Shown here: positions 1 to 64,000 of the stretch, piece after piece
How the letters are laid out: each line of letters begins with the position of its first letter
Position numbering within the stretch: position 1 is the first letter of the stretch
DNA from: an uncultured Pseudoxanthomonas sp.
Lineage (GTDB): Bacteria > Pseudomonadota > Gammaproteobacteria > Xanthomonadales > Xanthomonadaceae
Length of the DNA stretch: 64,000 bases
Reading direction: 5' to 3'
NCBI GenBank assembly: GCA_946479745.1
Contig: CAMLGZ010000002.1
Location: 314,607-378,606, forward strand
Position numbers and translations under genes: made by a program
Notes under the pieces: model-generated
Database searches by the model: none
Told to the model about the DNA's origin: nothing
What the model saw: the letters and a program-made list of their open reading frames with translations, nothing else

Positions 1-70
1 GCGGCGTGTGATGCCTGTCCGTTATCTCCGAAGAAGCTCCCTTCACACCCCGTTGCCGACGTCGCCTCAC

Positions 71-275
71 GCCACCGCTGAGTGCGCGTGGGGCAAGGAG
101 GAATGAGGAAATGTATGTCGATACACGACCGAATGAGGACGCCGCCCCACGTGCACTCAGCGGTGGCCCTTCGGGTTGCTTGTCCCAGGCCGCCAGACGC
201 CCGCGCGCGGCTTGAACAGGCGGCCAGCCTGTCGCGGCGCCACGCACGAACGCCCGACGGCCCGGGACAAGCAAC
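71..275. repeat. two adjacent long palindromes (structured DNA/RNA element)
   Basis: Bases 71-94 and 144-167 form an inverted repeat of 24 bp with one mismatch, and 175-186 and 264-275 form a second perfect 12-bp inverted repeat. The loop of the first contains several GGA triplets (for example AAGGAGG and TGAGGAAA) and a small inner hairpin; the second encloses another hairpin (219-235). No convincing gene lies in 1-304. The element could be a structured RNA, a mobile-element end or a large intergenic repeat; the sequence alone does not decide. Nothing else is seen in this 304-base stretch. Confidence 0.6.
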
Positions 276-304
276 GTGACCCCTTCCAATAGCGTTAACA
301 GGCC

Positions 305-721
305 CTAGTCCAACAACTTTTGTTGCTGACCCGAAGTCTCCGTCCAGTGGTAGCGGCCGGTAGCCGGGTCGTACACGCGATTGGGTGCGATCTGGATCAT
401 GCCGTTGATCGGCCTGCCGTTGGCGTCAAGCACGCTGGCAGGTCGTTTCCGTGTCGCAGGCGACTTCGATTCGGTCGGCACTTCACGCGCCGGCCCCGTG
501 CTGGGAATGGCCGTAGGCGCCTGTGGACGCTGGTTGGGGTCGTTGGCCACCCTGGGTACCTGCGCAGGTTGCGCCTGGTCGAGCTTGGGGCCGATGCCGC
601 TGTTGCTGGGCGGGGTGACCGGCTTGGTGGTGGGCACAACGGGTTGCTGCAGTTGCTGCGACAGCGCAGGCAGCGCGATCAGACCGATCAACGCAGCGAA
701 AATCAGGGGAATGCGTTTCAT
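305..721 (-). CDS. exported proline-rich hypothetical protein
   Basis: A 138-residue protein beginning MKRIPL with a Sec-type signal peptide that ends near residue 20 (ALS-QQ). The middle (about residues 20-95) is rich in Pro, Gln and Thr and looks unstructured; the C-terminal 40 residues are more ordered in composition and contain DANGRP and DPATGRYHW. I place the start at 721 because GGAG lies about 8 bases upstream; a longer frame without a better site begins 30 bases earlier. It follows cfa on the same strand after 86 bases and could be cotranscribed. Family not recognised; function unknown, probably periplasmic. Confidence 0.7.
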   Translation of the reverse strand: MKRIPLIFAALIGLIALPALSQQLQQPVVPTTKPVTPPSNSGIGPKLDQAQPAQVPRVANDPNQRPQAPTAIPSTGPAREVPTESKSPATRKRPASVLDANGRPINGMIQIAPNRVYDPATGRYHWTETSGQQQKLLD

Positions 722-807
722 GAGACGGCTCCGTTGGGAGGATTGGCCCAACCGTAGCGCCCCCTACCTTCATGCATCATGAAAGTCCGCTTGAACGCGC
801 GCGCGTT

Positions 808-1938
808 TCAGCGTGGAGCCAGATAACCGCCCTTCACCCCGCCGTTGGACAGCACCACCTGCCACAACTGCGAATTGCGCACACGGAAGGTGGCCATGGA
901 CGCGGCCAGATAGAACCGCCACATGCGGCGGAAGCGCTCGTCGTAACGCGCGGCCGGCGGCCAGGCGCGCTCCACGTTTTCACGCCAGGCCTGCAAGGTG
1001 CGATCGTAGTCGGCGCCGAAGTTGTGCCAGTCCTCGATTACGAACAGGCCTTCCACCGCGTGCGCGATCTGCTCCGTGGAAGGCAGCATCGAGTTGGGGA
1101 AGATGTAACGCCCGATCCAGGGGTCTGTATGGTTGACCGAACGGTTGGTGCCAATGGTGTGCAGCAGGAACAACGCGCCCGGTGGCAGACAACGCCGCGC
1201 CACCTCGAAATAGCCGCGATAGTTCTTCACGCCCACATGCTCGAACATGCCGATGGACAGCGCCGCATCGAACGGCTCGTGCAGCTCGCGATAATCCTGC
1301 AGGCGGATTTCGATCGGCAGGCCGGCGCATAGTTCGCGCGCATAGTCGGCCTGCTCTTTCGAGATGGTGATGCCTACCCCGCTGACTCCATAACGCTCGG
1401 CGGCGAATTTGAGCGCCTCGCCCCAACCGCAACCGATGTCCAGCACGCGCATGCCCGGCTGCAGGCGAAGCTTGCGACAGATCAGGTCCAGCTTCGCTTC
1501 CTGCGCCGCATCCAGCCCGTCCAGCACGCGTCCGTCGGCCTGCGTCCAGTACCCGCAGCTGTAGACCAGCCGCCGGCCCAGCATGGCCGCATACAGATCG
1601 TTGCCCAGGTCGTAGTGGCGCTCCCCCACTTCCCGGCTGCGGCTGCGGCTCTGCAGGTTCAACAGCCGCGCGCGCAGCGCATCCCAGAGTTCGCCGGCGC
1701 CGTGCACGCGCTGCTCCAGTCGGGCCTGCAGCAGATGGAACAGGAACCCGTCCAGCGACTCCGCATCCCACCAGCCGTCCATATAGCTTTCACCCAGGCC
1801 CAGCGATCCCTGCCCCAGCACCCGTGCATAGAAATGCGGGTCGTGCACCTGCAGATCCCAGGGGCGCTTGCCCCCGATCTGCACGTCCGCATCCGCAAGC
1901 AGTTGGGCGACCCGTCGTTGGAAGCGCTGCTGCGGCAT
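808..1938 (-). CDS. cfa: cyclopropane-fatty-acyl-phospholipid synthase
   Basis: This enzyme transfers a methylene group from S-adenosylmethionine to cis double bonds of membrane phospholipid acyl chains, a membrane-hardening response in stationary phase and acid stress. The 376-residue protein has the full family architecture: an N-terminal lipid-binding part, the conserved YSCGYW segment near residue 126, the SAM-binding motif VLDIGCGWG near residue 165, and FEHVG further on. Length agrees with E. coli Cfa (382). It starts 15 bases after the stop of the DUF3298 lipoprotein gene, so the two are probably one operon. Identification is firm. Confidence 0.95.
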   Translation of the reverse strand: MPQQRFQRRVAQLLADADVQIGGKRPWDLQVHDPHFYARVLGQGSLGLGESYMDGWWDAESLDGFLFHLLQARLEQRVHGAGELWDALRARLLNLQSRSRSREVGERHYDLGNDLYAAMLGRRLVYSCGYWTQADGRVLDGLDAAQEAKLDLICRKLRLQPGMRVLDIGCGWGEALKFAAERYGVSGVGITISKEQADYARELCAGLPIEIRLQDYRELHEPFDAALSIGMFEHVGVKNYRGYFEVARRCLPPGALFLLHTIGTNRSVNHTDPWIGRYIFPNSMLPSTEQIAHAVEGLFVIEDWHNFGADYDRTLQAWRENVERAWPPAARYDERFRRMWRFYLAASMATFRVRNSQLWQVVLSNGGVKGGYLAPR

Positions 1939-1953
1939 GGTCCCGGTCCGATA

Positions 1954-2784
1954 TCAGGACTTGGCGAACAGGCCTGCGTACTCGGGAGCGACGTAGGGCA
2001 GCAACACCGTTGCCGGCACATCCACCGTCTGCGTACCGTCCGCGTAGGGGCCAACCTGATAAGGCGGGAACACGAAGCGCAACGCCGTGACCTTGCCGTC
2101 GGCGCCGAGCACCGGCTGGAACTGGCTGAAATTGTCCACGTCCGGCTCGGTGCCTTCGTCGATCATCTTGTCGGCGCTGCGTACGAACTGCAGCCGCTCT
2201 TCCGGCGGCATTTCGTCGGCGTCGGCGCGCACCGACACGCCGGTGTGCAACTGCTCGCGGATATAGGCACCGATGGCGGCCCAGCCTTCCACCTTGGGCA
2301 CCAGTTCTTTGGCCGTCAGCAGTTTGTTCTGCGAAGGCAGCCATACGAAGCGCGCCACCAGCGGTTCGCCGTGTGCGCCGCCAGTGTAGCGGCTGCCATC
2401 GGCGGCGATGGCTACCAACTCCGGTGTTTCCGCGACTTGTTCGAAGCTGAGCGACAGTTCGTACGGCGCCGACGGCTTGTCGTTGCCGAATCCGGCCACG
2501 GCCTGCATCAGTTCTGCTCGCGCCGCATCCGAATAGGCGGCAACGGCCTGCGCCAGGCCCGGATACTTGTTGAGCGTCGGTGGGTAGCTGATGCCCACGA
2601 TGTAGGCGTCGTTGGTTTCGATGACATCCTTGAGTTCGGGTGTTGCCGGCACGCCCGCGACCGGGGCTCCTACGGGGGCGGTCTCGGGTTGCGCGGGGGC
2701 GACGGACGTGTCGGCTTCGCGCTTGCATGCGCCCAGGGCCAACGCCAACAGCAAAATCAGGGGGAATTTCGACACGGATCGCAC
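1954..2784 (-). CDS. DUF3298-type lipoprotein
   Basis: A 276-residue protein with a lipoprotein signal: hydrophobic stretch followed by LGAC, the Cys near residue 18 being the lipidation site. The C-terminal half matches the RsiV-like DUF3298 domain in appearance (Tyr-Thr-Gly-Gly-Ala-His-Gly motif, and PPYQVGPYADG close to the end). I choose the GTG start at 2784 because AAGGAG lies 8 bases upstream; no ATG fits, and a longer frame would run through non-coding-like residues. It directly precedes cfa (15 bases). Role unknown; RsiV relatives bind lysozyme or act as anti-sigma factors, but no sigma gene is adjacent here. Confidence 0.8.
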   Translation of the reverse strand: MRSVSKFPLILLLALALGACKREADTSVAPAQPETAPVGAPVAGVPATPELKDVIETNDAYIVGISYPPTLNKYPGLAQAVAAYSDAARAELMQAVAGFGNDKPSAPYELSLSFEQVAETPELVAIAADGSRYTGGAHGEPLVARFVWLPSQNKLLTAKELVPKVEGWAAIGAYIREQLHTGVSVRADADEMPPEERLQFVRSADKMIDEGTEPDVDNFSQFQPVLGADGKVTALRFVFPPYQVGPYADGTQTVDVPATVLLPYVAPEYAGLFAKS

Positions 2785-2869
2785 GACCAGACTCCTTCCA
2801 GGGAATGCGCACAGTTTATGCCGCGACGCAGCAGCGCAACAGCCGGTTTTCGGATTGGCGCCGCCCCCG

Positions 2870-3145
2870 TTAATCCACCAGATCCGCGTACTCGGGGTGA
2901 TGCCGGACATAGGCGGCCGAATAGGAACAGGCCGGCACCACCCGCAAACCTTCGGCCCGGGCATAGTCCAGCGCCGCCTTGACCAGCTCGCCGGCGATCC
3001 CGCGGCCGCCGATAGCTTCCGGCACGCCGGTGTGGTCGATGGTCAGGCGCTTACCGTCGTGGCGGTAAAGCAGCTCAGCTTCGTGCCCTTCGACCTGGAC
3101 GGCGAAGCGATGGGAGATGGGGTCGTGGGCGATGTCCAGGGGCAT
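2870..3145 (-). CDS. small GNAT-type N-acetyltransferase (YjdJ-like)
   Basis: A 91-residue single-domain protein of the short GNAT subgroup. Visible landmarks are HTGVPEAIGGRGIAGEL (acetyl-CoA pyrophosphate-binding loop, residues about 38-54) and the C-terminal CSYSAAYVRHHPEY, which is typical of this YjdJ/At1g77540-like subfamily. Substrate unknown. It lies 85 bases upstream of the DUF3298 lipoprotein gene on the same strand and may head that group. The short length is normal for this subfamily, so it is not a truncation. Confidence 0.9.
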   Translation of the reverse strand: MPLDIAHDPISHRFAVQVEGHEAELLYRHDGKRLTIDHTGVPEAIGGRGIAGELVKAALDYARAEGLRVVPACSYSAAYVRHHPEYADLVD

Positions 3146-3292
3146 GGGTCTCTCCAGTGGGGAATGCGTCAGGGGCTGGATTGTGCCGCAAGCGGTTCAG
3201 GGGGCGGCAAAACTGGACGCGGCGCGTCACTTTCGGGCTGGCCAGTGCTGCTCGCCCCCGTCCTTCAAGGCTTTCAGCGCAACGACTCACAG

Positions 3293-3309
3293 TTGGCACG
3301 ATAACTGCT
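3293..3309 (+). promoter_or_regulatory. candidate sigma-54 (RpoN) promoter
   Basis: TTGGCACGATAACTGCT matches the -24/-12 consensus (TGGCACG-N4-TTGC) with a single mismatch. The GG at 3295-3296 and the GC at 3307-3308 are at the required spacing. Transcription would start near 3320, about 27 bases before the ATG at 3347. Confidence 0.6.
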
Positions 3310-3346
3310 TTATCCCTCCCAAGAGCTAAACACACGGGGAACGGCA

Positions 3347-3565
3347 ATGAACTTCGACGACGCAACCATCAACAACAACAACAATTCGTCCAGCGACTTC
3401 ACTCTGCTGGAAGGTCTCTACCAGCTTGCCGTTACCGGTCACACCGACGACTGGGAATTCGAGCGCCTCAACAACGCCGTATACGAGCGCCTGCTGTCTT
3501 CCTACAACGGCGGTGTCGACATGGGCATGCATGAAGACGCCAACCCGCTGAAGATGGTGGGCTGA
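3347..3565 (+). CDS. small acidic hypothetical protein (72 aa)
   Basis: A 72-residue soluble protein with no signal peptide or membrane segment. It opens with an Asn/Ser-rich stretch (NNNNNSSS at about residues 9-16), then an amphipathic region with LLEGLYQLAVTGHTDDWEFERLN. The ATG at 3347 is preceded by GGGGAAC at a usable distance. A near-consensus sigma-54 promoter lies 40 bases upstream and a strong terminator follows at 3674, so the gene looks like a single-gene transcript. Family not recognised; the RpoN promoter suggests induction under a nitrogen, motility or stress programme, but that is inference. Confidence 0.7.
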   Translation: MNFDDATINNNNNSSSDFTLLEGLYQLAVTGHTDDWEFERLNNAVYERLLSSYNGGVDMGMHEDANPLKMVG

Positions 3566-3673
3566 GCTTACTCGCCGCGTCGACAGCACTTGTTTTCAGA
3601 GCTTCTGTTGTAGAACCTCGTTCCAAAGCAACACCCAGAAGAACAACGATAAGACGACCCGTACGCGGGTCCG

Positions 3674-3710
3674 GACGCAGGTGGCGGGGGTCACCTGCGT
3701 CATTTTTTTT
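3674..3710 (+). terminator. intrinsic terminator
   Basis: A 10-bp perfect stem (3674-3683 with 3692-3701), 8-base loop, followed by eight T. It lies 109 bases after the 72-residue gene and closes that transcript. Confidence 0.85.
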
Positions 3711-3730
3711 GCGGCCCCGCCGCAACGACC

Positions 3731-4390
3731 TCAGCGGTTGTCCCGCTTGCCCTGGTTGCGCCTGTCCTGCGTTCCCACGCTGCCCTGTATCGCCTTCATC
3801 CTGCTTTCGCCCGCATGCAGTTCCATTGCCTTGTCTGCCGCTTCGCCGGATTGGAATCCCGGGTCCAGGGCGGGCGTGTGATGCGGATCCAGCAACTGCC
3901 AGGGCTGCACCTCGCGATCGTGGGCCTGCTTCTGTTCCAGCAGCTTCCGGGTATTGGCCAGGGCCTGGCGCGGCGTGACTTTGCGCGGCGCCGTTTTGCT
4001 CGCCCGCTTGGCGGGTGTTGAACGTGCGGCGGACTTCGCGGGAGCCGACGGGTTCGGAGTCTTGCCCGCCGCAGTCGTCCGCGTCTTCGCCGGAACCTTC
4101 TTTGCCACTGGCTTGCTGGCAACCGCCTTCTTAACGGTCTTCTTGACGACGGCTTTTTTTCCTGCCGTCTTCTTGGCTACGACCTTGACCGCCTTCTTCG
4201 CCGGGGTCTTCTTTGCCGGGACTTTTCTGACCGTGCCTGTCTTCGCTGCGACCTTGGCTGCCTTGCGCGGCGTAGCAGCCTGCTTCACCGCCTTCTTGGC
4301 GGTCTTCTTCGCGACCATACCCGGCGCTTTCTTTTTCGCGGACGCCTTCTTGGCGGTTTTGGATGTCTTGGCGGGTTTACGGGTAGCCAT
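3731..4390 (-). CDS. histone H1-like Lys/Ala-rich DNA-binding protein
   Basis: A 219-residue, strongly basic protein. Residues 1 to about 130 are made of short KKA, KKT, AKK and PAK repeats as in histone H1 C-terminal tails and bacterial AlgP/HC1-like proteins, which bind DNA without sequence preference and help compact the nucleoid. The last 85 residues are different: a Gln/Arg-containing helix (LANTRKLLEQKQ) and a mixed tail, presumably a family-specific domain. It lies 82 bases after the rhomboid gene on the same strand. Such repeat arrays vary in length between strains by slippage. Confidence 0.85.
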   Translation of the reverse strand: MATRKPAKTSKTAKKASAKKKAPGMVAKKTAKKAVKQAATPRKAAKVAAKTGTVRKVPAKKTPAKKAVKVVAKKTAGKKAVVKKTVKKAVASKPVAKKVPAKTRTTAAGKTPNPSAPAKSAARSTPAKRASKTAPRKVTPRQALANTRKLLEQKQAHDREVQPWQLLDPHHTPALDPGFQSGEAADKAMELHAGESRMKAIQGSVGTQDRRNQGKRDNR

Positions 4391-4472
4391 CGCTCACGAT
4401 CTCCGTTGATCTCTCGCGGCTATTCGATAACACGCAAAACATTCAGATACGGTGATCGTGTTGACGTGAAGT

Positions 4473-5087
4473 TCAGCCCCCGAACGAGGGTTGCTGCAAC
4501 TGCTGCAGGAAATGGCCCAACACGCGCGGCTCCATGACCAGCATGAACAACACGCCATAGGCGGCACCGGAAAGGTGTGCGCTATGGTTGATGCGGTCGC
4601 CGCCGCGGCGATCCATCCAGATGCTGTAACCCACGTAGAGCACGGCGAACAGAATGGCCGGCATGGGAATGAAGAACACCCCGATGATCGACCACGGCCT
4701 GAGCAGGATGTAGGCAAACAAAATGGCCGATACCGCGCCTGACGCGCCCAGGCTGAGGTAATTGGGGTTTTTCTGGTTTTTCAGATAGGTAGGCAGGATG
4801 GATACCACCAGCGCCGACACATAGAACACCGGATAGACCCACACGCCCACCTCGCCCATCAACGACTCGATCTGCGGACCGAAGAAGAACAGCGTGACCA
4901 TGTTGAACAGCAAATGCATGAAATCGGCGTGGATGAACCCGTAGGTCACCAGCCGGTCGTACTGCTTTTGTTTGTCGATCGCCGGCGGCCACAGGATCAG
5001 CCGGTCGGCCAGCTTGCGGTTGTTGAAAGCGACCCACGACACCACGCAGGTGATGGCGATCAACGCATAGGTAACGGGAGTTTCCAT
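4473..5087 (-). CDS. rhomboid family intramembrane serine protease
   Basis: A 204-residue polytopic membrane protein that cleaves transmembrane helices of client proteins. The catalytic serine lies in GASG (about residue 122) and the histidine in SAHLSG near the C-terminus; the conserved HxxxN-type segment is seen as HADFMHLLFN. I choose the ATG at 5087, whose first base is the last base of the stop codon of the upstream transporter (TGATG), so translation is probably coupled. A longer frame to 5135 would reach into the transporter gene. Client unknown; the coupling to a peptide transporter is worth noting. Confidence 0.9.
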   Translation of the reverse strand: METPVTYALIAITCVVSWVAFNNRKLADRLILWPPAIDKQKQYDRLVTYGFIHADFMHLLFNMVTLFFFGPQIESLMGEVGVWVYPVFYVSALVVSILPTYLKNQKNPNYLSLGASGAVSAILFAYILLRPWSIIGVFFIPMPAILFAVLYVGYSIWMDRRGGDRINHSAHLSGAAYGVLFMLVMEPRVLGHFLQQLQQPSFGG

Positions 5088-6706
5088 CAAACGGCTCCAA
5101 CGGCGCGGTAGTTGTCCTGCATCGGGTAGCGCCACGCGTACAGTGCGAATGCCAAGGCCGCGATGAAGGCGAATACGGCAAAGAAGAACATCAGAAAGGC
5201 GTTTTCGCTCAGCCCTGTGCTGGCGATGCGCGAAATCACCGCTTCATTGCGCACGCTGACATTGGTCAGCAGCACCCAGACGTTGCCGAAAGTAACCGAG
5301 AGATACCAAAGCGCCATGATCACTCCCTTCATGGCCTGCGTAGCCTGGCTATAGGCGAATTCCAGCGCGGTAGCCGATACCAACACCTCGCCGAAGGTCA
5401 GCAGCAGGTAGGGCAGGATCTGCCAGGCCAGCGATACCGGATCGCCGCCATCGATCCACAACTGGATCGCGCCAGCAGCGATCCATGCCACGCCGGAGAA
5501 CGCGATGCCCCACCCCATGCGCCTGAGCGCGGTAGGCTCGAAGCCCATGCGCCGCAGCAACGGGTACAGCGCGATATTGTTGAACGGGATGATCAGCATC
5601 ACCAGCAAGGGGTTGAGCGCCTGCATCTGCCCCGCTTCCTTCACCAGCCAGCTGGGCCACCACCACAGCTCGTGCGGCACCATCATGGTCTTGCCCTGCA
5701 ACACCCAGGTGGAAGCCTTCTGGTCGAACAAGGACCAGAACGGCGTAATCAGTGCGAACACGATGATCACACGCAGCACAGCGCGAACGCTGTCCACCGC
5801 CGAATCCGGATGCCGGCCGCGGGCGCGTTCGAGCTGCATCGATACGCCGATGCCTCCGAATGCGATCAATGCACCCAGCGCCAGGCAGGCGGTGATGACG
5901 AAACCGAAACCTTCCGGCCAAAAGCCGGGCTTGACCACCCAGCACAGCAGCATCGCCACCGCCAGCGCGGCGCCCACCAGGGCCACCGACAGGCCGGGCC
6001 GGCTCTGCCCCTCCTCGCGCCGGGTCAGCGCGGTACGAGCGACGTTGTAGAACGAATTCGGGTCGTCCCCATGCGTCGGCGGCACCCGTACGTACTGCTT
6101 GCGGCCCAACCAGAAGATCAAAGTGGCGATGAACATCAATATGCCGGGGATGCCGAATGCGACGGCGGGCCCGTGATTGCGCAGAAACAGCGGCATCAGC
6201 AGCGAGGCGAAAAAGCTGCCGAAGTTGATCGTCCAGTAGAAGAAATCGAACACGATCTTGGCGAGGCTCTTGTTCGACTCGTCGAACTGGTCGCCGACGA
6301 ACGAAACCACCAGCGGTTTGATGCCGCCGGAACCGAGTGCGATCAGGAACAAGCCGGCATAGAACCCGCTTCGATTGTCATCGAATGCGGCCAAGCAGGC
6401 ATGGCCCGCGCAATAGATCAGCGAGAACCACAGCACGGTGTTGTACTTTCCGAAGTATCGATCCGACAGCCAACCGCCGAGCAGCGGAAAAAAGTACACC
6501 CCGATCACGAAGCTGTGGAATACGTCCTTGGCCGCTCCCTCGCGATCGGCTTCCGGCAGATAGGCGAGGATGACGCTGCTCACCAGGAATTGAACCAGGA
6601 TGTTGCGCATCCCGTAGAAACTGAAGCGTTCGCAAGCCTCGTTTCCAATGATGTAGGGGACCTGTCGCGGCAAGCGTGCTTTTTTCGCCGTGGCTGTCGT
6701 GCTCAT
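5087..6706 (-). CDS. POT/PTR family proton-dependent oligopeptide transporter
   Basis: A 539-residue inner-membrane transporter importing di- and tripeptides with protons. The family signature ExxERFxxYG is present as ACERFSFYG near residue 22, followed by many hydrophobic helices. The start at 6706 has AGGAAC about 6-11 bases upstream; 13 extra residues in frame upstream have no ribosome site. It is transcribed away from the exported M14 peptidase gene at 6832, so a peptide-degrading enzyme and a peptide importer share one intergenic region, consistent with peptide scavenging. Confidence 0.93.
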   Translation of the reverse strand: MSTTATAKKARLPRQVPYIIGNEACERFSFYGMRNILVQFLVSSVILAYLPEADREGAAKDVFHSFVIGVYFFPLLGGWLSDRYFGKYNTVLWFSLIYCAGHACLAAFDDNRSGFYAGLFLIALGSGGIKPLVVSFVGDQFDESNKSLAKIVFDFFYWTINFGSFFASLLMPLFLRNHGPAVAFGIPGILMFIATLIFWLGRKQYVRVPPTHGDDPNSFYNVARTALTRREEGQSRPGLSVALVGAALAVAMLLCWVVKPGFWPEGFGFVITACLALGALIAFGGIGVSMQLERARGRHPDSAVDSVRAVLRVIIVFALITPFWSLFDQKASTWVLQGKTMMVPHELWWWPSWLVKEAGQMQALNPLLVMLIIPFNNIALYPLLRRMGFEPTALRRMGWGIAFSGVAWIAAGAIQLWIDGGDPVSLAWQILPYLLLTFGEVLVSATALEFAYSQATQAMKGVIMALWYLSVTFGNVWVLLTNVSVRNEAVISRIASTGLSENAFLMFFFAVFAFIAALAFALYAWRYPMQDNYRAVGAV

Positions 6707-6831
6707 CCGGTGTTCCTGCCAATAGTTGCGGAAAGGGTAACCCATGGAGCGTGCGCGAATCGACGCTTCCGGCTAATGCGATGCTGGCCCGCAACGTGCA
6801 TCATTGGCTTTTGAAGACCAGAATCCGTCCT

Positions 6832-8616
6832 ATGCGCCCAATAACCCCGTTTCTGTCGACGCTCCTTCCCGTACTTCTGCTGGCCATGCCCCTCCTCCCC
6901 GCCTCCGCCGCTGATGCGTCTCTGACCACGGTCGCCGAACGCTCCGGCTTCCTCAAGACCGGACGCTACGAGGAGGTCGTCGTCCTGTGCGATGCCTTCG
7001 CCAAAGCCTATCCGGACGCGGTGCGCTGCATCGACTTCGGCAAGTCCCCCGAAGGCCGGCCGATGAAAGCGCTGGTCGCTTCCACCAGCGGCGCGTTGGA
7101 CGCCGCAACGGCGCATAAACGCGAGCTGCCTGTCGTGCTGATCCAGGGAGGCATCCACGCCGGCGAGATCGACGGCAAGGATGCGGGCTTCCTGGCGCTG
7201 CGCGAAATCCTGGAAGGCAAGGCAGCCAAAGGCGCGCTGGACAAGCTGGTGTGGGTGTTCGTTCCGGTGTTCAGCGTCGATGGCCATGAGCGCTTCGGCG
7301 CCTGGAACCGTCCCAACCAGCGCGGCCCGGAGGAAATGGGCTGGCGCACCACTGCGCAGGGCTACAACCTCAACCGCGACTACGTGAAGGCCGATGCGCC
7401 CGAGATGCAGGCGATGCTGGCCCTGGTCAACGAATGGGATCCGCTGGTCGAAGTGGACCTGCACGTCACCGACGGCGCCAAGTTCGAACACGACGTCTCC
7501 ATCCAGGTGGAACCGATCCACGCCGGCGATAGCGAACTGCGCAAGGCCGGCCGCACGTGGCGCGACGGAGTGATCGCCGATCTGGCAGCCCAGGGCTCGT
7601 TGCCCCTGCCCTACTACCCTTCTTTCGCGGTGTCCGACGACCCGACCTCGGGTTTCGACGATGGCGTGCCGCCTCCACGGTTCTCCCACGGCTACTTCTG
7701 GCTGCGCAACCGCCTGGGCATGCTGGTGGAAACCCATTCCTGGAAGACTTACCCGGTGCGCGTGCGCATCACCCGCAACGCGGTGGTCTCGGTACTGGAT
7801 CAGGTGGCGAAGAACGGCCGGCAATGGCTGCAGCTTGCGCACCAGGCCGATGCGCGCTCGCGCGAACTGAAAGGAAGTTCCGTACCGCTGGCCTACGTGG
7901 CGGGCAAGGAATCGCATCTGGTCGATTTCCGCGGCTACGAATACACACGCACGCCGTCCGAGATTTCCGGCGCGCTGATGACCCGTTACGACGAGACCAA
8001 GCCGCAGATCTGGCGGATTCCTCTGCGCGACAACGTGCAGCCCAGCCTGAGCGTGGCCGCGCCGGCCGCCGGCTATCTGGTTCCGGCCGCGCATGCCGAC
8101 TGGGTGGGAGCGAAACTGAAACAGCACGGAATCGAGTTCCGCACGCTCGGCGCGCATCAGGGACTGGCGGTCGAAAGCTTCCGCGCCAGCGAAGCGACGC
8201 CTGCCGCGCAACCCTCGGAAGGTCGTCAGCGCATGGCCGTCAAGGGCGAATGGAAAGCCGACAAGCGCGATATCGGCGCAGGCGCCTTGTTCGTACCGAT
8301 CGCGCAAGCCAAGTCGCGCCTGGTCATGTCGATCCTGGAGCCGTTGGCGCCGGACTCGCTGGTGGGCTGGGGCGAGTTCAACAACGCTTTCGAACGCAAG
8401 GAATACATGGAGGACTACGTGACCGAGGAAGTGGCGCGCGAGATGCTGGCCAAGGATCCGGCACTGAAGGCGCGGTTCGACAAACGCCTCCGCGAAGACG
8501 ACGCTTTCGCCAAGGACCCGCAGGCGCGCCTGGAATTCTTCTACCGGCTGCATTCCTCATGGGACGAACGCAACAACCTGTATCCGGTGATGCGCATCGA
8601 TACGGTTCCCCGCTGA
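6832..8616 (+). CDS. exported M14 family zinc carboxypeptidase-like peptidase
   Basis: A 594-residue protein with a Sec signal peptide (residues 1 to about 24, ending PASAAD). The zinc ligands of the M14 family are visible: HxxE in GGIHAGEIDGKD (about residue 107) and the third His in EVDLHVTDGAK; a Glu in GMLVETHSWKTY is a candidate catalytic base. The protein is about twice the size of the catalytic domain, with an extra C-terminal domain. I choose the ATG at 6832 because it begins the signal peptide. An EEP-family gene follows 20 bases later, probably in the same operon. Substrate unknown; periplasmic or secreted. Confidence 0.9.
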   Translation: MRPITPFLSTLLPVLLLAMPLLPASAADASLTTVAERSGFLKTGRYEEVVVLCDAFAKAYPDAVRCIDFGKSPEGRPMKALVASTSGALDAATAHKRELPVVLIQGGIHAGEIDGKDAGFLALREILEGKAAKGALDKLVWVFVPVFSVDGHERFGAWNRPNQRGPEEMGWRTTAQGYNLNRDYVKADAPEMQAMLALVNEWDPLVEVDLHVTDGAKFEHDVSIQVEPIHAGDSELRKAGRTWRDGVIADLAAQGSLPLPYYPSFAVSDDPTSGFDDGVPPPRFSHGYFWLRNRLGMLVETHSWKTYPVRVRITRNAVVSVLDQVAKNGRQWLQLAHQADARSRELKGSSVPLAYVAGKESHLVDFRGYEYTRTPSEISGALMTRYDETKPQIWRIPLRDNVQPSLSVAAPAAGYLVPAAHADWVGAKLKQHGIEFRTLGAHQGLAVESFRASEATPAAQPSEGRQRMAVKGEWKADKRDIGAGALFVPIAQAKSRLVMSILEPLAPDSLVGWGEFNNAFERKEYMEDYVTEEVAREMLAKDPALKARFDKRLREDDAFAKDPQARLEFFYRLHSSWDERNNLYPVMRIDTVPR

Positions 8617-8636
8617 TCCTTCGATGAGTCCAGGGA

Positions 8637-9494
8637 ATGAAGATATTCGCTCTGGCCCTGCTGTCGCTGGTCGCTTTTTCGCTGCCCGCAAGCGCCGCTG
8701 CCCCGTCGCCCGCTGCGCCGGACAAGGCCTTGAAGGTTCTCACCCTCAACCTCTATCACGACAAGGACGAGTGGCCGAAGCGCCGCGTGCAGATAGTGAC
8801 GGAATTGAAGCGGCTGCAGCCCGACGCGATAGCGCTGCAGGAAGTGCTGCAGAATGAAGGCCTGACCAACCAGGCCGAGTGGCTGGCAACGCAACTGGGC
8901 TACCGGTGGTATTTCGTCAGCACCGATCCACCGGGTCAGAAGAGGCGGTACGGCAACGCCATCCTGACCCGTCACCCGATTCTGAAGCGCGGCCAGAAAC
9001 CCCTGCAGCCGCTGGACGACAGCCGCACTGCGGCGTTCGTGCGTATCGATGTGGACGGACGATTGGTCAACCTCTATGCCACGCACCTGCATTGGACCGA
9101 CCAGGGCGGGGCGATCCGTGCCCGACAGATCGCCGATCTGGTGGAGTACATCGCCGCGACTTCAGAGAATATCCCCAGTCTGGTGGCCGGTGATTTCAAC
9201 TCGACCGCGGATTCGCCGGAACTGGCTGCGTTGCGCGAAGGATTCGTGGACACCTACGGCAACCTGCATCCGCAGGCGGACGTGACCTCCCGCAGCACTT
9301 TGAACCTGAAGTATTTCGCTCCCAAACGCATCGACCACGTGTTCTTCCAGCGCGATGCCTTCACCCCCGTCGGCGCCACGATCCTCTTCAACCAACCCGA
9401 TGCCCAGGGGGTTTGGGCCTCGGACCACTACGGAATGCTTGCCGAGCTGCGCCTGGCGGCAGTTGAAACCGGAGCGAAGCCGGCTCTGGACTAG
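8637..9494 (+). CDS. exported endonuclease/exonuclease/phosphatase family protein
   Basis: A 285-residue protein with a signal peptide ending near residue 20 (ASAAA). EEP-fold motifs are in order: LTLNLYH (Asn), LQEV (metal-binding Glu), ATHLHW, AGDFNS (Asp, Asn) and the C-terminal SDHYG (Asp-His pair). These enzymes cleave phosphodiesters in nucleic acids, lipids or inositol phosphates; the family alone does not tell which. Being exported, it may act on extracellular DNA or phospholipid. It starts 20 bases behind the M14 peptidase gene. Confidence 0.9.
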   Translation: MKIFALALLSLVAFSLPASAAAPSPAAPDKALKVLTLNLYHDKDEWPKRRVQIVTELKRLQPDAIALQEVLQNEGLTNQAEWLATQLGYRWYFVSTDPPGQKRRYGNAILTRHPILKRGQKPLQPLDDSRTAAFVRIDVDGRLVNLYATHLHWTDQGGAIRARQIADLVEYIAATSENIPSLVAGDFNSTADSPELAALREGFVDTYGNLHPQADVTSRSTLNLKYFAPKRIDHVFFQRDAFTPVGATILFNQPDAQGVWASDHYGMLAELRLAAVETGAKPALD

Positions 9495-9630
9495 CGATTG
9501 CGGGCAGAGGCTCATGCCCCTTACCGTCACGGTCGCTAAAGTTTCCTGCGACTATGCTGCGCTTCCCGGCAGCACAGGCTAAGAAGATATCCTGGCCATT
9601 GCGCACGCGTGCCGTTCGATTGGAAACCAC

Positions 9631-10182
9631 ATGCCGCTTCGTTCCCGTTCGCGTAGAAAATCCGGCGTACGCAAGCCCGCGCTGATCGCGCTTGTGCTGG
9701 TAGTGCTGCTGTCGGGATGGTTCTGGCAGCAGAACCGCACGCGCCACACTGCTGCGAATGATCCGGTGCCGGCCACTGCGCCGACGAGCGACACCGGCAA
9801 CAGCCGGCCGCTACCCCTGCCGCCCCTTGAAACCACGGGCAACGGCTCGCAAACGGAGGCTGCGCCGCCAGCACCGGCGGCTTCTTCGACGGTGGCCGAA
9901 TCGGCGCCAGCTGCGTTCCTGCCTGCGGAGGCGCACGCAACGTTACGCCTGATCGCCCAGGGCGGACCGTTCCCCCATAGCCAGGATGGCAGCGTTTTCG
10001 GCAATCGCGAGAACCGCCTGCCGTCCAAGCCACGCGGCTATTACCGTGAATACACCGTCGAAACGCCAGGCCTGGGGCATCGCGGCGCGCGCCGTATCAT
10101 CACCGGCGGTCAACCACCGGACGTGTACTACTACACCGATGACCACTACGATTCATTCCGCAGCTTCCAGGTCGCGCGATGA
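9631..10182 (+). CDS. membrane-anchored barnase-type ribonuclease
   Basis: A 183-residue protein. Residues about 17-32 form one hydrophobic helix after an Arg/Lys-rich start, so it is a signal anchor or uncleaved signal; then comes a Pro/Ala/Thr-rich linker (about 40-105) and a C-terminal domain with the microbial RNase (N1/T1, barnase) landmarks FGNRENRLP, GYYREYTV, a Glu and Arg in this block, and a catalytic His in TDDHYDSF. The last four bases overlap the start of the barstar gene (ATGA), giving a coupled ribonuclease-inhibitor pair. The anchor suggests action outside the cytoplasm, with barstar guarding the cell. Confidence 0.88.
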   Translation: MPLRSRSRRKSGVRKPALIALVLVVLLSGWFWQQNRTRHTAANDPVPATAPTSDTGNSRPLPLPPLETTGNGSQTEAAPPAPAASSTVAESAPAAFLPAEAHATLRLIAQGGPFPHSQDGSVFGNRENRLPSKPRGYYREYTVETPGLGHRGARRIITGGQPPDVYYYTDDHYDSFRSFQVAR

Positions 10183-10616
10183 CTGAAACAGGCTTCGATC
10201 TGGGACTTGGCGACCCGACGCGCGCCGGAGTTTTCTTCGTCACCGGCGAAGATCTCAATGTGCTTGCGGCCGCCGCGCACGATGCAGGCCTGCTGCCCTG
10301 CCTTATCGACCTGATGGGCTGCGGCAACAAGGCCACCCTGTTGTTGCGGATCGCGGTCGCCATGGATTTCCCCACCACATCCAGCCGCAACTGGGATGCG
10401 CTCTCGGACAGCCTGCGCGATCTGAACTGGATGCCGGCCCAGGGCTACGTATTGCTGTTCGACGGCGCCGGAGAGCTGCACCACGTGGACGAAGACGACT
10501 TCGATACGCTGGTCAGCATCCTGGACGAAGCCAACCGCGCCTGGGCCGAGCGCGGCGTGCCGTTCTGGGCGTTCCTGGCCCTGCGCGAAAGGGATTTCGT
10601 CGAACTGGAGGATTGA
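10179..10616 (+). CDS. barstar family ribonuclease inhibitor
   Basis: A 145-residue cytosolic protein that would bind and block the ribonuclease encoded just upstream. The barstar core is visible as FPTTSSRNWDALSDSLRDLNW (split here: Asn-Trp-Asp-Ala-Leu is the hallmark), followed by a beta strand with LLFDGA. It is longer than Bacillus barstar (89 residues) by an N-terminal extension of about 50 residues. Start ATG overlaps the ribonuclease stop by four bases. dbpA begins 61 bases later. Confidence 0.9.
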   Translation: MTETGFDLGLGDPTRAGVFFVTGEDLNVLAAAAHDAGLLPCLIDLMGCGNKATLLLRIAVAMDFPTTSSRNWDALSDSLRDLNWMPAQGYVLLFDGAGELHHVDEDDFDTLVSILDEANRAWAERGVPFWAFLALRERDFVELED

Positions 10617-10677
10617 GCGCCGACGCTTGGCCCGGCGCAAGGCTACGCAGTTCAGCGCGATGCTGCGATCATGGCGC

Positions 10678-12066
10678 ATGACCGACCAGCCGACAGACTT
10701 CGCCAGCCTCTCCCTCTCGCCAGGCCTGCAGCAGGGCGTGGAGGCCGCCGGCTACGCGCAGATGACCCCGATCCAGGCCGAAAGCCTGCCTGCCATTCTC
10801 GCTGGGCGCGACGTGATCGCGCAGGCGCCCACCGGCAGCGGCAAGACGGCCGCATTCGGCCTGGGGTTATTGCACCGGCTGGACCCCGCGCTGATCCGCG
10901 CGCAGGCGCTGGTGCTCTGCCCTACCCGCGAACTGGCCGATCAGGTGGGCAAGCAATTGCGCAAACTGGCCTCCGGCATTCCGAACCTGAAGTTGCTGGT
11001 ATTGACCGGCGGCATGCCGTTGGCGCCGCAACTGGCTTCCTTGGCGGTCCATGATCCGCACGTGGTGGTCGGTACGCCCGGCCGCATCCAGGAGCTGATG
11101 CGCAAGAAGGCGTTGCATCTGGCCGATGTACGCACCCTGGTGCTGGACGAGGCGGACCGCATGCTCGACATGGGTTTCGAGGAAGCGATCCGCGAAATCG
11201 TCGGCAAGACTCCGAAAGAGCGGCAGACGCTGCTGTTTTCGGCCACGTTTCCCGAGGCCATCCGCGACATCGGCCGCAACACCATGCGCGACCCGCTGGA
11301 GGTCACTGCAGGCGGCGTGACCGAACAGCCCGTCATCGAACAGACCTTCTATGAAGTCGATCTGGCGCGCAAGCAGACCACGCTGGCCGGTCTGTTGTTC
11401 GAACAACGGCCCGAATCGTGCGTGGTCTTCTGCAATACCCGCCGCGATGTAGACGAGGTGGCCGAATCTTTGAAGCACTTCGGCTTCACCGCGTTGGCCT
11501 TGCATGGCGACATGGAGCAGCGCGACCGCGACGAAGTGCTGGTGCGTTTCGCCAACCGCAGCTGCAACGTGCTGGTGGCCAGCGACGTCGCCGCGCGCGG
11601 GCTGGATATCGAAGAGCTGGCCACGGTAGTCAATTACGAACTGCCCACCGATCCCGACGTGTACGTGCACCGCATCGGGCGCACCGGGCGCGCCGGGAAA
11701 GGCGGTCAGGTGCTGAGTCTGGTGACCCCGCGTGAGATTTCGCGGGCGCACCTGCTGGAAGAAAAACAGGGCTCGCCGTTGCGCTGGAAGAAACCGGTCG
11801 CCGTGGCGCCTGCGGCACGCAGCGCACCGCCTGCTGCGATGGCAACGCTGCGCATCGATGCCGGGCGCACGGACAAGCTTCGCCCCGGCGACATCCTGGG
11901 AGCGCTCACCGGCGATGCGGGATTACCGGCCAGCGCAATCGGCAAGATAGACATCTTCGCGACGCGCTCCTATGTCGCCATCGCGCGCAACCAGGCCAAC
12001 AACGCACTGGCTCGGCTCGACAAGGGCAAGATCAAGGGCAAGAACTTCCGTGTCCGCAAGATGTAG
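10678..12066 (+). CDS. dbpA: ATP-dependent RNA helicase DbpA (DEAD box)
   Basis: A 462-residue helicase acting in 50S ribosome assembly. Motifs appear in order: Q motif region MTPIQ, walker A APTGSGKTA, PTRELA, TPGR, DEAD (VLDEADRM), SAT (FSATFP), and HRIGRTGR. The final 75 residues match the DbpA RNA-binding domain that recognises helix 92 of 23S rRNA. I choose ATG 10678, which lies just before the conserved start of the Q-motif region; 17 further residues in frame upstream look non-coding. The TAG stop codon (12064-12066) is part of the GTAG head of a REP element. Confidence 0.95.
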   Translation: MTDQPTDFASLSLSPGLQQGVEAAGYAQMTPIQAESLPAILAGRDVIAQAPTGSGKTAAFGLGLLHRLDPALIRAQALVLCPTRELADQVGKQLRKLASGIPNLKLLVLTGGMPLAPQLASLAVHDPHVVVGTPGRIQELMRKKALHLADVRTLVLDEADRMLDMGFEEAIREIVGKTPKERQTLLFSATFPEAIRDIGRNTMRDPLEVTAGGVTEQPVIEQTFYEVDLARKQTTLAGLLFEQRPESCVVFCNTRRDVDEVAESLKHFGFTALALHGDMEQRDRDEVLVRFANRSCNVLVASDVAARGLDIEELATVVNYELPTDPDVYVHRIGRTGRAGKGGQVLSLVTPREISRAHLLEEKQGSPLRWKKPVAVAPAARSAPPAAMATLRIDAGRTDKLRPGDILGALTGDAGLPASAIGKIDIFATRSYVAIARNQANNALARLDKGKIKGKNFRVRKM

Positions 12067-12203
12067 GTCGGGGTTACGCCCCCGACGTGCCGGATGCGCG
12101 AGTAAAGTTTCCGTCGGCCATGTAAAGCCTGCCCCGTACTTGATACGGGGACCGACCTACGGAAGAGTGTAGGTCGGGGCTACGCCCCCGACATCAGACC
12201 TAC
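12063..12203. repeat. GTAG-headed REP cluster after dbpA
   Basis: GTAGGTCGGGG with its complementary CCCCCGAC arm begins at 12063 and ends with CCGACCTAC at 12152-12160, forming a bipartite element; inside it is another hairpin (12132-12150). A second unit runs 12169-12203. The same GTAGGTCGGGGCTACGCCCC unit recurs at 17218. It fills the gap between the converging genes dbpA and selO. Confidence 0.85.
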
Positions 12204-12227
12204 GGGAAAGCGTTGCCGGATATCCGA

Positions 12228-13787
12228 TCAAGAGCTGCACGAAAGCATCGAGCAGCCCGCACGATCGCGCGCCCAATCCGGGCGACGCTGCGCAAAGGCT
12301 TCCCGACCCGGCTGCTCGTCGTAGGGACGGCGTATGACCTCCAGCAGCTCCATAACCCCCGACGCGTCGCCTTGCTCGGCGCGGTCTATCGCCTGCTGCG
12401 CAAGATAGTTGCGCAGCACGATTCGTGGATTGGCCATCCGCATGCGTGTTCGCCTGGCCTCGGAATCGAGCGCATCGGACGCCACTCGAGCCGCATAGCG
12501 CTGCAACCAATCCATCAGCGCCGGCTCCATGGCCGCGCGCTTGTCGGCGCCGTAGAAGGCTTCATTCAAAGGATCCAAAGTCGGCGCGGCGGGATCGACC
12601 TGCGCCAGATTGCGGAAGAAGATGCTCATGTCCATCTCGCCCGCTTGCAGCAACGACCGCACGTCCTCCATCAGCGTCGCATCATCCTCTCCGTACTCGG
12701 CCAGGCCCAGCTTGCGCGCGGTGTTGTCTTGATCGGCGCGCGCATAGGTTTCCCGATAGCGCTGCAACCCTTCCTGCAAAGGCTCGGGACTTGCGAACAG
12801 CGAAGACAACGCGCCCGCCAGCCGGGTCAGGTTCCAGTACGCGATTTTCGGCTGCCAGCCGAAGCGATAGCGGCGTCCCTGCGCATCGGTGGTATTGGGC
12901 GTCCAATCCGGATCGTAGTCGTCGATCCAGCCGTAAGGACCGTAGTCGATGGTCAGGCCGAGTATCGACATGTTGTCGGTATTCATCACTCCGTGCACGA
13001 AGCCGACGCGCATCCAGTGCGCCACCATGACCGCAGTGCGCTCGCATACCTGCGCAAACCACTGCGCATACAGCGCTTCACCTTCGCCTTCCAGTTCGGG
13101 GAAATCGCGGCGGAGGGTGAAGTCCGCCAGTTGTTTGAGTAGGGGCAGCTCTCCGCGCGACGCGGGCAATTCATAGTTGCCGAAACGCAGGAAGGACGGC
13201 GCCACGCGACAGACAACAGCCCCCGGTTCGGCTTGCGGGTGTCCGTCGTAGAACATGTCGCGGATCACCGGCTCGCCGGTCGCCACCAGGCTTAGCGCGC
13301 GCGTGGTGGGCACGCCCAGGTGGTGCATGGCCTCGCTGCACAGGAATTCGCGAATGGAAGAGCGCAGGACCGCGCGTCCGTCGGCGGTGCGCGAGTAAGG
13401 CGTCGGGCCGGCTCCTTTGAGCTGGAGTTCCCAGCGCTGGCCTGCGGCATTGATCGCTTCGCCCAGAGAAATGGCGCGCCCATCGCCCAGTTGTCCGGCC
13501 CAATGGCCGAACTGGTGGCCACCGTAGTTGGCCGCTAAGGGTTGCATGCCCTGCAGCAACGCGTTGCCGCCGAAGATCTGGGCGAACTCCGGCGTAGCGA
13601 CGTCGCCTTCCTCAATATCCAGCAGCGCGGCAGTTTCGCGCGACCAGGCCAGCAGTTGCGGTGCGGCGACCGGGGTCGGGTCGACCCGCGAATACAGCGC
13701 CTCGCGGACTTCGCGCACGCCGGCTCCCTGCAGCGGATCGCCGGGAAGATCGGTAACGAAGCGGTTGTCGAATCTCAGCGGTTTCAT
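12228..13787 (-). CDS. selO: protein adenylyltransferase SelO (YdiU/UPF0061)
   Basis: A 519-residue pseudokinase-fold enzyme that transfers AMP from ATP to Ser/Thr/Tyr of proteins, linked to redox stress. Recognisable segments are LRFDNRF at the N-terminus, [21 protein letters not shown], and NTDNMSILG followed by DYGPYGWID. The C-terminus keeps a Cys-rich tail (GCSMLSCSS) typical of the family and thought to be redox-regulated. I prefer ATG 13787; a GTG two codons upstream is possible. It converges on dbpA across a REP cluster. Confidence 0.95.
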
Positions 13788-13824
13788 CGGCACAGGCTAC
13801 GCGCCAGCGGTTGAAGCCGCACAA

Positions 13825-13854
13825 ACAAAAACGCCGGGGCAAGCCCCGGCGTTT
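13825..13854 (-). terminator. intrinsic terminator of the cold-shock gene
   Basis: A 10-bp GC stem (13831-13840 with 13843-13852) with a two-base AA loop, extended by three A-T pairs, followed on the minus strand by a T-rich tract. It lies 22 bases after the cold-shock gene stop. Confidence 0.8.
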
Positions 13855-13875
13855 CGGACAACGATACAGTCGCTA

Positions 13876-14085
13876 TTAGAGCGGCTGGACTTCGTCGGCC
13901 TGCATACCCTTCTGGCCCTGCACGGCGACAAAGCTGACGCTCTGGCCTTCCTGCAGCGACTTGAAGCCGGAACCCTGGATCGCGCGGAAATGCACGAAAA
14001 GGTCCGGGCCGCTCTGCGGGGTGATGAAGCCAAAACCCTTGGCATCGTTGAACCACTTGACGGTACCGGTTTGACGGTCAGACAT
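13876..14085 (-). CDS. CspA-family cold-shock protein
   Basis: A 69-residue OB-fold protein binding single-stranded RNA and DNA. Both nucleic-acid motifs are intact: RNP1 as KGFGFI (residues about 16-21) and RNP2 as LFVHF (about 29-33). The start has CAGGAG about 9 bases upstream. The preceding 265 bases carry no gene and include a T-rich stretch just before the ribosome site; a long structured leader is usual for cold-shock mRNAs and is likely here, though no specific cold box was identified. A strong terminator follows. Confidence 0.95.
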
Positions 14086-14350
14086 CTTTGAAACTCCTGA
14101 AACGGATGAAAAAAATCACGACCTGGGGACCCCGGGCCGAGACTGAGTTGCAGGTGTTAAGCAAAGCGGAAAGATGTAGCTGATCGTTTTGGATCGACTG
14201 CATCAGGCCACGATTTACGGTGACCCAAGCAAACACAGTGCCGTGCACACTACACACCTTTCCGGCAAAAGCCAATCCCCCGCCCAACCGCGGATAACCG
14301 GCAGTGGGGCGGTTTGCCCTAAACTGGCCTCCCCTACAGGAAAGAAGCCC

Positions 14351-14509
14351 ATGGCGAAGCCCAATTATTCGTTTGAGAAGAAGCAGCGCGAGTTGGCCAA
14401 GAAGAAGAAGCAGGACGAAAAACTGGCCAAGAAGCAGGCTACGCGGGAGCCGGGCCAAGCCGACGGCACCCCGCCAGCCGGGCCGGATTCTTCCGGCGGC
14501 GGTCGCTAA
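14351..14509 (+). CDS. small Lys-rich hypothetical protein (52 aa)
   Basis: A 52-residue protein. The first 30 residues are highly basic (KKQRELAKKKKQ), likely a helix; the tail is Gly/Pro/Ser-rich. AGGAAAG lies about 7 bases before the ATG. It overlaps by four bases, tail to tail, with the pseudouridine synthase gene. No domain recognised; the composition resembles a second small protein at 26612 and suggests nucleic-acid or ribosome contact, which is inference. Confidence 0.75.
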   Translation: MAKPNYSFEKKQRELAKKKKQDEKLAKKQATREPGQADGTPPAGPDSSGGGR

Positions 14510-15402
14510 ACCGGCGTTTCCAGGACCCTGGGACTCTCGAACGCCCGCCGGACCCCCGTCATGGGGTCCACGAAAGACAAGCCCTTGGCCAGCAATTGCA
14601 GGGGCCGCTGGTAGTCGTCCGCGACCCGGGCCATCAGGTCGGGGTAGTAAGGGTCGTGACGGATCGGCGCCCCCAGGGCCGCCATATGCACCCGCAGCTG
14701 GTGCTTGCGGCCGCTGACGGGGAAAAGTGCGTAGCGCCACCATTGGCCATCCGAACCCAGCACCTCGATCCGGCTAACGGAATTGGGTTCCCCCTCTTCC
14801 TCCCGCATCCGGAAGAATGGCTCCGACTTCACGATGCGCGACTCCCGCACCTGCGGAAACCTCAGATCCGGCAATCCAGGCGCCACGGCTTCGTAGCGTT
14901 TTTCGATCCGACGCTCGCGGAACAGCGCCTGGTAGGCGTCCCGACTGGCCTTGTTGGCCGAGAACAGCACAAGCCCGGCAGTTCCGCGATCGATGCGATG
15001 CAGTGGCACCAGGTCGCTATTGCCCAGCCTCCCGACCAGCCGGGTCAGCAGCGTTTCGCGCACGTGCGCCCCCGTGGGGGCTACGGGCAGGAAATGCGGC
15101 TTGTCGACCACCACCAGGTGCTCATCGACATGCAGGACCGTTTCCTCGAATGGGATCCGGGGTTCTTCCGCCACTTCGCGGAAATAGTGGATGGTCACGC
15201 CGACGCGATACGGCGTGTCCGCAGCCAGCGGCTGCCACAACGAGTCCAGCACCCGCCCACGCGCGAAGCGGTCCAGCCAGCTGGCGCGGTCGACTTGCGG
15301 AAAGCGGGCGCATAGACCGTCCAGCAAGGTCGTCCAGGCGCCGGGCGGAAGCTGCAGCTTGCTGGCGACCGCTTCGGCGGCATCGAAATCGGAAACGGAC
15401 AA
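14506..15402 (-). CDS. RluA-family RNA pseudouridine synthase
   Basis: Isomerises uridine to pseudouridine in rRNA or tRNA. The catalytic motif is LHRIDRGTAGL with the nucleophilic Asp, preceded by VVDKPHFLPV and followed by SGRKHQLRVHM, all family hallmarks. No N-terminal S4 domain is evident. The frame is open to 15510, but that would overlap the divergent YaeQ gene; the TTG at 15402 has GGGAGG about 8 bases upstream, so I choose it (298 residues) with limited certainty. Which site is modified cannot be told. Confidence 0.85.
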   Translation of the reverse strand: MSVSDFDAAEAVASKLQLPPGAWTTLLDGLCARFPQVDRASWLDRFARGRVLDSLWQPLAADTPYRVGVTIHYFREVAEEPRIPFEETVLHVDEHLVVVDKPHFLPVAPTGAHVRETLLTRLVGRLGNSDLVPLHRIDRGTAGLVLFSANKASRDAYQALFRERRIEKRYEAVAPGLPDLRFPQVRESRIVKSEPFFRMREEEGEPNSVSRIEVLGSDGQWWRYALFPVSGRKHQLRVHMAALGAPIRHDPYYPDLMARVADDYQRPLQLLAKGLSFVDPMTGVRRAFESPRVLETPV

Positions 15403-15460
15403 AGCACGGCCTCCCTGGAACAAGGCCGTATCATGGCCGACCTTTTCCCCTGGCACCTCA

Positions 15461-16015
15461 ATGGCGCTCAAATCCACGGTCGTGAAGGCCGAACTGCAGA
15501 TCAGCGACATGGATCGCCATTACTACGCGACCCACAACCTCACCCTGGCCCAGCATCCGTCCGAAACCGATGCGCGCCTGATGGTGCGCCTGCTGGCGTT
15601 CGCCATGTACGCGGACGAGCGCCTGGAGTTCGGCCGTGGCCTGAGCCAGGACGATGAGCCGGATCTTTGGCTCAAGGAGCTGACTGGCGAGATTCTGCTG
15701 TGGATCGACCTGGGCCAGCCGGATGAAGCGCGCATACGCAAGGCTTGCGGGCGCTCGCGGCAGGTTGTGCTGTTCACCTATGGCGGCCGCAGCTCGGATA
15801 TCTGGTGGGAAAAGAACGTCGCGTCGCTGGCCCGCAGCAAGAACCTCACCGTCATCGACATCCCGATCGAAGTGGTCGAACAGCTGACTGCGATGATGGT
15901 GCGCGGCATGCGTCTGAACGTGATGATCCAGGATGGAGAGCTGCAGGTGCTGGGCGGCGATGTCACCATCGACATCAAGCCCGTCGTTCGCCAGGCGGCC
16001 ACGCAAGGTCAGTAA
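15461..16015 (+). CDS. yaeQ: YaeQ family protein
   Basis: A 184-residue protein of the YaeQ family, which has a PD-(D/E)XK nuclease-like fold but lacks an established biochemical role; in some bacteria it suppresses haemolysin transcription defects. The whole length is family-like: it begins MALKSTVVKAELQISDMDRH and ends with VTIDIKPVV. It starts 58 bases from the divergent pseudouridine synthase and is followed after four bases by a flavoprotein gene, so both are probably cotranscribed. Confidence 0.92.
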   Translation: MALKSTVVKAELQISDMDRHYYATHNLTLAQHPSETDARLMVRLLAFAMYADERLEFGRGLSQDDEPDLWLKELTGEILLWIDLGQPDEARIRKACGRSRQVVLFTYGGRSSDIWWEKNVASLARSKNLTVIDIPIEVVEQLTAMMVRGMRLNVMIQDGELQVLGGDVTIDIKPVVRQAATQGQ

Positions 16016-16019
16016 TCGC

Positions 16020-17201
16020 ATGAGCCACAGTCACGACGTGCTGATCATCGGCGGCGGCGCGGCCGGGCTGATGTGCGCATTGACGGCCGGCCAGCGCGGG
16101 CTTCGCGTGCTGGTGGTGGAACACGCCAACCGGGTGGGCAAGAAAATCCTGATGTCCGGCGGCGGGCGCTGCAACTTCACCAACACCGGCGCCACGCCGG
16201 CGAACTATCTGTCGGCCAATCCGCATTACTGCAAATCGGCGCTGGCGCGCTACAGGCCCTCGGATTTCATCGACATGGTCGAACGCCATGGCATCGCCTA
16301 CCACGAGAAGGAGCTGGGGCAGCTGTTCTGCGACGATTCGTCCAAGCAGATCGTGAAGATGCTGGTGGACGAATGCGAAACGGCGGGCGCGCGCATCGAA
16401 ACCAGCTGCAGCGTGGAGAACGTGCAGCGTACCGATGGCGGTTTTCGCCTGCGCACGACGCGCGGCACGCTGTCGGCACCCGCGCTGGTGGTGGCCTGCG
16501 GTGGCCTTTCGATTCCCAGCATGGGCGCCAGCGGTTTCGGTTACGAACTGGCGCGCCAGTTCGGTCATACCGTGCTGCCGACGCGCGCCGGGCTGGTGCC
16601 GCTGACCCTGACGGGGAAGCACCAGGAGCACCTGCAGGACCTCAGCGGCGTGGCGCTGCCGGTCGAGGCCAGCTGCAACGGCCACAGCTTCCGCAACTTC
16701 ATGCTCATCACCCATCGCGGCGTGAGCGGGCCTTCGATCCTGCAGATCTCTTCCTACTGGCAGCCCGGCGACGATCTGCGTCTGGATCTGCTGCCCGGCA
16801 ATGATGCCCTGCAGCTTCTGCGCGAACAGCAGGCCTCGCGCCCAGCCGCCGAGCTCAAGACCGTGCTCTCCGACTTTCTGCCGCGACGTTTCGCCCAGCG
16901 CCTGTGCGAGTTGTGGCTGCCGAACAAACCGATGAAGCAGTTCAACGAACCGCAATTGCGCGAAATCGCTGCGCAACTGCAAAGCTGGCCGCTGATCGCC
17001 AGCGGCACCGAGGGCTACCGCACCGCCGAGGTTACTCTGGGCGGCGTGGATACCGACGAACTGTCTTCAAGCTCGATGCAGTCGAAGAAAATCCCAGGGC
17101 TGTATTTCATCGGCGAAGTGGTCGACGTCACCGGCTGGCTGGGCGGCTACAACTTCCAGTGGGCCTGGGCTTCCGGCCACGCCGCCGGCAACGCCGTCTG
17201 A
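16020..17201 (+). CDS. HI0933/YhiN-type FAD-dependent oxidoreductase
   Basis: A 393-residue flavoprotein. The FAD-binding Rossmann motif GGGAAGLMCA is at residues about 12-21, followed by GKKILMSGGGRCNFTN, the signature of the HI0933-like (BaiN/RdsA) group, and the C-terminal GEVVDVTGWLGGYNFQ that contacts FAD. The start ATG lies four bases after yaeQ. Substrate unknown. A second member of the broader group lies at 22369 with a different signature, so they are not recent duplicates. Confidence 0.92.
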   Translation: MSHSHDVLIIGGGAAGLMCALTAGQRGLRVLVVEHANRVGKKILMSGGGRCNFTNTGATPANYLSANPHYCKSALARYRPSDFIDMVERHGIAYHEKELGQLFCDDSSKQIVKMLVDECETAGARIETSCSVENVQRTDGGFRLRTTRGTLSAPALVVACGGLSIPSMGASGFGYELARQFGHTVLPTRAGLVPLTLTGKHQEHLQDLSGVALPVEASCNGHSFRNFMLITHRGVSGPSILQISSYWQPGDDLRLDLLPGNDALQLLREQQASRPAAELKTVLSDFLPRRFAQRLCELWLPNKPMKQFNEPQLREIAAQLQSWPLIASGTEGYRTAEVTLGGVDTDELSSSSMQSKKIPGLYFIGEVVDVTGWLGGYNFQWAWASGHAAGNAV

Positions 17202-17217
17202 CCGCAATCCGATGCGC

Positions 17218-17285
17218 GTAGGTCGGGGCTACGCCCCCGACAGACGTAACCCAACAGGAGCGTCGGGGACGTAGCCCCGACCTAC
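17218..17285. repeat. GTAG-headed REP pair (BIME)
   Basis: Two head-on units, 17218-17241 and 17262-17285, each starting GTAGGTCGGGGC on opposite strands. Same family as 12063-12203. The GTAG head of the right unit (complement of 17282-17285) contains the stop codon of the luciferase-like gene. Confidence 0.88.
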
Positions 17286-18259
17286 ATCGCTTCGGCGGCC
17301 AATTCGAAGGACCGCAAACGTGCGGCATGATTGAACACATTGGCCACCAGCATCAGTTCGTCCGGACGATGCCGGTCGACGAAGGCGGCGATACCGCGCT
17401 TCACCGTTTCCGGGTCGCCCACCACGCTGCAGGCCAGGGCGTTCTCCACGCCCAGCTTTTCATGCGGCTGCCAATAGGTTTCGATATCGTCGATGGGCGC
17501 TGGTATCAGTCCAGGTTTGCCGCGGCGCAGGTTGACGAAACTCTGCTGCGCGGTAGTGAACAGACGCTTGGCTTCGGCATCGGTCGCAGCGGCCACCACA
17601 TTCAACGCCAACATCGCGTGTGGCTTGGCCAGGTACTGCGAAGGACGGAAGTCGCGGTGATAGACCGCCAGCGCCTGGTCCATCGCGTCCGGTGCGAAGT
17701 GCGAAGCGAAGGCGAACGGCAGCCCCAGCGCCGCGGCGAGCTGCGCGCTGAAAAGGCTGGAGCCCAACAGCCACACCGGCACCTCAAGTCCAGCGCCCGG
17801 AACGGCGCGCACCAATTGGCCGGCCTGCACAGGTGCGAAGTAGCCCAGCAATTCCTGCACGTCGTGCGGGAATTGCTCGGCGCTGTCGAAATAACGCCGC
17901 AACGCCTTGGCCGTGGGCTGGTCCGTGCCGGGCGCGCGGCCCAAGCCCAGATCGATGCGGCCCGGATACAGCGAGGCCAGCGTGCCGAACTGTTCGGCCA
18001 CCTGCAGCGGCGCATGGTTGGGCAGCATCACTCCGCCGGAGCCCACGCGGATGGTTCTGGTACCGCCGGCGACATAACCGATCAGCACCGCAGTCGCTGC
18101 GCTGGCGATACCCGGCATGTTGTGGTGTTCGGCCAGCCAGTAGCGCTGGTAACCCCAGGCTTCGGCGTGTTGCGCCAGATCCAGGGTATTGCGGAAGGCC
18201 TGTGCGGCATCGCTGCCTTCGCAGACCGGGGCCAGATCGAGTATCGAGTAGGGAATCAT
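17282..18259 (-). CDS. LLM class flavin-dependent oxidoreductase (luciferase-like)
   Basis: A 325-residue TIM-barrel monooxygenase using reduced flavin. It opens with [11 protein letters not shown] and contains [26 protein letters not shown], and GLGRAPGTD, the profile of the alkanal monooxygenase-like subgroup common in proteobacteria. Starts at 18259 or 18280 are both possible; neither has a strong ribosome site, and 18259 fits the usual family N-terminus. The TAG stop codon is embedded in a REP element. Substrate unknown. Confidence 0.9.
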
Positions 18260-18355
18260 GGAGGCTGCCGTCGAAGTCATGGCTTCGACATGGGGCCCGC
18301 ATCAAGCATTGCCAATCCGATCAGCGACCGGACTGGCGGGACGCTGAGTTCCGTA

Positions 18356-19027
18356 TCAGCTGAGCAGATCGAAAGGACCGCCCTGCTCCAGCGCGCGCTG
18401 ATAAGCGGGACGCGCGTGGATGCGCTGCAGGAATCCGCTCAGATTGGGCTTGTCCTCCAGCCCATGGCGCGCCGCGGCCGCTTCCACCGGGAAACTCATC
18501 TGGATGTCGGCGGCGCTGAATTCATCGCCGGCGAACCAGCGCGACTTGCCCAGCTCGTTTTCCATGTAGTCCAGGTGCAGTTTCACCTGCGGCCCGACGA
18601 AGGTCTTCATCACCTTGTCCGCGATTCCCTTGGCCACCGGCTTTACGAAGAACGGCATCGGCGCTTTTTTCAGGCGCGAGAACACCAGACTCATCAGCAA
18701 CGGCGGCATCGCCGAACCTTCCGCGTAGTGCATCCAATAGTGGTAGCGCAGGCTCTCGGGCGTACCCGGCGATGGTGCGAAATCATGCGCGGTGTCGTAG
18801 CGTTCCACCAGGTATTCGAGGATCGCGCCGGATTCGGCCAGCGTATTTTCCCCGTCCACCACCACCGGCGATTTCCCCAACGGATGCACCTTGCGCAGCG
18901 ACGGCGGTGCCAGCATCGTTTCGACGTCGCGCTGGTAGCGGATCACGTTGTAGTCCAGGCCCAGCTCTTCGAGCAGCCACAGCACGCGCTGCGAACGGGA
19001 ATTGTTGAGATGGTGGACAGCGACCAT
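18356..19027 (-). CDS. glutathione S-transferase
   Basis: A 223-residue cytosolic enzyme with the thioredoxin-like N-terminal domain (residues 1 to about 80; HHLNNSRSQRVLW, then GKSPVVVDGENTLAESGAI with the cis-Pro and the ES pair that binds glutathione) and an all-helical C-terminal domain. The catalytic position holds Asn-Ser-Arg-Ser, as in the bacterial beta- or nu-like classes. It lies 96 bases upstream of the luciferase-like gene on the same strand. Detoxification role likely, substrate unknown. Confidence 0.92.
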   Translation of the reverse strand: MVAVHHLNNSRSQRVLWLLEELGLDYNVIRYQRDVETMLAPPSLRKVHPLGKSPVVVDGENTLAESGAILEYLVERYDTAHDFAPSPGTPESLRYHYWMHYAEGSAMPPLLMSLVFSRLKKAPMPFFVKPVAKGIADKVMKTFVGPQVKLHLDYMENELGKSRWFAGDEFSAADIQMSFPVEAAAARHGLEDKPNLSGFLQRIHARPAYQRALEQGGPFDLLS

Positions 19028-19133
19028 GGATGCCTCGCGACAGTGGGGGAGCGCGTCAGCGACGCATGCCGATCATAGCCCAACGCACTCGATCCACCGA
19101 TGTGGGAGCGGCGTCTGTGGGAGCGATGTTCTG

Positions 19134-19871
19134 TCAGGCCGCGTCCACCAGCGGCTTGAGCTCCGGGTCCAGCGCCACGCGTTCGTCGAACACGAAGCAG
19201 CGGCCGTCGTAGCCCTGCCCGCCGACCTCTTCGAAATAACCCAGGATGCCGCCGTCGAGCTGCAACACGTTGTCCATGCCCGCGGCCTGCATCCACAACG
19301 CCGCTTTCTCGCAGCGGATGCCACCGGTGCAGAAACTCACCACCGTCGCGTCAGCCAGTCCATTGCGGTGAGGCTGCATGGCTTCGGGCAGATCGGTGAA
19401 TTTGTCTATCGGCAAAGTAAGCGCACCGGCGAAGGTGCCGTATTCCACCTCCTGCCGGTTGCGCGTGTCCAGCAAGACCACGCGCTTGCCGATATCGTCA
19501 TGGCCCTGCTGCAACCACTGCGCGAGCGTCGCCGGGGATACCGCCGGTGCGCGTCCGTCCAATGGAGAAGTCTCGTCGCGGCGGAAGCTGATGATTTCAG
19601 GCTTGATCTTGACCTTGAGCCGGGCGAAAGGCTGCGCGCCGCTGCGGCTGTATTTGACCCGCAGCTCGGCAAATTGCGGCGCGGCCCGCAGCTGTTCGAA
19701 AAACGTGTGGATCGCCCGCTCTTCTCCTGCCAGGAAAAGGTTCACGCCTTCCGGCGCGATCAATGCGGTGCCGCGCAACGCGCCCTCTTCCGCCCACGCG
19801 CGTAGCTGCACGGCCAGGGCCGGCGGATCGGCGATCGGAACGAAATGGTAGGCGGCGGTATTGAGGATCAT
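19134..19871 (-). CDS. trhO: tRNA uridine(34) hydroxylase TrhO (rhodanese-like)
   Basis: A 245-residue protein that hydroxylates uridine at the wobble position of tRNAs using oxygen and prephenate-dependent chemistry. Features: N-terminal UPF0176 domain (PEGVNLFLAG-like GTALIAPEGVN segment), central rhodanese domain with DTRNRQEVEYGTFAGA and the catalytic Cys in FCTGGIRCEKA. Length is slightly shorter than E. coli YceA. ATG 19871 is chosen; an upstream TACAAT lies exactly seven bases before it and there is no ribosome site, so the mRNA may be leaderless. It is divergent from the ArsR-type regulator. Confidence 0.92.
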   Translation of the reverse strand: MILNTAAYHFVPIADPPALAVQLRAWAEEGALRGTALIAPEGVNLFLAGEERAIHTFFEQLRAAPQFAELRVKYSRSGAQPFARLKVKIKPEIISFRRDETSPLDGRAPAVSPATLAQWLQQGHDDIGKRVVLLDTRNRQEVEYGTFAGALTLPIDKFTDLPEAMQPHRNGLADATVVSFCTGGIRCEKAALWMQAAGMDNVLQLDGGILGYFEEVGGQGYDGRCFVFDERVALDPELKPLVDAA

Positions 19872-19924
19872 GGGCACCATTGTAAATGGCGCCAATCAGG
19901 GAGCAAAAACATTAAACCAAATGG

Positions 19925-19952
19925 TTGACAATCAAATCAGGATGGATAATAT
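19925..19952 (+). promoter_or_regulatory. promoter of the ArsR-type regulator operon
   Basis: A perfect -35 TTGACA (19925-19930), a 16-base spacer and a -10 TAATAT (19947-19952). Transcription would start at about 19959-19961, at or next to the ATG at 19961. Confidence 0.7.
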
Positions 19953-19972
19953 TCAACTCTATGGTTGAATAT
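19949..19972. promoter_or_regulatory. operator palindrome over -10 box and start codon
   Basis: ATATTCAAC, six bases, GTTGAATAT: a perfect 9-bp dyad typical of ArsR-family sites. It covers the end of the -10 box, the start site and the first codons of the regulator, so binding would block its own transcription. Confidence 0.75.
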
Positions 19973-20320
19973 GACTCTCCCCAGCTGGATTCCGTGTTCC
20001 AGGCCCTGTCCGACGGCACGCGCCGCCGCATGCTGCGCAGCCTGAGCGCGCAGCCGCGCAGCGTCGGTGAGTTGGCCGCTCCCTTCCAGATTTCGCTGGC
20101 CGCCGCTTCCAAGCACATCAAGGTGCTGGAACGCGCCGGCCTGGTGCAGCGGCGGATCCAGGGGCGCACTCATCTATGCCAGTTGCGCGCCGAGGCCCTG
20201 GCCGAAGCCGAACAATGGTTGCAGTACTACCAGCAATTCTGGACCGAACGCCTGGATGCGCTGGAAATCGCGCTGCGCGCCGATACCGCTACCGGACAAA
20301 CCAAAAGGAAATCGCGATGA
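19961..20320 (+). CDS. ArsR-family (SRPBCC-associated) transcriptional regulator
   Basis: A 119-residue winged-helix repressor. The helix-turn-helix reads SVGELAAPFQISLAAASKHIKVLERAGLV (given in parts: SVGELAAPF, AAASKHIKVLERAG), with the wing at RRIQGRTHLC. No obvious metal-binding Cys pair, consistent with the subgroup coupled to AHSA1/SRPBCC genes. ATG 19961 is chosen since the promoter and operator fix the transcript start there; no ribosome site is present, so it is probably leaderless. Stop overlaps the next start (ATGA). Likely represses its own operon. Confidence 0.92.
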   Translation: MVEYDSPQLDSVFQALSDGTRRRMLRSLSAQPRSVGELAAPFQISLAAASKHIKVLERAGLVQRRIQGRTHLCQLRAEALAEAEQWLQYYQQFWTERLDALEIALRADTATGQTKRKSR

Positions 20321-20760
20321 ACCCAGACCTTCCCATCGAGGTACGCGCAACCCGTTATTTCGAAGCCAGTCCCGATCGCGTTTTCGACGCCTGGCTGGTG
20401 CCGCGCACGCTGGGGCAATGGATGTTCGGTCCGCGCGTGCGCGAAGAGAACGTGGTGCGGCTGGATGTGGACCCGCGCGTTGGCGGCAGCTTCTCGCTCA
20501 AAGTCGAGCGCAATGGCCAGATCATCGATCACGTGGGTCAGTACCTAGAAATCGAACGGCCCCACCGGCTGGTCTTCACCTGGGCAGTCAAGGGCGAGTC
20601 GGACGATGCACCCAGTCAGGTGCATATCGACATCGTTGCTTCCAGTAGCGGTTGCGTACTGACGCTCGTCCACAGCATGGACGCGAAGTGGGCCGATTAC
20701 GCGCAACGCGCGCAGGATGCCTGGAACACCATGCTCGACGCGCTAGCCGGGCTCTTCTGA
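20317..20760 (+). CDS. SRPBCC/AHSA1 domain protein (first of two)
   Basis: A 147-residue single-domain START/Bet v1-like protein with a hydrophobic ligand cavity. Hallmarks are RYFEASPDRVFDAWLVP near the N-terminus and the C-terminal GWxxML-type helix (here DAWNTMLDALAGLF). AAAAGGAA precedes the ATG by about 6 bases, and the gene overlaps the regulator by four bases. Ligand unknown; ArsR-AHSA1 operons are common and usually uncharacterised. Confidence 0.9.
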   Translation: MNPDLPIEVRATRYFEASPDRVFDAWLVPRTLGQWMFGPRVREENVVRLDVDPRVGGSFSLKVERNGQIIDHVGQYLEIERPHRLVFTWAVKGESDDAPSQVHIDIVASSSGCVLTLVHSMDAKWADYAQRAQDAWNTMLDALAGLF

Positions 20761-20781
20761 CTTCACTTGCAAGGTATGACC

Positions 20782-21315
20782 ATGAACGCCTCTTACGCCA
20801 CTGTCATCGCCCCGAATACCGTGCGCATCGAGCGCACCTTGCCCGGCCCGATCGAACGGGTCTGGGCATACCTCACCGAATCCGAAAAACGCCGCCAATG
20901 GCTGGCGGCCGGCGAGATGGAATTGAAGCAAGGCGGCACGGTGGAGCACGTATTCCGCAACTCGGAATTGACCGGGCACGACGGAAGTCCTCCTCCTAAA
21001 TACGCGGCGCACGCCGGCGAAAGCCGCATGCACGGGCGCATCACCGCCTGCGAACCGCCGCGCCTGCTCGCCTATGAATGGGGCGAAGGCGAAAACGCTT
21101 CGCACGTACGCTTCGAACTCACGTCTCAGGGCGATAAGGTGCATCTGTTGCTAGTGCATAGCCGCCTGCCCAATCGCGAGGAGATGCTGAGCGTTGCCGG
21201 CGGGTGGCACACGCATCTGGGAATCCTGGTGGACAAGCTGGACGGCCGCGAGCCGGAGGGTTTCTGGCCGACGCATACGCGGCTTGAGGCCGAGTACGAA
21301 AAACTCATTCCGTGA
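20782..21315 (+). CDS. SRPBCC/AHSA1 domain protein (second of two)
   Basis: A 177-residue protein of the same fold: RTLPGPIERVWAYLTESEKRRQWLA at the N-terminus (Trp-rich AHSA1 motif) and GGWHTHLGILVDKLDG at the C-terminus. It follows the first member after 21 bases in the ArsR-led operon. ATG 20782 has AAGG seven bases upstream; ATG 20776 is the alternative. The two paralogues differ widely and probably bind different ligands or form a pair. Confidence 0.9.
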   Translation: MNASYATVIAPNTVRIERTLPGPIERVWAYLTESEKRRQWLAAGEMELKQGGTVEHVFRNSELTGHDGSPPPKYAAHAGESRMHGRITACEPPRLLAYEWGEGENASHVRFELTSQGDKVHLLLVHSRLPNREEMLSVAGGWHTHLGILVDKLDGREPEGFWPTHTRLEAEYEKLIP

Positions 21316-21371
21316 CCGGTGGCAAGCTTGCAGGACGCCAAACGAAAGGCTGACTCAGTCAACCTCATATT

Positions 21372-21447
21372 GTCGTCCCGAGCGCAGCGAGGGATCTGCT
21401 TGTGCTGGTTGCCCGAAGAACAGATCCCTCGCTACGCTCGGGATGAC
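21372..21447. repeat. palindromic intergenic repeat (GTCATCCCGAGC family)
   Basis: Arms 21372-21398 and 21421-21447 match in 25 of 27 positions, with a 22-base loop. Lies between the SRPBCC gene and the convergent DUF6164 gene, where it may serve as a transcription barrier. Confidence 0.8.
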
Positions 21448-21490
21448 ATGGTTTTTCCGGGATGACGGAGTTCCTGGTGATCGGGCAACG

Positions 21491-21856
21491 CTAGTGCAGG
21501 AACAGATACGGCAAACCCAGCGTCAAAGCCACGATGCCGATGATGGCCGCCAGTATCCCCAGCACGTACAGCGGGCGCTGACTGAAAAGCTTGCCGAAGG
21601 TTTCCTCACTGCCTTGTTCGCGCGCCGCGTTCTGCGCCGCCTTGGCCTGCTGCAGGCGCTTGGCCTGGTAGTCCGCCATCATGGCTCTGGCGCGAACGAT
21701 GTCCGCATCCTCGCGCATCCAGATGCCGCCCGATGAGATTCCCCACGGGCTGGGCTGGGTTTCGTAGAAATCCATGCCGCTTTCGGCCAGCCAGGCGCGT
21801 ACTTCATTGGCTTCGTCGTCGGGCACGTTGCGCAGGTTGAGGAGAAGTTTGGCCAT
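21491..21856 (-). CDS. DUF6164 family protein
   Basis: A 121-residue protein beginning MAKLLLNLRNVPDDEA, with a conserved WGISSGGIW segment around residue 43 and one membrane helix at the C-terminus (about residues 97-118, LYVLGILAAIIGIVALTLGL). The middle is a charged Ala/Gln-rich helix. The ATG at 21856 begins the conserved N-terminus. Found in Xanthomonadales relatives; function unknown. Divergent from the FKBP gene across 74 bases. Confidence 0.88.
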   Translation of the reverse strand: MAKLLLNLRNVPDDEANEVRAWLAESGMDFYETQPSPWGISSGGIWMREDADIVRARAMMADYQAKRLQQAKAAQNAAREQGSEETFGKLFSQRPLYVLGILAAIIGIVALTLGLPYLFLH

Positions 21857-21930
21857 GACCGCATGATAACGGCGTAACCGGGAATCGCAGCATGCGTTAC
21901 CCTGCGCGCCTCCAACAACGAGGATCCTCC

Positions 21931-22362
21931 ATGCGTTTTGCGCTGCCGCTGCTTGCCCTGCTGTCCCTTTCCGCGTGCGCGGACCCTGGACCGCCACCCG
22001 GTGGCAGCGTGGCCGAGTTGCAACGGATCGATGAAAAAACCGGCACCGGCGCCATCGCAACCGCGGGTTCCGATGTCACCGTGCACTACACGGGCTGGCT
22101 CTACGACGAAAAGGCCAAGGACATGCGCGGCGAAAAATTCGACAGCTCGGTGGACCATGGCGAACCCTTCACCTTCCTGCTCGGCGCCGGACAGGTGATC
22201 CGCGGCTGGGACGACGGCGTGGCCGGCATGCGGGTCGGCGGCAAACGGCGCTTGCTGATTCCTTCGTACCTCGGTTACGGCAGCGATGGCGCCGGCGGTG
22301 TGATTCCGCCGAACGCCTCGCTGGTTTTCGAGGTCGAGCTGCTTGCCGTCAAGCCCCACTGA
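21931..22362 (+). CDS. FKBP-type peptidyl-prolyl isomerase, lipoprotein
   Basis: A 143-residue periplasmic foldase anchored by lipid: signal peptide with lipobox LSAC (Cys about residue 16), then one FKBP domain. Conserved residues are visible in VTVHYTGWLYD, KFDSSVD, GAGQVIRGWDDGVAGM and IPSYLGYG. GAGGATCC lies just before the ATG. It is followed after six bases by the TIGR03862-type flavoprotein gene. Confidence 0.93.
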   Translation: MRFALPLLALLSLSACADPGPPPGGSVAELQRIDEKTGTGAIATAGSDVTVHYTGWLYDEKAKDMRGEKFDSSVDHGEPFTFLLGAGQVIRGWDDGVAGMRVGGKRRLLIPSYLGYGSDGAGGVIPPNASLVFEVELLAVKPH

Positions 22363-22368
22363 TCCGCC

Positions 22369-23625
22369 ATGACTTCCTCTTCTTCCGCAGCATCCTCATC
22401 GCGCCTGGCCGTGATCGGTGGCGGGCCCGCCGGATTGATGGCGGCAGAAGTCGCGCGCGCGGCGGGTCTCGAGGTGGACGTTTACGAAGCCAAGGGCTCG
22501 GTGGGGCGCAAGTTCCTGATTGCCGGCAAAGGCGGCCTGAACCTCACCCACTCCGAGCCCCTGCCCGCCTTCATCCAACGCTTCCGCGAGCGCAGCGATG
22601 AGGTCGGCACCTGGCTGCATGATTTCGATGCCGATGCGGTGCGCGAATGGGCGCGCGGGCTGGGCGTGGAGACTTTCGTCGGCAGTTCGGGGCGCGTGTT
22701 TCCTGCCGACCTTAAAGCCGCGCCGCTGTTGCGCGGCTGGGTACGGCGCCTGCGGGAAAGCGGCGTGCGCTTCCACGTGCACCATCGATGGCTGGGGTGG
22801 AATGGCGAGCAGCTGCGCTTCGATACGCCCGACGGAGAAACGAATCTTCGCGCCGATGCCGTGGTGCTCGCGCTCGGCGGCGGCAGCTGGCCGCAACTGG
22901 GGTCCGATGGCGCCTGGCAAACCGTGCTGGCCGAGCGCGGCGCCGACGTGGCGCCGTTGCAGCCGGCCAATTGCGGTTTCGATATCGACTGGAGCCAACA
23001 TCTGGCCGTGCGCCATGCCGGTGCGCCGCTGAAACCGGTGGTCGCCCATTGGCGCGATGCCCACGGTCGCGAGCACGAGCTGCAAGGCGAATGCGTGATC
23101 AGCGCCGAGGGCATCGAAGGCAGTCTGATCTACGCCTTGTCGGCCGAACTACGCCAAGCCATAGCCCGCAACGGCCACGCCACCCTGCAACTGGATCTGG
23201 CGCCGGGACGCAGCCTGGAGCGCCTGCAGCAGGAATTGTCCAAGCCCCGCGGTCATCGCAGCGTCAGCGAGCACCTGCGTCGCCAAGCCGGCATCACCGG
23301 AGTCAAGGCGGCGCTGATCTACGAAATGCTGGACAAGACGCAGCTGGATAATTCGGCACTGCTCGCACGCACGATCCATCGCCTGTCGTTGACCCTGAAG
23401 CGCGCGCGTCCGCTGGCCGAAGCCATCAGCAGCGCCGGCGGCGTGCGCATCGAGACGATGGACGAGCGACTGATGCTCAATGCATTGCCCGGCGTGTTCT
23501 GCGCAGGCGAAATGCTGGATTGGGAAGCACCGACCGGCGGATATCTGTTGACCGCCTGCCTTGCCAGCGGCCACCGCGCCGGCAAAGGCGCGGTGGCTTG
23601 GCTCAAGGCATCGATGCCTGCCTGA
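22369..23625 (+). CDS. TIGR03862-type flavoprotein
   Basis: A 418-residue FAD protein: dinucleotide-binding GGGPAGLMAAE (residues about 17-27), GRKFLIAGKGGLNLTHSE, GSSGRVFPADLKAAPLL, and the C-terminal EMLDWEAPTGGYLL. These are the features of the TIGR03862 subgroup of HI0933-like flavoproteins, distinct from the gene at 16020. Substrate unknown. Probably cotranscribed with the FKBP isomerase (six-base gap). Confidence 0.9.
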   Translation: MTSSSSAASSSRLAVIGGGPAGLMAAEVARAAGLEVDVYEAKGSVGRKFLIAGKGGLNLTHSEPLPAFIQRFRERSDEVGTWLHDFDADAVREWARGLGVETFVGSSGRVFPADLKAAPLLRGWVRRLRESGVRFHVHHRWLGWNGEQLRFDTPDGETNLRADAVVLALGGGSWPQLGSDGAWQTVLAERGADVAPLQPANCGFDIDWSQHLAVRHAGAPLKPVVAHWRDAHGREHELQGECVISAEGIEGSLIYALSAELRQAIARNGHATLQLDLAPGRSLERLQQELSKPRGHRSVSEHLRRQAGITGVKAALIYEMLDKTQLDNSALLARTIHRLSLTLKRARPLAEAISSAGGVRIETMDERLMLNALPGVFCAGEMLDWEAPTGGYLLTACLASGHRAGKGAVAWLKASMPA

Positions 23626-23760
23626 TCTGGTCGTCCGCCATGGCCCGGCAAGGGGAGAGACCCTGCCTGCGACGATCGCGGACGTGGCAGCAGGATATCC
23701 AGCGCGGTGTTGAAATTCGGTTAGAACTCCGCGTCATTCTGATGACAGAAAAGCATTTGT

Positions 23761-23913
23761 TCAGAACGGAGTCGGCAATCCCAGCATGGGCGCCAGCAAC
23801 CAGTAGGCAACGCCGAGCACCAACACCCATAGCAACAGCTTGAGTGCGAAGCCGGCAACTTTGATCGCCAGATAAATGCCGATCACGATCAGCACGATTC
23901 CGATCCAGCTCAT
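23761..23913 (-). CDS. small hydrophobic membrane protein (50 aa)
   Basis: A 50-residue protein almost wholly made of two hydrophobic stretches: residues about 3-22 (IGIVLIVIGIYLAI) and 25-44 (KLLLWVLVLGVAYWLLAP), with a short polar tail LPTPF. A good ribosome site (AGGAAG) lies 6 bases before the ATG. It is short but has start, stop and ribosome site; no family was recognised. The next gene on the same strand is 34 bases upstream, so the two may be cotranscribed. Confidence 0.75.
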   Translation of the reverse strand: MSWIGIVLIVIGIYLAIKVAGFALKLLLWVLVLGVAYWLLAPMLGLPTPF

Positions 23914-23947
23914 GCGCTCTTCCTGTCTTCGCGTTGCATGGAATCCG

Positions 23948-24136
23948 CTAGGCCTTGCTGCCGCGCTTGCGCGCCTGCGAGGCCACGAACATATTATCCA
24001 CCAGGTTCGGATAAGCGCGTCCGGCCGCCTCGGCGCGAGCCTTGGCCTGTTCTATCTGTTCCGGCGTCAATTTGACGTGTCCGCCCGGTCCGGCCGGATT
24101 CCTGCGGTCCCAGGGTTTTGCGGTACGACTGGTCAT
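23948..24136 (-). CDS. small basic hypothetical protein (62 aa)
   Basis: A 62-residue soluble protein: KPWDRRNPAGPGG at the N-terminus, then an Ala/Glu/Arg helix (TPEQIEQAKARAEAAGRAYP) and a basic end (RKRGSKA). No known domain. Located between DUF1993 (24 bases upstream) and the 50-residue membrane protein, all minus strand, so an operon is likely. Confidence 0.7.
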   Translation of the reverse strand: MTSRTAKPWDRRNPAGPGGHVKLTPEQIEQAKARAEAAGRAYPNLVDNMFVASQARKRGSKA

Positions 24137-24160
24137 TGCTTCGATCCTCAGGTGATGGAC

Positions 24161-24670
24161 TCAGTACGCGCCCATGTAGTCGCGCTTGCCCACTGCCACG
24201 CCATTGTGCCGCAGCAGGTCGTAGGCGGTGGTGACGTGGAAGAAGAACTGCGGCAGGCCGTAGTGCAGCAGGTAGGCTTGGCCTTCCATCCTGCGTTCCT
24301 TCGGCGTACCCGGGCGCAGCACGATTTCGCGCGAACCTGCAGCTTCGAATGCCGCCGGGTCCAGGCCGCCGATGAAATCCAGACTGGCCGCAATCAGGCC
24401 CCGCAGATCGGCGAAACTCTTGTTGTCGCCTTCCAACGCCGGCAGTTCCGCACCCGCCAGACGGCCGGATACTCCGCGTGCGAAGTCGCAGGCCACGACC
24501 ACCTGCTTGGCCAACGGGAACATATCGGGAAACAGCCTCGCCTGCAGCAGGGCGTCGGCATCGATCTTGTGTTCGACCGCATGCGCCTCGGCCTTGGCCA
24601 GCAACTGGTCGAGGCTGCCGAGCAGTTGCTGGAAAACGGGAACGGAAGCGGCGTGCATTGAAATGGTCAT
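24161..24670 (-). CDS. DUF1993 family protein
   Basis: A 169-residue protein of the DUF1993 family, four-helix-bundle-like and possibly related to DinB-type folds. It shows the family segments ARLFPDMFPLAKQV and FFFHVTTAYDLLRHNGV and ends GKRDYMGAY. Cytosolic; function unknown. Its start lies beside a 73-base palindromic repeat (24700-24772). Confidence 0.9.
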   Translation of the reverse strand: MTISMHAASVPVFQQLLGSLDQLLAKAEAHAVEHKIDADALLQARLFPDMFPLAKQVVVACDFARGVSGRLAGAELPALEGDNKSFADLRGLIAASLDFIGGLDPAAFEAAGSREIVLRPGTPKERRMEGQAYLLHYGLPQFFFHVTTAYDLLRHNGVAVGKRDYMGAY

Positions 24671-24699
24671 CGGAAATCCTATTGAAATGAATCAGGGTC

Positions 24700-24772
24700 G
24701 TAGGAGCGCCCCATGGGCGCGAGCTCTTCTGTTGGATTCTGCGAAGAGCTCGCGCCCATGGGGCGCTCCTAC
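24700..24772. repeat. REP-like palindrome (GTAGGAGCGCCCC)
   Basis: Perfect 29-bp arms (24700-24728 and 24744-24772) around a 15-base loop. Head GTAGGAGCG as in the elements at 31114, 60576 and 62102, but with a different body. Confidence 0.88.
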
Positions 24773-24786
24773 GGGGAATGATTGGG

Positions 24787-25644
24787 TCAATCCTGCTCGG
24801 CGGCAGCCTCGCGGCCCTGCTGGCGGATCAGAGCTTCTTCTCGGGCGTCGTTGATGGCGCCGCGCACGCCGTCCAGATCGACGCTGCGCTCGTCGTGCAC
24901 GAACCTGCCCGTCAGCGGGGTGTCCGCAAGCAGATCGCCAGCTTCGAACAATGCCCACATTTCCTCGCCGTACCAGCTGTCCAGCAACTCCGGTGCGAAA
25001 GCGCCCAGCGTGGCGGTCAGATTGTTGACGTCGCGCAACAACATCGCCCGCGCTGCGTTGTTGCCGCCGGCACTGACCACCTGCGGGAAATCGATCACCA
25101 CCGGACCTTCGGCACCGACCAGCACGTTGTAGGCCGACAGGTCGCCATGGATCAGGCCGATGCTCAACATCAACTGGACCTGCCTGACGAGGAAAGCGTG
25201 GTATTCGCGGGCCTGGTCGGGTTCGAGCGCCAGCTCGCCCAGGCGCGGCGCGGAGAACCCATCGGCATCGGTGACCAGTTCCATGACCAGAACGCCATGG
25301 AAATAGCCGTACGGCTGCGGCACGCGCACGCCGGCCTCGACCAACTGGTAGAGCGCGTCGACTTCGGTGTTCTTCCAGGCGACTTCCTGTTGCTTGCGCC
25401 CGTACTTACTGGCCTTGCCGATGGCGCGCGCCTCGCGGCTGCCGCGCACCTTGCGGCCCTCCTGGTACTGCACCCGCTGCTTGAAGCTGCGCTGGGCCAT
25501 GTCCTTGTACACCTTGGCGCAACGCACGTCGTCGCCGGAGCGCACCACGTAGACGGCCGCTTCCTTGCCGCTCTTCAGCGGACGCATCACTTCGTCGATC
25601 ACGCCGTCGTCGATCAGCGCTTGCAGGCCTTGCGGGGTTTTCAT
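24787..25644 (-). CDS. RIO1-type serine protein kinase
   Basis: A 285-residue atypical kinase. Motifs: a P-loop-like LKSGKEAAVYVV, Lys in CAKVYK, catalytic loop IHGDLSAYNVLV (HxDxxxxN), and the metal-binding DFPQ. Bacterial RIO kinases occur in several proteobacteria; targets are not well known, a ribosome or stress role is suggested by analogy with the eukaryotic and archaeal enzymes. Start chosen at 25644, MKTPQGLQAL; the frame extends upstream without credible residues. Divergent from the pseudouridine synthase (120 bases). Confidence 0.92.
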   Translation of the reverse strand: MKTPQGLQALIDDGVIDEVMRPLKSGKEAAVYVVRSGDDVRCAKVYKDMAQRSFKQRVQYQEGRKVRGSREARAIGKASKYGRKQQEVAWKNTEVDALYQLVEAGVRVPQPYGYFHGVLVMELVTDADGFSAPRLGELALEPDQAREYHAFLVRQVQLMLSIGLIHGDLSAYNVLVGAEGPVVIDFPQVVSAGGNNAARAMLLRDVNNLTATLGAFAPELLDSWYGEEMWALFEAGDLLADTPLTGRFVHDERSVDLDGVRGAINDAREEALIRQQGREAAAEQD

Positions 25645-25764
25645 CCAGTAGAGGGTTTTGCCGGTGGGGCGCCCATTGTGCCTGCGCGGGGGCCCGAACC
25701 GGCGAAAACGGACCGTTTGCGGGCAAGCGCTTACACTGCACCCCCGTAGCCGCACGCTCTCCAC

Positions 25765-26475
25765 ATGCCTGAACCCATCCGCCTGGCCAAACGCGTCGCC
25801 GAACTGGCTGGTTGCTCCCGGCGCGAAGCCGACCAGTACATCCAGGGCGGCTGGGTCACCGTGGACGGCGAAGTGATCGACGCCCCGCAACACCCCATTA
25901 CCACCCAAGTGGTGTCGATCGACCCGGACGCCGACCTGGAGACGGCCGAGCCGGCGACCCTGCTACTGCACAAACCGGCGGGCATCGCCTTCGAAGCCGC
26001 TCCGAAACTCGCTACTCCCGCCACGCACACCGCTGGCGACGATCCCGAGATACGGGTGCTCAAACGCCATTTCGTGCGCCTGACCCCACTGATGCCGATG
26101 GATGACGAAGCCAGCGGCCTGGTCGTGCTGAGCCAGGACGGGCGCGTATGGCGCCGGCTGAGCGAGGATGCGGACATGATCGAGCAGGAGTTCGTGGTGG
26201 AAGTGGAAGGCGAGCTGGCTCCCTACGGCTTGCCCAGACTTTGCGATGGCATGCTTTACCAGGGCCGTGCCCTGCCCCGCGCCAAAGTCAGCTGGCAGAA
26301 CGAGAACAACCTGCGCTTCGCGATCAAGGCGGTCCGGCCGGGACAGTTGCGGCACATGTGCGCACAAGTGGGGCTGCAGGTGCTGTCGATCCGTCGCCTG
26401 CGCATCGGCCGTATCGCCCTGAGCAGAATGCCGGTCGGCGAGTGGCGTTACCTGCCTGTCGGCGAGCGCTTCTGA
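25765..26475 (+). CDS. RsuA/RluF-family pseudouridine synthase
   Basis: A 236-residue enzyme with N-terminal S4 RNA-binding domain (LAKRVAELAGCSRREADQYI, residues about 7-26) and the catalytic domain. The active-site block reads PLMPMDDEASGLVVLSQDG: the catalytic Asp is kept, but the usual Gly-Arg-Leu before it is Met-Pro-Met, an uncommon substitution. The C-terminal RQLRHMC-type KxIRxxC segment is present (GQLRHMCAQVGL). Most similar to RluF-like members; the site modified is unknown. Confidence 0.88.
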   Translation: MPEPIRLAKRVAELAGCSRREADQYIQGGWVTVDGEVIDAPQHPITTQVVSIDPDADLETAEPATLLLHKPAGIAFEAAPKLATPATHTAGDDPEIRVLKRHFVRLTPLMPMDDEASGLVVLSQDGRVWRRLSEDADMIEQEFVVEVEGELAPYGLPRLCDGMLYQGRALPRAKVSWQNENNLRFAIKAVRPGQLRHMCAQVGLQVLSIRRLRIGRIALSRMPVGEWRYLPVGERF

Positions 26476-26611
26476 ACCCCTGCTGTTCGACCCGCATCGC
26501 AAGTTGCCTGGCGATTGACTAAGGTCGCCGGGCTGACAACACTAGAGGCCGCACCGGCATGGCCGCTGCAGCCGCCATCCTCCAACCAACGCAGACGAAG
26601 AAGAGGCTTGT

Positions 26612-26713
26612 ATGAGCAAGGGCATGGACCAGAAGAAGAGCGAGAAGAAGGCGCCGACAAAGACGCTGAAGGAAAAGCGCGCCGAGAAGCAGGAAAAGAA
26701 AAAGAACAAGTAA
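26612..26713 (+). CDS. small Lys-rich protein (33 aa)
   Basis: A 33-residue open frame starting MSKGMDQKKS and ending KKKNK, almost entirely Lys, Glu, Ala and Gln. AGAGG lies seven bases before the ATG, and a terminator follows 26 bases after the stop, so this is a plausible real gene. It resembles the 52-residue protein at 14351 in composition. Function unknown; RNA or ribosome contact is inference. Confidence 0.7.
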   Translation: MSKGMDQKKSEKKAPTKTLKEKRAEKQEKKKNK

Positions 26714-26738
26714 TCTTGCCCTGCAAGCAAGCGGGACG

Positions 26739-26778
26739 AAGGGCGGATGTTCCGGAAGGAACCCGCCCTTTCCTTTTT
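26739..26778 (+). terminator. intrinsic terminator
   Basis: An 8-bp stem (26739-26746 with 26763-26770), 16-base loop, and TCCTTTTT tail. It follows the small Lys-rich gene; with RidA converging on it, it may act in both directions. Confidence 0.75.
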
Positions 26779-26829
26779 GTAGCCGAGCCTGCCGTACTGC
26801 TCGCCGATTCCGCCGCGCACGCAAGGACG

Positions 26830-27174
26830 CTAGACCGCGGCGGTGACCACGACTTCTATTTTCCACTTGGGATTGGCCAGCGCAGCCTGCACGGTGGCGC
26901 GCGTGGGCGTATGTCCCGGCACCACCCAGGTCTCCCAGACCTCGTTCATCGCCGCAAAATCGCCCAGGTCGGGCAGGAATATCTGCGCATGCAGGATCTT
27001 GCTCTTGTCGCTGCCGGCCTGCGCCAGCAAAGCGTCGATGGAATCCAGCACCTGCCGGGTCTGGCCCTGGATGTTCAGGCTGGTGTCGTCGGCAATCTGG
27101 CCGGCCAGATAGATGGTGCCGTTGTGGATCGCCATTTCCGACAGGCGCGGGCCTACTTCGAATCGCTGGATCAT
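26830..27174 (-). CDS. RidA family protein (YjgF/YER057c/UK114)
   Basis: A 114-residue trimeric protein that hydrolyses reactive enamine/imine intermediates from PLP enzymes. The RidA signature is present: LAGQIADDT, the Arg in PTRATVQAAL that binds the substrate carboxylate, and the C-terminal WKIEVVVTAAV. The catalytic Arg is intact, so it is likely a functional deaminase rather than an Arg-less paralogue. No biosynthetic neighbour indicates a particular substrate. Confidence 0.93.
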   Translation of the reverse strand: MIQRFEVGPRLSEMAIHNGTIYLAGQIADDTSLNIQGQTRQVLDSIDALLAQAGSDKSKILHAQIFLPDLGDFAAMNEVWETWVVPGHTPTRATVQAALANPKWKIEVVVTAAV

Positions 27175-27252
27175 GGGGCTTCCTCCGTAGCTCGATAAAG
27201 ACCCATCCTACGGGAAGTGCCCGCCATCCCGTAACATCCGTCCGTCCGCGCA

Positions 27253-28767
27253 ATGGTTTTCCATGGGGTGAATATTTTGGACGGAAGCAAGGTCTCTTCT
27301 CGCGGGACTGCGAAAGAACGTTTCCGGCGCGCCTGCAAACGCCTGTTGCTGGCGCTCCTGGCTTGCTACCTGCTCTCGGCCGCCTGGCAGGTCTACAAAC
27401 CGCTGCCCGCAGGCATCGGACGGAATTTCCCCATCGCCTCTTCCGGCGATGCAGCGTTGCTGACCGACATCACCTATGTCGATGCGGCCGGCGTGCGCCA
27501 TAGCGATCAGCAGGTTTTCGATGAAGTCCTTCGGTTGATCGGGCAAGCGCAACGCGCGGTCGTGGTGGACATGTTCCTCTTCAACGACTTCACCGGCGCC
27601 GATGCCGCGCCCAGTCTGCGCCCACTGAGCGCTCAACTGACCCAGGCGCTGATCGAACGCAAGCGGGCAGTGCCCGGCCTGCAGGTCGTGGTTATCACCG
27701 ACCCCATCAACACGCTGTATGGCGGAATGCCGTCCAAGCATCTGGATGCCTTGCGCGCGGAGGGTATCGAAACGGTGGTCACCGATCTGACCCGCATCCG
27801 CGCGCCCAACCCTGCCTGGTCCGGATTCTGGCAGCTGTGCTGCCGATGGTTGGGGAACAGCGAACACGGCGGCTGGTTGTCCAGCCCTTTCGGCCAGGGC
27901 GAGACGACATTGCGCAGTTACCTGGCGCTGCTCAACCTCAAAGCCAACCATCGCAAAACCCTTGTGGTCGATTCCGGCGATGAATGGGTGGGCTTGGTGG
28001 CCAGCGCAAATCCGCACGATGGCAGCAGCGCGCACGGCAACGTGGCGTTGCGGTTCAGCGGCCCGGCCGCGTTGGATCTGCTGCAAAGCGAACGCGCTGT
28101 GGTGGCGATGTCCGGCGCTGCCTGGCCGCAATCGCTGGTTTCGATCAAACCCTCCACCCTCCCCGCCGGCACTGCCGTCGGCACCCAGGTGCAGATCCTC
28201 ACCGAAGGCCGCATCCGCGATGCGCTGCTGGCCAGCGTCGCCAGCGCCAAGCCAGGCGATCGGCTGGATATCGCGGTGTTCTATTTCACCCATCGTGGAC
28301 TGGTGAAGGAAGTAGTGGCGGCGCAACGGCGTGGTGTGAAGCTGCGCGTGCTGCTGGATCCGAACGAAGACGCTTTCGGTCGGAAGAAGAACGGCATCCC
28401 CAACCGCCAAGTGGCGCTGGAACTGCACGAAGCCGGAGTGCCCGTGCGCTGGTGCGACACCCATGGCGAGCAATGCCACGCCAAATTCATGCTCAAGCGC
28501 GGCGCTGCCGGCAAAGCGGAGCTGATCGTGGGATCAGCCAACTACACCCGGCGCAATCTGGACGACTACAACCTGGAAAGCAGTGCACGCGTACTGGCGG
28601 CTGCCGATACGGCCGTGATCAGCCGTGCGGGCTCCTATTTCGAGCAGAGCTGGAGCAATACCGAAGGCCGCCGGATCAGCCTGCCTTACGCCCGCTATGC
28701 CGATGATTCACGGCTGCGCTACTGGCGCTACCGCTTCACCGAGGCCTCCGGTCTGTCCAGCTTCTGA
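27253..28767 (+). CDS. phospholipase D family protein (cardiolipin synthase-like)
   Basis: A 504-residue protein with one N-terminal membrane helix (about residues 30-46) and two PLD repeats: NHRKTLVVD (HxK with downstream Asp) near residue 234 and QCHAKFMLKRG (HxK) near residue 413, followed by GSANYTRRNLDDYN. Such proteins make or cleave phospholipid phosphodiester bonds; the size and motifs recall bacterial cardiolipin synthases, but the substrate is not proven. Its last 60 bases overlap the 3' end of the convergent SGNH gene. Start at 27253 has no strong ribosome site. Confidence 0.87.
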   Translation: MVFHGVNILDGSKVSSRGTAKERFRRACKRLLLALLACYLLSAAWQVYKPLPAGIGRNFPIASSGDAALLTDITYVDAAGVRHSDQQVFDEVLRLIGQAQRAVVVDMFLFNDFTGADAAPSLRPLSAQLTQALIERKRAVPGLQVVVITDPINTLYGGMPSKHLDALRAEGIETVVTDLTRIRAPNPAWSGFWQLCCRWLGNSEHGGWLSSPFGQGETTLRSYLALLNLKANHRKTLVVDSGDEWVGLVASANPHDGSSAHGNVALRFSGPAALDLLQSERAVVAMSGAAWPQSLVSIKPSTLPAGTAVGTQVQILTEGRIRDALLASVASAKPGDRLDIAVFYFTHRGLVKEVVAAQRRGVKLRVLLDPNEDAFGRKKNGIPNRQVALELHEAGVPVRWCDTHGEQCHAKFMLKRGAAGKAELIVGSANYTRRNLDDYNLESSARVLAAADTAVISRAGSYFEQSWSNTEGRRISLPYARYADDSRLRYWRYRFTEASGLSSF

Positions 28768-29850
28768 TTCCGACACTCCTTTCCGGCCAAGCGCGGCAAT
28801 CACCTCGGCCTGGCTGATCGGCGTGACTGCCAGTTGGAAGCGCGCGTTCATCAGGTCGACCAGCGCGCGCGCCCACTCTGCATTCCATGCACTGCCCGCG
28901 TGGCCGTCGGCAAGCACCGCATGCTCCGGTCCGTCGCCTGCCGCGTTGCGCACATGCAGATTGCCCAGCACCAGATCGCGGTAGGCCGGCAGCCCCCGCC
29001 CGTCACGCGAACCCCAGCGCGCGGCAAACCAGGCGCGATCATCGAAGAAGGCTGTGCCTGGATCGGTGCGCGCCATCCCCGCCAGCGCGCGGTCGAATAC
29101 ATCCAGGCCCTCGTCGATATTGGCCAATTGAACCGGATCGTGCCAGCGGTCCAGGTACTTCGGCCAGTCGGCATTGTTGAAGATCCCGACCAGCACGATG
29201 CGCACCTTCGGATGGTGCGCGCGCAACAGCGCCACCGATCCCTGGATGGCCTGCACGCAGCCGGCGATCTTCTCCTGCACGGCCGCCGCGCGGGGATCGC
29301 GCGCCAGTTGGTCCAGATTCCGCGCATCGCCGAAGCTGTTGATGCCGATGCGGATCAGCACCACTCCATTGCGCCAGCGCGCCGGTTCCTGATCCATCAA
29401 CGAAAGCAGCGCCCTGGCCTGTTGCGAATAACCTTCCAGCAGATCGCCGCACTCGGCGCCGGAGAGCGCGAAGTTGTAGCGGAAATCCTCCTTCGGGGGC
29501 GAACGGCCCTCTCGCCCCAGCCAACGATTGGTGCGCGCCACCACGCCGCGCGTGCCATGAACCCCCCATTGGCCCTGATCCAGTTGCTGTCCGCGCAGGC
29601 GTTGCAACAGCTCGGTCCATTGCCAGGTGGTCGGACGATAATCGCCGCCCCGTTTGAGGCTTCCTGCCGGAAAAAAAATCGAGTCGTGATAGGCGTGACT
29701 GTCCGAGTCGCCCAGCACCGCCAGGGATACGGAACCGTCGGACGCGGTCGGTGCCGGATTCATCCCGGTCCGGTAGAAACACACGCACAACACCACCGCG
29801 CCGATGAGAGCGAGGTAAATCCAGAAAGCCGATCTTTTGGCTGGCAGCAT
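28708..29850 (-). CDS. SGNH/GDSL hydrolase family protein
   Basis: A 380-residue protein with one N-terminal membrane helix (residues about 9-27, WIYLALIGAVVLCVC) and an SGNH esterase domain: nucleophile Ser in VLGDSDSHAY, the Gly block in NFALSGAECGDL, Asn in IRIGINSFGD, and the Asp/His in LADGHAGSAW. GGGAATC precedes the ATG at 29850. Periplasmic side likely. Role unknown; its 3' end overlaps the PLD gene by 60 bases tail to tail. Confidence 0.85.
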   Translation of the reverse strand: MLPAKRSAFWIYLALIGAVVLCVCFYRTGMNPAPTASDGSVSLAVLGDSDSHAYHDSIFFPAGSLKRGGDYRPTTWQWTELLQRLRGQQLDQGQWGVHGTRGVVARTNRWLGREGRSPPKEDFRYNFALSGAECGDLLEGYSQQARALLSLMDQEPARWRNGVVLIRIGINSFGDARNLDQLARDPRAAAVQEKIAGCVQAIQGSVALLRAHHPKVRIVLVGIFNNADWPKYLDRWHDPVQLANIDEGLDVFDRALAGMARTDPGTAFFDDRAWFAARWGSRDGRGLPAYRDLVLGNLHVRNAAGDGPEHAVLADGHAGSAWNAEWARALVDLMNARFQLAVTPISQAEVIAALGRKGVSESEAGQTGGLGEAVAPVAQP

Positions 29851-30113
29851 GCTGATTCCCGGTGCACGCAAGGGAAAACGGGCAGATGCACCGGCTCCGG
29901 TCAGCACCCGCACCGGATTGGCGGTTCCAGGCTCTCCAGAGACCCGCCGCGCAGGTGGGCCGGCAAGCTTCAGGAAGCCTGGCGTAGGATGTTCCTGTCA
30001 CACGCTCGCCCGCGCGTCTCGCCCGACCGTCCTCCAGTCGCCCGCTTCGCTCCTTTCCCCGTGTCTTTCCTCCCGGTATCGGGATCGCTTGAGACGCTAC
30101 TCCTGGAGCGCCC

Positions 30114-30800
30114 ATGCCGGGCTACACCACCCGCTTGCTTACCGTCCGACTGGGCGGACACGACTATCGCATCCGTGCGCTCAGCGACCTGCAGCAGTTC
30201 GCCGATCCCACCGGGCAGGCGCACCGTGCCGGCATCTCTTCCTCGCTCTGGAGTCTGTTCGGGCAGGTCTGGCCCTCCGGTCGTGTCTTGGCCGAAGCCA
30301 TGAGCGGCTTCGACGTCGCAGGCAAGCGCATCCTCGAACTGGGCTGCGGCCTGGGCCTGTCCAGTCTGGTGCTGGCCAAACGCGGCGCCGATGTGGTGGC
30401 CAGCGATCATCATCCGCTGGCCGAATCCTTCCTGGCCTACAACGCCGGCCTCAACAATCTTCCTGCGGTAACCTACCGCGATCTGCCCTGGATGACGCCG
30501 GACGCCACGCTGGGCAGCTTCGACCTGATCATCGGCAGCGACATCCTGTACGAGCGCGATCACGCCGCCCAGATCGCGGCGATGATGCTGCGCCACGCCA
30601 ACCCCGATGCCGAGCTGCTGGTCACCGACCCGGGCCGCGGCAACAGCGGTCCGTTCACGCGCGCCATGGCCGAACAGGGATATGAAGTCACCGAGCGCCG
30701 CAGCCGCTTCAACGAAAAAGACGTCGAACCCTTCCGTGGCCGCCTGCTCAGCTACCGCCGCGGTACTCCGATGAGCAACGTCGGAACGGCACTGCAGTGA
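30114..30800 (+). CDS. class I SAM-dependent methyltransferase (METTL16B/lysine type)
   Basis: A 228-residue cytosolic enzyme with the SAM motif ILELGCGLGLSSLVLAKRGADV (cut here: ILELGCGLG at residue about 73), an acidic SDHHPLA loop, and GSFDLIIGSDILYERD, the DxxY-like block of the FAM86/METTL21 protein-lysine methyltransferase group. Protein substrate unknown. The stop overlaps the GTG start of the YkgJ gene (GTGA), so both are translated together. Confidence 0.88.
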   Translation: MPGYTTRLLTVRLGGHDYRIRALSDLQQFADPTGQAHRAGISSSLWSLFGQVWPSGRVLAEAMSGFDVAGKRILELGCGLGLSSLVLAKRGADVVASDHHPLAESFLAYNAGLNNLPAVTYRDLPWMTPDATLGSFDLIIGSDILYERDHAAQIAAMMLRHANPDAELLVTDPGRGNSGPFTRAMAEQGYEVTERRSRFNEKDVEPFRGRLLSYRRGTPMSNVGTALQ

Positions 30801-31117
30801 GCAGCATTCCCCTGCACCTGCACGGCGGCATCGATGCCTCGGTGTCGTGCAGTCATTGCGATGCGGTCTGTTGCCGGCTCACCGTAGTGGTCATGCCGGA
30901 GGACCGGGTTCCGCGTCACCTGGTGGAGCGCAACGAGCATGGTGTGGAAGTCATGGCCCATGGCGAGGATGGGTGGTGCGTAGCGATCGATCCGCTGCGC
31001 ATGTGCTGCAGCATCTACGACCAGCGCCCGGGGATCTGCCGCAAGTTCGCCATGGGCAGCGAGTACTGCGTGGACGAACGGCGAATCTACCGCAGCCGCT
31101 ACGACCAGCCCCTGTAG
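30797..31117 (+). CDS. YkgJ-type cysteine cluster protein
   Basis: A 106-residue protein of the YkgJ (zinc- or iron-chelating, CxxCxxxCC) family: SCSHCDAVCC at residues about 17-26, CCSIYDQRPGICRKF, and a final Cys, all Fe-S or zinc ligands. Function of the family is not settled. The start is GTG, overlapping the methyltransferase stop. The TAG stop is embedded in the GTAG head of a REP element. Confidence 0.88.
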   Translation: MSSIPLHLHGGIDASVSCSHCDAVCCRLTVVVMPEDRVPRHLVERNEHGVEVMAHGEDGWCVAIDPLRMCCSIYDQRPGICRKFAMGSEYCVDERRIYRSRYDQPL

Positions 31118-31192
31118 GAGCGCGTAGGAGCGACGTAAGTCGCGATGGGAGACCGGTCGGTAGAGCTTCATCGCGACTTACGTCGCTCCTAC
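31114..31192. repeat. REP-like palindrome (GTAGGAGCGACG)
   Basis: A short GTAGGAGCG head at 31114-31122, then perfect 24-bp arms at 31124-31147 and 31169-31192. The first GTAG contains the stop codon of the YkgJ gene. Same family as 57817, 60576 and 62102. Confidence 0.88.
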
Positions 31193-31208
31193 GCGCCCCT
31201 ACACGCGT

Positions 31209-31373
31209 CTACGCACCTCCATGCCGGGCTTTCCAGGCGGCCAGCGCTTTTTCGTAGCGCTCCAACTCTGTTTCGTACGCGTCGTAGACGCAAGTCACGC
31301 AGCCTCCGCCACAGCAATCGCCGGGGTCGGGTTTGATTGGGGGCTGCGGCGGCGGATCGTCCTTCGGTTGCAT
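31209..31373 (-). CDS. oxidoreductase-like domain protein (54 aa)
   Basis: A 54-residue protein matching the short oxidoreductase-like N-terminal domain: Pro-rich start, CCGGGCVTCVYDAY at about residues 20-33, then a Glu-rich helix. Four Cys could bind a metal. Start is ATG 31373, 38 bases from the divergent YgjP-like gene. Found as a stand-alone small protein in many proteobacteria; role unknown. Confidence 0.8.
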   Translation of the reverse strand: MQPKDDPPPQPPIKPDPGDCCGGGCVTCVYDAYETELERYEKALAAWKARHGGA

Positions 31374-31411
31374 GGGCTTACTGTAACGCCGCAAACCGGT
31401 ATGGTTGCAGC

Positions 31412-31918
31412 ATGCAAGCGCTCAAATACCTGGCCGGATATCCCGAAGACCTGCAAGCGCAGGTACGCGCGCTGATCGAAAAGGACCGGCTGGGCGCGGT
31501 CCTCGCCGACAAGTACGGCCAAGGGCACACCGTGCGCAACGACCGCCAGCTGTACGAATACGCCGTGGAAATGAAAGACCGCTACCTGCGCAAGGCCGAG
31601 CCGCTCAACAAGGTCGTCTACGACAACAAACTGCAGGTGGTGAAGCACGCGCTGGGTACGCACACCACCGTATCGCGCGTGCAGGGCAGCCGGTTGAAGG
31701 CCAGCCGCGAAATCCGCATCGCCACCGTTTTCCGGGACGCGCCAGCGGATTTCCTGAAGATGATCGTGGCCCACGAACTGGCGCACCTGAAGGAAAGCGA
31801 ACACAACAAGCCGTTCTATCAGCTCTGCGTGCATATGGCGCCGGACTACCACCAGCTCGAATTCGACCTGCGCATGTACCTGACCCACCTCGATTGCGGC
31901 GGCGAAAAAACCGCTTAG
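31412..31918 (+). CDS. YgjP-like zinc metalloprotease
   Basis: A 168-residue cytosolic protein of the YgjP/DUF45 (WLM-like) family. The metal-binding motif HELAH (IVAHELAHLKE, about residue 119) is followed by a third ligand in the block FYQLCVHMAPDYHQLE. Homologues process or stand near tRNA/ribosome factors, but no substrate is known. The ATG at 31412 has no obvious ribosome site; the conserved domain starts soon after. HD gene converges on it after 10 bases. Confidence 0.88.
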   Translation: MQALKYLAGYPEDLQAQVRALIEKDRLGAVLADKYGQGHTVRNDRQLYEYAVEMKDRYLRKAEPLNKVVYDNKLQVVKHALGTHTTVSRVQGSRLKASREIRIATVFRDAPADFLKMIVAHELAHLKESEHNKPFYQLCVHMAPDYHQLEFDLRMYLTHLDCGGEKTA

Positions 31919-31928
31919 CGGGCGACAC

Positions 31929-32543
31929 CTAGCCGGCGATCGCGCGACGCAGATTGGCACGCGCCGCTGCGTCGTAACGCTGATGGAACCAATCGCTCAG
32001 GTAGATGCGTTCGCGGGCGAGCAATCCTTTCAGGAATCGCTTGCGGTTCAGTCGGAATAGAAACCCGGGCACATGGCCGCGGTATTCGTCCGCGATACCC
32101 GCGTCGTAGGCATCGAACGCATCGGATTCCGCGCCCAGGATCGCCATGTCGCAGTCCAGAAAATGGCGCGTATCCAGCGAAAACCCATCGTCGCCGAAGT
32201 CCGCCGGCGAGAACTGGCCGTGACGCGCGGTGAGATTGATCAACTCGGCGACACGCAGCGTGTCGACCCCCTGCTCCGGCAGCCATCGCGCGATCTGCGC
32301 CATCGCCAGATCGGCCGAACGCGCTTCGTTGTCCTTGCGTCCGGCCTCGTAGATGGCATCGTGGTACAGCACCGCAAGATAGACCTCGGCGGGCTGCGCC
32401 CAACCCGGTCCGGCGGTCACTTCGGCGAAACGGTGCAGCACCTCCTGCACATGCCCGAAGTTATGGTAAGCGCGCGGCGGCGTGGCATACGCCGCTTCCA
32501 ACTCGGACAGCATCAACGTGGGCAGCGTCAGCGGCGCGGACAT
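31929..32543 (-). CDS. predicted HD-superfamily metal-dependent phosphohydrolase
   Basis: A 204-residue soluble protein with the family hallmarks YHNFGHVQEVL (about residue 24) and the HD pair in YHDAIYE, then DCDMAILG and the C-terminal FRLNRKRF. These enzymes hydrolyse nucleotides or phosphoesters; the substrate here is unknown. The ATG at 32543 has TGGAG about nine bases upstream. It is 53 bases downstream of the M24 peptidase on the same strand. Confidence 0.9.
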   Translation of the reverse strand: MSAPLTLPTLMLSELEAAYATPPRAYHNFGHVQEVLHRFAEVTAGPGWAQPAEVYLAVLYHDAIYEAGRKDNEARSADLAMAQIARWLPEQGVDTLRVAELINLTARHGQFSPADFGDDGFSLDTRHFLDCDMAILGAESDAFDAYDAGIADEYRGHVPGFLFRLNRKRFLKGLLARERIYLSDWFHQRYDAAARANLRRAIAG

Positions 32544-32596
32544 TTCGACGACTCCAGCCAAGGCTTATGCGGACACTATATCGCCAGCGGCGCCGA

Positions 32597-33988
32597 TCAA
32601 CGGATCACGTGCCACTGCGTCTGCCGCCCCGCCAGATATTCCACCCGCTGGCCGTCGAACAACGCCGTCTGCTCCAGTTTGATCTGCACGTTCTGGTCTT
32701 TCCACTCGGGTAGCCGGGCCTTGATATTGCCCTCGATGGCGTACACCGTCATTGCGTGCAGGGGCCAGTCTCCCTGCCCCGCGGTAGCGCCTTGGTTGTC
32801 CCACATACCGATGGCAGGCCCGGGAGCGTGGCCGAAGAAGCCTACCGGGTGCGAGTAAGTGGCCGATACGATGCCCGCCGCCTCCGACTCGCGCCGGGTC
32901 TTGGCCAATACCTCGTTGCCGGTGCGGCCAATGGTGAAATTGGCGGTCAGCAGATCCTGCCAGCGGTTGCCCGTAGCCATCGCCTTGCGCAATCCGTCGG
33001 GCACATCGCGCTCGCCCACACGTGCCACGTAGCCCATTTCCTGAGTATCTGTGCAGAGCTTGAGGTAGCAGATGCCGACGTCGGTGTGGAGTACGTCTCC
33101 AGGCTGGATCACGCCCTCTTCGCCGCAGAACGGCGCGTCGTCGGCGCATGCCGCGCCCATGCGCTGGAAATTGACGTCGGGCATGAACCAGATCGGCAGG
33201 CCCAGCGATTCGAAACGCTGGCGTATGTACCAGGCCACGTCGTCGGTGCTGGTGACGCCCGGCGTGATCACCTTGCCGGAGAACGCTTCGCCGATCACCG
33301 CGCGCGCCAGCGACACGATATGCGGATAGGCCGCACGCTCGGAGGCGCTGCGGGTCTCCAGCCAGCGTACGACCAGTTTTTCGGCCGACACCAGGCGTTC
33401 GTCGTAGCCTTGCGGCAGCGCTGCGCGCAATCGCTCGTGCAGGCCATGGGTCAGGCCATCGGCCACCGGCCACTGCGCGGAAACATCAATGCCGATGCGC
33501 CTCGGATCGCGCTTGGCGATCAGTTCGCCCAGTGCCGTCCATTGCGCTTCCAGATCGCCGCCCGACCATGCCGATTCGTAGGGCGCGCCGAACGGATAAC
33601 GGTTGATCGACAAGCGCTTGACGCTGCCGTCCGGCTGTCGGTCGAATACCAGCATGGTCGTACGCCGCGCGGAATGGCCGGGTTGCGGTACCAGGGTGAA
33701 GTAGACCGGATCTTCCGCGTATTCGCGGGCAATGACCAGCCACATATCCAGTTCCGCTTCCTTCATCAACTGCGGCAGCAGCGTATCCAGCCGTTCCTGC
33801 AGCATGCGGTTCTCGGGAACGACGCGCTCGCGCGGCGCCAGCACCGCGCCTACCGTATCGACGACCCTGCCTTGCGCGAAAGCGGTTGCGGCGGATTCCT
33901 GGCAGTGCGCCACCGAAACCGCGGAACCCAGCAGGAATAGCGTCGCCCAGAGCAGCAAGGAAGACAGCGGAAGTCGAAGAGAGCTCAT
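32597..33988 (-). CDS. exported M24 family metallopeptidase (Xaa-Pro aminopeptidase-like)
   Basis: A 463-residue protein with a Sec signal peptide (residues 1 to about 27), a creatinase-like N-terminal domain and a C-terminal pita-bread domain. Metal ligands appear as HTDVGIC (Asp), HPVGFFGHAPG (His) and IEGN (Glu), though the set is partly altered: the second Glu stands in KLEQTALF. Length is typical of periplasmic aminopeptidase P relatives. The start follows the hydrophobic helix. Likely cleaves N-terminal residues before proline, in the periplasm. Confidence 0.88.
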   Translation of the reverse strand: MSSLRLPLSSLLLWATLFLLGSAVSVAHCQESAATAFAQGRVVDTVGAVLAPRERVVPENRMLQERLDTLLPQLMKEAELDMWLVIAREYAEDPVYFTLVPQPGHSARRTTMLVFDRQPDGSVKRLSINRYPFGAPYESAWSGGDLEAQWTALGELIAKRDPRRIGIDVSAQWPVADGLTHGLHERLRAALPQGYDERLVSAEKLVVRWLETRSASERAAYPHIVSLARAVIGEAFSGKVITPGVTSTDDVAWYIRQRFESLGLPIWFMPDVNFQRMGAACADDAPFCGEEGVIQPGDVLHTDVGICYLKLCTDTQEMGYVARVGERDVPDGLRKAMATGNRWQDLLTANFTIGRTGNEVLAKTRRESEAAGIVSATYSHPVGFFGHAPGPAIGMWDNQGATAGQGDWPLHAMTVYAIEGNIKARLPEWKDQNVQIKLEQTALFDGQRVEYLAGRQTQWHVIR

Positions 33989-34021
33989 CGTAGATCCCGA
34001 AGTGACGGCAAAAAGAACGGA

Positions 34022-34393
34022 CTATCGCGCATCGAAAAGCCAGGCCTGCGCTTCCGATTCATTGCTGAAGACATTGGCCTGCATGCCGAAATTTCCCGCC
34101 ACTACCACCCCGAAACGCTCGGGATCGATGAAGGCCGGCGGCACTACCATGGCGATCGCGACATGACCCAGCGAGGCCCTTCCCCACTCGCGCACCATGG
34201 CATGCCGGTCGGCTGTGCTGGGCGGATCAAAGCCTGTCGCTTCCGTGGTCACTATCAACATGCGCGCAACTCCCAGCTGGTCGGCTTTCGTGATCGCCGC
34301 GCTGATCGCCTGCACCGCCTGCTGGAAGCGCCACGGGCCGGACAGGCGGAAACGGCCGATGCCATCCCTCACCTCAAAGCTGTCTTGGCTCAT
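34022..34393 (-). CDS. hypothetical protein with STAS/SpoIIAA-like appearance
   Basis: A 123-residue soluble protein. A short basic-hydrophobic start (GIGRFRLSGPWRFQQAVQAI) is followed by VARMLIVTTEATGFDPPS and a C-terminal AVFSNESEAQAWL-type end, the arrangement seen in STAS/SpoIIAA-like domains. GGGGAATTC is about 6 bases before the ATG. Not firmly assigned. The exported 110-residue gene lies upstream after 61 bases. Confidence 0.65.
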   Translation of the reverse strand: MSQDSFEVRDGIGRFRLSGPWRFQQAVQAISAAITKADQLGVARMLIVTTEATGFDPPSTADRHAMVREWGRASLGHVAIAMVVPPAFIDPERFGVVVAGNFGMQANVFSNESEAQAWLFDAR

Positions 34394-34454
34394 GCGAATT
34401 CCCCGTTCGCCAGAATCGTCACAATAGCCTGGTCCCCTGACGGCCGGTTCCTGA

Positions 34455-34787
34455 TCATTCCACGAAGAAACCAGTGATATCGAAATGCAGATCCACACGG
34501 GAGCCGCTGGCTAGCTTCAGGGTAATCACGTCGTAGTGCGGCGGGCCGATCACTCTGCCCTTCGATTCGACCGTCGCGTCGGGATAGTGAATGCGTATCC
34601 ATTCCTGCTCGGCGGCCACGCCTTCGCTGACGCTGCCCGCGCCGGCTATCACGATGGCTTTCTTGAGCGTCAGCCCGTCGCCGCCGGAATAGCGGATGGC
34701 CGAGACGACAGCGGTCTGCGCCTGCGCCGGACGCGGACCCGCCGACGCCAGCAACAGCAGGCAGGAAACCAGGACGAAACCACGCAT
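34455..34787 (-). CDS. exported hypothetical protein (110 aa)
   Basis: A 110-residue protein with a cleavable signal peptide (residues 1 to about 24, ASAGPRPAQAQ) followed by a mature part with VVSAIRYSGGDGLTLKKAIVI and GPPHYDVITLKLASGSRVD. The mature region has alternating hydrophobic residues, suggesting beta strands; no domain recognised. The start at 34787 follows a weak ribosome site. Divergent from the cupin-like gene (135 bases). Confidence 0.75.
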   Translation of the reverse strand: MRGFVLVSCLLLLASAGPRPAQAQTAVVSAIRYSGGDGLTLKKAIVIAGAGSVSEGVAAEQEWIRIHYPDATVESKGRVIGPPHYDVITLKLASGSRVDLHFDITGFFVE

Positions 34788-34922
34788 ACGGAATCCTCGG
34801 CCGGAATTGTCGCGTTTTTGCGGCGCCGCCGGCACTGGCGCCGGAGGTATTGTCGTTCAAGCGGCGACGCAATGCATCGGGCGCGCTAGCATTCGCTGGT
34901 TCGCCTCCCACTGGACCGACGC

Positions 34923-35930
34923 ATGTCTTCCGCAATCGATGAATTCCACGCCGACGGTCACGCTTTGGCCCAGGCCGATCTGACCGATCGCGAATTTCCC
35001 CTGGTGATCCGCGGATTGTGCCGCGATTGGCCGGTGGTCGCGGCGGCACGCGAATCCGATACCGCTTTCGCCAACTATCTGGCCGGCTACGACAACGGCA
35101 CCGAGGTCGACACGCTGTTGATGGCGCCCGAAGAGGACGGGATCATCGGCTACAACCCGCAAATGGACGGCTTCAACTACCGGCACTTCCGCGTCCCGGT
35201 CACCGAAGCTTTGCGGCGGCTGGCGGCCTACAGCCGCCATGACGGCGTTACCCCGGGGGTGGCGTTGCAGAGCGCGTTGATCTCCGCCTGCCTGCCGGGC
35301 TTCCACCAGCAGCATCCGCTGCCGCAACTGCAGGCGGAGATCGAGCCGCGCCTGTGGATCGGCAACCGGGTCACCACGCCCGCGCATTTCGATGCCTCCC
35401 ACAACCTGGCCGTGGTGGCGTGCGGCCGCCGGCGCTTCACCCTGTTCGCGCCGGAACAGGTCGGCAATCTGTACATCGGCCCGCTGGATTTCGCCCCGAC
35501 CGGCGCGGCCATCAGCATGGCGCGGCTGGATCGACCGGACGACCCGCGCTTTCCGCGATTGAACCAGGCGCTGGCGCAATCGCTGGTGTCGGAGTTGGAA
35601 CCGGGCGATGCGATCTATATCCCGCCGTTGTGGTGGCACCACGTCGCTTCGCTGGAGCGATTGAACGCATTGGTGAATTACTGGTGGAAACCAGCGACTC
35701 AGCAAGGCGTGATGCCGGAGTCGGGACTGGGGGCGTTGATGCACGCCATTCTCGCGGTGAAACCATTGCCCCGCAGCGAACGCGAGGCCTGGAAGCGCCT
35801 GTTCGATCACTACGTATTCAACGATCAGGACCCTGCCGCTCACATCCCGGTAGAGCGGCGTAATTTGCTGGGCCCGCTGACGCCGACGCTGGTAGAGCAG
35901 ATCAAGGGGAAAATCCGCTCCTTTCTGTAA
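34923..35930 (+). CDS. cupin-like (JmjC) domain protein, 2-oxoglutarate/Fe(II) oxygenase
   Basis: A 335-residue protein of the cupin_8/JmjC group. Metal ligands are HFD with a downstream His: TPAHFDASHNLAVV (residue about 150-160) and the second His in IPPLWWHHVASL. The N-terminus EFPLVIRGLCRDWPVV and the helix-rich C-terminus fit this bacterial subgroup, which includes protein hydroxylases acting on arginine or histidine of ribosomal proteins. Target unknown. No strong ribosome site is seen before 34923. Confidence 0.88.
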   Translation: MSSAIDEFHADGHALAQADLTDREFPLVIRGLCRDWPVVAAARESDTAFANYLAGYDNGTEVDTLLMAPEEDGIIGYNPQMDGFNYRHFRVPVTEALRRLAAYSRHDGVTPGVALQSALISACLPGFHQQHPLPQLQAEIEPRLWIGNRVTTPAHFDASHNLAVVACGRRRFTLFAPEQVGNLYIGPLDFAPTGAAISMARLDRPDDPRFPRLNQALAQSLVSELEPGDAIYIPPLWWHHVASLERLNALVNYWWKPATQQGVMPESGLGALMHAILAVKPLPRSEREAWKRLFDHYVFNDQDPAAHIPVERRNLLGPLTPTLVEQIKGKIRSFL

Positions 35931-36156
35931 CGTAATCGTCGACCAAGCCCCGGGGGCAGGCCTGCATTCCCCTGGCCCGGACGGTGCGCTTCCGGTGGCC
36001 GGTAGCGGGTGATTCCCTGGCGTTCACCTCGCATTTAGCGCTTTATGTGGCCTGCGTCTCGCATAACGCCAATTCAGCGAAAAACCCCATCTAGCGGCGT
36101 TTGACTCCCCTTACCCCGGCCCCGACCATCGCCGCTCCCTGTAGTGAATGAAGTAG

Positions 36157-38022
36157 ATGCGCATGCGCAGTTCGTGGTTGTGCCGGTGGCTTGCCTCCCC
36201 CTTGTTGTTCCTCGCCGCTCTCCCGGCTGCCTTCGCCCAATCCTGCCCGGCCACCGTGCCGGTACAAGGCGCGCCAGTGGCGGCTCCTGTATTCCCCGCC
36301 GACAACTGGTGGAATACCGACATCAGTGCGGCGCCGGTGGATGCGTCCTCGGCCGGCTACATTTCCTTCATCGGCACCACCCGCGCCCTGCATCCCGACT
36401 TCGGCGGCGAAGAATCGTCCGGCAGCACCAACATCTATGGGTTCCCGTATGCCATCGTCGACGGCTCGCAGCCCAAGCAGACCGTCACCTTCGACTACGA
36501 CGACGAGAGCGACGGCAATGGCGTGGCTTTCTACCCCATTCCCGCCCAGGCCATCAGCCAGACGCATTGGGTGGAAGGCGGCGCGGCCGGCAACGTCGAC
36601 CAGCGCGGCAGTTCGGACCGCCACCTGCTGATGATCGATTGCACCAATCGCCATCTCTACGAGCTGTACAACGTCTACTACAACGCTTCGCAGAACCGCT
36701 GGTACGCGGCTTCGGGCGCATTCTTCGACTTGAACACCAACGGCCGCCGCCCGGAAGGCTGGACTTCCGCCGATGCCTCGGGCCTTGCCATCTTCCCGGG
36801 CCTGGTGCGCTACGACGAAGCGGCGAATGCCGCAGTGCCGGAAATCACCCATGCTCTGCGCGTCACCCTGCGCGCCAGCAACGGCCATGTGTATCCGGCC
36901 TCGCATAGCGCGGGCAGCACCTCCGGCGCATTGCCCATGGGCGCGCGCCTGCGCCTGAAGACCAATGTCGGCGGCGCGGATCCGGCGCTGCGCACTACCG
37001 ACCCGACTTCACGCAAGATCTTCCGCGCCATGCAGAAGTACGGGCTGATCATGGTCGACAACGGTTCGGACCTGTACATTTCCGGCACTTTCGACGTGCG
37101 CTGGAACAACAGCACGCTCAACCCCGCATTCGCCACCCTCAAGGCCAGCGACTTCGAAGTGATCCAGCTGGGCTGGAAGCCGACCGTGACCGCCGCCGCG
37201 CTCAGTACGGTCAGCACCTCGCCCAACCCGGTGACCGGCGGCCAAGCCAGTACCGGCACCGTTACCCTGACCGCCGCCGCGCCCAGCGGCGGCGCGCAGG
37301 TCGCGTTGAGCAGCGCCAGCAGCGCCTTCTCCGTGCCGGCCAGCGTCACCGTGGCGCAGGGCGCCAGTAGCGCCACCTTCCCCATCGCCACCGTTGCTTC
37401 CGATACCGCCGCCTCCGGCACGTTGTCGGCGACTTATGCGGGCGTCACCCGCACCAGCACGCTCACCGTCAATGCGGCGCCGCTGAGTCTTTCCATAGGC
37501 GACGCCTCGGTGACCGAAGGCGTCAATGGCACCGCGGCGATGACTTTCACCATCAGCCTGTCGCGCGCGTCCACCGCGGCGGTGAGCTACAACATCGCTA
37601 CCGCCAACGGCACGGCCACTGCGGGCAGCGACTATGTGGCCCGCTCGCTGGCCGGCGAGATCATTACTGCCGGGCAGACCAGCCGGACCTTCGTAGTCAC
37701 GGTCAACGGCGATGCGCAGCGCGAACCGAACGAGGCCTTCACCGTCACTCTCAGCGGCGTGACCGGCGCCTCGCTGGCCGATGGTCAAGCTACCGGCACT
37801 ATCGTTTCCGATGATGCGCGGGTCATGTCGAGCCCGCTGCCCGCTCGCCCGGGAACCGGCGGTGCTGCCCAGAGCTCGCAACCGGTAAGTTCCGCGCAAC
37901 AGCCGGTGCCACCCAGTACCAATGCCTGCCTGCTGAGCGGTGGTGGCTCGCGTTGCGTGCTGCAGATGCCAATGCGCTGGTTGCAGGCCTGGAACAGGCT
38001 GCTGTCGCTGCTGACGCCGTAG
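36157..38022 (+). CDS. secreted protein with Calx-beta domain
   Basis: A 621-residue exported protein: signal peptide (residues 1 to about 27), an N-terminal domain of unknown type (about 30-345, with DNWWNTDIS, YDEAANAAVP, SHSAGSTSGALPMGARLRLK), a Ser/Ala/Thr-rich Ig-like part (about 350-445) and a Calx-beta domain (about 450-555; YNIATANGTATAGSDYV is typical), ending in a short Cys-containing tail. The large N-terminal domain is probably an enzyme or adhesin, not identified. A 226-base gap without genes precedes it. A stem without a T-run follows. Confidence 0.82.
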   Translation: MRMRSSWLCRWLASPLLFLAALPAAFAQSCPATVPVQGAPVAAPVFPADNWWNTDISAAPVDASSAGYISFIGTTRALHPDFGGEESSGSTNIYGFPYAIVDGSQPKQTVTFDYDDESDGNGVAFYPIPAQAISQTHWVEGGAAGNVDQRGSSDRHLLMIDCTNRHLYELYNVYYNASQNRWYAASGAFFDLNTNGRRPEGWTSADASGLAIFPGLVRYDEAANAAVPEITHALRVTLRASNGHVYPASHSAGSTSGALPMGARLRLKTNVGGADPALRTTDPTSRKIFRAMQKYGLIMVDNGSDLYISGTFDVRWNNSTLNPAFATLKASDFEVIQLGWKPTVTAAALSTVSTSPNPVTGGQASTGTVTLTAAAPSGGAQVALSSASSAFSVPASVTVAQGASSATFPIATVASDTAASGTLSATYAGVTRTSTLTVNAAPLSLSIGDASVTEGVNGTAAMTFTISLSRASTAAVSYNIATANGTATAGSDYVARSLAGEIITAGQTSRTFVVTVNGDAQREPNEAFTVTLSGVTGASLADGQATGTIVSDDARVMSSPLPARPGTGGAAQSSQPVSSAQQPVPPSTNACLLSGGGSRCVLQMPMRWLQAWNRLLSLLTP

Positions 38023-38033
38023 TTTCGCCGAGC

Positions 38034-38062
38034 CGATCAGGACGGAATCACCGTCCTGATCG
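38034..38062. other. strong hairpin after the Calx-beta gene
   Basis: Perfect 12-bp stem (38034-38045 with 38051-38062) around AATCA, 11 bases after the stop. There is no T-run, so it may stabilise the mRNA end or act with Rho rather than be an intrinsic terminator. Confidence 0.6.
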
Positions 38063-38250
38063 AATTCCGCGACCAACAGGTGATGGCACGGAACGGAAAA
38101 CACGCCGTTCCAAATCCGTTCGCAATCTGTAACCGATTACGCCTTCCGTCAGCTAAACGACGCGGGTCGGCCTCAGAATCCATTCATTGCCTCGGCCGCC
38201 AACTACGCACAGGCCAACTACACCGTTGGTAGTCCGAACAGGAAACCGAC

Positions 38251-39780
38251 ATGAAACTCTCCCCCCGCCAGCAGACGCTTTGGTCCATTGCGTTAGGCGC
38301 GGCTCTCGCCCTGGGTATGGGCTCGGTCGCGACTGCGCAGGATCGGAACGATCGCGACAGCGAAGACAAGGAACAGAACGACAACAAAGCCCGCGCGGAC
38401 CAGCGCCGCCACCAGGCCGAAGCCCGCCAGCAGCAAGCCCGCCAGCAACAGGCCCAGCGTCAGGACGAACGCCAGCAGATGGAGCGCAGCAACGACGCCC
38501 AGCGCCAGCAGATGGAAGCGCGTCGGAACGCTGTCCAGCAGCAGGCCGCCCGCCAGCAGCAGGAACGCCGCCAGGAACAGCAGCGCGAACAGGCCATGCG
38601 CCAACAGGACGGCCAGCGTGAGCAGATCCAACGCGAACAAGCCGCTCGTCAGCAGGCCGCACGCCAGAACGAACGCCAGCAGCTGGAACGCCGCAACGAC
38701 ATCCAGCGCGAGCAGGCTGCCCGCCAGCAGGCTGCGCGCCAGGATGAGCGTCAGCAGTTGGAACGCCGCAACCAGGACCAGCAGCAGCGCGCCCTGCGTC
38801 AACAGAACGAAGCCCGCCAGAACGCTCAGCGCGAACAGCTGCAACGCCAGCAGGCCGTGCGCCAGAACGAGCGTCAGCAGCTGGAGCGCCGTAACCAGGA
38901 CCAACAGCAGCGTGCCTTGCGCCAGCAGAACGAAGTCCGCCAGAACGCTCAGCGCGAACAGCTGCAACGCCAGCAAGCCGAGCGCCAGAACGAGCGCGCC
39001 CGCGATCAGCGGCGCAATGGCGACCTGCGCCAACAGGCCGTCCGTGACGCCGCCGCCCGTGAGCAGCGTCAGGCCTCCGGCCAACCTCCACGCGTCATGG
39101 GCGGCAACCAGCCCGATCGTCGCGACTATCGCCGCGATGACGATCGCCGTAACGAACAGAACCGCCTGAGCCGCGAAGTGCAGGAGCGCCGCATCCGCGA
39201 GGAGCGCCAGCGCGCCGAACGCTTCCGGCAACAGGAACGTCAGCGCTACAGCAACCGCAACGACTGGGAACAGCGCTACGCCCGCCAACTGCGCGACCAG
39301 CGTCGAAATTCGCAGTACCGCTACCAGCAGCAGTACTACGACCGTCTGCGCCAGCAGCAGTTGCGCTTCAGTTCGCGCAACTACAACTACTACAACGATC
39401 CGTACTACTACACCCCTGCCAGCTATCGCTATTCCTACGGCGGACGCTGGTACGAAACCAACCGCTATGGCGGCGACCTGCTGCGCCAGGCCGTGAACTA
39501 CGGTTACCGTGAAGGCTTCAACGCCGGCCGCGCCGACCGCCTGGACGGCTGGCGCAGCGACTACCGCAACAGCTATGCCTACGAAGACGCCAACTACGGC
39601 TACAACGGCTATTACATCGACCAGGACCAATACAACTACTACTTCCGCCAGGGCTTCCAGCGCGGCTACGAAGACGGTTACTACAGCCGCTATCGCTACG
39701 GCCACCGCGGCAGCGACGGCAACTACGCCATTTTGGCGGGCGTCCTGGCGGTGATCCTGGGGCTGCAGCTGATCGATTGA
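38251..39780 (+). CDS. exported Gln/Arg-rich repeat protein
   Basis: A 509-residue protein with a signal peptide (1 to about 30, cleavage near ATA-QD). Residues about 45-300 are almost only Gln, Arg, Ala, Glu and Asn in heptad-like order, a long coiled-coil or disordered rod, including a 41-residue unit repeated twice (166-206, 207-247). Residues 340-475 are Tyr/Asn/Arg-rich, with YREGFNAGRADRLDGW and RGYEDGYYSRYRYG, and a hydrophobic helix closes the protein. Possibly a cell-surface or periplasmic scaffold. A clear terminator follows; no ribosome site stronger than GAAACC was found. Confidence 0.82.
   Translation: MKLSPRQQTLWSIALGAALALGMGSVATAQDRNDRDSEDKEQNDNKARADQRRHQAEARQQQARQQQAQRQDERQQMERSNDAQRQQMEARRNAVQQQAARQQQERRQEQQREQAMRQQDGQREQIQREQAARQQAARQNERQQLERRNDIQREQAARQQAARQDERQQLERRNQDQQQRALRQQNEARQNAQREQLQRQQAVRQNERQQLERRNQDQQQRALRQQNEVRQNAQREQLQRQQAERQNERARDQRRNGDLRQQAVRDAAAREQRQASGQPPRVMGGNQPDRRDYRRDDDRRNEQNRLSREVQERRIREERQRAERFRQQERQRYSNRNDWEQRYARQLRDQRRNSQYRYQQQYYDRLRQQQLRFSSRNYNYYNDPYYYTPASYRYSYGGRWYETNRYGGDLLRQAVNYGYREGFNAGRADRLDGWRSDYRNSYAYEDANYGYNGYYIDQDQYNYYFRQGFQRGYEDGYYSRYRYGHRGSDGNYAILAGVLAVILGLQLID
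38746..38991 (+). repeat. tandem 123-bp repeat inside the Gln/Arg-rich gene
   Basis: Two consecutive 123-base units, 38746-38868 and 38869-38991, encode nearly identical 41-residue blocks (differences at Ala/Val and Val/Glu). Surrounding sequence holds further degenerate copies of the same short motifs (ERQQLERRN), so the array is prone to slippage. Confidence 0.85.
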
Positions 39781-39807
39781 TCGCCTGCACCAAGTGGAAA
39801 ATGGAAG

Positions 39808-39834
39808 CGCCCGGCGAGTGCCGGGCGTTTTTTT
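39808..39834 (+). terminator. intrinsic terminator
   Basis: CGCCCGGC (39808-39815) pairs with GCCGGGCG (39820-39827) around GAGT, then seven T. Ends the Gln/Arg-rich gene transcript. Confidence 0.9.
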
Positions 39835-39964
39835 GCCCGTGACGCCGAGGCCGATCGATGCACGGTGCGGATGGTGCAGCGCAGCTTGCCCTTTTGGACG
39901 ATGGCGACCCCTCCGGTTGCGTGCGCTACTGCGGTTCGCCCGCCGTCCATAAGGAATCGAACAC

Positions 39965-41800
39965 ATGTCCGTCCTGTCCGACTGCACTCCGCTTTCCCGC
40001 CCCCGCTTGCGCATTGGCATACTGCGCTGGCAAGCCGCGGCCTTCCTGGCGATGGCGTGGCTGCTGTGCCTGCCCGCTTTCGCCCAGACCGAAGTCACCG
40101 GCTTCGGCAGCAATCCCGGCAACTTGCGCATGTTCAAGTACGTACCGGCCGGCTTGCCCGCCAACGCGCCGCTGGTGGTGGCGATGCACGGCTGTTCGCA
40201 GAGTGCCGCCAGTTACGACGCGGAGACGGGCTGGCAGATGCTGGCGCAGCGTTGGCAGTTCGCACTGCTGCTGCCGCAGCAACAGAGCGCCAACAATTCC
40301 AGCACCTGTTTCAACTGGTTCGAGGCCGGCGACACCGCGCGCGGATCCGGCGAGGCGCTGTCGATCAAACAGATGATCGACCGCATGCAGACCGATCACG
40401 GCAGCGACCCGGCGCGGATCTACGTCACCGGGCTTTCGGCCGGCGGCGCGATGGTCTCGGTGATGATGGCCGCTTATCCTGAAGTCTTCGCCGGCGGCGC
40501 GATCATCGCAGGCTTGCCCTACCGTTGCGCCACCAGCCAGTCGGCCGCTTTCAGCTGCATGAATCCCGGCACCGATCTCACCCCGGCGCAGTGGGGCGAC
40601 AAAGTACGTGCGGCCAGCAGCCACACCGGCACCTGGCCTATCGTCTCGATCTGGCACGGCGACAGCGACTATGTGGTGCGTCCGGCCAACCTCACCGAAA
40701 GCATGCAGCAGTGGACCAATGTGCACGGTATCGACCAGACCGCGGACGTCAGCGACACCGTGGGCGGATTTCCGCACAGGGTCTACAAGGACGCGGGCGG
40801 TACGCCGCGGGTGGAAACCTACACCATCACCGACATGGGCCACGGCACACCGGTCGACCCGGGCACCGGCGAAACCCAGTGCGGTACGGCGGGCGCCTAC
40901 ATCCTCGACGTGAACCTGTGCTCCAGCTACTACATCGGCCACTTCTGGAGTCTGGACAACCTGGATGGCAACCCGCCCACCGTCAGCCTTACCGCACCGG
41001 CGAATGGAGCCAACGTCAGCGACACAGTCACGGTCAGCGCAACGGCCAGCGACGACATCGGCGTGGACCGCGTGGAGTTCCTGCTGGACGGCACGTTGCT
41101 GGGCAGCGACGCCAGTACGCCGTACTCGATCAGCTGGAATTCGGCCACTGCCAGCACCGGCAACCACACGCTGCAGGCGCGCGCCTTCGACCTGGTGGAC
41201 AACGTAGGCACGTCGGCCGCGGTCACGGTGAATGTGCTGGAGGGCTCGGGTGGTGGCACGCCGCTGCTGGTGGAGTTCTCCAATGAAGATGCGAACGATG
41301 GCTATGTGAAGGCCAATGCCGACGGCAGCGCGCCAGCGGTCGGCACGCTGGAAGCGTATTCCGGTCTGGCGCTGGGGCGCGGCACCGACGGCAAGTTCAA
41401 CCGCAGCGTGCTGTCGTTCGATACTTCATCGCTGCCCGACGGCGCGACTATCGTATCGGCCACGGTCACGGTGGCCTACCGCAGCGTCTCGGGAAATCCG
41501 TGGGGCAATCCCGTCGGCAACACGCTGGTGGTGGACGTGAACAGCGGTTGTTTCGGCGCATGCACCATCGAGACGGGCGACTATGCGGCGGCCGCCAGCG
41601 CGAGCGCGGTGGCGCAACTGCTGAGCTTCAGCGGCGGCAGCCAGACCAGCAACGCATTCGCCAGCGCCGGTCTGTCCGCGATCAACCGTGGCGGCCGCAC
41701 CCAGCTGCGTCTGCGCTTCAGCGGCAATCCCACTTCCACCCACTATTTGTGGATAGACAAGGGCGCTACCGCGAAGCTGCGCGTGGAGTACCTGCCGTAA
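39965..41800 (+). CDS. secreted PHB-depolymerase-family esterase with C-terminal binding domains
   Basis: A 611-residue secreted enzyme. After the signal peptide (1 to about 41) comes an alpha/beta-hydrolase domain (about 45-330): oxyanion MHGCSQSA, nucleophile TGLSAGGAM, Asp in WHGDSDYVV and His in DMGHGTPVD, as in extracellular polyhydroxyalkanoate depolymerases and acetyl xylan/feruloyl esterases. An Ig-like domain follows (about 340-425, SLTAPANGANVSDTVTVSA), and the end (about 430-611) looks like a DNRLRE-type beta domain for polymer binding. A terminator follows. Confidence 0.9.
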   Translation: MSVLSDCTPLSRPRLRIGILRWQAAAFLAMAWLLCLPAFAQTEVTGFGSNPGNLRMFKYVPAGLPANAPLVVAMHGCSQSAASYDAETGWQMLAQRWQFALLLPQQQSANNSSTCFNWFEAGDTARGSGEALSIKQMIDRMQTDHGSDPARIYVTGLSAGGAMVSVMMAAYPEVFAGGAIIAGLPYRCATSQSAAFSCMNPGTDLTPAQWGDKVRAASSHTGTWPIVSIWHGDSDYVVRPANLTESMQQWTNVHGIDQTADVSDTVGGFPHRVYKDAGGTPRVETYTITDMGHGTPVDPGTGETQCGTAGAYILDVNLCSSYYIGHFWSLDNLDGNPPTVSLTAPANGANVSDTVTVSATASDDIGVDRVEFLLDGTLLGSDASTPYSISWNSATASTGNHTLQARAFDLVDNVGTSAAVTVNVLEGSGGGTPLLVEFSNEDANDGYVKANADGSAPAVGTLEAYSGLALGRGTDGKFNRSVLSFDTSSLPDGATIVSATVTVAYRSVSGNPWGNPVGNTLVVDVNSGCFGACTIETGDYAAAASASAVAQLLSFSGGSQTSNAFASAGLSAINRGGRTQLRLRFSGNPTSTHYLWIDKGATAKLRVEYLP

Positions 41801-41819
41801 CGGGTTTTCCGATGAAAAG

Positions 41820-41847
41820 AAAACGCCCGGCGCTGCCGGGCGTTTTT
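41820..41847. terminator. intrinsic terminator (bidirectional)
   Basis: CGCCCGGC (41824-41831) and GCCGGGCG (41835-41842), loop GCT, flanked by A and T runs on both sides. It separates the esterase gene from the convergent 2OG-oxygenase-like gene. Confidence 0.88.
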
Positions 41848-41865
41848 CCATGTGCGTGCTTTGCG

Positions 41866-42474
41866 TCAACGCTGGGAAGAGGCGAAGAACATCAGATAGA
41901 CCAGCCGCCCGTTTTCGAGGGTGTCGCCGAAGTTTTCGCCAGCGGTATGCCACAGCCATGGGCGCAACAGCAACAGACGGTTGAAGCGCATGGGAACTCG
42001 CTGGGTCATTTCCCATTTCGAATCGTTTGTGCCGTCTCTCTCCAGGATCTCCTCGACCATGCCCTTGGCGGACGGGAACCCCAACGCCGCCGCCTCGCGA
42101 TCGTCGTGCGGCGCGCGGTCTGTGCTGGTGGCGCGGTGGCGGAAGAACTCGGTGCCGCCCCGGCAGTCCTGCGGACGACTGAGAAAGAGGATGCCGGACC
42201 AGTGCGCAGCATCCACATGCACCTTCGCCTTGCCCTTGTCGGTGGCCAGGGTAATGCGGCTCTTGGCATGCGACTGCGGCGGCGGCATGGCTTCCAGCGG
42301 CTCGCCCACCAGCCGGGAAATCTGTTGCGCGAGCCCTTCGATGTTGATCCGTTCCACCGAATTTCGGCCGGGAAACATGCCCTCTTGCGGCGGATAGGTA
42401 AGCCGCAGCGAGGCCTCCCGCAAGGCTTGCGCGTTGTCGAGGAAGTCGTCGACGATGATCATTGAGGTAGTCAT
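41866..42474 (-). CDS. DUF6445-type protein (2-oxoglutarate oxygenase-like)
   Basis: A 202-residue protein starting with SMIIVDDFLDNAQALREASLR, an entry seen in prolyl-4-hydroxylase-like proteins, with a VHVDAAHWSG segment that could supply His/Asp metal ligands and a His near LWHTAGENF. Its general pattern suggests an Fe(II)/2-oxoglutarate fold, matching the DUF6445 family, but activity is not shown. It converges with the esterase over the shared terminator. Confidence 0.8.
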   Translation of the reverse strand: MTTSMIIVDDFLDNAQALREASLRLTYPPQEGMFPGRNSVERINIEGLAQQISRLVGEPLEAMPPPQSHAKSRITLATDKGKAKVHVDAAHWSGILFLSRPQDCRGGTEFFRHRATSTDRAPHDDREAAALGFPSAKGMVEEILERDGTNDSKWEMTQRVPMRFNRLLLLRPWLWHTAGENFGDTLENGRLVYLMFFASSQR

Positions 42475-42534
42475 GCCGGCCAGCCTAATCGTTCGCCGGC
42501 GCCTCCTTCAACCACGGTCGCGGGGATCGGCCGC

Positions 42535-42801
42535 TCAACGCAGCTGGCTGTCCTTGCTGCCACGCCGGTTGTAGCCGCTTTGCGCACTCTGCTCTTCATC
42601 ATGCGCTTCCTGGCAAGGAACGCACAGGCGCACGCCGGGCACCGCCTTGCGCCGGGCCTCGGGAATGGGCGTGTCGCACTCTTCGCAGTGGCTCAGGCTC
42701 GGGCCCTGCGGTAATTGGCTGCGGGCGCGCTTGATGCCGTCTTTCACGGTGGCGTCGATCTGGTCCTGCACAGCGCCGTCGCCTGCCCAGCCGGTAGCCA
42801 T
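42535..42801 (-). CDS. DksA/TraR-type C4 zinc finger protein
   Basis: An 88-residue protein resembling YbiI-type DksA relatives: an N-terminal helix, then a zinc site CEECDTPIPEARRKAVPGVRLCVPC (pattern C-x2-C-x17-C-x2-C). It lacks the long coiled coil that DksA inserts into RNA polymerase, so it probably modulates transcription weakly or binds other partners. It stands alone, 230 bases from the TPR gene with nothing else seen in the gap. Confidence 0.88.
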   Translation of the reverse strand: MATGWAGDGAVQDQIDATVKDGIKRARSQLPQGPSLSHCEECDTPIPEARRKAVPGVRLCVPCQEAHDEEQSAQSGYNRRGSKDSQLR

Positions 42802-43031
42802 GGTGGCCTCCTGTTGCGGTACGTGTGGAGTCAGGATAACCCCGCCGGAATGAACGATATGGCGACGGTGCGCGTCGATTTCACGAGCACTGCTTCGTCC
42901 TGCCGGTACAGCCCGTCAACGCACGCATCCGCGTCGCGTCGCGGGCCGACCGATTACGCACAGGCGTTGGCCCGGATAGGGTCTAGACTCCCGGCGAACG
43001 GCATTGATCGTTTGCTGTGGGAGGGTCGACG

Positions 43032-44123
43032 ATGATCGGCTGGGCGCTTGCGGCGGCGTTGGCGCTATCCGTCCCCACGGGCGAGCATGCCCGCCCGGAT
43101 CATGAACCGCCCGCCCCCGCGCAGATCATGGCGGTGCCGCCCGCACTCCGCGCGCTGGTGCAGGAGCGGGTCAACGCGCCGGGTCGCGGTCAATCGCAGC
43201 GTCTGCGGCGACTGATCGAGCTGATGTCGACCAGCCGGGACGGGCTGCGCCTGGAATATTACGACGATGCCACCCAGACAGTGGAGCAGGCCTACCTCAA
43301 TCGGCAGGTCAATTGCCTCACCTACACCCTGGTGTTCCTTGCCCTGGCGCGCGAAGCGGGGCTGGATGCATACCCGCAGGAGATCGACGAAACATTGTCC
43401 TGGCAGCAGCGCCAGGACGTCGTCTACCGCAGCAACCACGTCAATGCCGCAGTGCGCCTTGGCGCGCAACGCTACGTGGTGGACGTGGGCAGCAGTTTCG
43501 TGATCGGACGCCATCCGGCCCACGCTATCGGCGAGCAGCGTTTGCTGGCGCAGTACTACAACAACCGTGCCGCCCAGCTGATGGTTCTGGGCGATCTTCC
43601 CGCCGCGTTGGCCCATGCCGATATCTCCATCGAACTCGACCCCGCCTATGCCACTACCTGGAGCAACACCGGCGTGTTGCGCCTGCACAGCGGCGACTCG
43701 GCAGGCGCGGAACGGGCCTATGCCACTGCGCTGTCGCTAGCCCCCGAGCACTCCAGCGCGTTGTTCAATCTGGTCGCCCTGTACCAGCGCAGCGGCGACC
43801 ACGACCGCGAAACGCAGTTCCGGCGTCGATTGGACAAAGTGCAGTCGCAGGATCCTTTCCATCAGTTCATGCTCGCCCTGCAATTCGAACAACGCGGCGA
43901 ATACGCCGAGGCCATCAAGCGCTATCGGCGTGCGATCCGCCTGCATGGCGGCGAACACCGGTTCTACCATGGCTTGGCCCGCGCTTATGCGCACGCGGGA
44001 AATCCGCGCAGCGCCCGTCGTGCGCTGCAGCGGGCCTTGGCGCTGGCCTCGGGCAAGGACGAGACGGTACTGGCGCAATATCGGACGATGCTGGACGGGC
44101 TGCGCGCAACCGGCGGTTTATGA
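43032..44123 (+). CDS. TPR-repeat protein with transglutaminase-like N-terminal part
   Basis: A 363-residue protein with a hydrophobic N-terminus (about 1-20, possibly a signal). Residues about 60-170 look like a transglutaminase-like core (VNCLTYTLVFLALAREAGLDAY carries the Cys; SNHVNAAVRLGAQRYVVDVG carries His and Asp), followed by TPR repeats (about 180-350). ATG 43032 has GGGAGGG six bases upstream. Its 3' end overlaps the RNA ligase gene by six bases. Role unknown, perhaps peptide- or polymer-related periplasmic assembly. Confidence 0.8.
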   Translation: MIGWALAAALALSVPTGEHARPDHEPPAPAQIMAVPPALRALVQERVNAPGRGQSQRLRRLIELMSTSRDGLRLEYYDDATQTVEQAYLNRQVNCLTYTLVFLALAREAGLDAYPQEIDETLSWQQRQDVVYRSNHVNAAVRLGAQRYVVDVGSSFVIGRHPAHAIGEQRLLAQYYNNRAAQLMVLGDLPAALAHADISIELDPAYATTWSNTGVLRLHSGDSAGAERAYATALSLAPEHSSALFNLVALYQRSGDHDRETQFRRRLDKVQSQDPFHQFMLALQFEQRGEYAEAIKRYRRAIRLHGGEHRFYHGLARAYAHAGNPRSARRALQRALALASGKDETVLAQYRTMLDGLRATGGL

Positions 44124-44720
44124 GGCGCGCAACGGCCAACTGCCGATTATTTCGTATTCGCCCTGCCCGCTGCGCACCAGCGCGAAATCGCGCGCCTGCC
44201 AGCGGATCGGCTCGATCGCATGCGGGGTCAGCACGCGCGTGTCGTACAGCACCGTGACGTGCGGCGTGAATTCCCGTTTCAGATAACGCCCGAATCCGCC
44301 GGCCATCAGGCGGTTGCTGAGCTCGCGCCACAATCCGTGGATAGGTGGACGCTCTTCCGGGCACAGCAATACGCAGGGTTGCTTGTCGTTGCGCGTGGAA
44401 AAACTCGAGGCGCGCGCCAGCGTCACTTCGAACGGCTCGTGCCTGACCCGCGACGCCGCCGTCGTCGCTGACTCCACTATGTCGGCGCGATCGACCAGAT
44501 GCTCGCCCAGGTAATGCAGCGTGACATGCAGCCGGTTGGGCTTGATAGCCGGGCCGATCAGCGAATGCTCGATGCGCAGGGCGTCGGCCTCGGCGACGAT
44601 GGCTTCGCGGGCAGCAGGCTCCGGAAACACGCAAAAAAACAGACTGCCGGCTTCGGACTTCGCCTCCATGCCGGCGAACGAGTCCTGCAGCGGAATCGGC
44701 GAGCCCCGGCGCACGCTCAC
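44118..44720 (-). CDS. thpR: 2H phosphoesterase, 2'-5' RNA ligase (ThpR-like)
   Basis: A 200-residue protein with two HxT(L/V) motifs, LHVTLHYLG at about residue 65 and PHVTVLYD at about 155, the catalytic pair of the 2H superfamily. Its pattern matches bacterial ThpR (2'-5' RNA ligase/cyclic phosphodiesterase). The GTG start at 44720 has AAGG six bases upstream; an internal ATG at 44669 is the alternative. It overlaps the TPR gene tail by six bases. Confidence 0.88.
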   Translation of the reverse strand: MSVRRGSPIPLQDSFAGMEAKSEAGSLFFCVFPEPAAREAIVAEADALRIEHSLIGPAIKPNRLHVTLHYLGEHLVDRADIVESATTAASRVRHEPFEVTLARASSFSTRNDKQPCVLLCPEERPPIHGLWRELSNRLMAGGFGRYLKREFTPHVTVLYDTRVLTPHAIEPIRWQARDFALVRSGQGEYEIIGSWPLRAS

Positions 44721-44844
44721 GCGCCTTGTCCATTGGCGCAGCCCTGCGCCATCGGCGCGAGGTTGGCCTTACGATGCCTTGCCTTCATTCCCAAGCCCAT
44801 TTTTCCGCAAGGACGACACGCTAACGCATGCGTGGCGTTCAAGC

Positions 44845-44873
44845 AAAAACGCGGCCATCTCCGGAAGGCCGCG
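44845..44873 (-). terminator. intrinsic terminator of the AraC-type gene
   Basis: CGCGGCC (44850-44856) pairs with GGCCGCG (44867-44873); the minus strand then has a T-run (44845-44849 as A on the plus strand). It lies 22 bases after the regulator's stop. Confidence 0.75.
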
Positions 44874-44894
44874 GCAAAGATTTTCCGCACTGCC

Positions 44895-45701
44895 TCAGCC
44901 GTTGCGGTAACGGCGCCAGTATTCGGCAGGCGGGCACCCTACCAGGGCTTTGAAATCGCGGATGAAGTGCGCCTGGTCGAAGTAGCCCAACTCCAGCGCC
45001 AGCCGCGTCCATTCCAGCGCATCGTCCTGTTCCATGCGCTCCAGCGCTTCGTGCATGCGGTAGCGATTGATCACCCATTTGGGCCCCACGCCCACGTATT
45101 CGTTGAACATCCGCTGCAACGCGCGTTTGCCGATCCGCCACTGCGCCGCCAGATCATCGAGGGTGTTGACGCTGCGGTCCACGGCGATCCCGTCGACGAT
45201 CCGTCCCACGCGCTCCACGTCTCCATCGACCGGCGGCAAATGAAGGACAAGGAAGTCGATGGCCGCCGCCACCATCGTTGCGTCGTCCTGTTGCGAGAGC
45301 ACGGCCGGCTCCAAAAGCTCGCCCTGGGTACCGAACAGCTCCTGCAGCGGCAGGCTACGATTCCGCAGGGTAGACAATGGCGTCCGCAGGAACGGATGCA
45401 GTCCACCCGGGCGGAACTTCACCCCGAACACGGCGCCCTGGCCTTCCAGCACGGTGGTGAAGCGACCGGTGTGGACGCCATGCACGCGCGCGTTGCCGGC
45501 TTCCAGCACCAGATGCGCGTTGGGGTGCGGCAAGGTTTCGCGGATCTGCGCGGGACCATCGCCGAAATCCCAGCGCACGATCCAGAAGTGCTGAACCACC
45601 GCGGCCAGCGCAACCGGCGGCAACAGGCGTGCATGGTGGAAAACCCCGGGCGCCGGCGCCGAGCGCAACAGGCCCCGGGCCTTGCCCGCCCCGGAGTTCA
45701 T
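44895..45701 (-). CDS. AraC-family transcriptional regulator
   Basis: A 268-residue regulator with an N-terminal ligand-sensing domain of the DUF6597 type (HARLLPPVALAAVVQHFWIVRW; GVKFRPGGLHPFL) and a C-terminal double helix-turn-helix: TLDDLAAQWRIGKRALQRMFNEYVGVGPK and RLALELGYFDQAHFIRDFKALVG, with the characteristic aspects of the AraC C-terminal domain. Ligand and targets unknown; the divergent DUF3224 gene 98 bases away is a possible target. Confidence 0.9.
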   Translation of the reverse strand: MNSGAGKARGLLRSAPAPGVFHHARLLPPVALAAVVQHFWIVRWDFGDGPAQIRETLPHPNAHLVLEAGNARVHGVHTGRFTTVLEGQGAVFGVKFRPGGLHPFLRTPLSTLRNRSLPLQELFGTQGELLEPAVLSQQDDATMVAAAIDFLVLHLPPVDGDVERVGRIVDGIAVDRSVNTLDDLAAQWRIGKRALQRMFNEYVGVGPKWVINRYRMHEALERMEQDDALEWTRLALELGYFDQAHFIRDFKALVGCPPAEYWRRYRNG

Positions 45702-45799
45702 CGATCCACCTGCGGCGGCGCGTACGCAAGTCGCGTTTTTACAATCATCGGCACTTTCGCCATGCTCTCATCGGCACTCTCGTCCCGCTCGAGTTTCCC

Positions 45800-46300
45800 A
45801 TGAAAGCCTTTGCCCCGTTCTACAGACTTGCGCTGCTCGCCTGCACCGCTTGCCTGCCGGCCGCGGCGCTGGCGCAAACCACCACGGAGTCCGTTCCCAT
45901 GCATGCCCTCGGCACCTTCGAAGTCAAGGTTCAACCGCAAACCGCGGACAATCCACCAGCCCAGGCATCCGGGCTTGGCCGCCTGTCCTTGGACAAGCTC
46001 TTCCACGGCGATCTGGAAGCGAGCGGTCAGGGCGAAATGCTGGCATCGGGAGATGGAACCACCTCCGGCGCTTACGTGGCCCTTGAGAAGATCACCGGCA
46101 CCCTGCACGGACGCAGCGGCAGTTTCGTCATGGTGCACCGCGCGCTGATGGTCCAGGGCACGCCGCAGGAATGGACGGTGACCGTGGTTCCCGAGTCCGG
46201 TACCGGCGCGTTGGCAGGGCTGTCCGGGTCGATGCGTATCGTTATCGAGGGCGGCAAGCATTCCTACGATTTCGGCTATGCGTTGGCGCAGCAGGATTGA
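45800..46300 (+). CDS. exported DUF3224 family protein
   Basis: A 166-residue protein with a signal peptide (1 to about 24, PAAALAQ) and a DUF3224 domain (about 35-165: GTFEVKVQPQTA, HGDLEASGQGEMLASGDGT, GALAGLSGSMRIVIEGGKHSYDF). Members have a beta-barrel of the calycin/allene-oxide-cyclase type and unknown role. It is divergent from the AraC-type regulator, which may control it. Confidence 0.9.
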   Translation: MKAFAPFYRLALLACTACLPAAALAQTTTESVPMHALGTFEVKVQPQTADNPPAQASGLGRLSLDKLFHGDLEASGQGEMLASGDGTTSGAYVALEKITGTLHGRSGSFVMVHRALMVQGTPQEWTVTVVPESGTGALAGLSGSMRIVIEGGKHSYDFGYALAQQD

Positions 46301-46383
46301 AGCGGAATCCGTGTCGCCGCGACGTACCGGCGGCTTAACCTGTCCGCCGGTAGGCTGCTGTTCTCGTCGCTTGGAGCAGCGCC

Positions 46384-46626
46384 ATGGAACCGACCGTGCA
46401 CCCGTTTTCCGAATTGTTCGCCCAGCTGGGCCTGGACAACGACAACGCCGGTATCCAGCGTTTCATCGCCACCCATTCGCCGATGCCCGACGGCATGCGT
46501 TTGGAGGACGCGCCGTTCTGGTCGCCCGCGCAGTCGCAACTCCTGCGCGAAGAACGCCAGGACGATGCCGACTGGGCCATGGTGGTGGACCGGTTGAACG
46601 TAGCGCTGCATGCGGTGCCGCGCTGA
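46384..46626 (+). CDS. DUF2789 family protein
   Basis: An 80-residue cytosolic protein. It starts MEPTVHPFSELFAQLGLDND and contains FIATHSPMPDGMRLEDAPFW and AQSQLLREERQDDADWA, the whole-length DUF2789 pattern. Starts 83 bases after the DUF3224 gene; function unknown. Confidence 0.9.
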   Translation: MEPTVHPFSELFAQLGLDNDNAGIQRFIATHSPMPDGMRLEDAPFWSPAQSQLLREERQDDADWAMVVDRLNVALHAVPR

Positions 46627-46929
46627 CGCGTTTCCGGTTTTCCTTGAGGCGAAATGCCGGCGCCGAATGGCCTGCGCAGTAGCACCGAACTCTCCCGAGG
46701 ACGGCGCCGAATTCAATCCCGACGCGCGGTTTTCCGCGGGAAACCCGCGCCCCTCTTTAGCCTGCCCAACGCTTAAGGCGAATACCGTCACGGTATGCGG
46801 AGCGGGCTACCCGTAGGATTGCCGGCGTGTTCGCTCATGTCCGTCGCCAAATCCAGCGCTGTTTCCCCCCGCGACAGGCGCTAGTGACGGCAACGGCGAC
46901 AGCTCCATCAAGCGAGGGGAAGGGATGCG
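46627..46929. other. gap of 303 bases without gene
   Basis: No credible gene. There is a GC hairpin near 46730-46756 (CGCGG...CCGCG elements) without a clear T-run, and a GAGGGGAAGGG ribosome site just before the GGDEF-EAL start. Open frames in the gap lack ribosome sites. Confidence 0.5.
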
Positions 46930-49830
46930 ATGAGCACACCGCGGTTAAGCAGAGCAAAAGCCGAGGATGCAGCGGTCGTTTCCGTGCGGACGGAAGAGGC
47001 GGCTATCCGCCTGCTGAACGCGGCCACTCCCGCCGAGGCCATCGAAGTACTGCTGCGATCCGATCGCCGCTCCACCGTACTGTGGTCGACGCACTGGCCG
47101 CGCGATATCGTCTGTCATCCCGTCGAGCCAGGTGACGCCACCCTGGCGGAAGCCGTGGATGCGGTAGCCGTCGCAAGGACCGGTGGCATGCCGCCGGAGC
47201 ACCTTCGCATCCTTCACGACGACGGCGACCAGATAGCGGCCGTGCTGCATTGCCCTGCCGGCTGCCCCGAGCTGCTGGAGCCGGTCGCGCGCCGCCTGCG
47301 CGAGTTGCTGACGGTGCTGGGCATGCAGCAAAGCGTGTTGCGCCTGGAACAGGCCGAAATGCTGCAGCGCTCGCTCTATGCGATCGCCGACATGGCCGGC
47401 TCGGATCTGGAAATGCCCGACATGCTGCGCGGCCTGCACCGTATCGTTTCCGATCTGATGTACGCGGAGAACTTCTATATCGCCTTGTACGACAGCGGAC
47501 GCGACAGTCTGCGGTTTCTGTATTTCGCCGATGTGGTCGACACCCAGGAACTGAACTCCGACCAGGAAATTCCACTGGCCCAGATCGAACGCGGACTGAC
47601 CTGGTACCTGGTCCGCGACCGCAAGCCGCTGATGGGCTCGAGCGCGCAGCTGCACAAACAGGTGTCCGGTCCGCTGCGCCTGCACGGTGCGGACAGCAGC
47701 GATTGGCTGGGCGTACCGATGATGCGCGATGGACAGGTTCGCGGGGCGCTGGTGGTGCAGAGCTACCTCGAAGGAACGCAGTACACCACGGCCGAAATGA
47801 GCCTGCTGGCGTTCGTGGCCGAACACGTCCTCACCGCGTTGGAACGCAAGACCACGCAGGCGGAGCTGGAACGCCGGGTCGAGGAGCGCACTAGGCAGCT
47901 GGCCGAAACCAATTTCGAGCTGCGCCGGGAGGTGATAGAGCGCGAACGCGGCGAACGCTTGCAGGCAGCGCTCTACCAGATAGCCGCACTCACCAACGTC
48001 GAGGACACCAGCGAGCATTTCTACCATCACGTGCACGCCATCGTCGGCGAACTCATCAATGCCGAGAATCTCTACATCGCGCTGGCTTCCGACGACGGCG
48101 CCACCGTCTCCTTCCCTTATGCCAGGGATCGGCACGAACGCAACTGGGAAGCGCGCTCGCACCGGCGCGGCCTGACCGAATACATTCTGCGCACCGGCAA
48201 GCCGCAGCTGGTAGACGGCGCTCGCGCGCAAGCCCTGCTCAAAGCCGGTGAAATCGAACCGGAGATGATGGTCGAGCCGACGCACATGTGGTTGGGCGCC
48301 CCTCTGCTGGGCGCGGAGGGCCCGATAGGCGTGGTTGCGGTGCAGAGCTACGACGCCGATGTCGGCTTCGACGAGCGCGATGCGGAATTGCTGACCTTCG
48401 TGTCCTACCAGCTCGCCAGCAGCATCCAGCGCCACAAGGCGGCCGACGCCCTGAAGCAGGCCAACGCCTCGCTGGAGCAGCGGGTGGAAGAGCGGACCGG
48501 CGAATTGCGCGACCAGATCGCCGTACGCGAACGGATCGAGGCGCAACTGCAGCACCAGGTCATGCACGACGCGTTGACCAAGCTGCCCAACCGCGTCTAC
48601 CTGCGCAACCGTCTCGAGCGCGGTATCGCCCGCCTGGGCCGCGATCCGGACCACCGTCTGGGGCTGCTGTATATCGACGTCGACCGTTTCAAGGTGGTCA
48701 ACGACAGCCTGGGACACCTTGCCGGCGACGAAGTGCTCAAGGAAGTCGCGCGGCGCCTATCGGCCTGCGTGCGCGAGCCGGATATGGTCGCGCGTCTGGC
48801 CGGCGACGAATTCGCCATCCTGATCGAACAGGTGCAGACACCGGAAACGGTTTCCAAGATAGCGCAGCGCGTGCTGCGGTCGATGCAGCCGGCGATGGCC
48901 GCGGGCGGACGGGAACTGCAGATTTCCGTCAGCGTCGGTATCGCCATCATCGACGACAGCTACGACTCCACCGACCGCATACTGCACGACGCCGACCTGG
49001 CCCTGTACGGCGCCAAAGCCGCCGGACGCAATCGCTTCGTATTGTTCGACGACGCCATGCAGCACACCACGATGGGCGTGCTGGACCTGGAGCAGTCGTT
49101 GCGCGATGCGCTGCTCAACAACGAGTTCATGCCCTACTTCCAGCCATTGGTACGGCTGGCCGACGACGCAGTGGTCGGCTACGAGGCGCTGCTGCGCTGG
49201 CAACACCCGCAACGCGGGGTCCTGGCGCCCGGCGAGTTCCTGCAGGTGGCCGAGGACAGCGGGCTGATTCAGTCGATCGACTGGAGCATGTTCCGGTTGG
49301 CCCTGGAATCGGGCCAGGAGCTGGTGCGCAACGGCGGCTATCTCACCCTCAATGTCTCGCCGCGGCTGTTCCAGCAGGAAGACTTCGACCGGCGGATGCT
49401 GGAGCTGACCAGGGAAATCGGTTTCGACCCGATCCGCCTGCGCCTGGAAGTGACCGAGGGCACTCTGCTGGGCGATCCGGAGGCCATGGTCGCGGTGCTG
49501 CAGCGGCTGCGTGACGCCAACATCGAAGCCGCGCTGGACGACTTCGGCACCGGCCATTCCTCGCTGGGGCACGTGCAGCGCTTTCCGCTGAAGATGATCA
49601 AGATAGACCGCAGTTTCATCGCTCCGTTCGAGACCGGAGCGTCGCCGCGCAGTTCCGCGGTGATCGGGGCGATCCTGGCCCTGGGCCACGCGCTGGGCGT
49701 GGAAATCGTAGCCGAAGGCATCGAGACCCAGCACCAGCGTGAGGTATTGACGACGATGGGATGCGACTACGGCCAGGGCTATCTGTTCGGACGGCCGCAG
49801 CCGGTGGGCCATTGGCTGGGCAGGCTATGA
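46930..49830 (+). CDS. GAF-GAF-GGDEF-EAL protein (c-di-GMP turnover)
   Basis: A 966-residue signalling protein. Order: N-terminal part (1-140), GAF domain 1 (about 145-310), coiled coil (about 310-345, EERTRQLAETNFELRREV), GAF 2 (about 355-510), coiled coil, GGDEF (about 545-700) and EAL (about 715-960). The GGDEF signature is AGDEF (624-628), with an intact inhibitory site RxxD at 615-618. The EAL domain keeps all phosphodiesterase residues (EALLRW at 752, DDFGTG, EGIE, KxD in IKIDRS), so degradation of c-di-GMP is likely and synthesis uncertain. It converges with the Crp/Fnr gene. Confidence 0.93.
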   Translation: MSTPRLSRAKAEDAAVVSVRTEEAAIRLLNAATPAEAIEVLLRSDRRSTVLWSTHWPRDIVCHPVEPGDATLAEAVDAVAVARTGGMPPEHLRILHDDGDQIAAVLHCPAGCPELLEPVARRLRELLTVLGMQQSVLRLEQAEMLQRSLYAIADMAGSDLEMPDMLRGLHRIVSDLMYAENFYIALYDSGRDSLRFLYFADVVDTQELNSDQEIPLAQIERGLTWYLVRDRKPLMGSSAQLHKQVSGPLRLHGADSSDWLGVPMMRDGQVRGALVVQSYLEGTQYTTAEMSLLAFVAEHVLTALERKTTQAELERRVEERTRQLAETNFELRREVIERERGERLQAALYQIAALTNVEDTSEHFYHHVHAIVGELINAENLYIALASDDGATVSFPYARDRHERNWEARSHRRGLTEYILRTGKPQLVDGARAQALLKAGEIEPEMMVEPTHMWLGAPLLGAEGPIGVVAVQSYDADVGFDERDAELLTFVSYQLASSIQRHKAADALKQANASLEQRVEERTGELRDQIAVRERIEAQLQHQVMHDALTKLPNRVYLRNRLERGIARLGRDPDHRLGLLYIDVDRFKVVNDSLGHLAGDEVLKEVARRLSACVREPDMVARLAGDEFAILIEQVQTPETVSKIAQRVLRSMQPAMAAGGRELQISVSVGIAIIDDSYDSTDRILHDADLALYGAKAAGRNRFVLFDDAMQHTTMGVLDLEQSLRDALLNNEFMPYFQPLVRLADDAVVGYEALLRWQHPQRGVLAPGEFLQVAEDSGLIQSIDWSMFRLALESGQELVRNGGYLTLNVSPRLFQQEDFDRRMLELTREIGFDPIRLRLEVTEGTLLGDPEAMVAVLQRLRDANIEAALDDFGTGHSSLGHVQRFPLKMIKIDRSFIAPFETGASPRSSAVIGAILALGHALGVEIVAEGIETQHQREVLTTMGCDYGQGYLFGRPQPVGHWLGRL

Positions 49831-49902
49831 ACGTCCTGCGTGCTGCGCCTTCGCTCGCTCTTCCCTTCGCCCCGCAGCCCGTATTCGTTGCTATCCGCAG
49901 GA

Positions 49903-50553
49903 TCACCAGCGCTTCGGCAACTCTTTGGTGAAAACCAGGCGTTTCCTTTCGTCTCTCGCCAGAAACCCACCGCGTATCAGATCACGAAGGATGTGGTTGA
50001 TCATCTCGCGAGTAGCGCCCACCCGGTTTGCGATCTCCTGCTGCGTCATGGTTACCGGCACGACCCGGATATCGTCCTGTTCGTTCGATGCGACCTGATT
50101 CAGCAGATCGACCGTTCGCTCGTAGACGTCGTGCAGCGCCAGGCTCTTGCTCAGCTGGGTGGCATGGCGCAGCCGCTCTATCAGTTTGTAGACCAGGGAC
50201 TCCGCGAACTCCGGATAGGTCTTCATGAAACCGCGGATCGCCAGGTGGTCGATAACGACGCACTGCGAATCGACCACCGCCTTCACCGATGCCGATCTCA
50301 AACCGCCGTCCAGGAAAAGTTCGCCGAAGAACTCGCCCGGTTGCAGGATGTTGTAGACCAGCTCGCGGCCTTTGCTGTCCTGGGTAAACACCTTGAGCTG
50401 CCCGGCCACGAGTATGTACAGCGCATCGGACACCGCGCCTTCCACAATCAGCATCTGGTTACGGCCATACCACTTGGCATCCCCGCACTGCGCCAGCTGC
50501 GAGAGCAGTTCAGGGGAAAGGGTGTTGGCGCTCTTTCCGGGCATGGCTCGCAT
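49903..50553 (-). CDS. Crp/Fnr family transcriptional regulator
   Basis: A 216-residue protein with a cyclic-nucleotide-binding domain (about 20-130: GAVSDALYILVAGQLKVF, GEFFGELFLDGGLRSASVKA) and a C-terminal winged helix (MTQQEIANRVGATREMINHILRDL). The phosphate-binding RxA segment of the cAMP pocket is RSAS, as in Crp-type sites. No Cys for an Fnr cluster. It is smaller than the Xanthomonas Clp family and may sense another ligand, possibly c-di-GMP by analogy. A start three codons later is possible. Confidence 0.85.
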   Translation of the reverse strand: MRAMPGKSANTLSPELLSQLAQCGDAKWYGRNQMLIVEGAVSDALYILVAGQLKVFTQDSKGRELVYNILQPGEFFGELFLDGGLRSASVKAVVDSQCVVIDHLAIRGFMKTYPEFAESLVYKLIERLRHATQLSKSLALHDVYERTVDLLNQVASNEQDDIRVVPVTMTQQEIANRVGATREMINHILRDLIRGGFLARDERKRLVFTKELPKRW

Positions 50554-50684
50554 GTCTCCTTCGCTCCAGCCATTGGTCTGGAAGCATAGCTCAAGTCCGC
50601 AAAGCTTTATTTGCAGGATCCTCGACCCTGCAAAGCTGCCGTCCGGTGTGAATTATTTACGTTGCCGCCGTTCGGCCGGCTCCG

Positions 50685-52358
50685 CTAGCGCAGTTCCCTT
50701 CGCAATATCTTGCCGACCGCCGTTTTCGGCAGGCTGTCTCTGAATTCGATCCGCGTGGGCTGCTTGTAGCCTGTCAGGTACTGACGGCAATGCGTGCGCA
50801 GATCGTCTTCGCTCAAGTCCGGGTTCTTGCGCACCACGATCAGGCGCACGGCCTCGCCGCACTTCTCGTCCGGCACGCCGACCACTGCCGCTTCCAGCAC
50901 GCCGGGATGCATCGACACCACGTCCTCCACCTCGTTGGGGAACACGTTGAAACCCGACACCAGAATCATGTCCTTGCGGCGGTCCAGCAGGAAGTAATAA
51001 CCCTGACCGTCCGCCTTGGCGATGTCGCCGGTGCGGAACCAGCCGCCGTCGAAGAAGGCGTCGCGCGTTTCCGCCGGCTGCTGCCAGTAACCCGTGGTCA
51101 TGTGCGGACCGCGTGCGCATAGCTCGCCTGGTTCGCCCTGGGCGACAAGATTGCCGTCCTCGTCGCGCAGGGTGATCTCCACTTCGGCAAGCGACAGGCC
51201 GATGGAGCCCACCGGATTGGGTGCGTCCCAACGGTTGTAGGTGATCGCCGCACTGGTCTCGGACAAACCATAGCCTTCCACCACGTCCTTGCCCGTCAGC
51301 GCTTTCCAGCGTTCCGCGGTGCCGCGGCGCAGGGCGGTGCCGCCCTGCAGGCAAAGTTTCAATCGCGAGAAATCCAGGTTGGCGAAATCCGGTGAATTCA
51401 GCAACGCGTCGTACAACGTGTTCACGCCGGAGAAGAACGCCGGCTTCACCTTGTCGAAAGTGGCCACCAACGCCGGGATATCGCGAGGGTTGGTGACCAG
51501 CGCCGAATGGAAGCCCTGCGCCATGTTGAAGGTGAGATTGCTGTAGGCGGCGATGTGGTACAGCGGCAGGCAGATCATCACCACGTCTTTTTCCGCGTCC
51601 AGGCAATGCCCGAAGCATTGTTCGGCCGAAGCTACGTTCGCGATCAGCGCGGTATGCGCCAGCACCGCTCCCTTGGACAACCCGGTGGTGCCGCCGGTGT
51701 ATTGCAGCTGCGCGGTATCGCTGGCCTTGGCCAGGGACTGCACGCGTGGCAGCCGCTTGCCTTCGGCCAATGCACGGGGCCAGCGCAATGCACCGGAGAT
51801 GCGGAACGGCGGGATCGTCTTCCTGACGTGCTTGAGCACGGTGTCCACCAGCAGGGACTTCGGCCACGGCAGCATGTCGCCCACGCGGGTGGTGATGACG
51901 TGGCGCACGGCCGTGCCTTCCAGCGCCTCGGCGGCCACCGACCCGAAGTTGTCCAGCACGATGAGTACGGCAGCGCCGGAATCGGCCAGCTGGTGCCGCA
52001 GTTCGCGCGCGGTGTAGAGCGGATTGACCAGCACCGCGACCAGGTCGGCGCGCAGCGTTCCCAGCACCGCCACGGGGTACTGCAACAGATTGGGCAGCAT
52101 GATGGCCACGCGCTCGCCCGCCTCCAACCGCAGTCCGTTACGCAGGTAGCTGGCCAGGTCGTTGCTCAGGCGTTCGACGTCGGCGAAGCTCAGCGTGTGG
52201 TCCAGATTGGTGAACGCGGGCCGTTGCGCGTGGCGTTGGCAAGCGGCGATGAGCATCTGCGGCAGTGTCTGACCGCCGTCGAACGCGTCGCTGGCGACGT
52301 TATGGAACTCGGGCTGCGCCAGCACCGAGCTCACGTTGTTTCCAAACGGCTTGATCAT
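50685..52358 (-). CDS. fadD: long-chain fatty acid-CoA ligase
   Basis: A 557-residue acyl-adenylating enzyme that makes acyl-CoA from free fatty acids for beta-oxidation. The ATP-binding motif is YTGGTTGLSKGAV, followed by EGYGLSET, WFRTGDIA and the C-terminal K in LPKTAVGKILRREL. Length and motifs match E. coli FadD (561). The rpfB gene of Xanthomonas is a FadD homologue, but no rpfF/C/G neighbour is present. Its reading direction and the 131-base gap to the Crp/Fnr gene leave operon membership open. Confidence 0.93.
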   Translation of the reverse strand: MIKPFGNNVSSVLAQPEFHNVASDAFDGGQTLPQMLIAACQRHAQRPAFTNLDHTLSFADVERLSNDLASYLRNGLRLEAGERVAIMLPNLLQYPVAVLGTLRADLVAVLVNPLYTARELRHQLADSGAAVLIVLDNFGSVAAEALEGTAVRHVITTRVGDMLPWPKSLLVDTVLKHVRKTIPPFRISGALRWPRALAEGKRLPRVQSLAKASDTAQLQYTGGTTGLSKGAVLAHTALIANVASAEQCFGHCLDAEKDVVMICLPLYHIAAYSNLTFNMAQGFHSALVTNPRDIPALVATFDKVKPAFFSGVNTLYDALLNSPDFANLDFSRLKLCLQGGTALRRGTAERWKALTGKDVVEGYGLSETSAAITYNRWDAPNPVGSIGLSLAEVEITLRDEDGNLVAQGEPGELCARGPHMTTGYWQQPAETRDAFFDGGWFRTGDIAKADGQGYYFLLDRRKDMILVSGFNVFPNEVEDVVSMHPGVLEAAVVGVPDEKCGEAVRLIVVRKNPDLSEDDLRTHCRQYLTGYKQPTRIEFRDSLPKTAVGKILRRELR

Positions 52359-52506
52359 CGCGGCGCCCCCCAGGCGGTAGTCGTCGACTCAACGCCCTCC
52401 CCAGGGCTGGCCGCTACCTTATCCCGGGAATGGGCGCCGTGCCATTTCCTGGCGCCCGCTCATCCCGATGGGCAGCGCTGGCCTGGCGCCGCTGACCGAG
52501 ACACGC

Positions 52507-53646
52507 CTATGCGCCCTTGCGCGCCTGCCAGGCTTTCAGCAGCGCCGTTTCCTGTTCACGGGTAATGCCGGCCTTCAATGTCGCCTGACGCTCGGCCGGC
52601 AGCGCACGGAACCAGGCCAGCAGGTCCGTCACCGTGGTCGCCAGCGGGCGGAAGGTCAGGCCGGCCCGGATCGCGCGCGCATTGCTCACCTGTCCGTATC
52701 CGGCATAGGGGTTGTCGTGGGCGGGCACCCAGATCGGCAGCTCCGCCTTGTTCTCTTCCAGGAACGCGAGAGGCACGCGGGTGAATTCGACCCCGCCGCC
52801 GGTGACGGCCTGGCAGCCATGCAGCATGGCGTCCATGCCCAAGGTGTAGTCGGGACCCACCGCGTTGAAAGTGCCGTACGTGCCCGCTTCCGCCAGCCGC
52901 ACCATCCACTCGCCCAGGTCGCGGCCGTCGATGATCTGCACCGGATCGTCGCGGTCGCCCGGCACCAGCATCTGGCCACCTTGTGCCACCCGCAGCGGCC
53001 AATAGGTGAAGCGGTCGGTTTCGTCGCGCGGGCCGACGATATAACCCGGGCGCACGATGGTGCTGCGCTCGCCGAACTGTTTGCGCACCTCCGCCTCGCT
53101 CAGCGCCTTCAGCGGACCATACAGATTTTCAATATCGGCGCGCAGCGACTCCTGCGTTTCGGCCATCGCGTCCTTGCCTTTGTAAGGAGCCAGCGCGGCG
53201 TCTTCGGTGATGCCTAGCCTGCTGCCGTCGGCGTAGGTGGAAATGGTGGAAATGAAAAGGTACTGCCCCACATTGCCCTTCAGCACCTTGCCCGCATCGC
53301 GCACCCAGAACGGCAGGCTGGTCGGGTTGTCGATGCAGACGTCCCACTGCCGGCCTTGCAGCGATTTCAGGTCGCCGGTGTTGCGGTCGCCATGCAACTG
53401 CTCCACTTCGCCCGGCCATTCCGGCGAGGGACGCTTGCCGCGATTGAACAGCGTCACCTTGTGCCCGCGCGCCAGTGCGTAGTTGACCTGGAACGGACCG
53501 GTAAAGCCGGTGCCGCCCAGGATCAGGATGCGCAGCGGTTTGGCCGCACGGGCCACCGGCACCGAGGACTGCGCGGCAAACGCCGGCAACGCGGTCGCGG
53601 TGGCGGCCAGCGCGCCGAGTTTGAGCAGGTCGCGACGAGTGGTCAT
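52507..53646 (-). CDS. Tat-exported NAD-dependent epimerase/dehydratase-like protein
   Basis: A 379-residue protein with a twin-arginine signal (TTRRDLLKLGALAATATALPAFAA). The mature part has a Rossmann motif GGTGFTG at about residue 44, typical of NAD(P)-binding extended SDR enzymes, then FISTISTYADG and a Tyr/Lys-type active site YGPLKAL. Tat export fits a protein that binds its cofactor before translocation. Substrate unknown. It lies 148 bases upstream of fadD on the same strand. Confidence 0.88.
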   Translation of the reverse strand: MTTRRDLLKLGALAATATALPAFAAQSSVPVARAAKPLRILILGGTGFTGPFQVNYALARGHKVTLFNRGKRPSPEWPGEVEQLHGDRNTGDLKSLQGRQWDVCIDNPTSLPFWVRDAGKVLKGNVGQYLFISTISTYADGSRLGITEDAALAPYKGKDAMAETQESLRADIENLYGPLKALSEAEVRKQFGERSTIVRPGYIVGPRDETDRFTYWPLRVAQGGQMLVPGDRDDPVQIIDGRDLGEWMVRLAEAGTYGTFNAVGPDYTLGMDAMLHGCQAVTGGGVEFTRVPLAFLEENKAELPIWVPAHDNPYAGYGQVSNARAIRAGLTFRPLATTVTDLLAWFRALPAERQATLKAGITREQETALLKAWQARKGA

Positions 53647-53866
53647 GCGGCGTCTCCAGGACGTTGTCGGAAGCCCTACTCTTGCATCGCGCCCTGCCCG
53701 GGCGCCTGTGGCTTAAGTCGGGGGGTGCAGCGTTGCCGCCAAGGGGCGCAAAGAAGCCTGCAAGAGCCTCCTTACGGCCTCTGAATAATCCGTCGAGAAC
53801 GACTTACGGACCTTATGGTCGGGGTGCGAAAGACACAGGCTCTGAGCGCGCCGCGTCGTCGCTTCC

Positions 53867-55183
53867 TCAGCCCGATATCTCCCGTATCGCCTTCACCGCA
53901 CGCTCCACTTGCTCGGGCGTGTTCACCAGACTCGGTGCCAGCCGCGCATACGTGATCGCATAGGGACTGGTGCTGGCGACGATGTTCTTGGCCAGCAAGC
54001 GCTTCACCACGTCCGCGGGCTTCATGTCCTCGACTTCGAACGACACCAGCCCGGCCGACAGCTCGCCCGACATCGGCGTGTGTATCTTCACCTTCGGATT
54101 CCCGGCCAGGCCCGCCTTGCACTGGTCGTTCAAGGCACGGATGCGCGCGGCCACGCGCGCCTTGCCCATCCGCTGGTGCATGCGGAACGCCGCCGCCGTA
54201 GCCCATTGATGGTCGTAGGCGACGAACCCGCCAGGGCTCATGCGGTCGGCGTTGTTGGGCGAAGCGATGGCGGTCTGCTTCTCCCACGCGGTGTATTGAT
54301 CAAGGTCGCTGAAACTGGGTATCAACGGACGCAGGCGGGCCCAGTTCTCCGCCTTGGCCCAAACCAGCCCTGTGCCGCGCGGGGCGAACATCCATTTGTG
54401 CGTGCCGGCGCAGAAATAATCGGCGCCCATGGTGGCGACGGTTTCATCGGTGCTGCCCAGCCCGTGCACGCCATCCACCACCAGCAACACCGGCGCGCCG
54501 GCGCGTGCGCGCAGCGCGGCGGAAATCTCGCGGATGGGCAGGCGGATGCCGCTGCTGGAATGCACCCAGGTCAGTCCCACCACGCGCGTCTTCGGACCGA
54601 TGCCTGCCAGCAATGCGGCGATCAGCGAATCGGTGCTGGCGGTGGCCGCGTCGGCGAACAGCGGGATCATGCGCATGCTGGCGCCGGCGCGTTCGGTGGC
54701 CAGGCGGATCGATTCGTGGTGGGAATAGTGATCGTGAGTGGTGCACAGCACTTCGTCGCCCTGCTTGAGCGGCAAGCCGTGATAGACCAGAGCCAAACCC
54801 GTGGTGGTGTTGGGAGTCAGGCACACCTCTTCCGCGCGGCCGCCCAGGTACTGGGCGATTTCGGTTTTCACCTGCAGCGGTACGTTGTGGGCCTCGTCTT
54901 CGAACAGTCCCTGCTCGACCACCAGGAAGGGATTGGAATCCATCGCACGCCGGTAGCCTTCGATGGCCTCGCGCACCGGCGCCGGATGGCTGGCGATGAA
55001 GAAACTGGCGAAATGCAGGTATGCCGGGTCCAGCACGAACTGGGCGCGCACGGCTTCCCAGTCGGACAGATCGGCAGGCGCCTCCGCCTGCGCGGCCAAC
55101 GCCGAAAGCAAAGCAGAAGGAAGCAGGGCGCCCGCAGCCAGAGCGGACGGGGCGGCCAGGAAACGGCGTCGGGTCAGGACCAT
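53867..55183 (-). CDS. Tat-exported class V aminotransferase-fold PLP enzyme
   Basis: A 438-residue protein with a twin-arginine signal (LTRRRFLAAPSALAAGALLPS). The fold-type-I core shows VDGVHGLG (Asp), and the PLP lysine in AGTHKWMFAPRG (about residue 270). It resembles isopenicillin-N epimerase and cysteine desulfurase-like enzymes. ATG 55183 is preferred; a TTG three codons upstream is possible, with GGGAG nearby. Substrate unknown. The gene lies upstream of the epimerase-like gene on the same strand; both are exported by Tat. Confidence 0.88.
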   Translation of the reverse strand: MVLTRRRFLAAPSALAAGALLPSALLSALAAQAEAPADLSDWEAVRAQFVLDPAYLHFASFFIASHPAPVREAIEGYRRAMDSNPFLVVEQGLFEDEAHNVPLQVKTEIAQYLGGRAEEVCLTPNTTTGLALVYHGLPLKQGDEVLCTTHDHYSHHESIRLATERAGASMRMIPLFADAATASTDSLIAALLAGIGPKTRVVGLTWVHSSSGIRLPIREISAALRARAGAPVLLVVDGVHGLGSTDETVATMGADYFCAGTHKWMFAPRGTGLVWAKAENWARLRPLIPSFSDLDQYTAWEKQTAIASPNNADRMSPGGFVAYDHQWATAAAFRMHQRMGKARVAARIRALNDQCKAGLAGNPKVKIHTPMSGELSAGLVSFEVEDMKPADVVKRLLAKNIVASTSPYAITYARLAPSLVNTPEQVERAVKAIREISG

Positions 55184-55288
55184 GTCGGACAACTCCCAGG
55201 GCAGAGAGAGACCCCATTCAAGATGCCAACGGCCTGGCGCGCGAAGAACGGACAGCGCGGTCGGTCGCGCCGACCGACTGCTTCCAGC

Positions 55289-56212
55289 CTATCGACCGTG
55301 CGCCAGCATGAAATCCAGAGCCGCGCAGACCGCCGCGACCTGTGCGGCGTTGCACTGCTCAGGAGTCGCGCGGGGGCTGTCCGGGTAAACCTCGGTGGTG
55401 GTGGTGTAGCGCGCGTCGGTGACGCCTGCGCACAGGCCGAGCCGCTTGAAGGCGTATTGGATCACGCCCGGCGAGATCACCGGCGAGCCGATGATTTCGC
55501 CCTTGGCGTCGGCCGGCGCGATGTGGGTGACCTGGGCCACCGCCGCAATCACCGCGTTCTGGAAATCGGGTTGCGGATTGTCGGTGTCGTCGACCAGATA
55601 GAAGCCGTCGGGAATTTCGCCCGGCTCGTACGGTTTGCCGTCGCGGGCGGCGAGTGCGGGGCGGAACTCGGATTCGTCAGTGTCGGTGGTTTCGTGCAGA
55701 TCGATGTGCATCGATACGCGATCGCGCAGCGGTGCGACCAGGCCCATCAGCGCGGCGGACTCCTGCGCCGGACTGTCCTCTCGGAACGAGCGGTTGGGGT
55801 CCACCGCATCCGGATTCCAGCGGTGGATCCGTTCGTAGGCCCAGGGGCTGATGCACGGAGCGACGACCAGATTGGCCAAACCTTCGTAGCGCGGCGCATG
55901 CTCTTCGAGGAACTGCAGCGCGCCATGCACGCCACTGGTTTCGTAACCGTGCACGCCGCCGGTGACCAAGGCGACGGGAAGCTCTTCGCGCCAGACGCTG
56001 CTCTTGAGGGCGAACAGCGGATAGGTATCGGGGCCATAGTCCAGGCGGCCGTACTCGACCACCTCGAAGCGCGGGCGCAGGCCTTCGACCGCACGGACCA
56101 CATCGGCGTCGTAGCTGCGCTGGCGGGCCTGCCGCGAGCGCCAGGCCGCTACTTCCGCCGGCCCCCAGGGCTGTCCGGGCGTACCGATGGGGTAGAAGGG
56201 CTGGATCGTCAT
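55289..56212 (-). CDS. M14 family metallopeptidase (intracellular type)
   Basis: A 307-residue protein without a signal peptide. Zinc ligands HxxE in GGVHGYETSG (about residue 88) and His in HIDLHETTD, with the catalytic Glu in TTTTEVYPDSP, fit the M14 carboxypeptidase superfamily. It is different from the exported M14 at 6832. It sits 105 bases upstream of the Tat aminotransferase gene on the same strand. Confidence 0.88.
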   Translation of the reverse strand: MTIQPFYPIGTPGQPWGPAEVAAWRSRQARQRSYDADVVRAVEGLRPRFEVVEYGRLDYGPDTYPLFALKSSVWREELPVALVTGGVHGYETSGVHGALQFLEEHAPRYEGLANLVVAPCISPWAYERIHRWNPDAVDPNRSFREDSPAQESAALMGLVAPLRDRVSMHIDLHETTDTDESEFRPALAARDGKPYEPGEIPDGFYLVDDTDNPQPDFQNAVIAAVAQVTHIAPADAKGEIIGSPVISPGVIQYAFKRLGLCAGVTDARYTTTTEVYPDSPRATPEQCNAAQVAAVCAALDFMLAHGR

Positions 56213-56416
56213 CTGCGCACTCGCTCTGTGGATGTCGTCTGGAGAATGCGTGGAATTTTACCATCGCGGCTGCTACGACCTTGTGCGATCTTGTGCAGCG
56301 CCAAATCGGTTGGTTCCTTCGATGGCGATCTTGTCGATTCCGCTCCCACTCGTTCGTCGTCCAGCAAGAGCATCGCTTTCTGCCTGCTCGTCCTCCCCCG
56401 TCAACGAGCTGCCTGC

Positions 56417-56647
56417 ATGTCCTTCCAAGCCTACCTGGACAATATCCAGACCAAAACCGGCAAAAGCCCTGCCGAACTCCGCGCCCTGGCCGCCAAAAAA
56501 GGTTACGCCAACCCCAAGGGTCTGCTGCCTGGGGTCAAGGCCGGCGACATCCTGGCGTGGCTCAAACAGGACTTCGGGCTGGGCCACGGCCATTCGATGG
56601 CCATCGTGGCGCTGTTGAAAGGGACCAGGAAAGAAGGCGACCGATAA
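56417..56647 (+). CDS. DUF4287 domain protein
   Basis: A 76-residue protein: MSFQAYLDNIQTKTGKSPAE, then a helix-rich region GLLPGVKAGDILAWLKQDFGLGHGHSMA, the DUF4287 pattern. Short, cytosolic, function unknown. The upstream in-frame extension overlaps the divergent gene and is not credible. The next gene begins 79 bases later. Confidence 0.85.
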   Translation: MSFQAYLDNIQTKTGKSPAELRALAAKKGYANPKGLLPGVKAGDILAWLKQDFGLGHGHSMAIVALLKGTRKEGDR

Positions 56648-56725
56648 CGGCGACGCGAATCGCTACTCCCAGCGGCCAGCAACATCGGCCACCGAACCCG
56701 ACGAATACCACCCATGGAGACAATC

Positions 56726-57076
56726 ATGAAGAACTTCCTAGCTATCTTTACCGGTTCCGCCGACGCGATGGAGCAATGGAAATCGCTCGACGCAAAGACG
56801 CGCCAGGAGCGCGAGCAAGCGGGCATGCAGGCCTGGCAGAACTGGGCCACCAGCAACGCCAAGAACATCGTGGATCACGGCGCACCGCTGGGCAAGACCA
56901 AGCGCATCACCGCCGACGGCATCGCCGACATCCGCAACGCGATGGCCGCCTACACCGTGGTCCAGGCCGAATCGCATGAAGCGGCCGCCAGGTTGTTCGA
57001 GAACCACCCGCATTTCTCGATCTTCCCCGGCGACGGCGTGGAGGTCATGGAATGCCTGCCCATGCCGGAAATGTAG
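56726..57076 (+). CDS. YCII-like domain protein
   Basis: A 116-residue protein with MKNFLAIFTGSADAMEQWKSL at the start and FPGDGVEVMECLPMPEM at the end, the pattern of YCII-related (dimeric alpha-beta barrel) proteins; it carries no clear catalytic His. ATG 56726 has GGAG seven bases upstream. Function unknown. Confidence 0.82.
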   Translation: MKNFLAIFTGSADAMEQWKSLDAKTRQEREQAGMQAWQNWATSNAKNIVDHGAPLGKTKRITADGIADIRNAMAAYTVVQAESHEAAARLFENHPHFSIFPGDGVEVMECLPMPEM

Positions 57077-57171
57077 AGAGGATAGCCATGCATTTTCACG
57101 CGGTTTAAGCACCGGGTGGCGCACATAGTGCGCACGCTCGATCCCGTACCAGCCAAAAAAGGAGATCCGCC

Positions 57172-57777
57172 ATGATCCGCAAGCACGCCGTTTCAGTGAC
57201 TGCCCTTGCCCTGTTGCTCGCCGGCCCCGTTGCTGCGCAGGAAGCCGCCGGGCCGAAGATGACGCCCGAGATGCAGGCGATGATGGAAGCGTTCCAGAAG
57301 GCCGGCACACCCGGCGCACAGCACCAGCAACTGGCTTCGACGGCCGGCACCTACGATCTGTCGGTCAAGGCCTGGCATGCTCCGGGCACCGAACCGACCA
57401 CCGATACCGGCACCGCTACGCGCAAGATGATCCTGGGCAATCGCGTGATGGTGGAGGAAGTGAACTCGCAGATGATGGGCCAGCCTTACAGCGGCCAGGG
57501 CCTGCACGGCTTCGACAACGTGACCGGCAAGTACTGGTCGACCTGGAGCGACAGCATGAGCACCGGCCTGATGGTCAGCGAAGGCACTTGCGACGCCAAG
57601 TTGGCTTGCACCTACACCGGCACCTATCACGATCCGGTGACCAAGCAGCCGCAGACTTCGCGCATGACCACCCGCTGGACCGACAAAAGCACCGAGGTGT
57701 TCGAGATGTACGGCCCCGGCTCGGACGGGAAGGAAGCCAAGATGATGGAAATCACCTACAAAAAGCGCGCGCAGTAG
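57172..57777 (+). CDS. exported DUF1579 family protein
   Basis: A 201-residue protein with a signal peptide (1 to about 22, GPVAAQE) and a DUF1579 domain (about 45-200: STAGTYDLSVKAWHAPG, ATRKMILGNRVMVEEV, YSGQGLHGFDNVTGKY). Members are predicted lipocalin-like beta barrels. It has a ribosome site AAAGGAG before the ATG. The downstream gap holds a repeat. Confidence 0.9.
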   Translation: MIRKHAVSVTALALLLAGPVAAQEAAGPKMTPEMQAMMEAFQKAGTPGAQHQQLASTAGTYDLSVKAWHAPGTEPTTDTGTATRKMILGNRVMVEEVNSQMMGQPYSGQGLHGFDNVTGKYWSTWSDSMSTGLMVSEGTCDAKLACTYTGTYHDPVTKQPQTSRMTTRWTDKSTEVFEMYGPGSDGKEAKMMEITYKKRAQ

Positions 57778-57816
57778 AGCGGCCGATACGCATATAGGAT
57801 TTCGCGCCACGCGGGC

Positions 57817-57935
57817 GTGGGAGCGACGTGAGTCGCGAAACACACACGGAACTGGCGGATTCACCGGTCGCCGGAAAGAATGGGAGCTTCGCGACCTGCC
57901 CCGAAGGAAGTCCCTTTGGGGCGCGTCGCTCCTAC
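57817..57935. repeat. degenerate REP-like element (GTGGGAGCGACG)
   Basis: A head unit at 57817-57840 and an inverted GCGTCGCTCCTAC at 57923-57935, with a related inner piece (GGGAGCTTCGCGAC). Imperfect relative of the elements at 31114, 60576 and 62102. Confidence 0.65.
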
Positions 57936-58028
57936 GAACCAGCGCCAAGGCAGGCGAAGGCTGGCGTCCTCCCTGGCCGGCTCGTATGCTTCGCGGCCAG
58001 CCACCATGGCCGTATTCTGGAGACGCCC

Positions 58029-58442
58029 GTGAGCGAGCGGACACTGTCGGGTTTCTGCCACTGCGGCGATGCAGGATGGACACTCGTGGGTGATCCGGGC
58101 CCGATCACCGCCTGTAATTGCACGTTGTGCCGGCGCTATGGAACGCTCTGGGCATATGACTACGAGAACGAACGCATTACGGTGACCGGCCCCACACGCA
58201 CTTACACACGCCGGGGCAAGCACGATCCATCGCTGGAGATCCATTTTTGCCCGACCTGCGGCTGTGTCACCCATTGGCGCGGCATGAAAGTGGACGAAGG
58301 CGGCCGGCGCCGCGTCGCAGTCAATGTCCGGCTTGCGCCGCCCGAAGACGTTGCGCACTTGGCGATCGATCATTTCGACGGCCTGGATAGTTTCGACGAC
58401 CTGCCCAGCGATGGCCGATGCGTACGCGAGATGTGGTTCTGA
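58029..58442 (+). CDS. GFA (glutathione-dependent formaldehyde-activating-like) family protein
   Basis: A 137-residue zinc protein: CHCGDAGW (about residue 9), CNCTLCRRYGT, and the last pair CPTCGC, giving two zinc sites as in the GFA/CENP-V domain. The GTG start has GGAG seven bases upstream. Despite the name, most family members are not proven formaldehyde enzymes. It converges on the MarR-GNAT gene (47-base gap). Confidence 0.88.
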   Translation: MSERTLSGFCHCGDAGWTLVGDPGPITACNCTLCRRYGTLWAYDYENERITVTGPTRTYTRRGKHDPSLEIHFCPTCGCVTHWRGMKVDEGGRRRVAVNVRLAPPEDVAHLAIDHFDGLDSFDDLPSDGRCVREMWF

Positions 58443-58489
58443 CGCCTGCGCGTCTTCGCCGGTTGCCCGAACGCGTCGGAACGATGGAC

Positions 58490-59395
58490 TTATCGATCCG
58501 GCCCGCGACTTTTCAGCCGTCGCTTCTCGAACCAATGGTCGGCGTAGGGATTGTCGTTGTATCGCGGAATTTCGCGGTAGCCGTTACGGGTATACAGCGC
58601 CTGGGCTTCCTTCAGCGTGCGATTGGTGTCCAGCTGCAGCGTATTCAGACCCATCCGCATGGCGTGTTCTTCGATCGCATCGAGCAAACGCTGCGCGATG
58701 CCGAGACCGCGTGCGTCGGGCGCCACCCACATGCGCTTGATTTCGCCCCGCTTGCGACCCGTCACCTTCAGCCCACCGCAACCGACCGCACGCCCGTCCA
58801 GGCGCGCGATCAGGAACAGCCCCGCCGGCGGCACCAGCTCTTCGGGATTGGCCGATACGGTGCGTGCCGGGTCGAAACCCGTTTCGAAGCGTTCTTCCAG
58901 CTCGCGGAAGTAAGCCTCTATGCACATGCGCGCATCCACGCTGGCAGGGTCGGCAAGCTCTATCGCCACCGCCGAGGCGCGCATCAGCCGCTCCACTTCC
59001 GCCATCGCCGCGATCATGCGCTCGCGCTGCGCCGCGCCGAGCGAGGCCAGCAGCGTGGTCGCGAATTCCTGCGAATGGCGATCGAGCGCGTCGAATTCCC
59101 GCAACCCTTTTCGCGTCAGCGCCGCCCGCCGCACCCGGCCATCGCCTGCGGCACGCTGCGAACCCACCAGGCCTTGCGCCTCCAGCGAACGCAGCATCCG
59201 GCTCAGATATCCGGAATCCAGCGCCAGCCGTGCGCGCAGATCGCGCAGCTCCGCGCCGCTCCTGCCGATTTCGAACAGCAGCCGCGATTCGCCCAACGGA
59301 CGGCCGCGGCCCAGATAGTCGTCGGACAGCACCCCGATCCGCTGCGTGACGGCCCGGTTGAAGTTGCGAACTTGCCTGATCTGGTTTTCATCCAT
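58490..59395 (-). CDS. MarR-type regulator fused to GNAT acetyltransferase
   Basis: A 301-residue two-domain protein. Residues 1 to about 145 form a MarR winged helix (ELRDLRARLALDSGYLSRMLRSLEAQGLV and RRAALTRKGLREFD wing); residues about 155-300 form a GNAT domain (LIARLDGRAVGCGGLKVTG, VAPDARGLGIAQRLLDAIE, acetyl-CoA loop RGLGIAQ). The family is known as MarR-GNAT bifunctional regulators. A palindrome covers the start codon and the -10 box, and a TTGACA lies upstream, so autorepression of a leaderless message is likely. Confidence 0.93.
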   Translation of the reverse strand: MDENQIRQVRNFNRAVTQRIGVLSDDYLGRGRPLGESRLLFEIGRSGAELRDLRARLALDSGYLSRMLRSLEAQGLVGSQRAAGDGRVRRAALTRKGLREFDALDRHSQEFATTLLASLGAAQRERMIAAMAEVERLMRASAVAIELADPASVDARMCIEAYFRELEERFETGFDPARTVSANPEELVPPAGLFLIARLDGRAVGCGGLKVTGRKRGEIKRMWVAPDARGLGIAQRLLDAIEEHAMRMGLNTLQLDTNRTLKEAQALYTRNGYREIPRYNDNPYADHWFEKRRLKSRGPDR

Positions 59396-59420
59396 TTATC
59401 TGACTTTAGTCAGACAAATG
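59393..59420. promoter_or_regulatory. operator palindrome at the MarR-GNAT start
   Basis: CATTTaTCTGACT-TT-AGTCAGAcAAATG: perfect 7-bp inner arms (59399-59405 with 59408-59414) and matching outer CATTT/AAATG, with one mismatched pair between. It contains the start codon (59393-59395) and overlaps the -10 box (59403-59408). Confidence 0.75.
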
Positions 59421-59431
59421 GATGATGTCAA
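59403..59431 (-). promoter_or_regulatory. promoter of the MarR-GNAT gene
   Basis: On the minus strand TTGACA (59426-59431), a 17-base spacer, and TAAAGT (59403-59408), seven bases before the ATG. No Shine-Dalgarno is present, so the transcript probably starts at the ATG. Confidence 0.65.
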
Positions 59432-59466
59432 TATGGGTGATGTCAATATGCATGATGTCGATGTTG
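59422..59466. repeat. three tandem 15-bp repeats
   Basis: ATGATGTCAATATGG (59422-59436), GTGATGTCAATATGC (59437-59451) and ATGATGTCGATGTTG (59452-59466). Each of the first two contains a TTGACA on the minus strand, so the array multiplies the -35 box of the MarR-GNAT promoter. Confidence 0.75.
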
Positions 59467-59530
59467 GGCGACGCAGGAGCAAGCTGCCCGGTGTCCACCG
59501 CACCAGAAGCCCAATCCAGCCCCGCGCGTG

Positions 59531-59782
59531 TCAGGGCACTTCGCAAGTCCAGATCGAACTCGCGAGCCAGAGATTGGCCCGGGTCACATGGTTGTACACC
59601 TCCTCCACCGGCGTCCCTGCTTGCGCGGTGCATTTGGCGACAGCATCGGCGCGGGCATTCTCCAGGGCGATGCCAGGGTCATAACTCTGGCCTTGTCCGC
59701 TTACGTACACCGTCGCGGCCAACACCTCGCCGGAGACGGGCAAGAGCAACGCCAAAGCAATGGCGATGGAATATTTCTTCAT
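59531..59782 (-). CDS. small exported hypothetical protein (83 aa)
   Basis: An 83-residue protein with a signal peptide (MKKYSIAIALALLLPVSGEVLAA) and a mature part with TVYVSGQGQSYDPGIALENARADAVAKCTA and a C-terminal WLASSIWTCEVP, two Cys possibly forming a disulfide. GGGAGAAC lies about 6 bases before the ATG. Family not recognised. The following 388 bases upstream (59783-60170) hold no other gene that I can support. Confidence 0.72.
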   Translation of the reverse strand: MKKYSIAIALALLLPVSGEVLAATVYVSGQGQSYDPGIALENARADAVAKCTAQAGTPVEEVYNHVTRANLWLASSIWTCEVP

Positions 59783-60170
59783 TCTCGTTCTCCCGGTATC
59801 GACACGAATGAAGTTCCATTCGAACACGGTGCACGGAGGCAGCCGTGAAAATCGGGTGATTGGATTGTAAAGGCAGTTCCTTGTTCTTTCGCGTAGGGCG
59901 CGCCGTCGAGAGAAGGTCTTCAATTGCGCTGGCGATGTGCGGAGCTCGCATCCGTTGGGCAGCCGCCATGCCGATGCGCGCAGTTCGCAAAAGAGAATTC
60001 GCAAGGGTGAACTAACGAAGAATGCAGTGTTAAATCCACGCATCCGTTTATCTTGAGATCGCGCATCTCCGTCTAACGGCGTGTGCCGCAGAATCATGAA
60101 CATGAGAATCATGGCCCGCGACTACTCCAAGCGAATAACCCCGAGTCGGAAGCGACAGGACGTAGGCACG

Positions 60171-60383
60171 ATGACCAACGAGATTGCCGGCCACATTCCC
60201 AGGATGTGGAAGCGTTCCTTGTCGGAAGACGACTTCTGGCGCTGGTTCTGCGGCGAGGCCCAGTCGGTGATGCGGAATGCGGCCGATACCAAGGAGAGCA
60301 GCCGGCTTCACGCGCGCTTGCTTGCTGCGCTTTCCCGCGCCGGATTGCCGCAACCTCCTCCGACGTTCCAGATGAAGTGCTGA
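60171..60383 (+). CDS. hypothetical protein (70 aa)
   Basis: A 70-residue frame starting MTNEIAGHIPRMWKRS, with SEDDFWRWFCGEAQSVMRNAAD and a C-terminal LHARLLAALSRAGLP. A weak ribosome site (GTAGGC) stands before the ATG; an in-frame extension upstream is less convincing. No family recognised. Since a gene remnant follows it, the region may be a degraded accessory patch. Confidence 0.5.
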   Translation: MTNEIAGHIPRMWKRSLSEDDFWRWFCGEAQSVMRNAADTKESSRLHARLLAALSRAGLPQPPPTFQMKC

Positions 60384-60413
60384 AACGGGCTCCGGTTATG
60401 GCAAGTAGCGTAG

Positions 60414-60554
60414 AAGAACCGCATCGGCCACAACAAGTTTTATTACGATGGCACCGGCATCTATTTCAACACCTACGCCAACGACGCTACGTTGAACGCC
60501 TATACGGGCACCACCACACCGGTGGACGATCACGGCGTTTCCAACACATGGTAG
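60414..60554 (+). pseudogene. remnant of an unidentified coding sequence
   Basis: A frame open from a stop at 60411 to a TAG at 60552, without a start codon or ribosome site, encoding a Tyr/Asn/Thr-rich peptide (KNRIGHNKFYYDGTGIYFN, then TYANDATLNAYTG and a C-terminal HGVSNTW). The coherent, protein-like pattern suggests the 3' end of a decayed gene, perhaps a secreted beta-rich protein. No intact copy lies in this window. Confidence 0.5.
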
Positions 60555-60575
60555 TTGCGGTGTGCGGGATCCCCC

Positions 60576-60648
60576 GTAGGAGCGACGCGAGTCGCGAAGC
60601 TCCCAATGTCGGAACCATAGCCAGTTTCGCGACTCGCGTCGCTCCTAC
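60576..60648. repeat. REP-like palindrome, downstream of flotillin gene
   Basis: Perfect 23-bp arms at 60576-60598 and 60626-60648, headed GTAGGAGCGACG. The loop contains AATGTCGGAACCA, the reverse complement of the loop in the element at 62102, so the flotillin gene is bracketed by inverted copies. Confidence 0.88.
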
Positions 60649-60670
60649 AGGGCTCCTATAGGTTCAGTGC

Positions 60671-62053
60671 CTACTCCGGTTTTTTGTCGGCGAATTTCTG
60701 CAGCAGCTTTTTGCCCTCGGGCGACTGCGCCAGACCTTCCAGCATGCTGGCGATCGCCGTGCCGCCGTCGGCGGAGAACAGGTCCATCACGCTGGACAGC
60801 CCCTTGCTGGGAGTACCGGCGTTGGAGATCACCTTGACGTCGGCCGACTTCAGCGCCTCGGCCTGGGCCGTGCCCACCGCCTGCGCAGCTTCGATATTGC
60901 GGATGCCCAGCAGATAGGTCTGGTAGCCCTGGTCGCTGCCTATCTTCTCGGCCAGCTTGATCTGCGCATCCACCGGTGCCATCAGGATCGCGGTTTCCGC
61001 CGAACCCTTCGCGTTGCCCTCCACCGCGATGCCCTCGGCGTTGCGCTTGGCCGCTTCCAGCTTGCCCTCGGCGGTCAGCACGGTCTGCTGCTTGTTGCCT
61101 TCGGCCGAGACGATGGCGACCTGCTTGGCGGCATCGGCCTGCACGATGGCCACTTCCTTGGCCTGGGCGGCGGTGATCACTGCCACCTCGCGGTTGATTT
61201 CGGCGCCACGCACGTTATTCACCTGCACCACGTCCATTTCCTTGGCCGCGGTTTCGCGCTGCTGCACCTTCACCTGCTGGGAGGACTGCTCGTTGGCCAC
61301 GCCAACGTTCTTCTCCTTCTCGGCGGTGCGCAGGCCCACTTGTTCGGCGGCCTGTTGGCGCGACATCTCGATCTCGCGCTTGGCGGCGATCTCGGCCATC
61401 TCCGCCTGGCGGGCATTGTCCGCCACCACCAACCGCGACTCGCGTTCGATGCCGGAGGTGCGCTTGGCCATGATGTTCTGGATGACTTCGCTTTCCTTGG
61501 AATCGCGGATATCCATCAGTTCGATGTTCTTGATCGCTTCCACGCCCCACCCACCCAGTTGCGGCGTCACTTCCTTGGTGAAGGCTTCGCCGAAGCGGCT
61601 GCGGTCCAGCATGATCTGGTCTATCTCGTGCGCGGCCAGCACCGTGCGCACGGAGCCCTGCACGATGGCCGTCAACTGCTCCTTGAGTTCCTCGAACGAG
61701 GCCACGCGCTGGGCGGCGGTGTTGGAATCGCTGATGCGGAAGAAAGCCATGACATGCACCAGGAACGGCACGCGCTCTTTGTCGTAGGCGGCGTAGTCCG
61801 GCAGGTCGATGGAGAAGTTGGAAACCGGCAGCGTCACCCGCACCAGGCCGATCATCGGAATCCGCGAGGGCCATTCGTAGTAGGTGTTGCTGGCGAAGCC
61901 CTTGCCGTAGGAAACGGTGTTCTTGCGGGTCTGGACAATGTGGACTTCGTTGACGGGAACCACACGGCGCAGTGCGATGGTCCAGAAGAACAGGGAGATG
62001 CCGACAAGGGCGGCCACGGCAATGGCGGCCAGCATAAGGGTGGTGCCGAGCAT
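60671..62053 (-). CDS. flotillin-like SPFH domain protein
   Basis: A 460-residue membrane protein. Residues about 3-25 form a hydrophobic anchor; the SPFH/band-7 domain follows (about 45-210: VPVNEVHIVQTRKN, FLVHVMAFFRISD, EIDQIMLDRSRFGEAF), then a long Ala/Glu-rich coiled coil (about 220-370) and a C-terminal Gly/Ser part. These are features of bacterial flotillins, which scaffold membrane microdomains and affect secretion and protease activity. Nothing next to it names a partner. Confidence 0.9.
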   Translation of the reverse strand: MLGTTLMLAAIAVAALVGISLFFWTIALRRVVPVNEVHIVQTRKNTVSYGKGFASNTYYEWPSRIPMIGLVRVTLPVSNFSIDLPDYAAYDKERVPFLVHVMAFFRISDSNTAAQRVASFEELKEQLTAIVQGSVRTVLAAHEIDQIMLDRSRFGEAFTKEVTPQLGGWGVEAIKNIELMDIRDSKESEVIQNIMAKRTSGIERESRLVVADNARQAEMAEIAAKREIEMSRQQAAEQVGLRTAEKEKNVGVANEQSSQQVKVQQRETAAKEMDVVQVNNVRGAEINREVAVITAAQAKEVAIVQADAAKQVAIVSAEGNKQQTVLTAEGKLEAAKRNAEGIAVEGNAKGSAETAILMAPVDAQIKLAEKIGSDQGYQTYLLGIRNIEAAQAVGTAQAEALKSADVKVISNAGTPSKGLSSVMDLFSADGGTAIASMLEGLAQSPEGKKLLQKFADKKPE

Positions 62054-62101
62054 GGAAGATCCTGAAGTGTGTGCAAGGACGGCCAGTATAGGGGCCCCCT
62101 T

Positions 62102-62174
62102 GCAGGAGCGACGCCAGTCGCGAAGCTGACCGTGGTTCCGACATTCGGAGCTTCGCGACTCACGTCGCTCCTAC
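62102..62174. repeat. REP-like palindrome, upstream of flotillin gene
   Basis: Arms 62102-62126 and 62149-62174, with the head GCAGGAGCG on the left and GTAGGAGCG on the right. Its reverse complement resembles the element at 60576 along its length, including the loop. Confidence 0.85.
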
Positions 62175-62325
62175 AGGCTGGCTACATTTTCGTCGCCCTA
62201 TTCCCGGTTTTGTCGGCGGTTATGGCGGTTTTGTCATGCGCGGGTTGCCAGCCCGCTCCGAGGGCCGCAATCTGCCCTCCGCCGCCGGATCCGGCGGCGC
62301 CTGTGACGCGTCTAGGAGCTCTGAG

Positions 62326-62556
62326 TTGAAGACACTGATTACCGCGGTTGCCTGGTGCATCCTCTTCGTTCTGTGCTGGCCGCTGGCCTTGCTGGTCCTG
62401 GTGCTGTGGCCTCTGGTGTGGTTGATCGCCCTGCCGTTCCGGCTGGTGGGCATCACCTTCACCGCGCTGTTCGCGTTTCTGCAGGCGCTGCTGTTCCTTC
62501 CCGCACGCGTGCTGGGCTGGCGTCCGCGACAAGCGCCTCACGCCGCTGCGGCCTGA
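62326..62556 (+). CDS. small hydrophobic membrane protein (76 aa)
   Basis: A 76-residue integral membrane protein with two to three helices (about 2-28 TLITAVAWCILFVLCWPLAL, and 30-60 LPFRLVGITFTALFAFLQALL). The start is TTG (62326), with AGGAG eight bases upstream; no ATG is available. Family not recognised by name, though similar small proteins are common in this group. It is divergent from the flotillin gene across a REP element. Confidence 0.72.
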   Translation: MKTLITAVAWCILFVLCWPLALLVLVLWPLVWLIALPFRLVGITFTALFAFLQALLFLPARVLGWRPRQAPHAAAA

Positions 62557-62740
62557 CCGCGCTGTGGCCCCCGACCATGGTGGTGGCGTGGCGTGCGACG
62601 CCCAGGCTGATGGTTATGGGCCATGGATTCTGGTGGGCAGCGCTGGTTGGCGATTTCGGGATGGCTTATGAAGGCATCCGTGGCAGGAGCTTGGCACAGC
62701 AACAAAAGCCGCAAGCCTTATCGCTTCAACCCCAAGGATC

Positions 62741-62812
62741 GTCATCCCGGCGAATGCCGGGACCCAACTTCAAGCGCGCGCCGGCTTGGGTCCCGGCATT
62801 CGCCGGGATGAC
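62741..62812. repeat. palindromic repeat (GTCATCCCGGCG family)
   Basis: Perfect 27-bp arms (62741-62767 and 62786-62812) around an 18-base loop; head GTCATCCCGGCGAATGCCGG. A widespread intergenic repeat type in this group, related in layout to the one at 21372. Confidence 0.85.
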
Positions 62813-62888
62813 TACCTGATAGTTGGTCGGCAGCTTGGGCAAAATTGATCGTTTCGTTTTGCAGAAGCTCATGGCCCAGGCCGCATGG

Positions 62889-62921
62889 CAAAAAAGACGG
62901 TCACGGCGCCAGCCGTGACCG
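62889..62921 (-). terminator. intrinsic terminator of the glycosidase gene
   Basis: Perfect 10-bp arms (62898-62907 with 62912-62921) and a GCCA loop, followed on the minus strand by TCTTTTTT. It lies 38 bases after the glycosidase stop. Confidence 0.85.
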
Positions 62922-62958
62922 CCACACTCACTCACGAACCCCGCGTTCGCCAGGGCGG

Positions 62959-63945
62959 TCAGGGGGCCTGGATCGCCCACTGCTGATTGTTGCCGCCCGT
63001 CCAGGCCCACTGATGGACGTTTGCGCCATCAGCCGTGGAGACGCCCGCGACATCGAGTGCGGAGCCGGTGCTGCTGGCGGGTGACAGCCGGTAGAAGCCG
63101 CCGCTGGTCGCCGAGACTATCCAGCGCTGATTATTGGCGCCGGTATAGGTGCGAATGTCCACGTTGGTTCCATTCGCAGTCGAGGTACCCGCTACCTCCA
63201 AAGCCTTTCCGCTTTGGACGCCGGTGATCCGGTAGGTGTTGTTGCCGAGGTGAGTGAACGTCCAGCGTTGGTTGTTGCCGCCGCCATACGTCCACTGCAC
63301 GACGTTGGCACCGTCGGCGGTATTGCCGCCGCTCGCGTCGAGCGCCTTGCTGCTGTGTCGGGCAATCACCTTATACGTGCCGTTCGCGATGATCTGGCCG
63401 GGATCGGCGCCTCGCTTGATCGCGTCGATGGCGCCCCAATCGACGACCGCGCCGTTGGAGCGGTTGAACAACGCGAATTCGGCCACGCCGTTGTCCCAGT
63501 AGAAGGTCTTCAAGCCATTCACACGGGCCGCGCGATTGATGTATTCCAAATAATACTCGCGCGACGGCCGGCTCATGCCCGAGCGAAACGCCACTCCGTA
63601 TTCGCCGATGACGACCGGAATGCCGTTGTTGACCCACTTGGACCGAACCTGGGCGAAGAGACTGTCGACATAGCTCTCCTGGGCCCAGGAGCAGGCGCTC
63701 TGCGGCGGATACGGCGAGCCCCAGTACAAACAGCTCCCGGCCGGATCCAGCGTGTAGGTATACGGATCGTAGAAATGGACCTCGACCATGAGCCGGTTGG
63801 CGATCGAGTCCGACGGCATGTTCAAGAAGTTGATGCCGTGCTGCATGTTGGTGTTGTACGTCTGCACGATTAGCGTGCGCGACGCATTGTTGCCGCCGGT
63901 GGCACGCACGGCATCCACGAAGGTCTGGTTGTACGACTGTTGAAC
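62959..63945 (-). CDS. GH5 glycosidase with C-terminal ricin-type lectin domain, 5'-truncated
   Basis: Partial gene: the open frame runs to the contig end and lacks its start, signal and the acid/base Glu (NEP). The nucleophile Glu is in VVIGEYGVAF; VEVHFYDPYTY and FYWDNGV also fit glycoside hydrolase family 5 cellulases/mannanases. After a linker come three QxW repeats (GGNNQRWTF, GANNQRWIV, GGNNQQWAI) of a ricin-B/CBM13 lectin that binds polysaccharide. The first codons near 63920-63945 may already be affected by artefact. Secreted plant-polymer degrading enzyme likely. Confidence 0.85.
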   Translation of the reverse strand, partial: VQQSYNQTFVDAVRATGGNNASRTLIVQTYNTNMQHGINFLNMPSDSIANRLMVEVHFYDPYTYTLDPAGSCLYWGSPYPPQSACSWAQESYVDSLFAQVRSKWVNNGIPVVIGEYGVAFRSGMSRPSREYYLEYINRAARVNGLKTFYWDNGVAEFALFNRSNGAVVDWGAIDAIKRGADPGQIIANGTYKVIARHSSKALDASGGNTADGANVVQWTYGGGNNQRWTFTHLGNNTYRITGVQSGKALEVAGTSTANGTNVDIRTYTGANNQRWIVSATSGGFYRLSPASSTGSALDVAGVSTADGANVHQWAWTGGNNQQWAIQAP

Positions 63946-63946
63946 G

Positions 63947-64000
63947 GTGTAGATCTCGGTGGTCGCCGTATCATTAAAAAAAAAAAGGGGGGGGGGGGGG
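63947..64000. other. Illumina adapter and homopolymer artefact at contig end
   Basis: Bases 63947-63975 are identical over 29 bases to the reverse complement of the Illumina P5 flow-cell adapter. They are followed by 11 A (63976-63986) and 14 G (63987-64000), as produced when reads run past the adapter on two-colour instruments. This stretch is not genomic; the exact boundary with genome sequence is uncertain by a few bases, since 63939-63946 may be an index. Confidence 0.92.

Follow-up and report, generated by a model that had tools for sequence, protein, structure and literature searches.

The DNA analysed here, a stretch of 64,000 nucleotides that we call the window, is nearest to Pseudoxanthomonas: its DbpA shares 97% identity with the P. 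sacheonensis protein (L001) and 92% with the one from P. yeongjuensis (L002). Three of its genes end in a TAG stop codon made up of bases 2 to 4 of the GTAG head of a REP element. This had been reported in the initial annotation, and all three coordinates proved correct when checked. The first gene, dbpA (10678 to 12066, plus strand), encodes a DEAD-box RNA helicase matching PF00270, PF00271, and PF03880 (DbpA); its start is the call of our hexamer script, the frame being open from 10627. Its last codons are AAG ATG TAG, and the stop (12064 to 12066) lies within the head GTAGGTCGGGG at 12063, whose GTAG occupies 12063 to 12066. This head opens a plus-strand REP of the GTAGGTCGGGG family (12063 to 12086), the hairpin of which stands directly 3' of the dbpA stop. 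Behind it, the same array continues at 12147 to 12192 with an inverted head (GTAGGTCGG, reading downward from 12160) and a further REP (12169 to 12192, plus strand).

The second gene, encoding a luciferase-like monooxygenase (17282 to 18280, minus strand; PF00296, Bac_luciferase), ends in GCG ATG TAG. Its head starts at 17285 and reads down, and the TAG (17284 to 17282) belongs to a GTAGGTCGGGG-family REP on the minus strand (17262 to 17285). This REP is the right end of a REP doublet, or REPIN, whose left end is a GTAGGTCGGGG-family REP at 17218 to 17241 (plus strand). Converging on the luciferase-like gene is a presumably flavoprotein-like gene (16020 to 17201, plus strand), which has kept an older TGA stop in the window, with the REP head 16 bases beyond, and which is captured, that is, ends on the TAG of a REP head, in two relatives (G001 and G031). 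The third gene, of the YkgJ type (30797 to 31117, plus strand; PF03692, CxxCxxCC), ends in CCC CTG TAG (stop at 31115 to 31117). The head here is GTAGGAGCGC (31114 to 31123, plus strand), a partial GTAGGAGCG head, truncated to 10 bases, that forms no hairpin itself and abuts a complete GTAGGAGCG-family REP doublet (31124 to 31192; heads at 31124 on the plus and 31192 on the minus strand). The involvement of two REP families, also claimed at the outset, was confirmed: the dbpA and luciferase-like heads start GTAGGTCGGGG-family hairpins, and the YkgJ head is a partial GTAGGAGCG. A palindrome directly follows the head at 12063 and 17285 and is absent at 31114. Of the 14 heads that these two families have in the window, 3 coincide with a stop.

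These elements carry the 5' tetranucleotide GT(A/G)G of GTAG REPs and REPINs, and their copy number is high, GTAGGTCGGGG occurring 76 + 76 times in P. sacheonensis (G001) versus 2 + 5 times for the reversed pattern. The 152 copies in G001 compare with none in P. yeongjuensis (G002) or G004 and one in G003, so the family seems to have expanded recently. In the surveyed stretches described below, inverted doublets (outward-head pairs 25 to 200 bases apart) numbered 30 for GTAGGTCGG and 77 for GTAGGAGCG. The base preceding GTAG was C or T in 94% of 181 GTAGGAGCG heads there; in 79 GTAGGTCGG heads it was C in 56% and T in 19%.

RAYT (Y1_Tnp, PF01797) genes were found in all four relatives searched, with 30 places in total. 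GTAGGAGCG heads flank the gene at L177, L180, L183, L185, and L186, among the 17 places inspected; no GTAGGTCGG head flanked a Y1_Tnp gene in these 17, one head lying about 1.3 kb off in L189. A RAYT for the GTAGGTCGG/GTAGGTCGGGG REPs was not found at the 17 places inspected in the relatives. In the window, tblastn with the proteins around five RAYT loci detected no RAYT, the single weak match coming from a neighbouring gene.

The initial annotation had suggested counting REP heads against stop codons. We made this survey in relatives, with a comparison between positions, pooling the window with some 400 kb from each of G001 and G002, 440 kb of G031, and 12 more stretches of G001. The latter were picked around listed GTAGGTCGGGG heads, from a partial listing of places, and the family totals are therefore no unbiased genome count. 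Genes were called by our own hexamer script in place of a standard caller, and calls scoring below 25 were excluded (below 40 in the hairpin count that follows and below 20 for the 14 heads of the window). The P values take genes as independent even if related, unless orthologues had been collapsed. The TAG of the head served as the stop in 36 of 260 heads of the two families, while 4 were read through. On average, 3.6 heads per base were found at distances +1 to +20 behind the stop (+1 being a head directly after it), and no position from -60 to +60 other than the stop itself held more than 9. The excess on the stop is real, with a Poisson tail of 9e-24 when relatedness is ignored. With orthologues collapsed, the four main sets, which contain 25 captured genes, amount to 16 sites, and the extra stretches contribute 11 more. 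REP-stop overlap in the relatives is thus far above chance. The head variants GTGG, GCAG, and GTCG/GTTG gave 0 on stops by construction and hence are no real control.

An excess was also seen for the hairpins. In loci L001 to L084 and the window, with orthologues not collapsed, a hairpin (stem of at least 6, starting within 3 bases) lay directly behind 25 of 109 GTAG stops versus 34 of 1385 others (Fisher 1e-14), the latter comprising 27 of 1070 TGA, 5 of 208 TAA, and 2 of 107 other TAG stops.

The reading frame of the heads depends on the fate of the gene's own stop. Where the older stop was present, the TAG was in frame in 41 of 119 heads at distances 0 to 100, as by chance (p = 0.85). Where it was gone, 36 of 40 heads were in frame (Fisher 3.5e-10 versus heads with a kept stop), and counting orthologues once (16 + 11 sites versus 4 read-throughs) gave a binomial tail at 1/3 of 9e-10. 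A frame that is random beside an old stop and biased after its loss argues for selection against read-through of the hairpin, rather than for precise insertion or for selection of a backup stop. Backup-stop selection, the keeping of in-frame heads while the old stop is still intact, was discarded, as the same 41 of 119 show no sign of it. The proposal that elements persist at places where the head can stand in for a stop is in agreement with the frame bias.

We compared individual sites between relatives, whose identity over aligned stretches was 91.4% for G031 versus G001, about 87.5% for the window versus both, and 82.6% for G002 versus G001. At five sites, a close relative carries a REP of the same family 0 to 16 bases behind an intact older stop; at those five, the overlap arose after REP arrival. 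The claim that the elements insert precisely at gene ends is not supported by these sites; the claim that heads replace stops is borne out. In the following, a slash precedes the GTAG or TAG of the head. The dbpA gene ends in ATG TGA AC/GTAG-REP in G031, in ATG/TAG-REP in the window and G001, and in ATC TGA without this REP in G002. By eye, the arrays of the window and G031 have linker sequence in common, and G001, which has a single REP, matches the third G031 REP in its right flank. The luciferase-like gene ends in ATG AAA TGA T/GTAG in G031, ATG/TAG in the window, ATG AAC GG/GTAG in G001, and ATG CGC TGA in G002. For the flavoprotein-like gene, the ends are GTC TGA plus 16 bases and GTAG in the window, ATC GC/GTAG in G001, GTA AAC GC/GTAG in G031, and GTC TGA in G002 and G003. 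A 161-aa gene (A251), which we take to encode glutathione peroxidase, ends in AAC TGA/GTAG in G031 and in GCT GAG TAG in G001, which fits the loss of one base; the right junction of its REPIN is identical in both genomes. At A170, G031 has TAA, 11 bases, and GTAG, and G001 lacks the old stop, the right flank and junction being nearly identical. REP array homology was judged by eye throughout. As lineages vary in the bodies and linkers of their REPINs, or carry them inverted, some REPs treated as the same may be separate arrivals. The linker at A251 is inverted between G031 and G001. A linker inverted between these two species next to an identical right junction was observed for the REPIN of G001 L101 (about 9138 to 9210) versus G031 L236.

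Fourteen captured GTAGGTCGG sites were compared between G001 and G031. We left out C337 (doubtful orthologue), C338, and C347 of G031 and, from the extra G001 stretches, L193-, the GTAGGAGCG site in L198, L201, L203, and L204. In 4 of the 14 (A170, A251, A268, A275), G031 has kept the old stop with the REP behind it. Four others (A274, L198, L202, L194+) are captured in both genomes at different codons, A274 having kept its old stop in the window. Another four (A64, L193+, the mutS-like L200, L194-) are captured alike in both, and no intermediate is seen there. The remaining two, C175 and C176, share one REPIN; they are captured in G031, and the REPIN is absent from G001, where the genes have a GTAGGAGCG head at +7 behind their own GTAG or a GTAG followed by an apparent REP remnant.

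In G002, 11 of the captured GTAGGTCGG sites have uncaptured orthologues, which end in TGA (6), TAA (2), or TAG without a preceding G (3); none of the 11 ends in GTAG, and several have a GTAGGAGCG REP farther on. In the three other cases, the G002 counterpart of C175 runs into a REP, that of L194+ is captured by GTAGGAGCG, and L194- has no orthologue. Given the 82.6% identity, the G002 ends represent orthologous stops, not exact empty sites. Uncaptured G002 orthologues, A166 included, showed no significant TAG enrichment (4/12 versus 54/322, p = 0.13). As had been suggested, C-termini are affected: aligned with uncaptured orthologues, captured genes are mostly shifted by 0 to +2 codons. The exceptions are -1 for the luciferase-like gene of the window (versus G031 and G002) and for A170 versus G031, -3 for L198 versus G002, G003, and G017, and -4 for C175 versus the G002 gene running into a REP; more distant relatives show longer extensions of +3 and +6. 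The initial annotation had named an ancestral, REP-independent stop as the finding that would count against it, and on this point the outcome is divided. The position of the stop is usually ancestral, to within these 0 to +2 codons, while the codon is not, as the TGA, TAA, and non-G TAG ends of G002 indicate.

With a truncated head, and with TAG already serving as the stop in the two nearest relatives, the YkgJ gene is a weaker, doubtful case. G001 and G031 end in ACA TAG, and the REP heads there lie at +8 and +18. The G002 gene is captured by another GTAGGAGCG element, and that of G003 ends in GCG TAG, followed only by what by eye resembles a REP remnant. Relative to G001 and G031, the shift is -1 and +3 for the window and -2 and +2 for G002. 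Judging from these ends, the TAG may be older than the overlap, and for this gene alone coincidence could be the explanation.

We then extended the comparison to panels of 30 genomes each, out of 37 with a match for the luciferase-like gene and 38 for two others. Including the window, 12 of 31 luciferase-like genes are captured by strict count and 14 of 31 with two imperfect hairpins (L132 and L145, set as captured by hand), and several distinct REP families are involved. Its tree, built on 945 bases with the 3' end left out and with 10 of 28 inner branches poorly supported, requires at least 7 changes of capture state. As far as gene ends and tree can tell, this gene is captured repeatedly within the genus. 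On this tree, both dbpA and the luciferase-like gene must have been captured independently in the window and in G001, unless a reversal took place. In the panel of the 161-aa gene, 2 of 30 genomes are captured, by two families, as extensions of +1 and +6 codons; 25 of the others have TGA without a detected REP, 2 have ATAG, and 1 has TGA with a REP directly behind. The A168 panel contains 4 of 30 captured genes, 9 GTAG stops without a perfect hairpin, 13 TGA, and 4 TAA.

Several observations on these gene ends may be added. Behind the same TTG TAG stop of A168, different REPIN bodies and linkers were found (G001 L095, about 11542 to 11610; G031 L206; G002 L207), a swapping of bodies at a constant address that also occurs at A60/C94 and A169/C159. 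The short gap between the convergent genes at 17201 to 17285 of the window and in relatives (L001, L005, L006, L012) is a REP hotspot in the genus, and in some species both stops are GTAG heads with a hairpin. Gene A187 (C22 of G001, L097) ends in TGG TAG followed by CCGACG; in G031 a complete REP follows this TAG, and the G002 gene ends in TAA. From these three ends, the G001 site looks like a REP deleted to its head, with the amber stop as a relic.

We propose that these overlaps result from stop capture, in which the TAG of a REP takes over after small mutations have removed the gene's own stop, and we assign this reading a probability of roughly 0.7. REPs and REPINs with outward GTAG heads sit just behind gene 3' ends. 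The older stop would be lost by small deletions or a one-base frameshift, as the alignments suggest, and translation would then end at the TAG of the head if this is in frame. Out-of-frame outcomes would read through the hairpin and mostly be purged and in-frame captures would stay, which is how we interpret the observed bias. Captures shift the C-terminus slightly, usually by 0 to +2 codons, and leave the hairpin directly behind the stop. We infer that the indels originate beside the head once a REP has arrived; they might come from flank turnover beside heads, perhaps aided by RAYT nicking next to GTAG. The spacer between stop and head had changed in length between G001 and G031 at 7 of 15 REP sites versus 16 of 89 control intergenic regions (p = 0.02), a weak comparison, since the two groups have anchors of different kinds. 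In other bacteria, TnpA-REP proteins are described, in the part of the source available, as cleaving at CT near the REP, with GTAG helping to choose the site (PMC8266576), and such cleavage could destabilise the flanks.

Under coincidence, the abundance of REPs around gene ends would by itself bring some TAGs into frame. REPs are indeed crowded at 3' ends, 72 of 260 heads lying at distances 0 to 20, but the 36 heads on a single position where 3.6 would be typical, the in-frame share of 36 in 40, and the excess of hairpins behind GTAG stops lead us to reject it for the two families, and we give it hardly any credence. A somewhat less remote but still very improbable alternative is that GTAG, an amber stop after G, pre-exists as a target on whose 3' side the REP inserts, in the way that IS200/IS605 elements use a tetranucleotide. 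It would account for the different REP bodies behind the same TAG in relatives (TTG TAG in A168/C158/B168, and the luciferase-like gene) and for the GTAG stops without a perfect hairpin (A168, 9/30), some of which resemble imperfect or decayed REPs. However, the tetranucleotide was missing where the element is absent (0 of 11 orthologous stops in G002), these genes ending in TGA, TAA, or another TAG, and we dropped this model. Moreover, the literature on TnpA-REP, as far as the source was available, places GTAG inside the element as a guide, with cleavage at CT (or CA) nearby (PMC8266576).

Precise insertion, in which the RAYT machinery puts REPINs at or inside stop codons and the head replaces the stop at once, appears unlikely, although less so than either of these. 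The stop is where GTAGGTCGG heads are most frequent (24 of 79, with 10 more at +1 to +3), unlike GTAGGAGCG heads (12 of 181, the remainder spreading over +3 to +19 and farther; Fisher 2e-6), and this concentration makes an insertion preference possible. A zero codon shift is also common, as in the mutS-like gene (CTC TGA to CTG TAG) and dbpA (ATC TGA to ATG TAG). Against it stand the five sites where a relative's REP lies behind an intact old stop, the four captured in G001 and G031 at different codons, and several captured genes that are longer than their uncaptured orthologues (+1, +2, +3, +6), which insertion into a gene end would not give. Equally doubtful, in our estimate, is a tuning of GTAGGTCGG REPINs to stop codons, by which they would be drawn to, or eroded to, the exact gene end. 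RAYT nicking between C and T beside the head might then fall on NNC/TGA boundaries, and repeated nicking with rejoining would shorten the flank step by step until a frame-filtered TAG is the stop; if so, such a ratchet would make amber stops fossils of REP activity. We also looked for correlated capture of both REPIN ends and rejected it, with 4 double captures in 16 convergent GTAGGTCGG REPINs versus 3.5 expected; among convergent GTAGGAGCG REPINs there were 0 of 23.

That GTAG REPs "often provide" TAG stops was already printed in 2013 (PMC3733652), and REP-supplied stops as a phenomenon are thus not new. The GTAG-tagged REPs of that work, in the portion available, resemble ours in having GTAG at one end, a palindrome, a high copy number, and a location near 3' ends. 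For stop overlap, its section 15, as available, neither compares orthologues nor tests the frame nor puts the events in order; a comparison of homologues is given for REPs at NH2 ends. An orthologue-based account of how the overlap arises was not found in the open-licence literature searched, as far as the texts were accessible. Stop capture adds to the 2013 remark a mechanism drawn from the comparison of relatives, that is, a testable process. The REPINs and RAYTs described elsewhere (PMC3116915, PMC2817692, PMC3686654) are likewise inverted REP doublets acting as a unit with a GT(A/G)G head, with REP-flanked RAYT genes and turnover of the REP class ('orthoswitch'); replacement of a flanking gene's stop is not treated in the available parts of these papers. 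Similarly, the REPs and TnpA-REP of Stenotrophomonas, related bacteria, combine GTAG with a perfect palindrome (PMC8266576, PMC3686654), but their stem sequences, where given, are different. In our data, two Stenotrophomonas loci (L036, L044) have GTAG stops with a hairpin directly behind.

In E. coli, REPs at most 15 bases from the stop are said to stall ribosomes and lower translation, as told in the part of PMC12306157 available. There the gene has its own stop, whereas here the hairpin starts right behind a stop derived from the REP. By analogy with these E. coli REPs, captured genes may pay a translation cost, and with their hairpin directly behind the stop they would be natural cases for measuring such an effect. 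Capture would be one reason why stop codons and last residues differ among orthologues of close species. Overall, stop capture would mean that REPs catch lost stops, that the frame of their heads shows selection, and that some amber stops may mark past REP activity.
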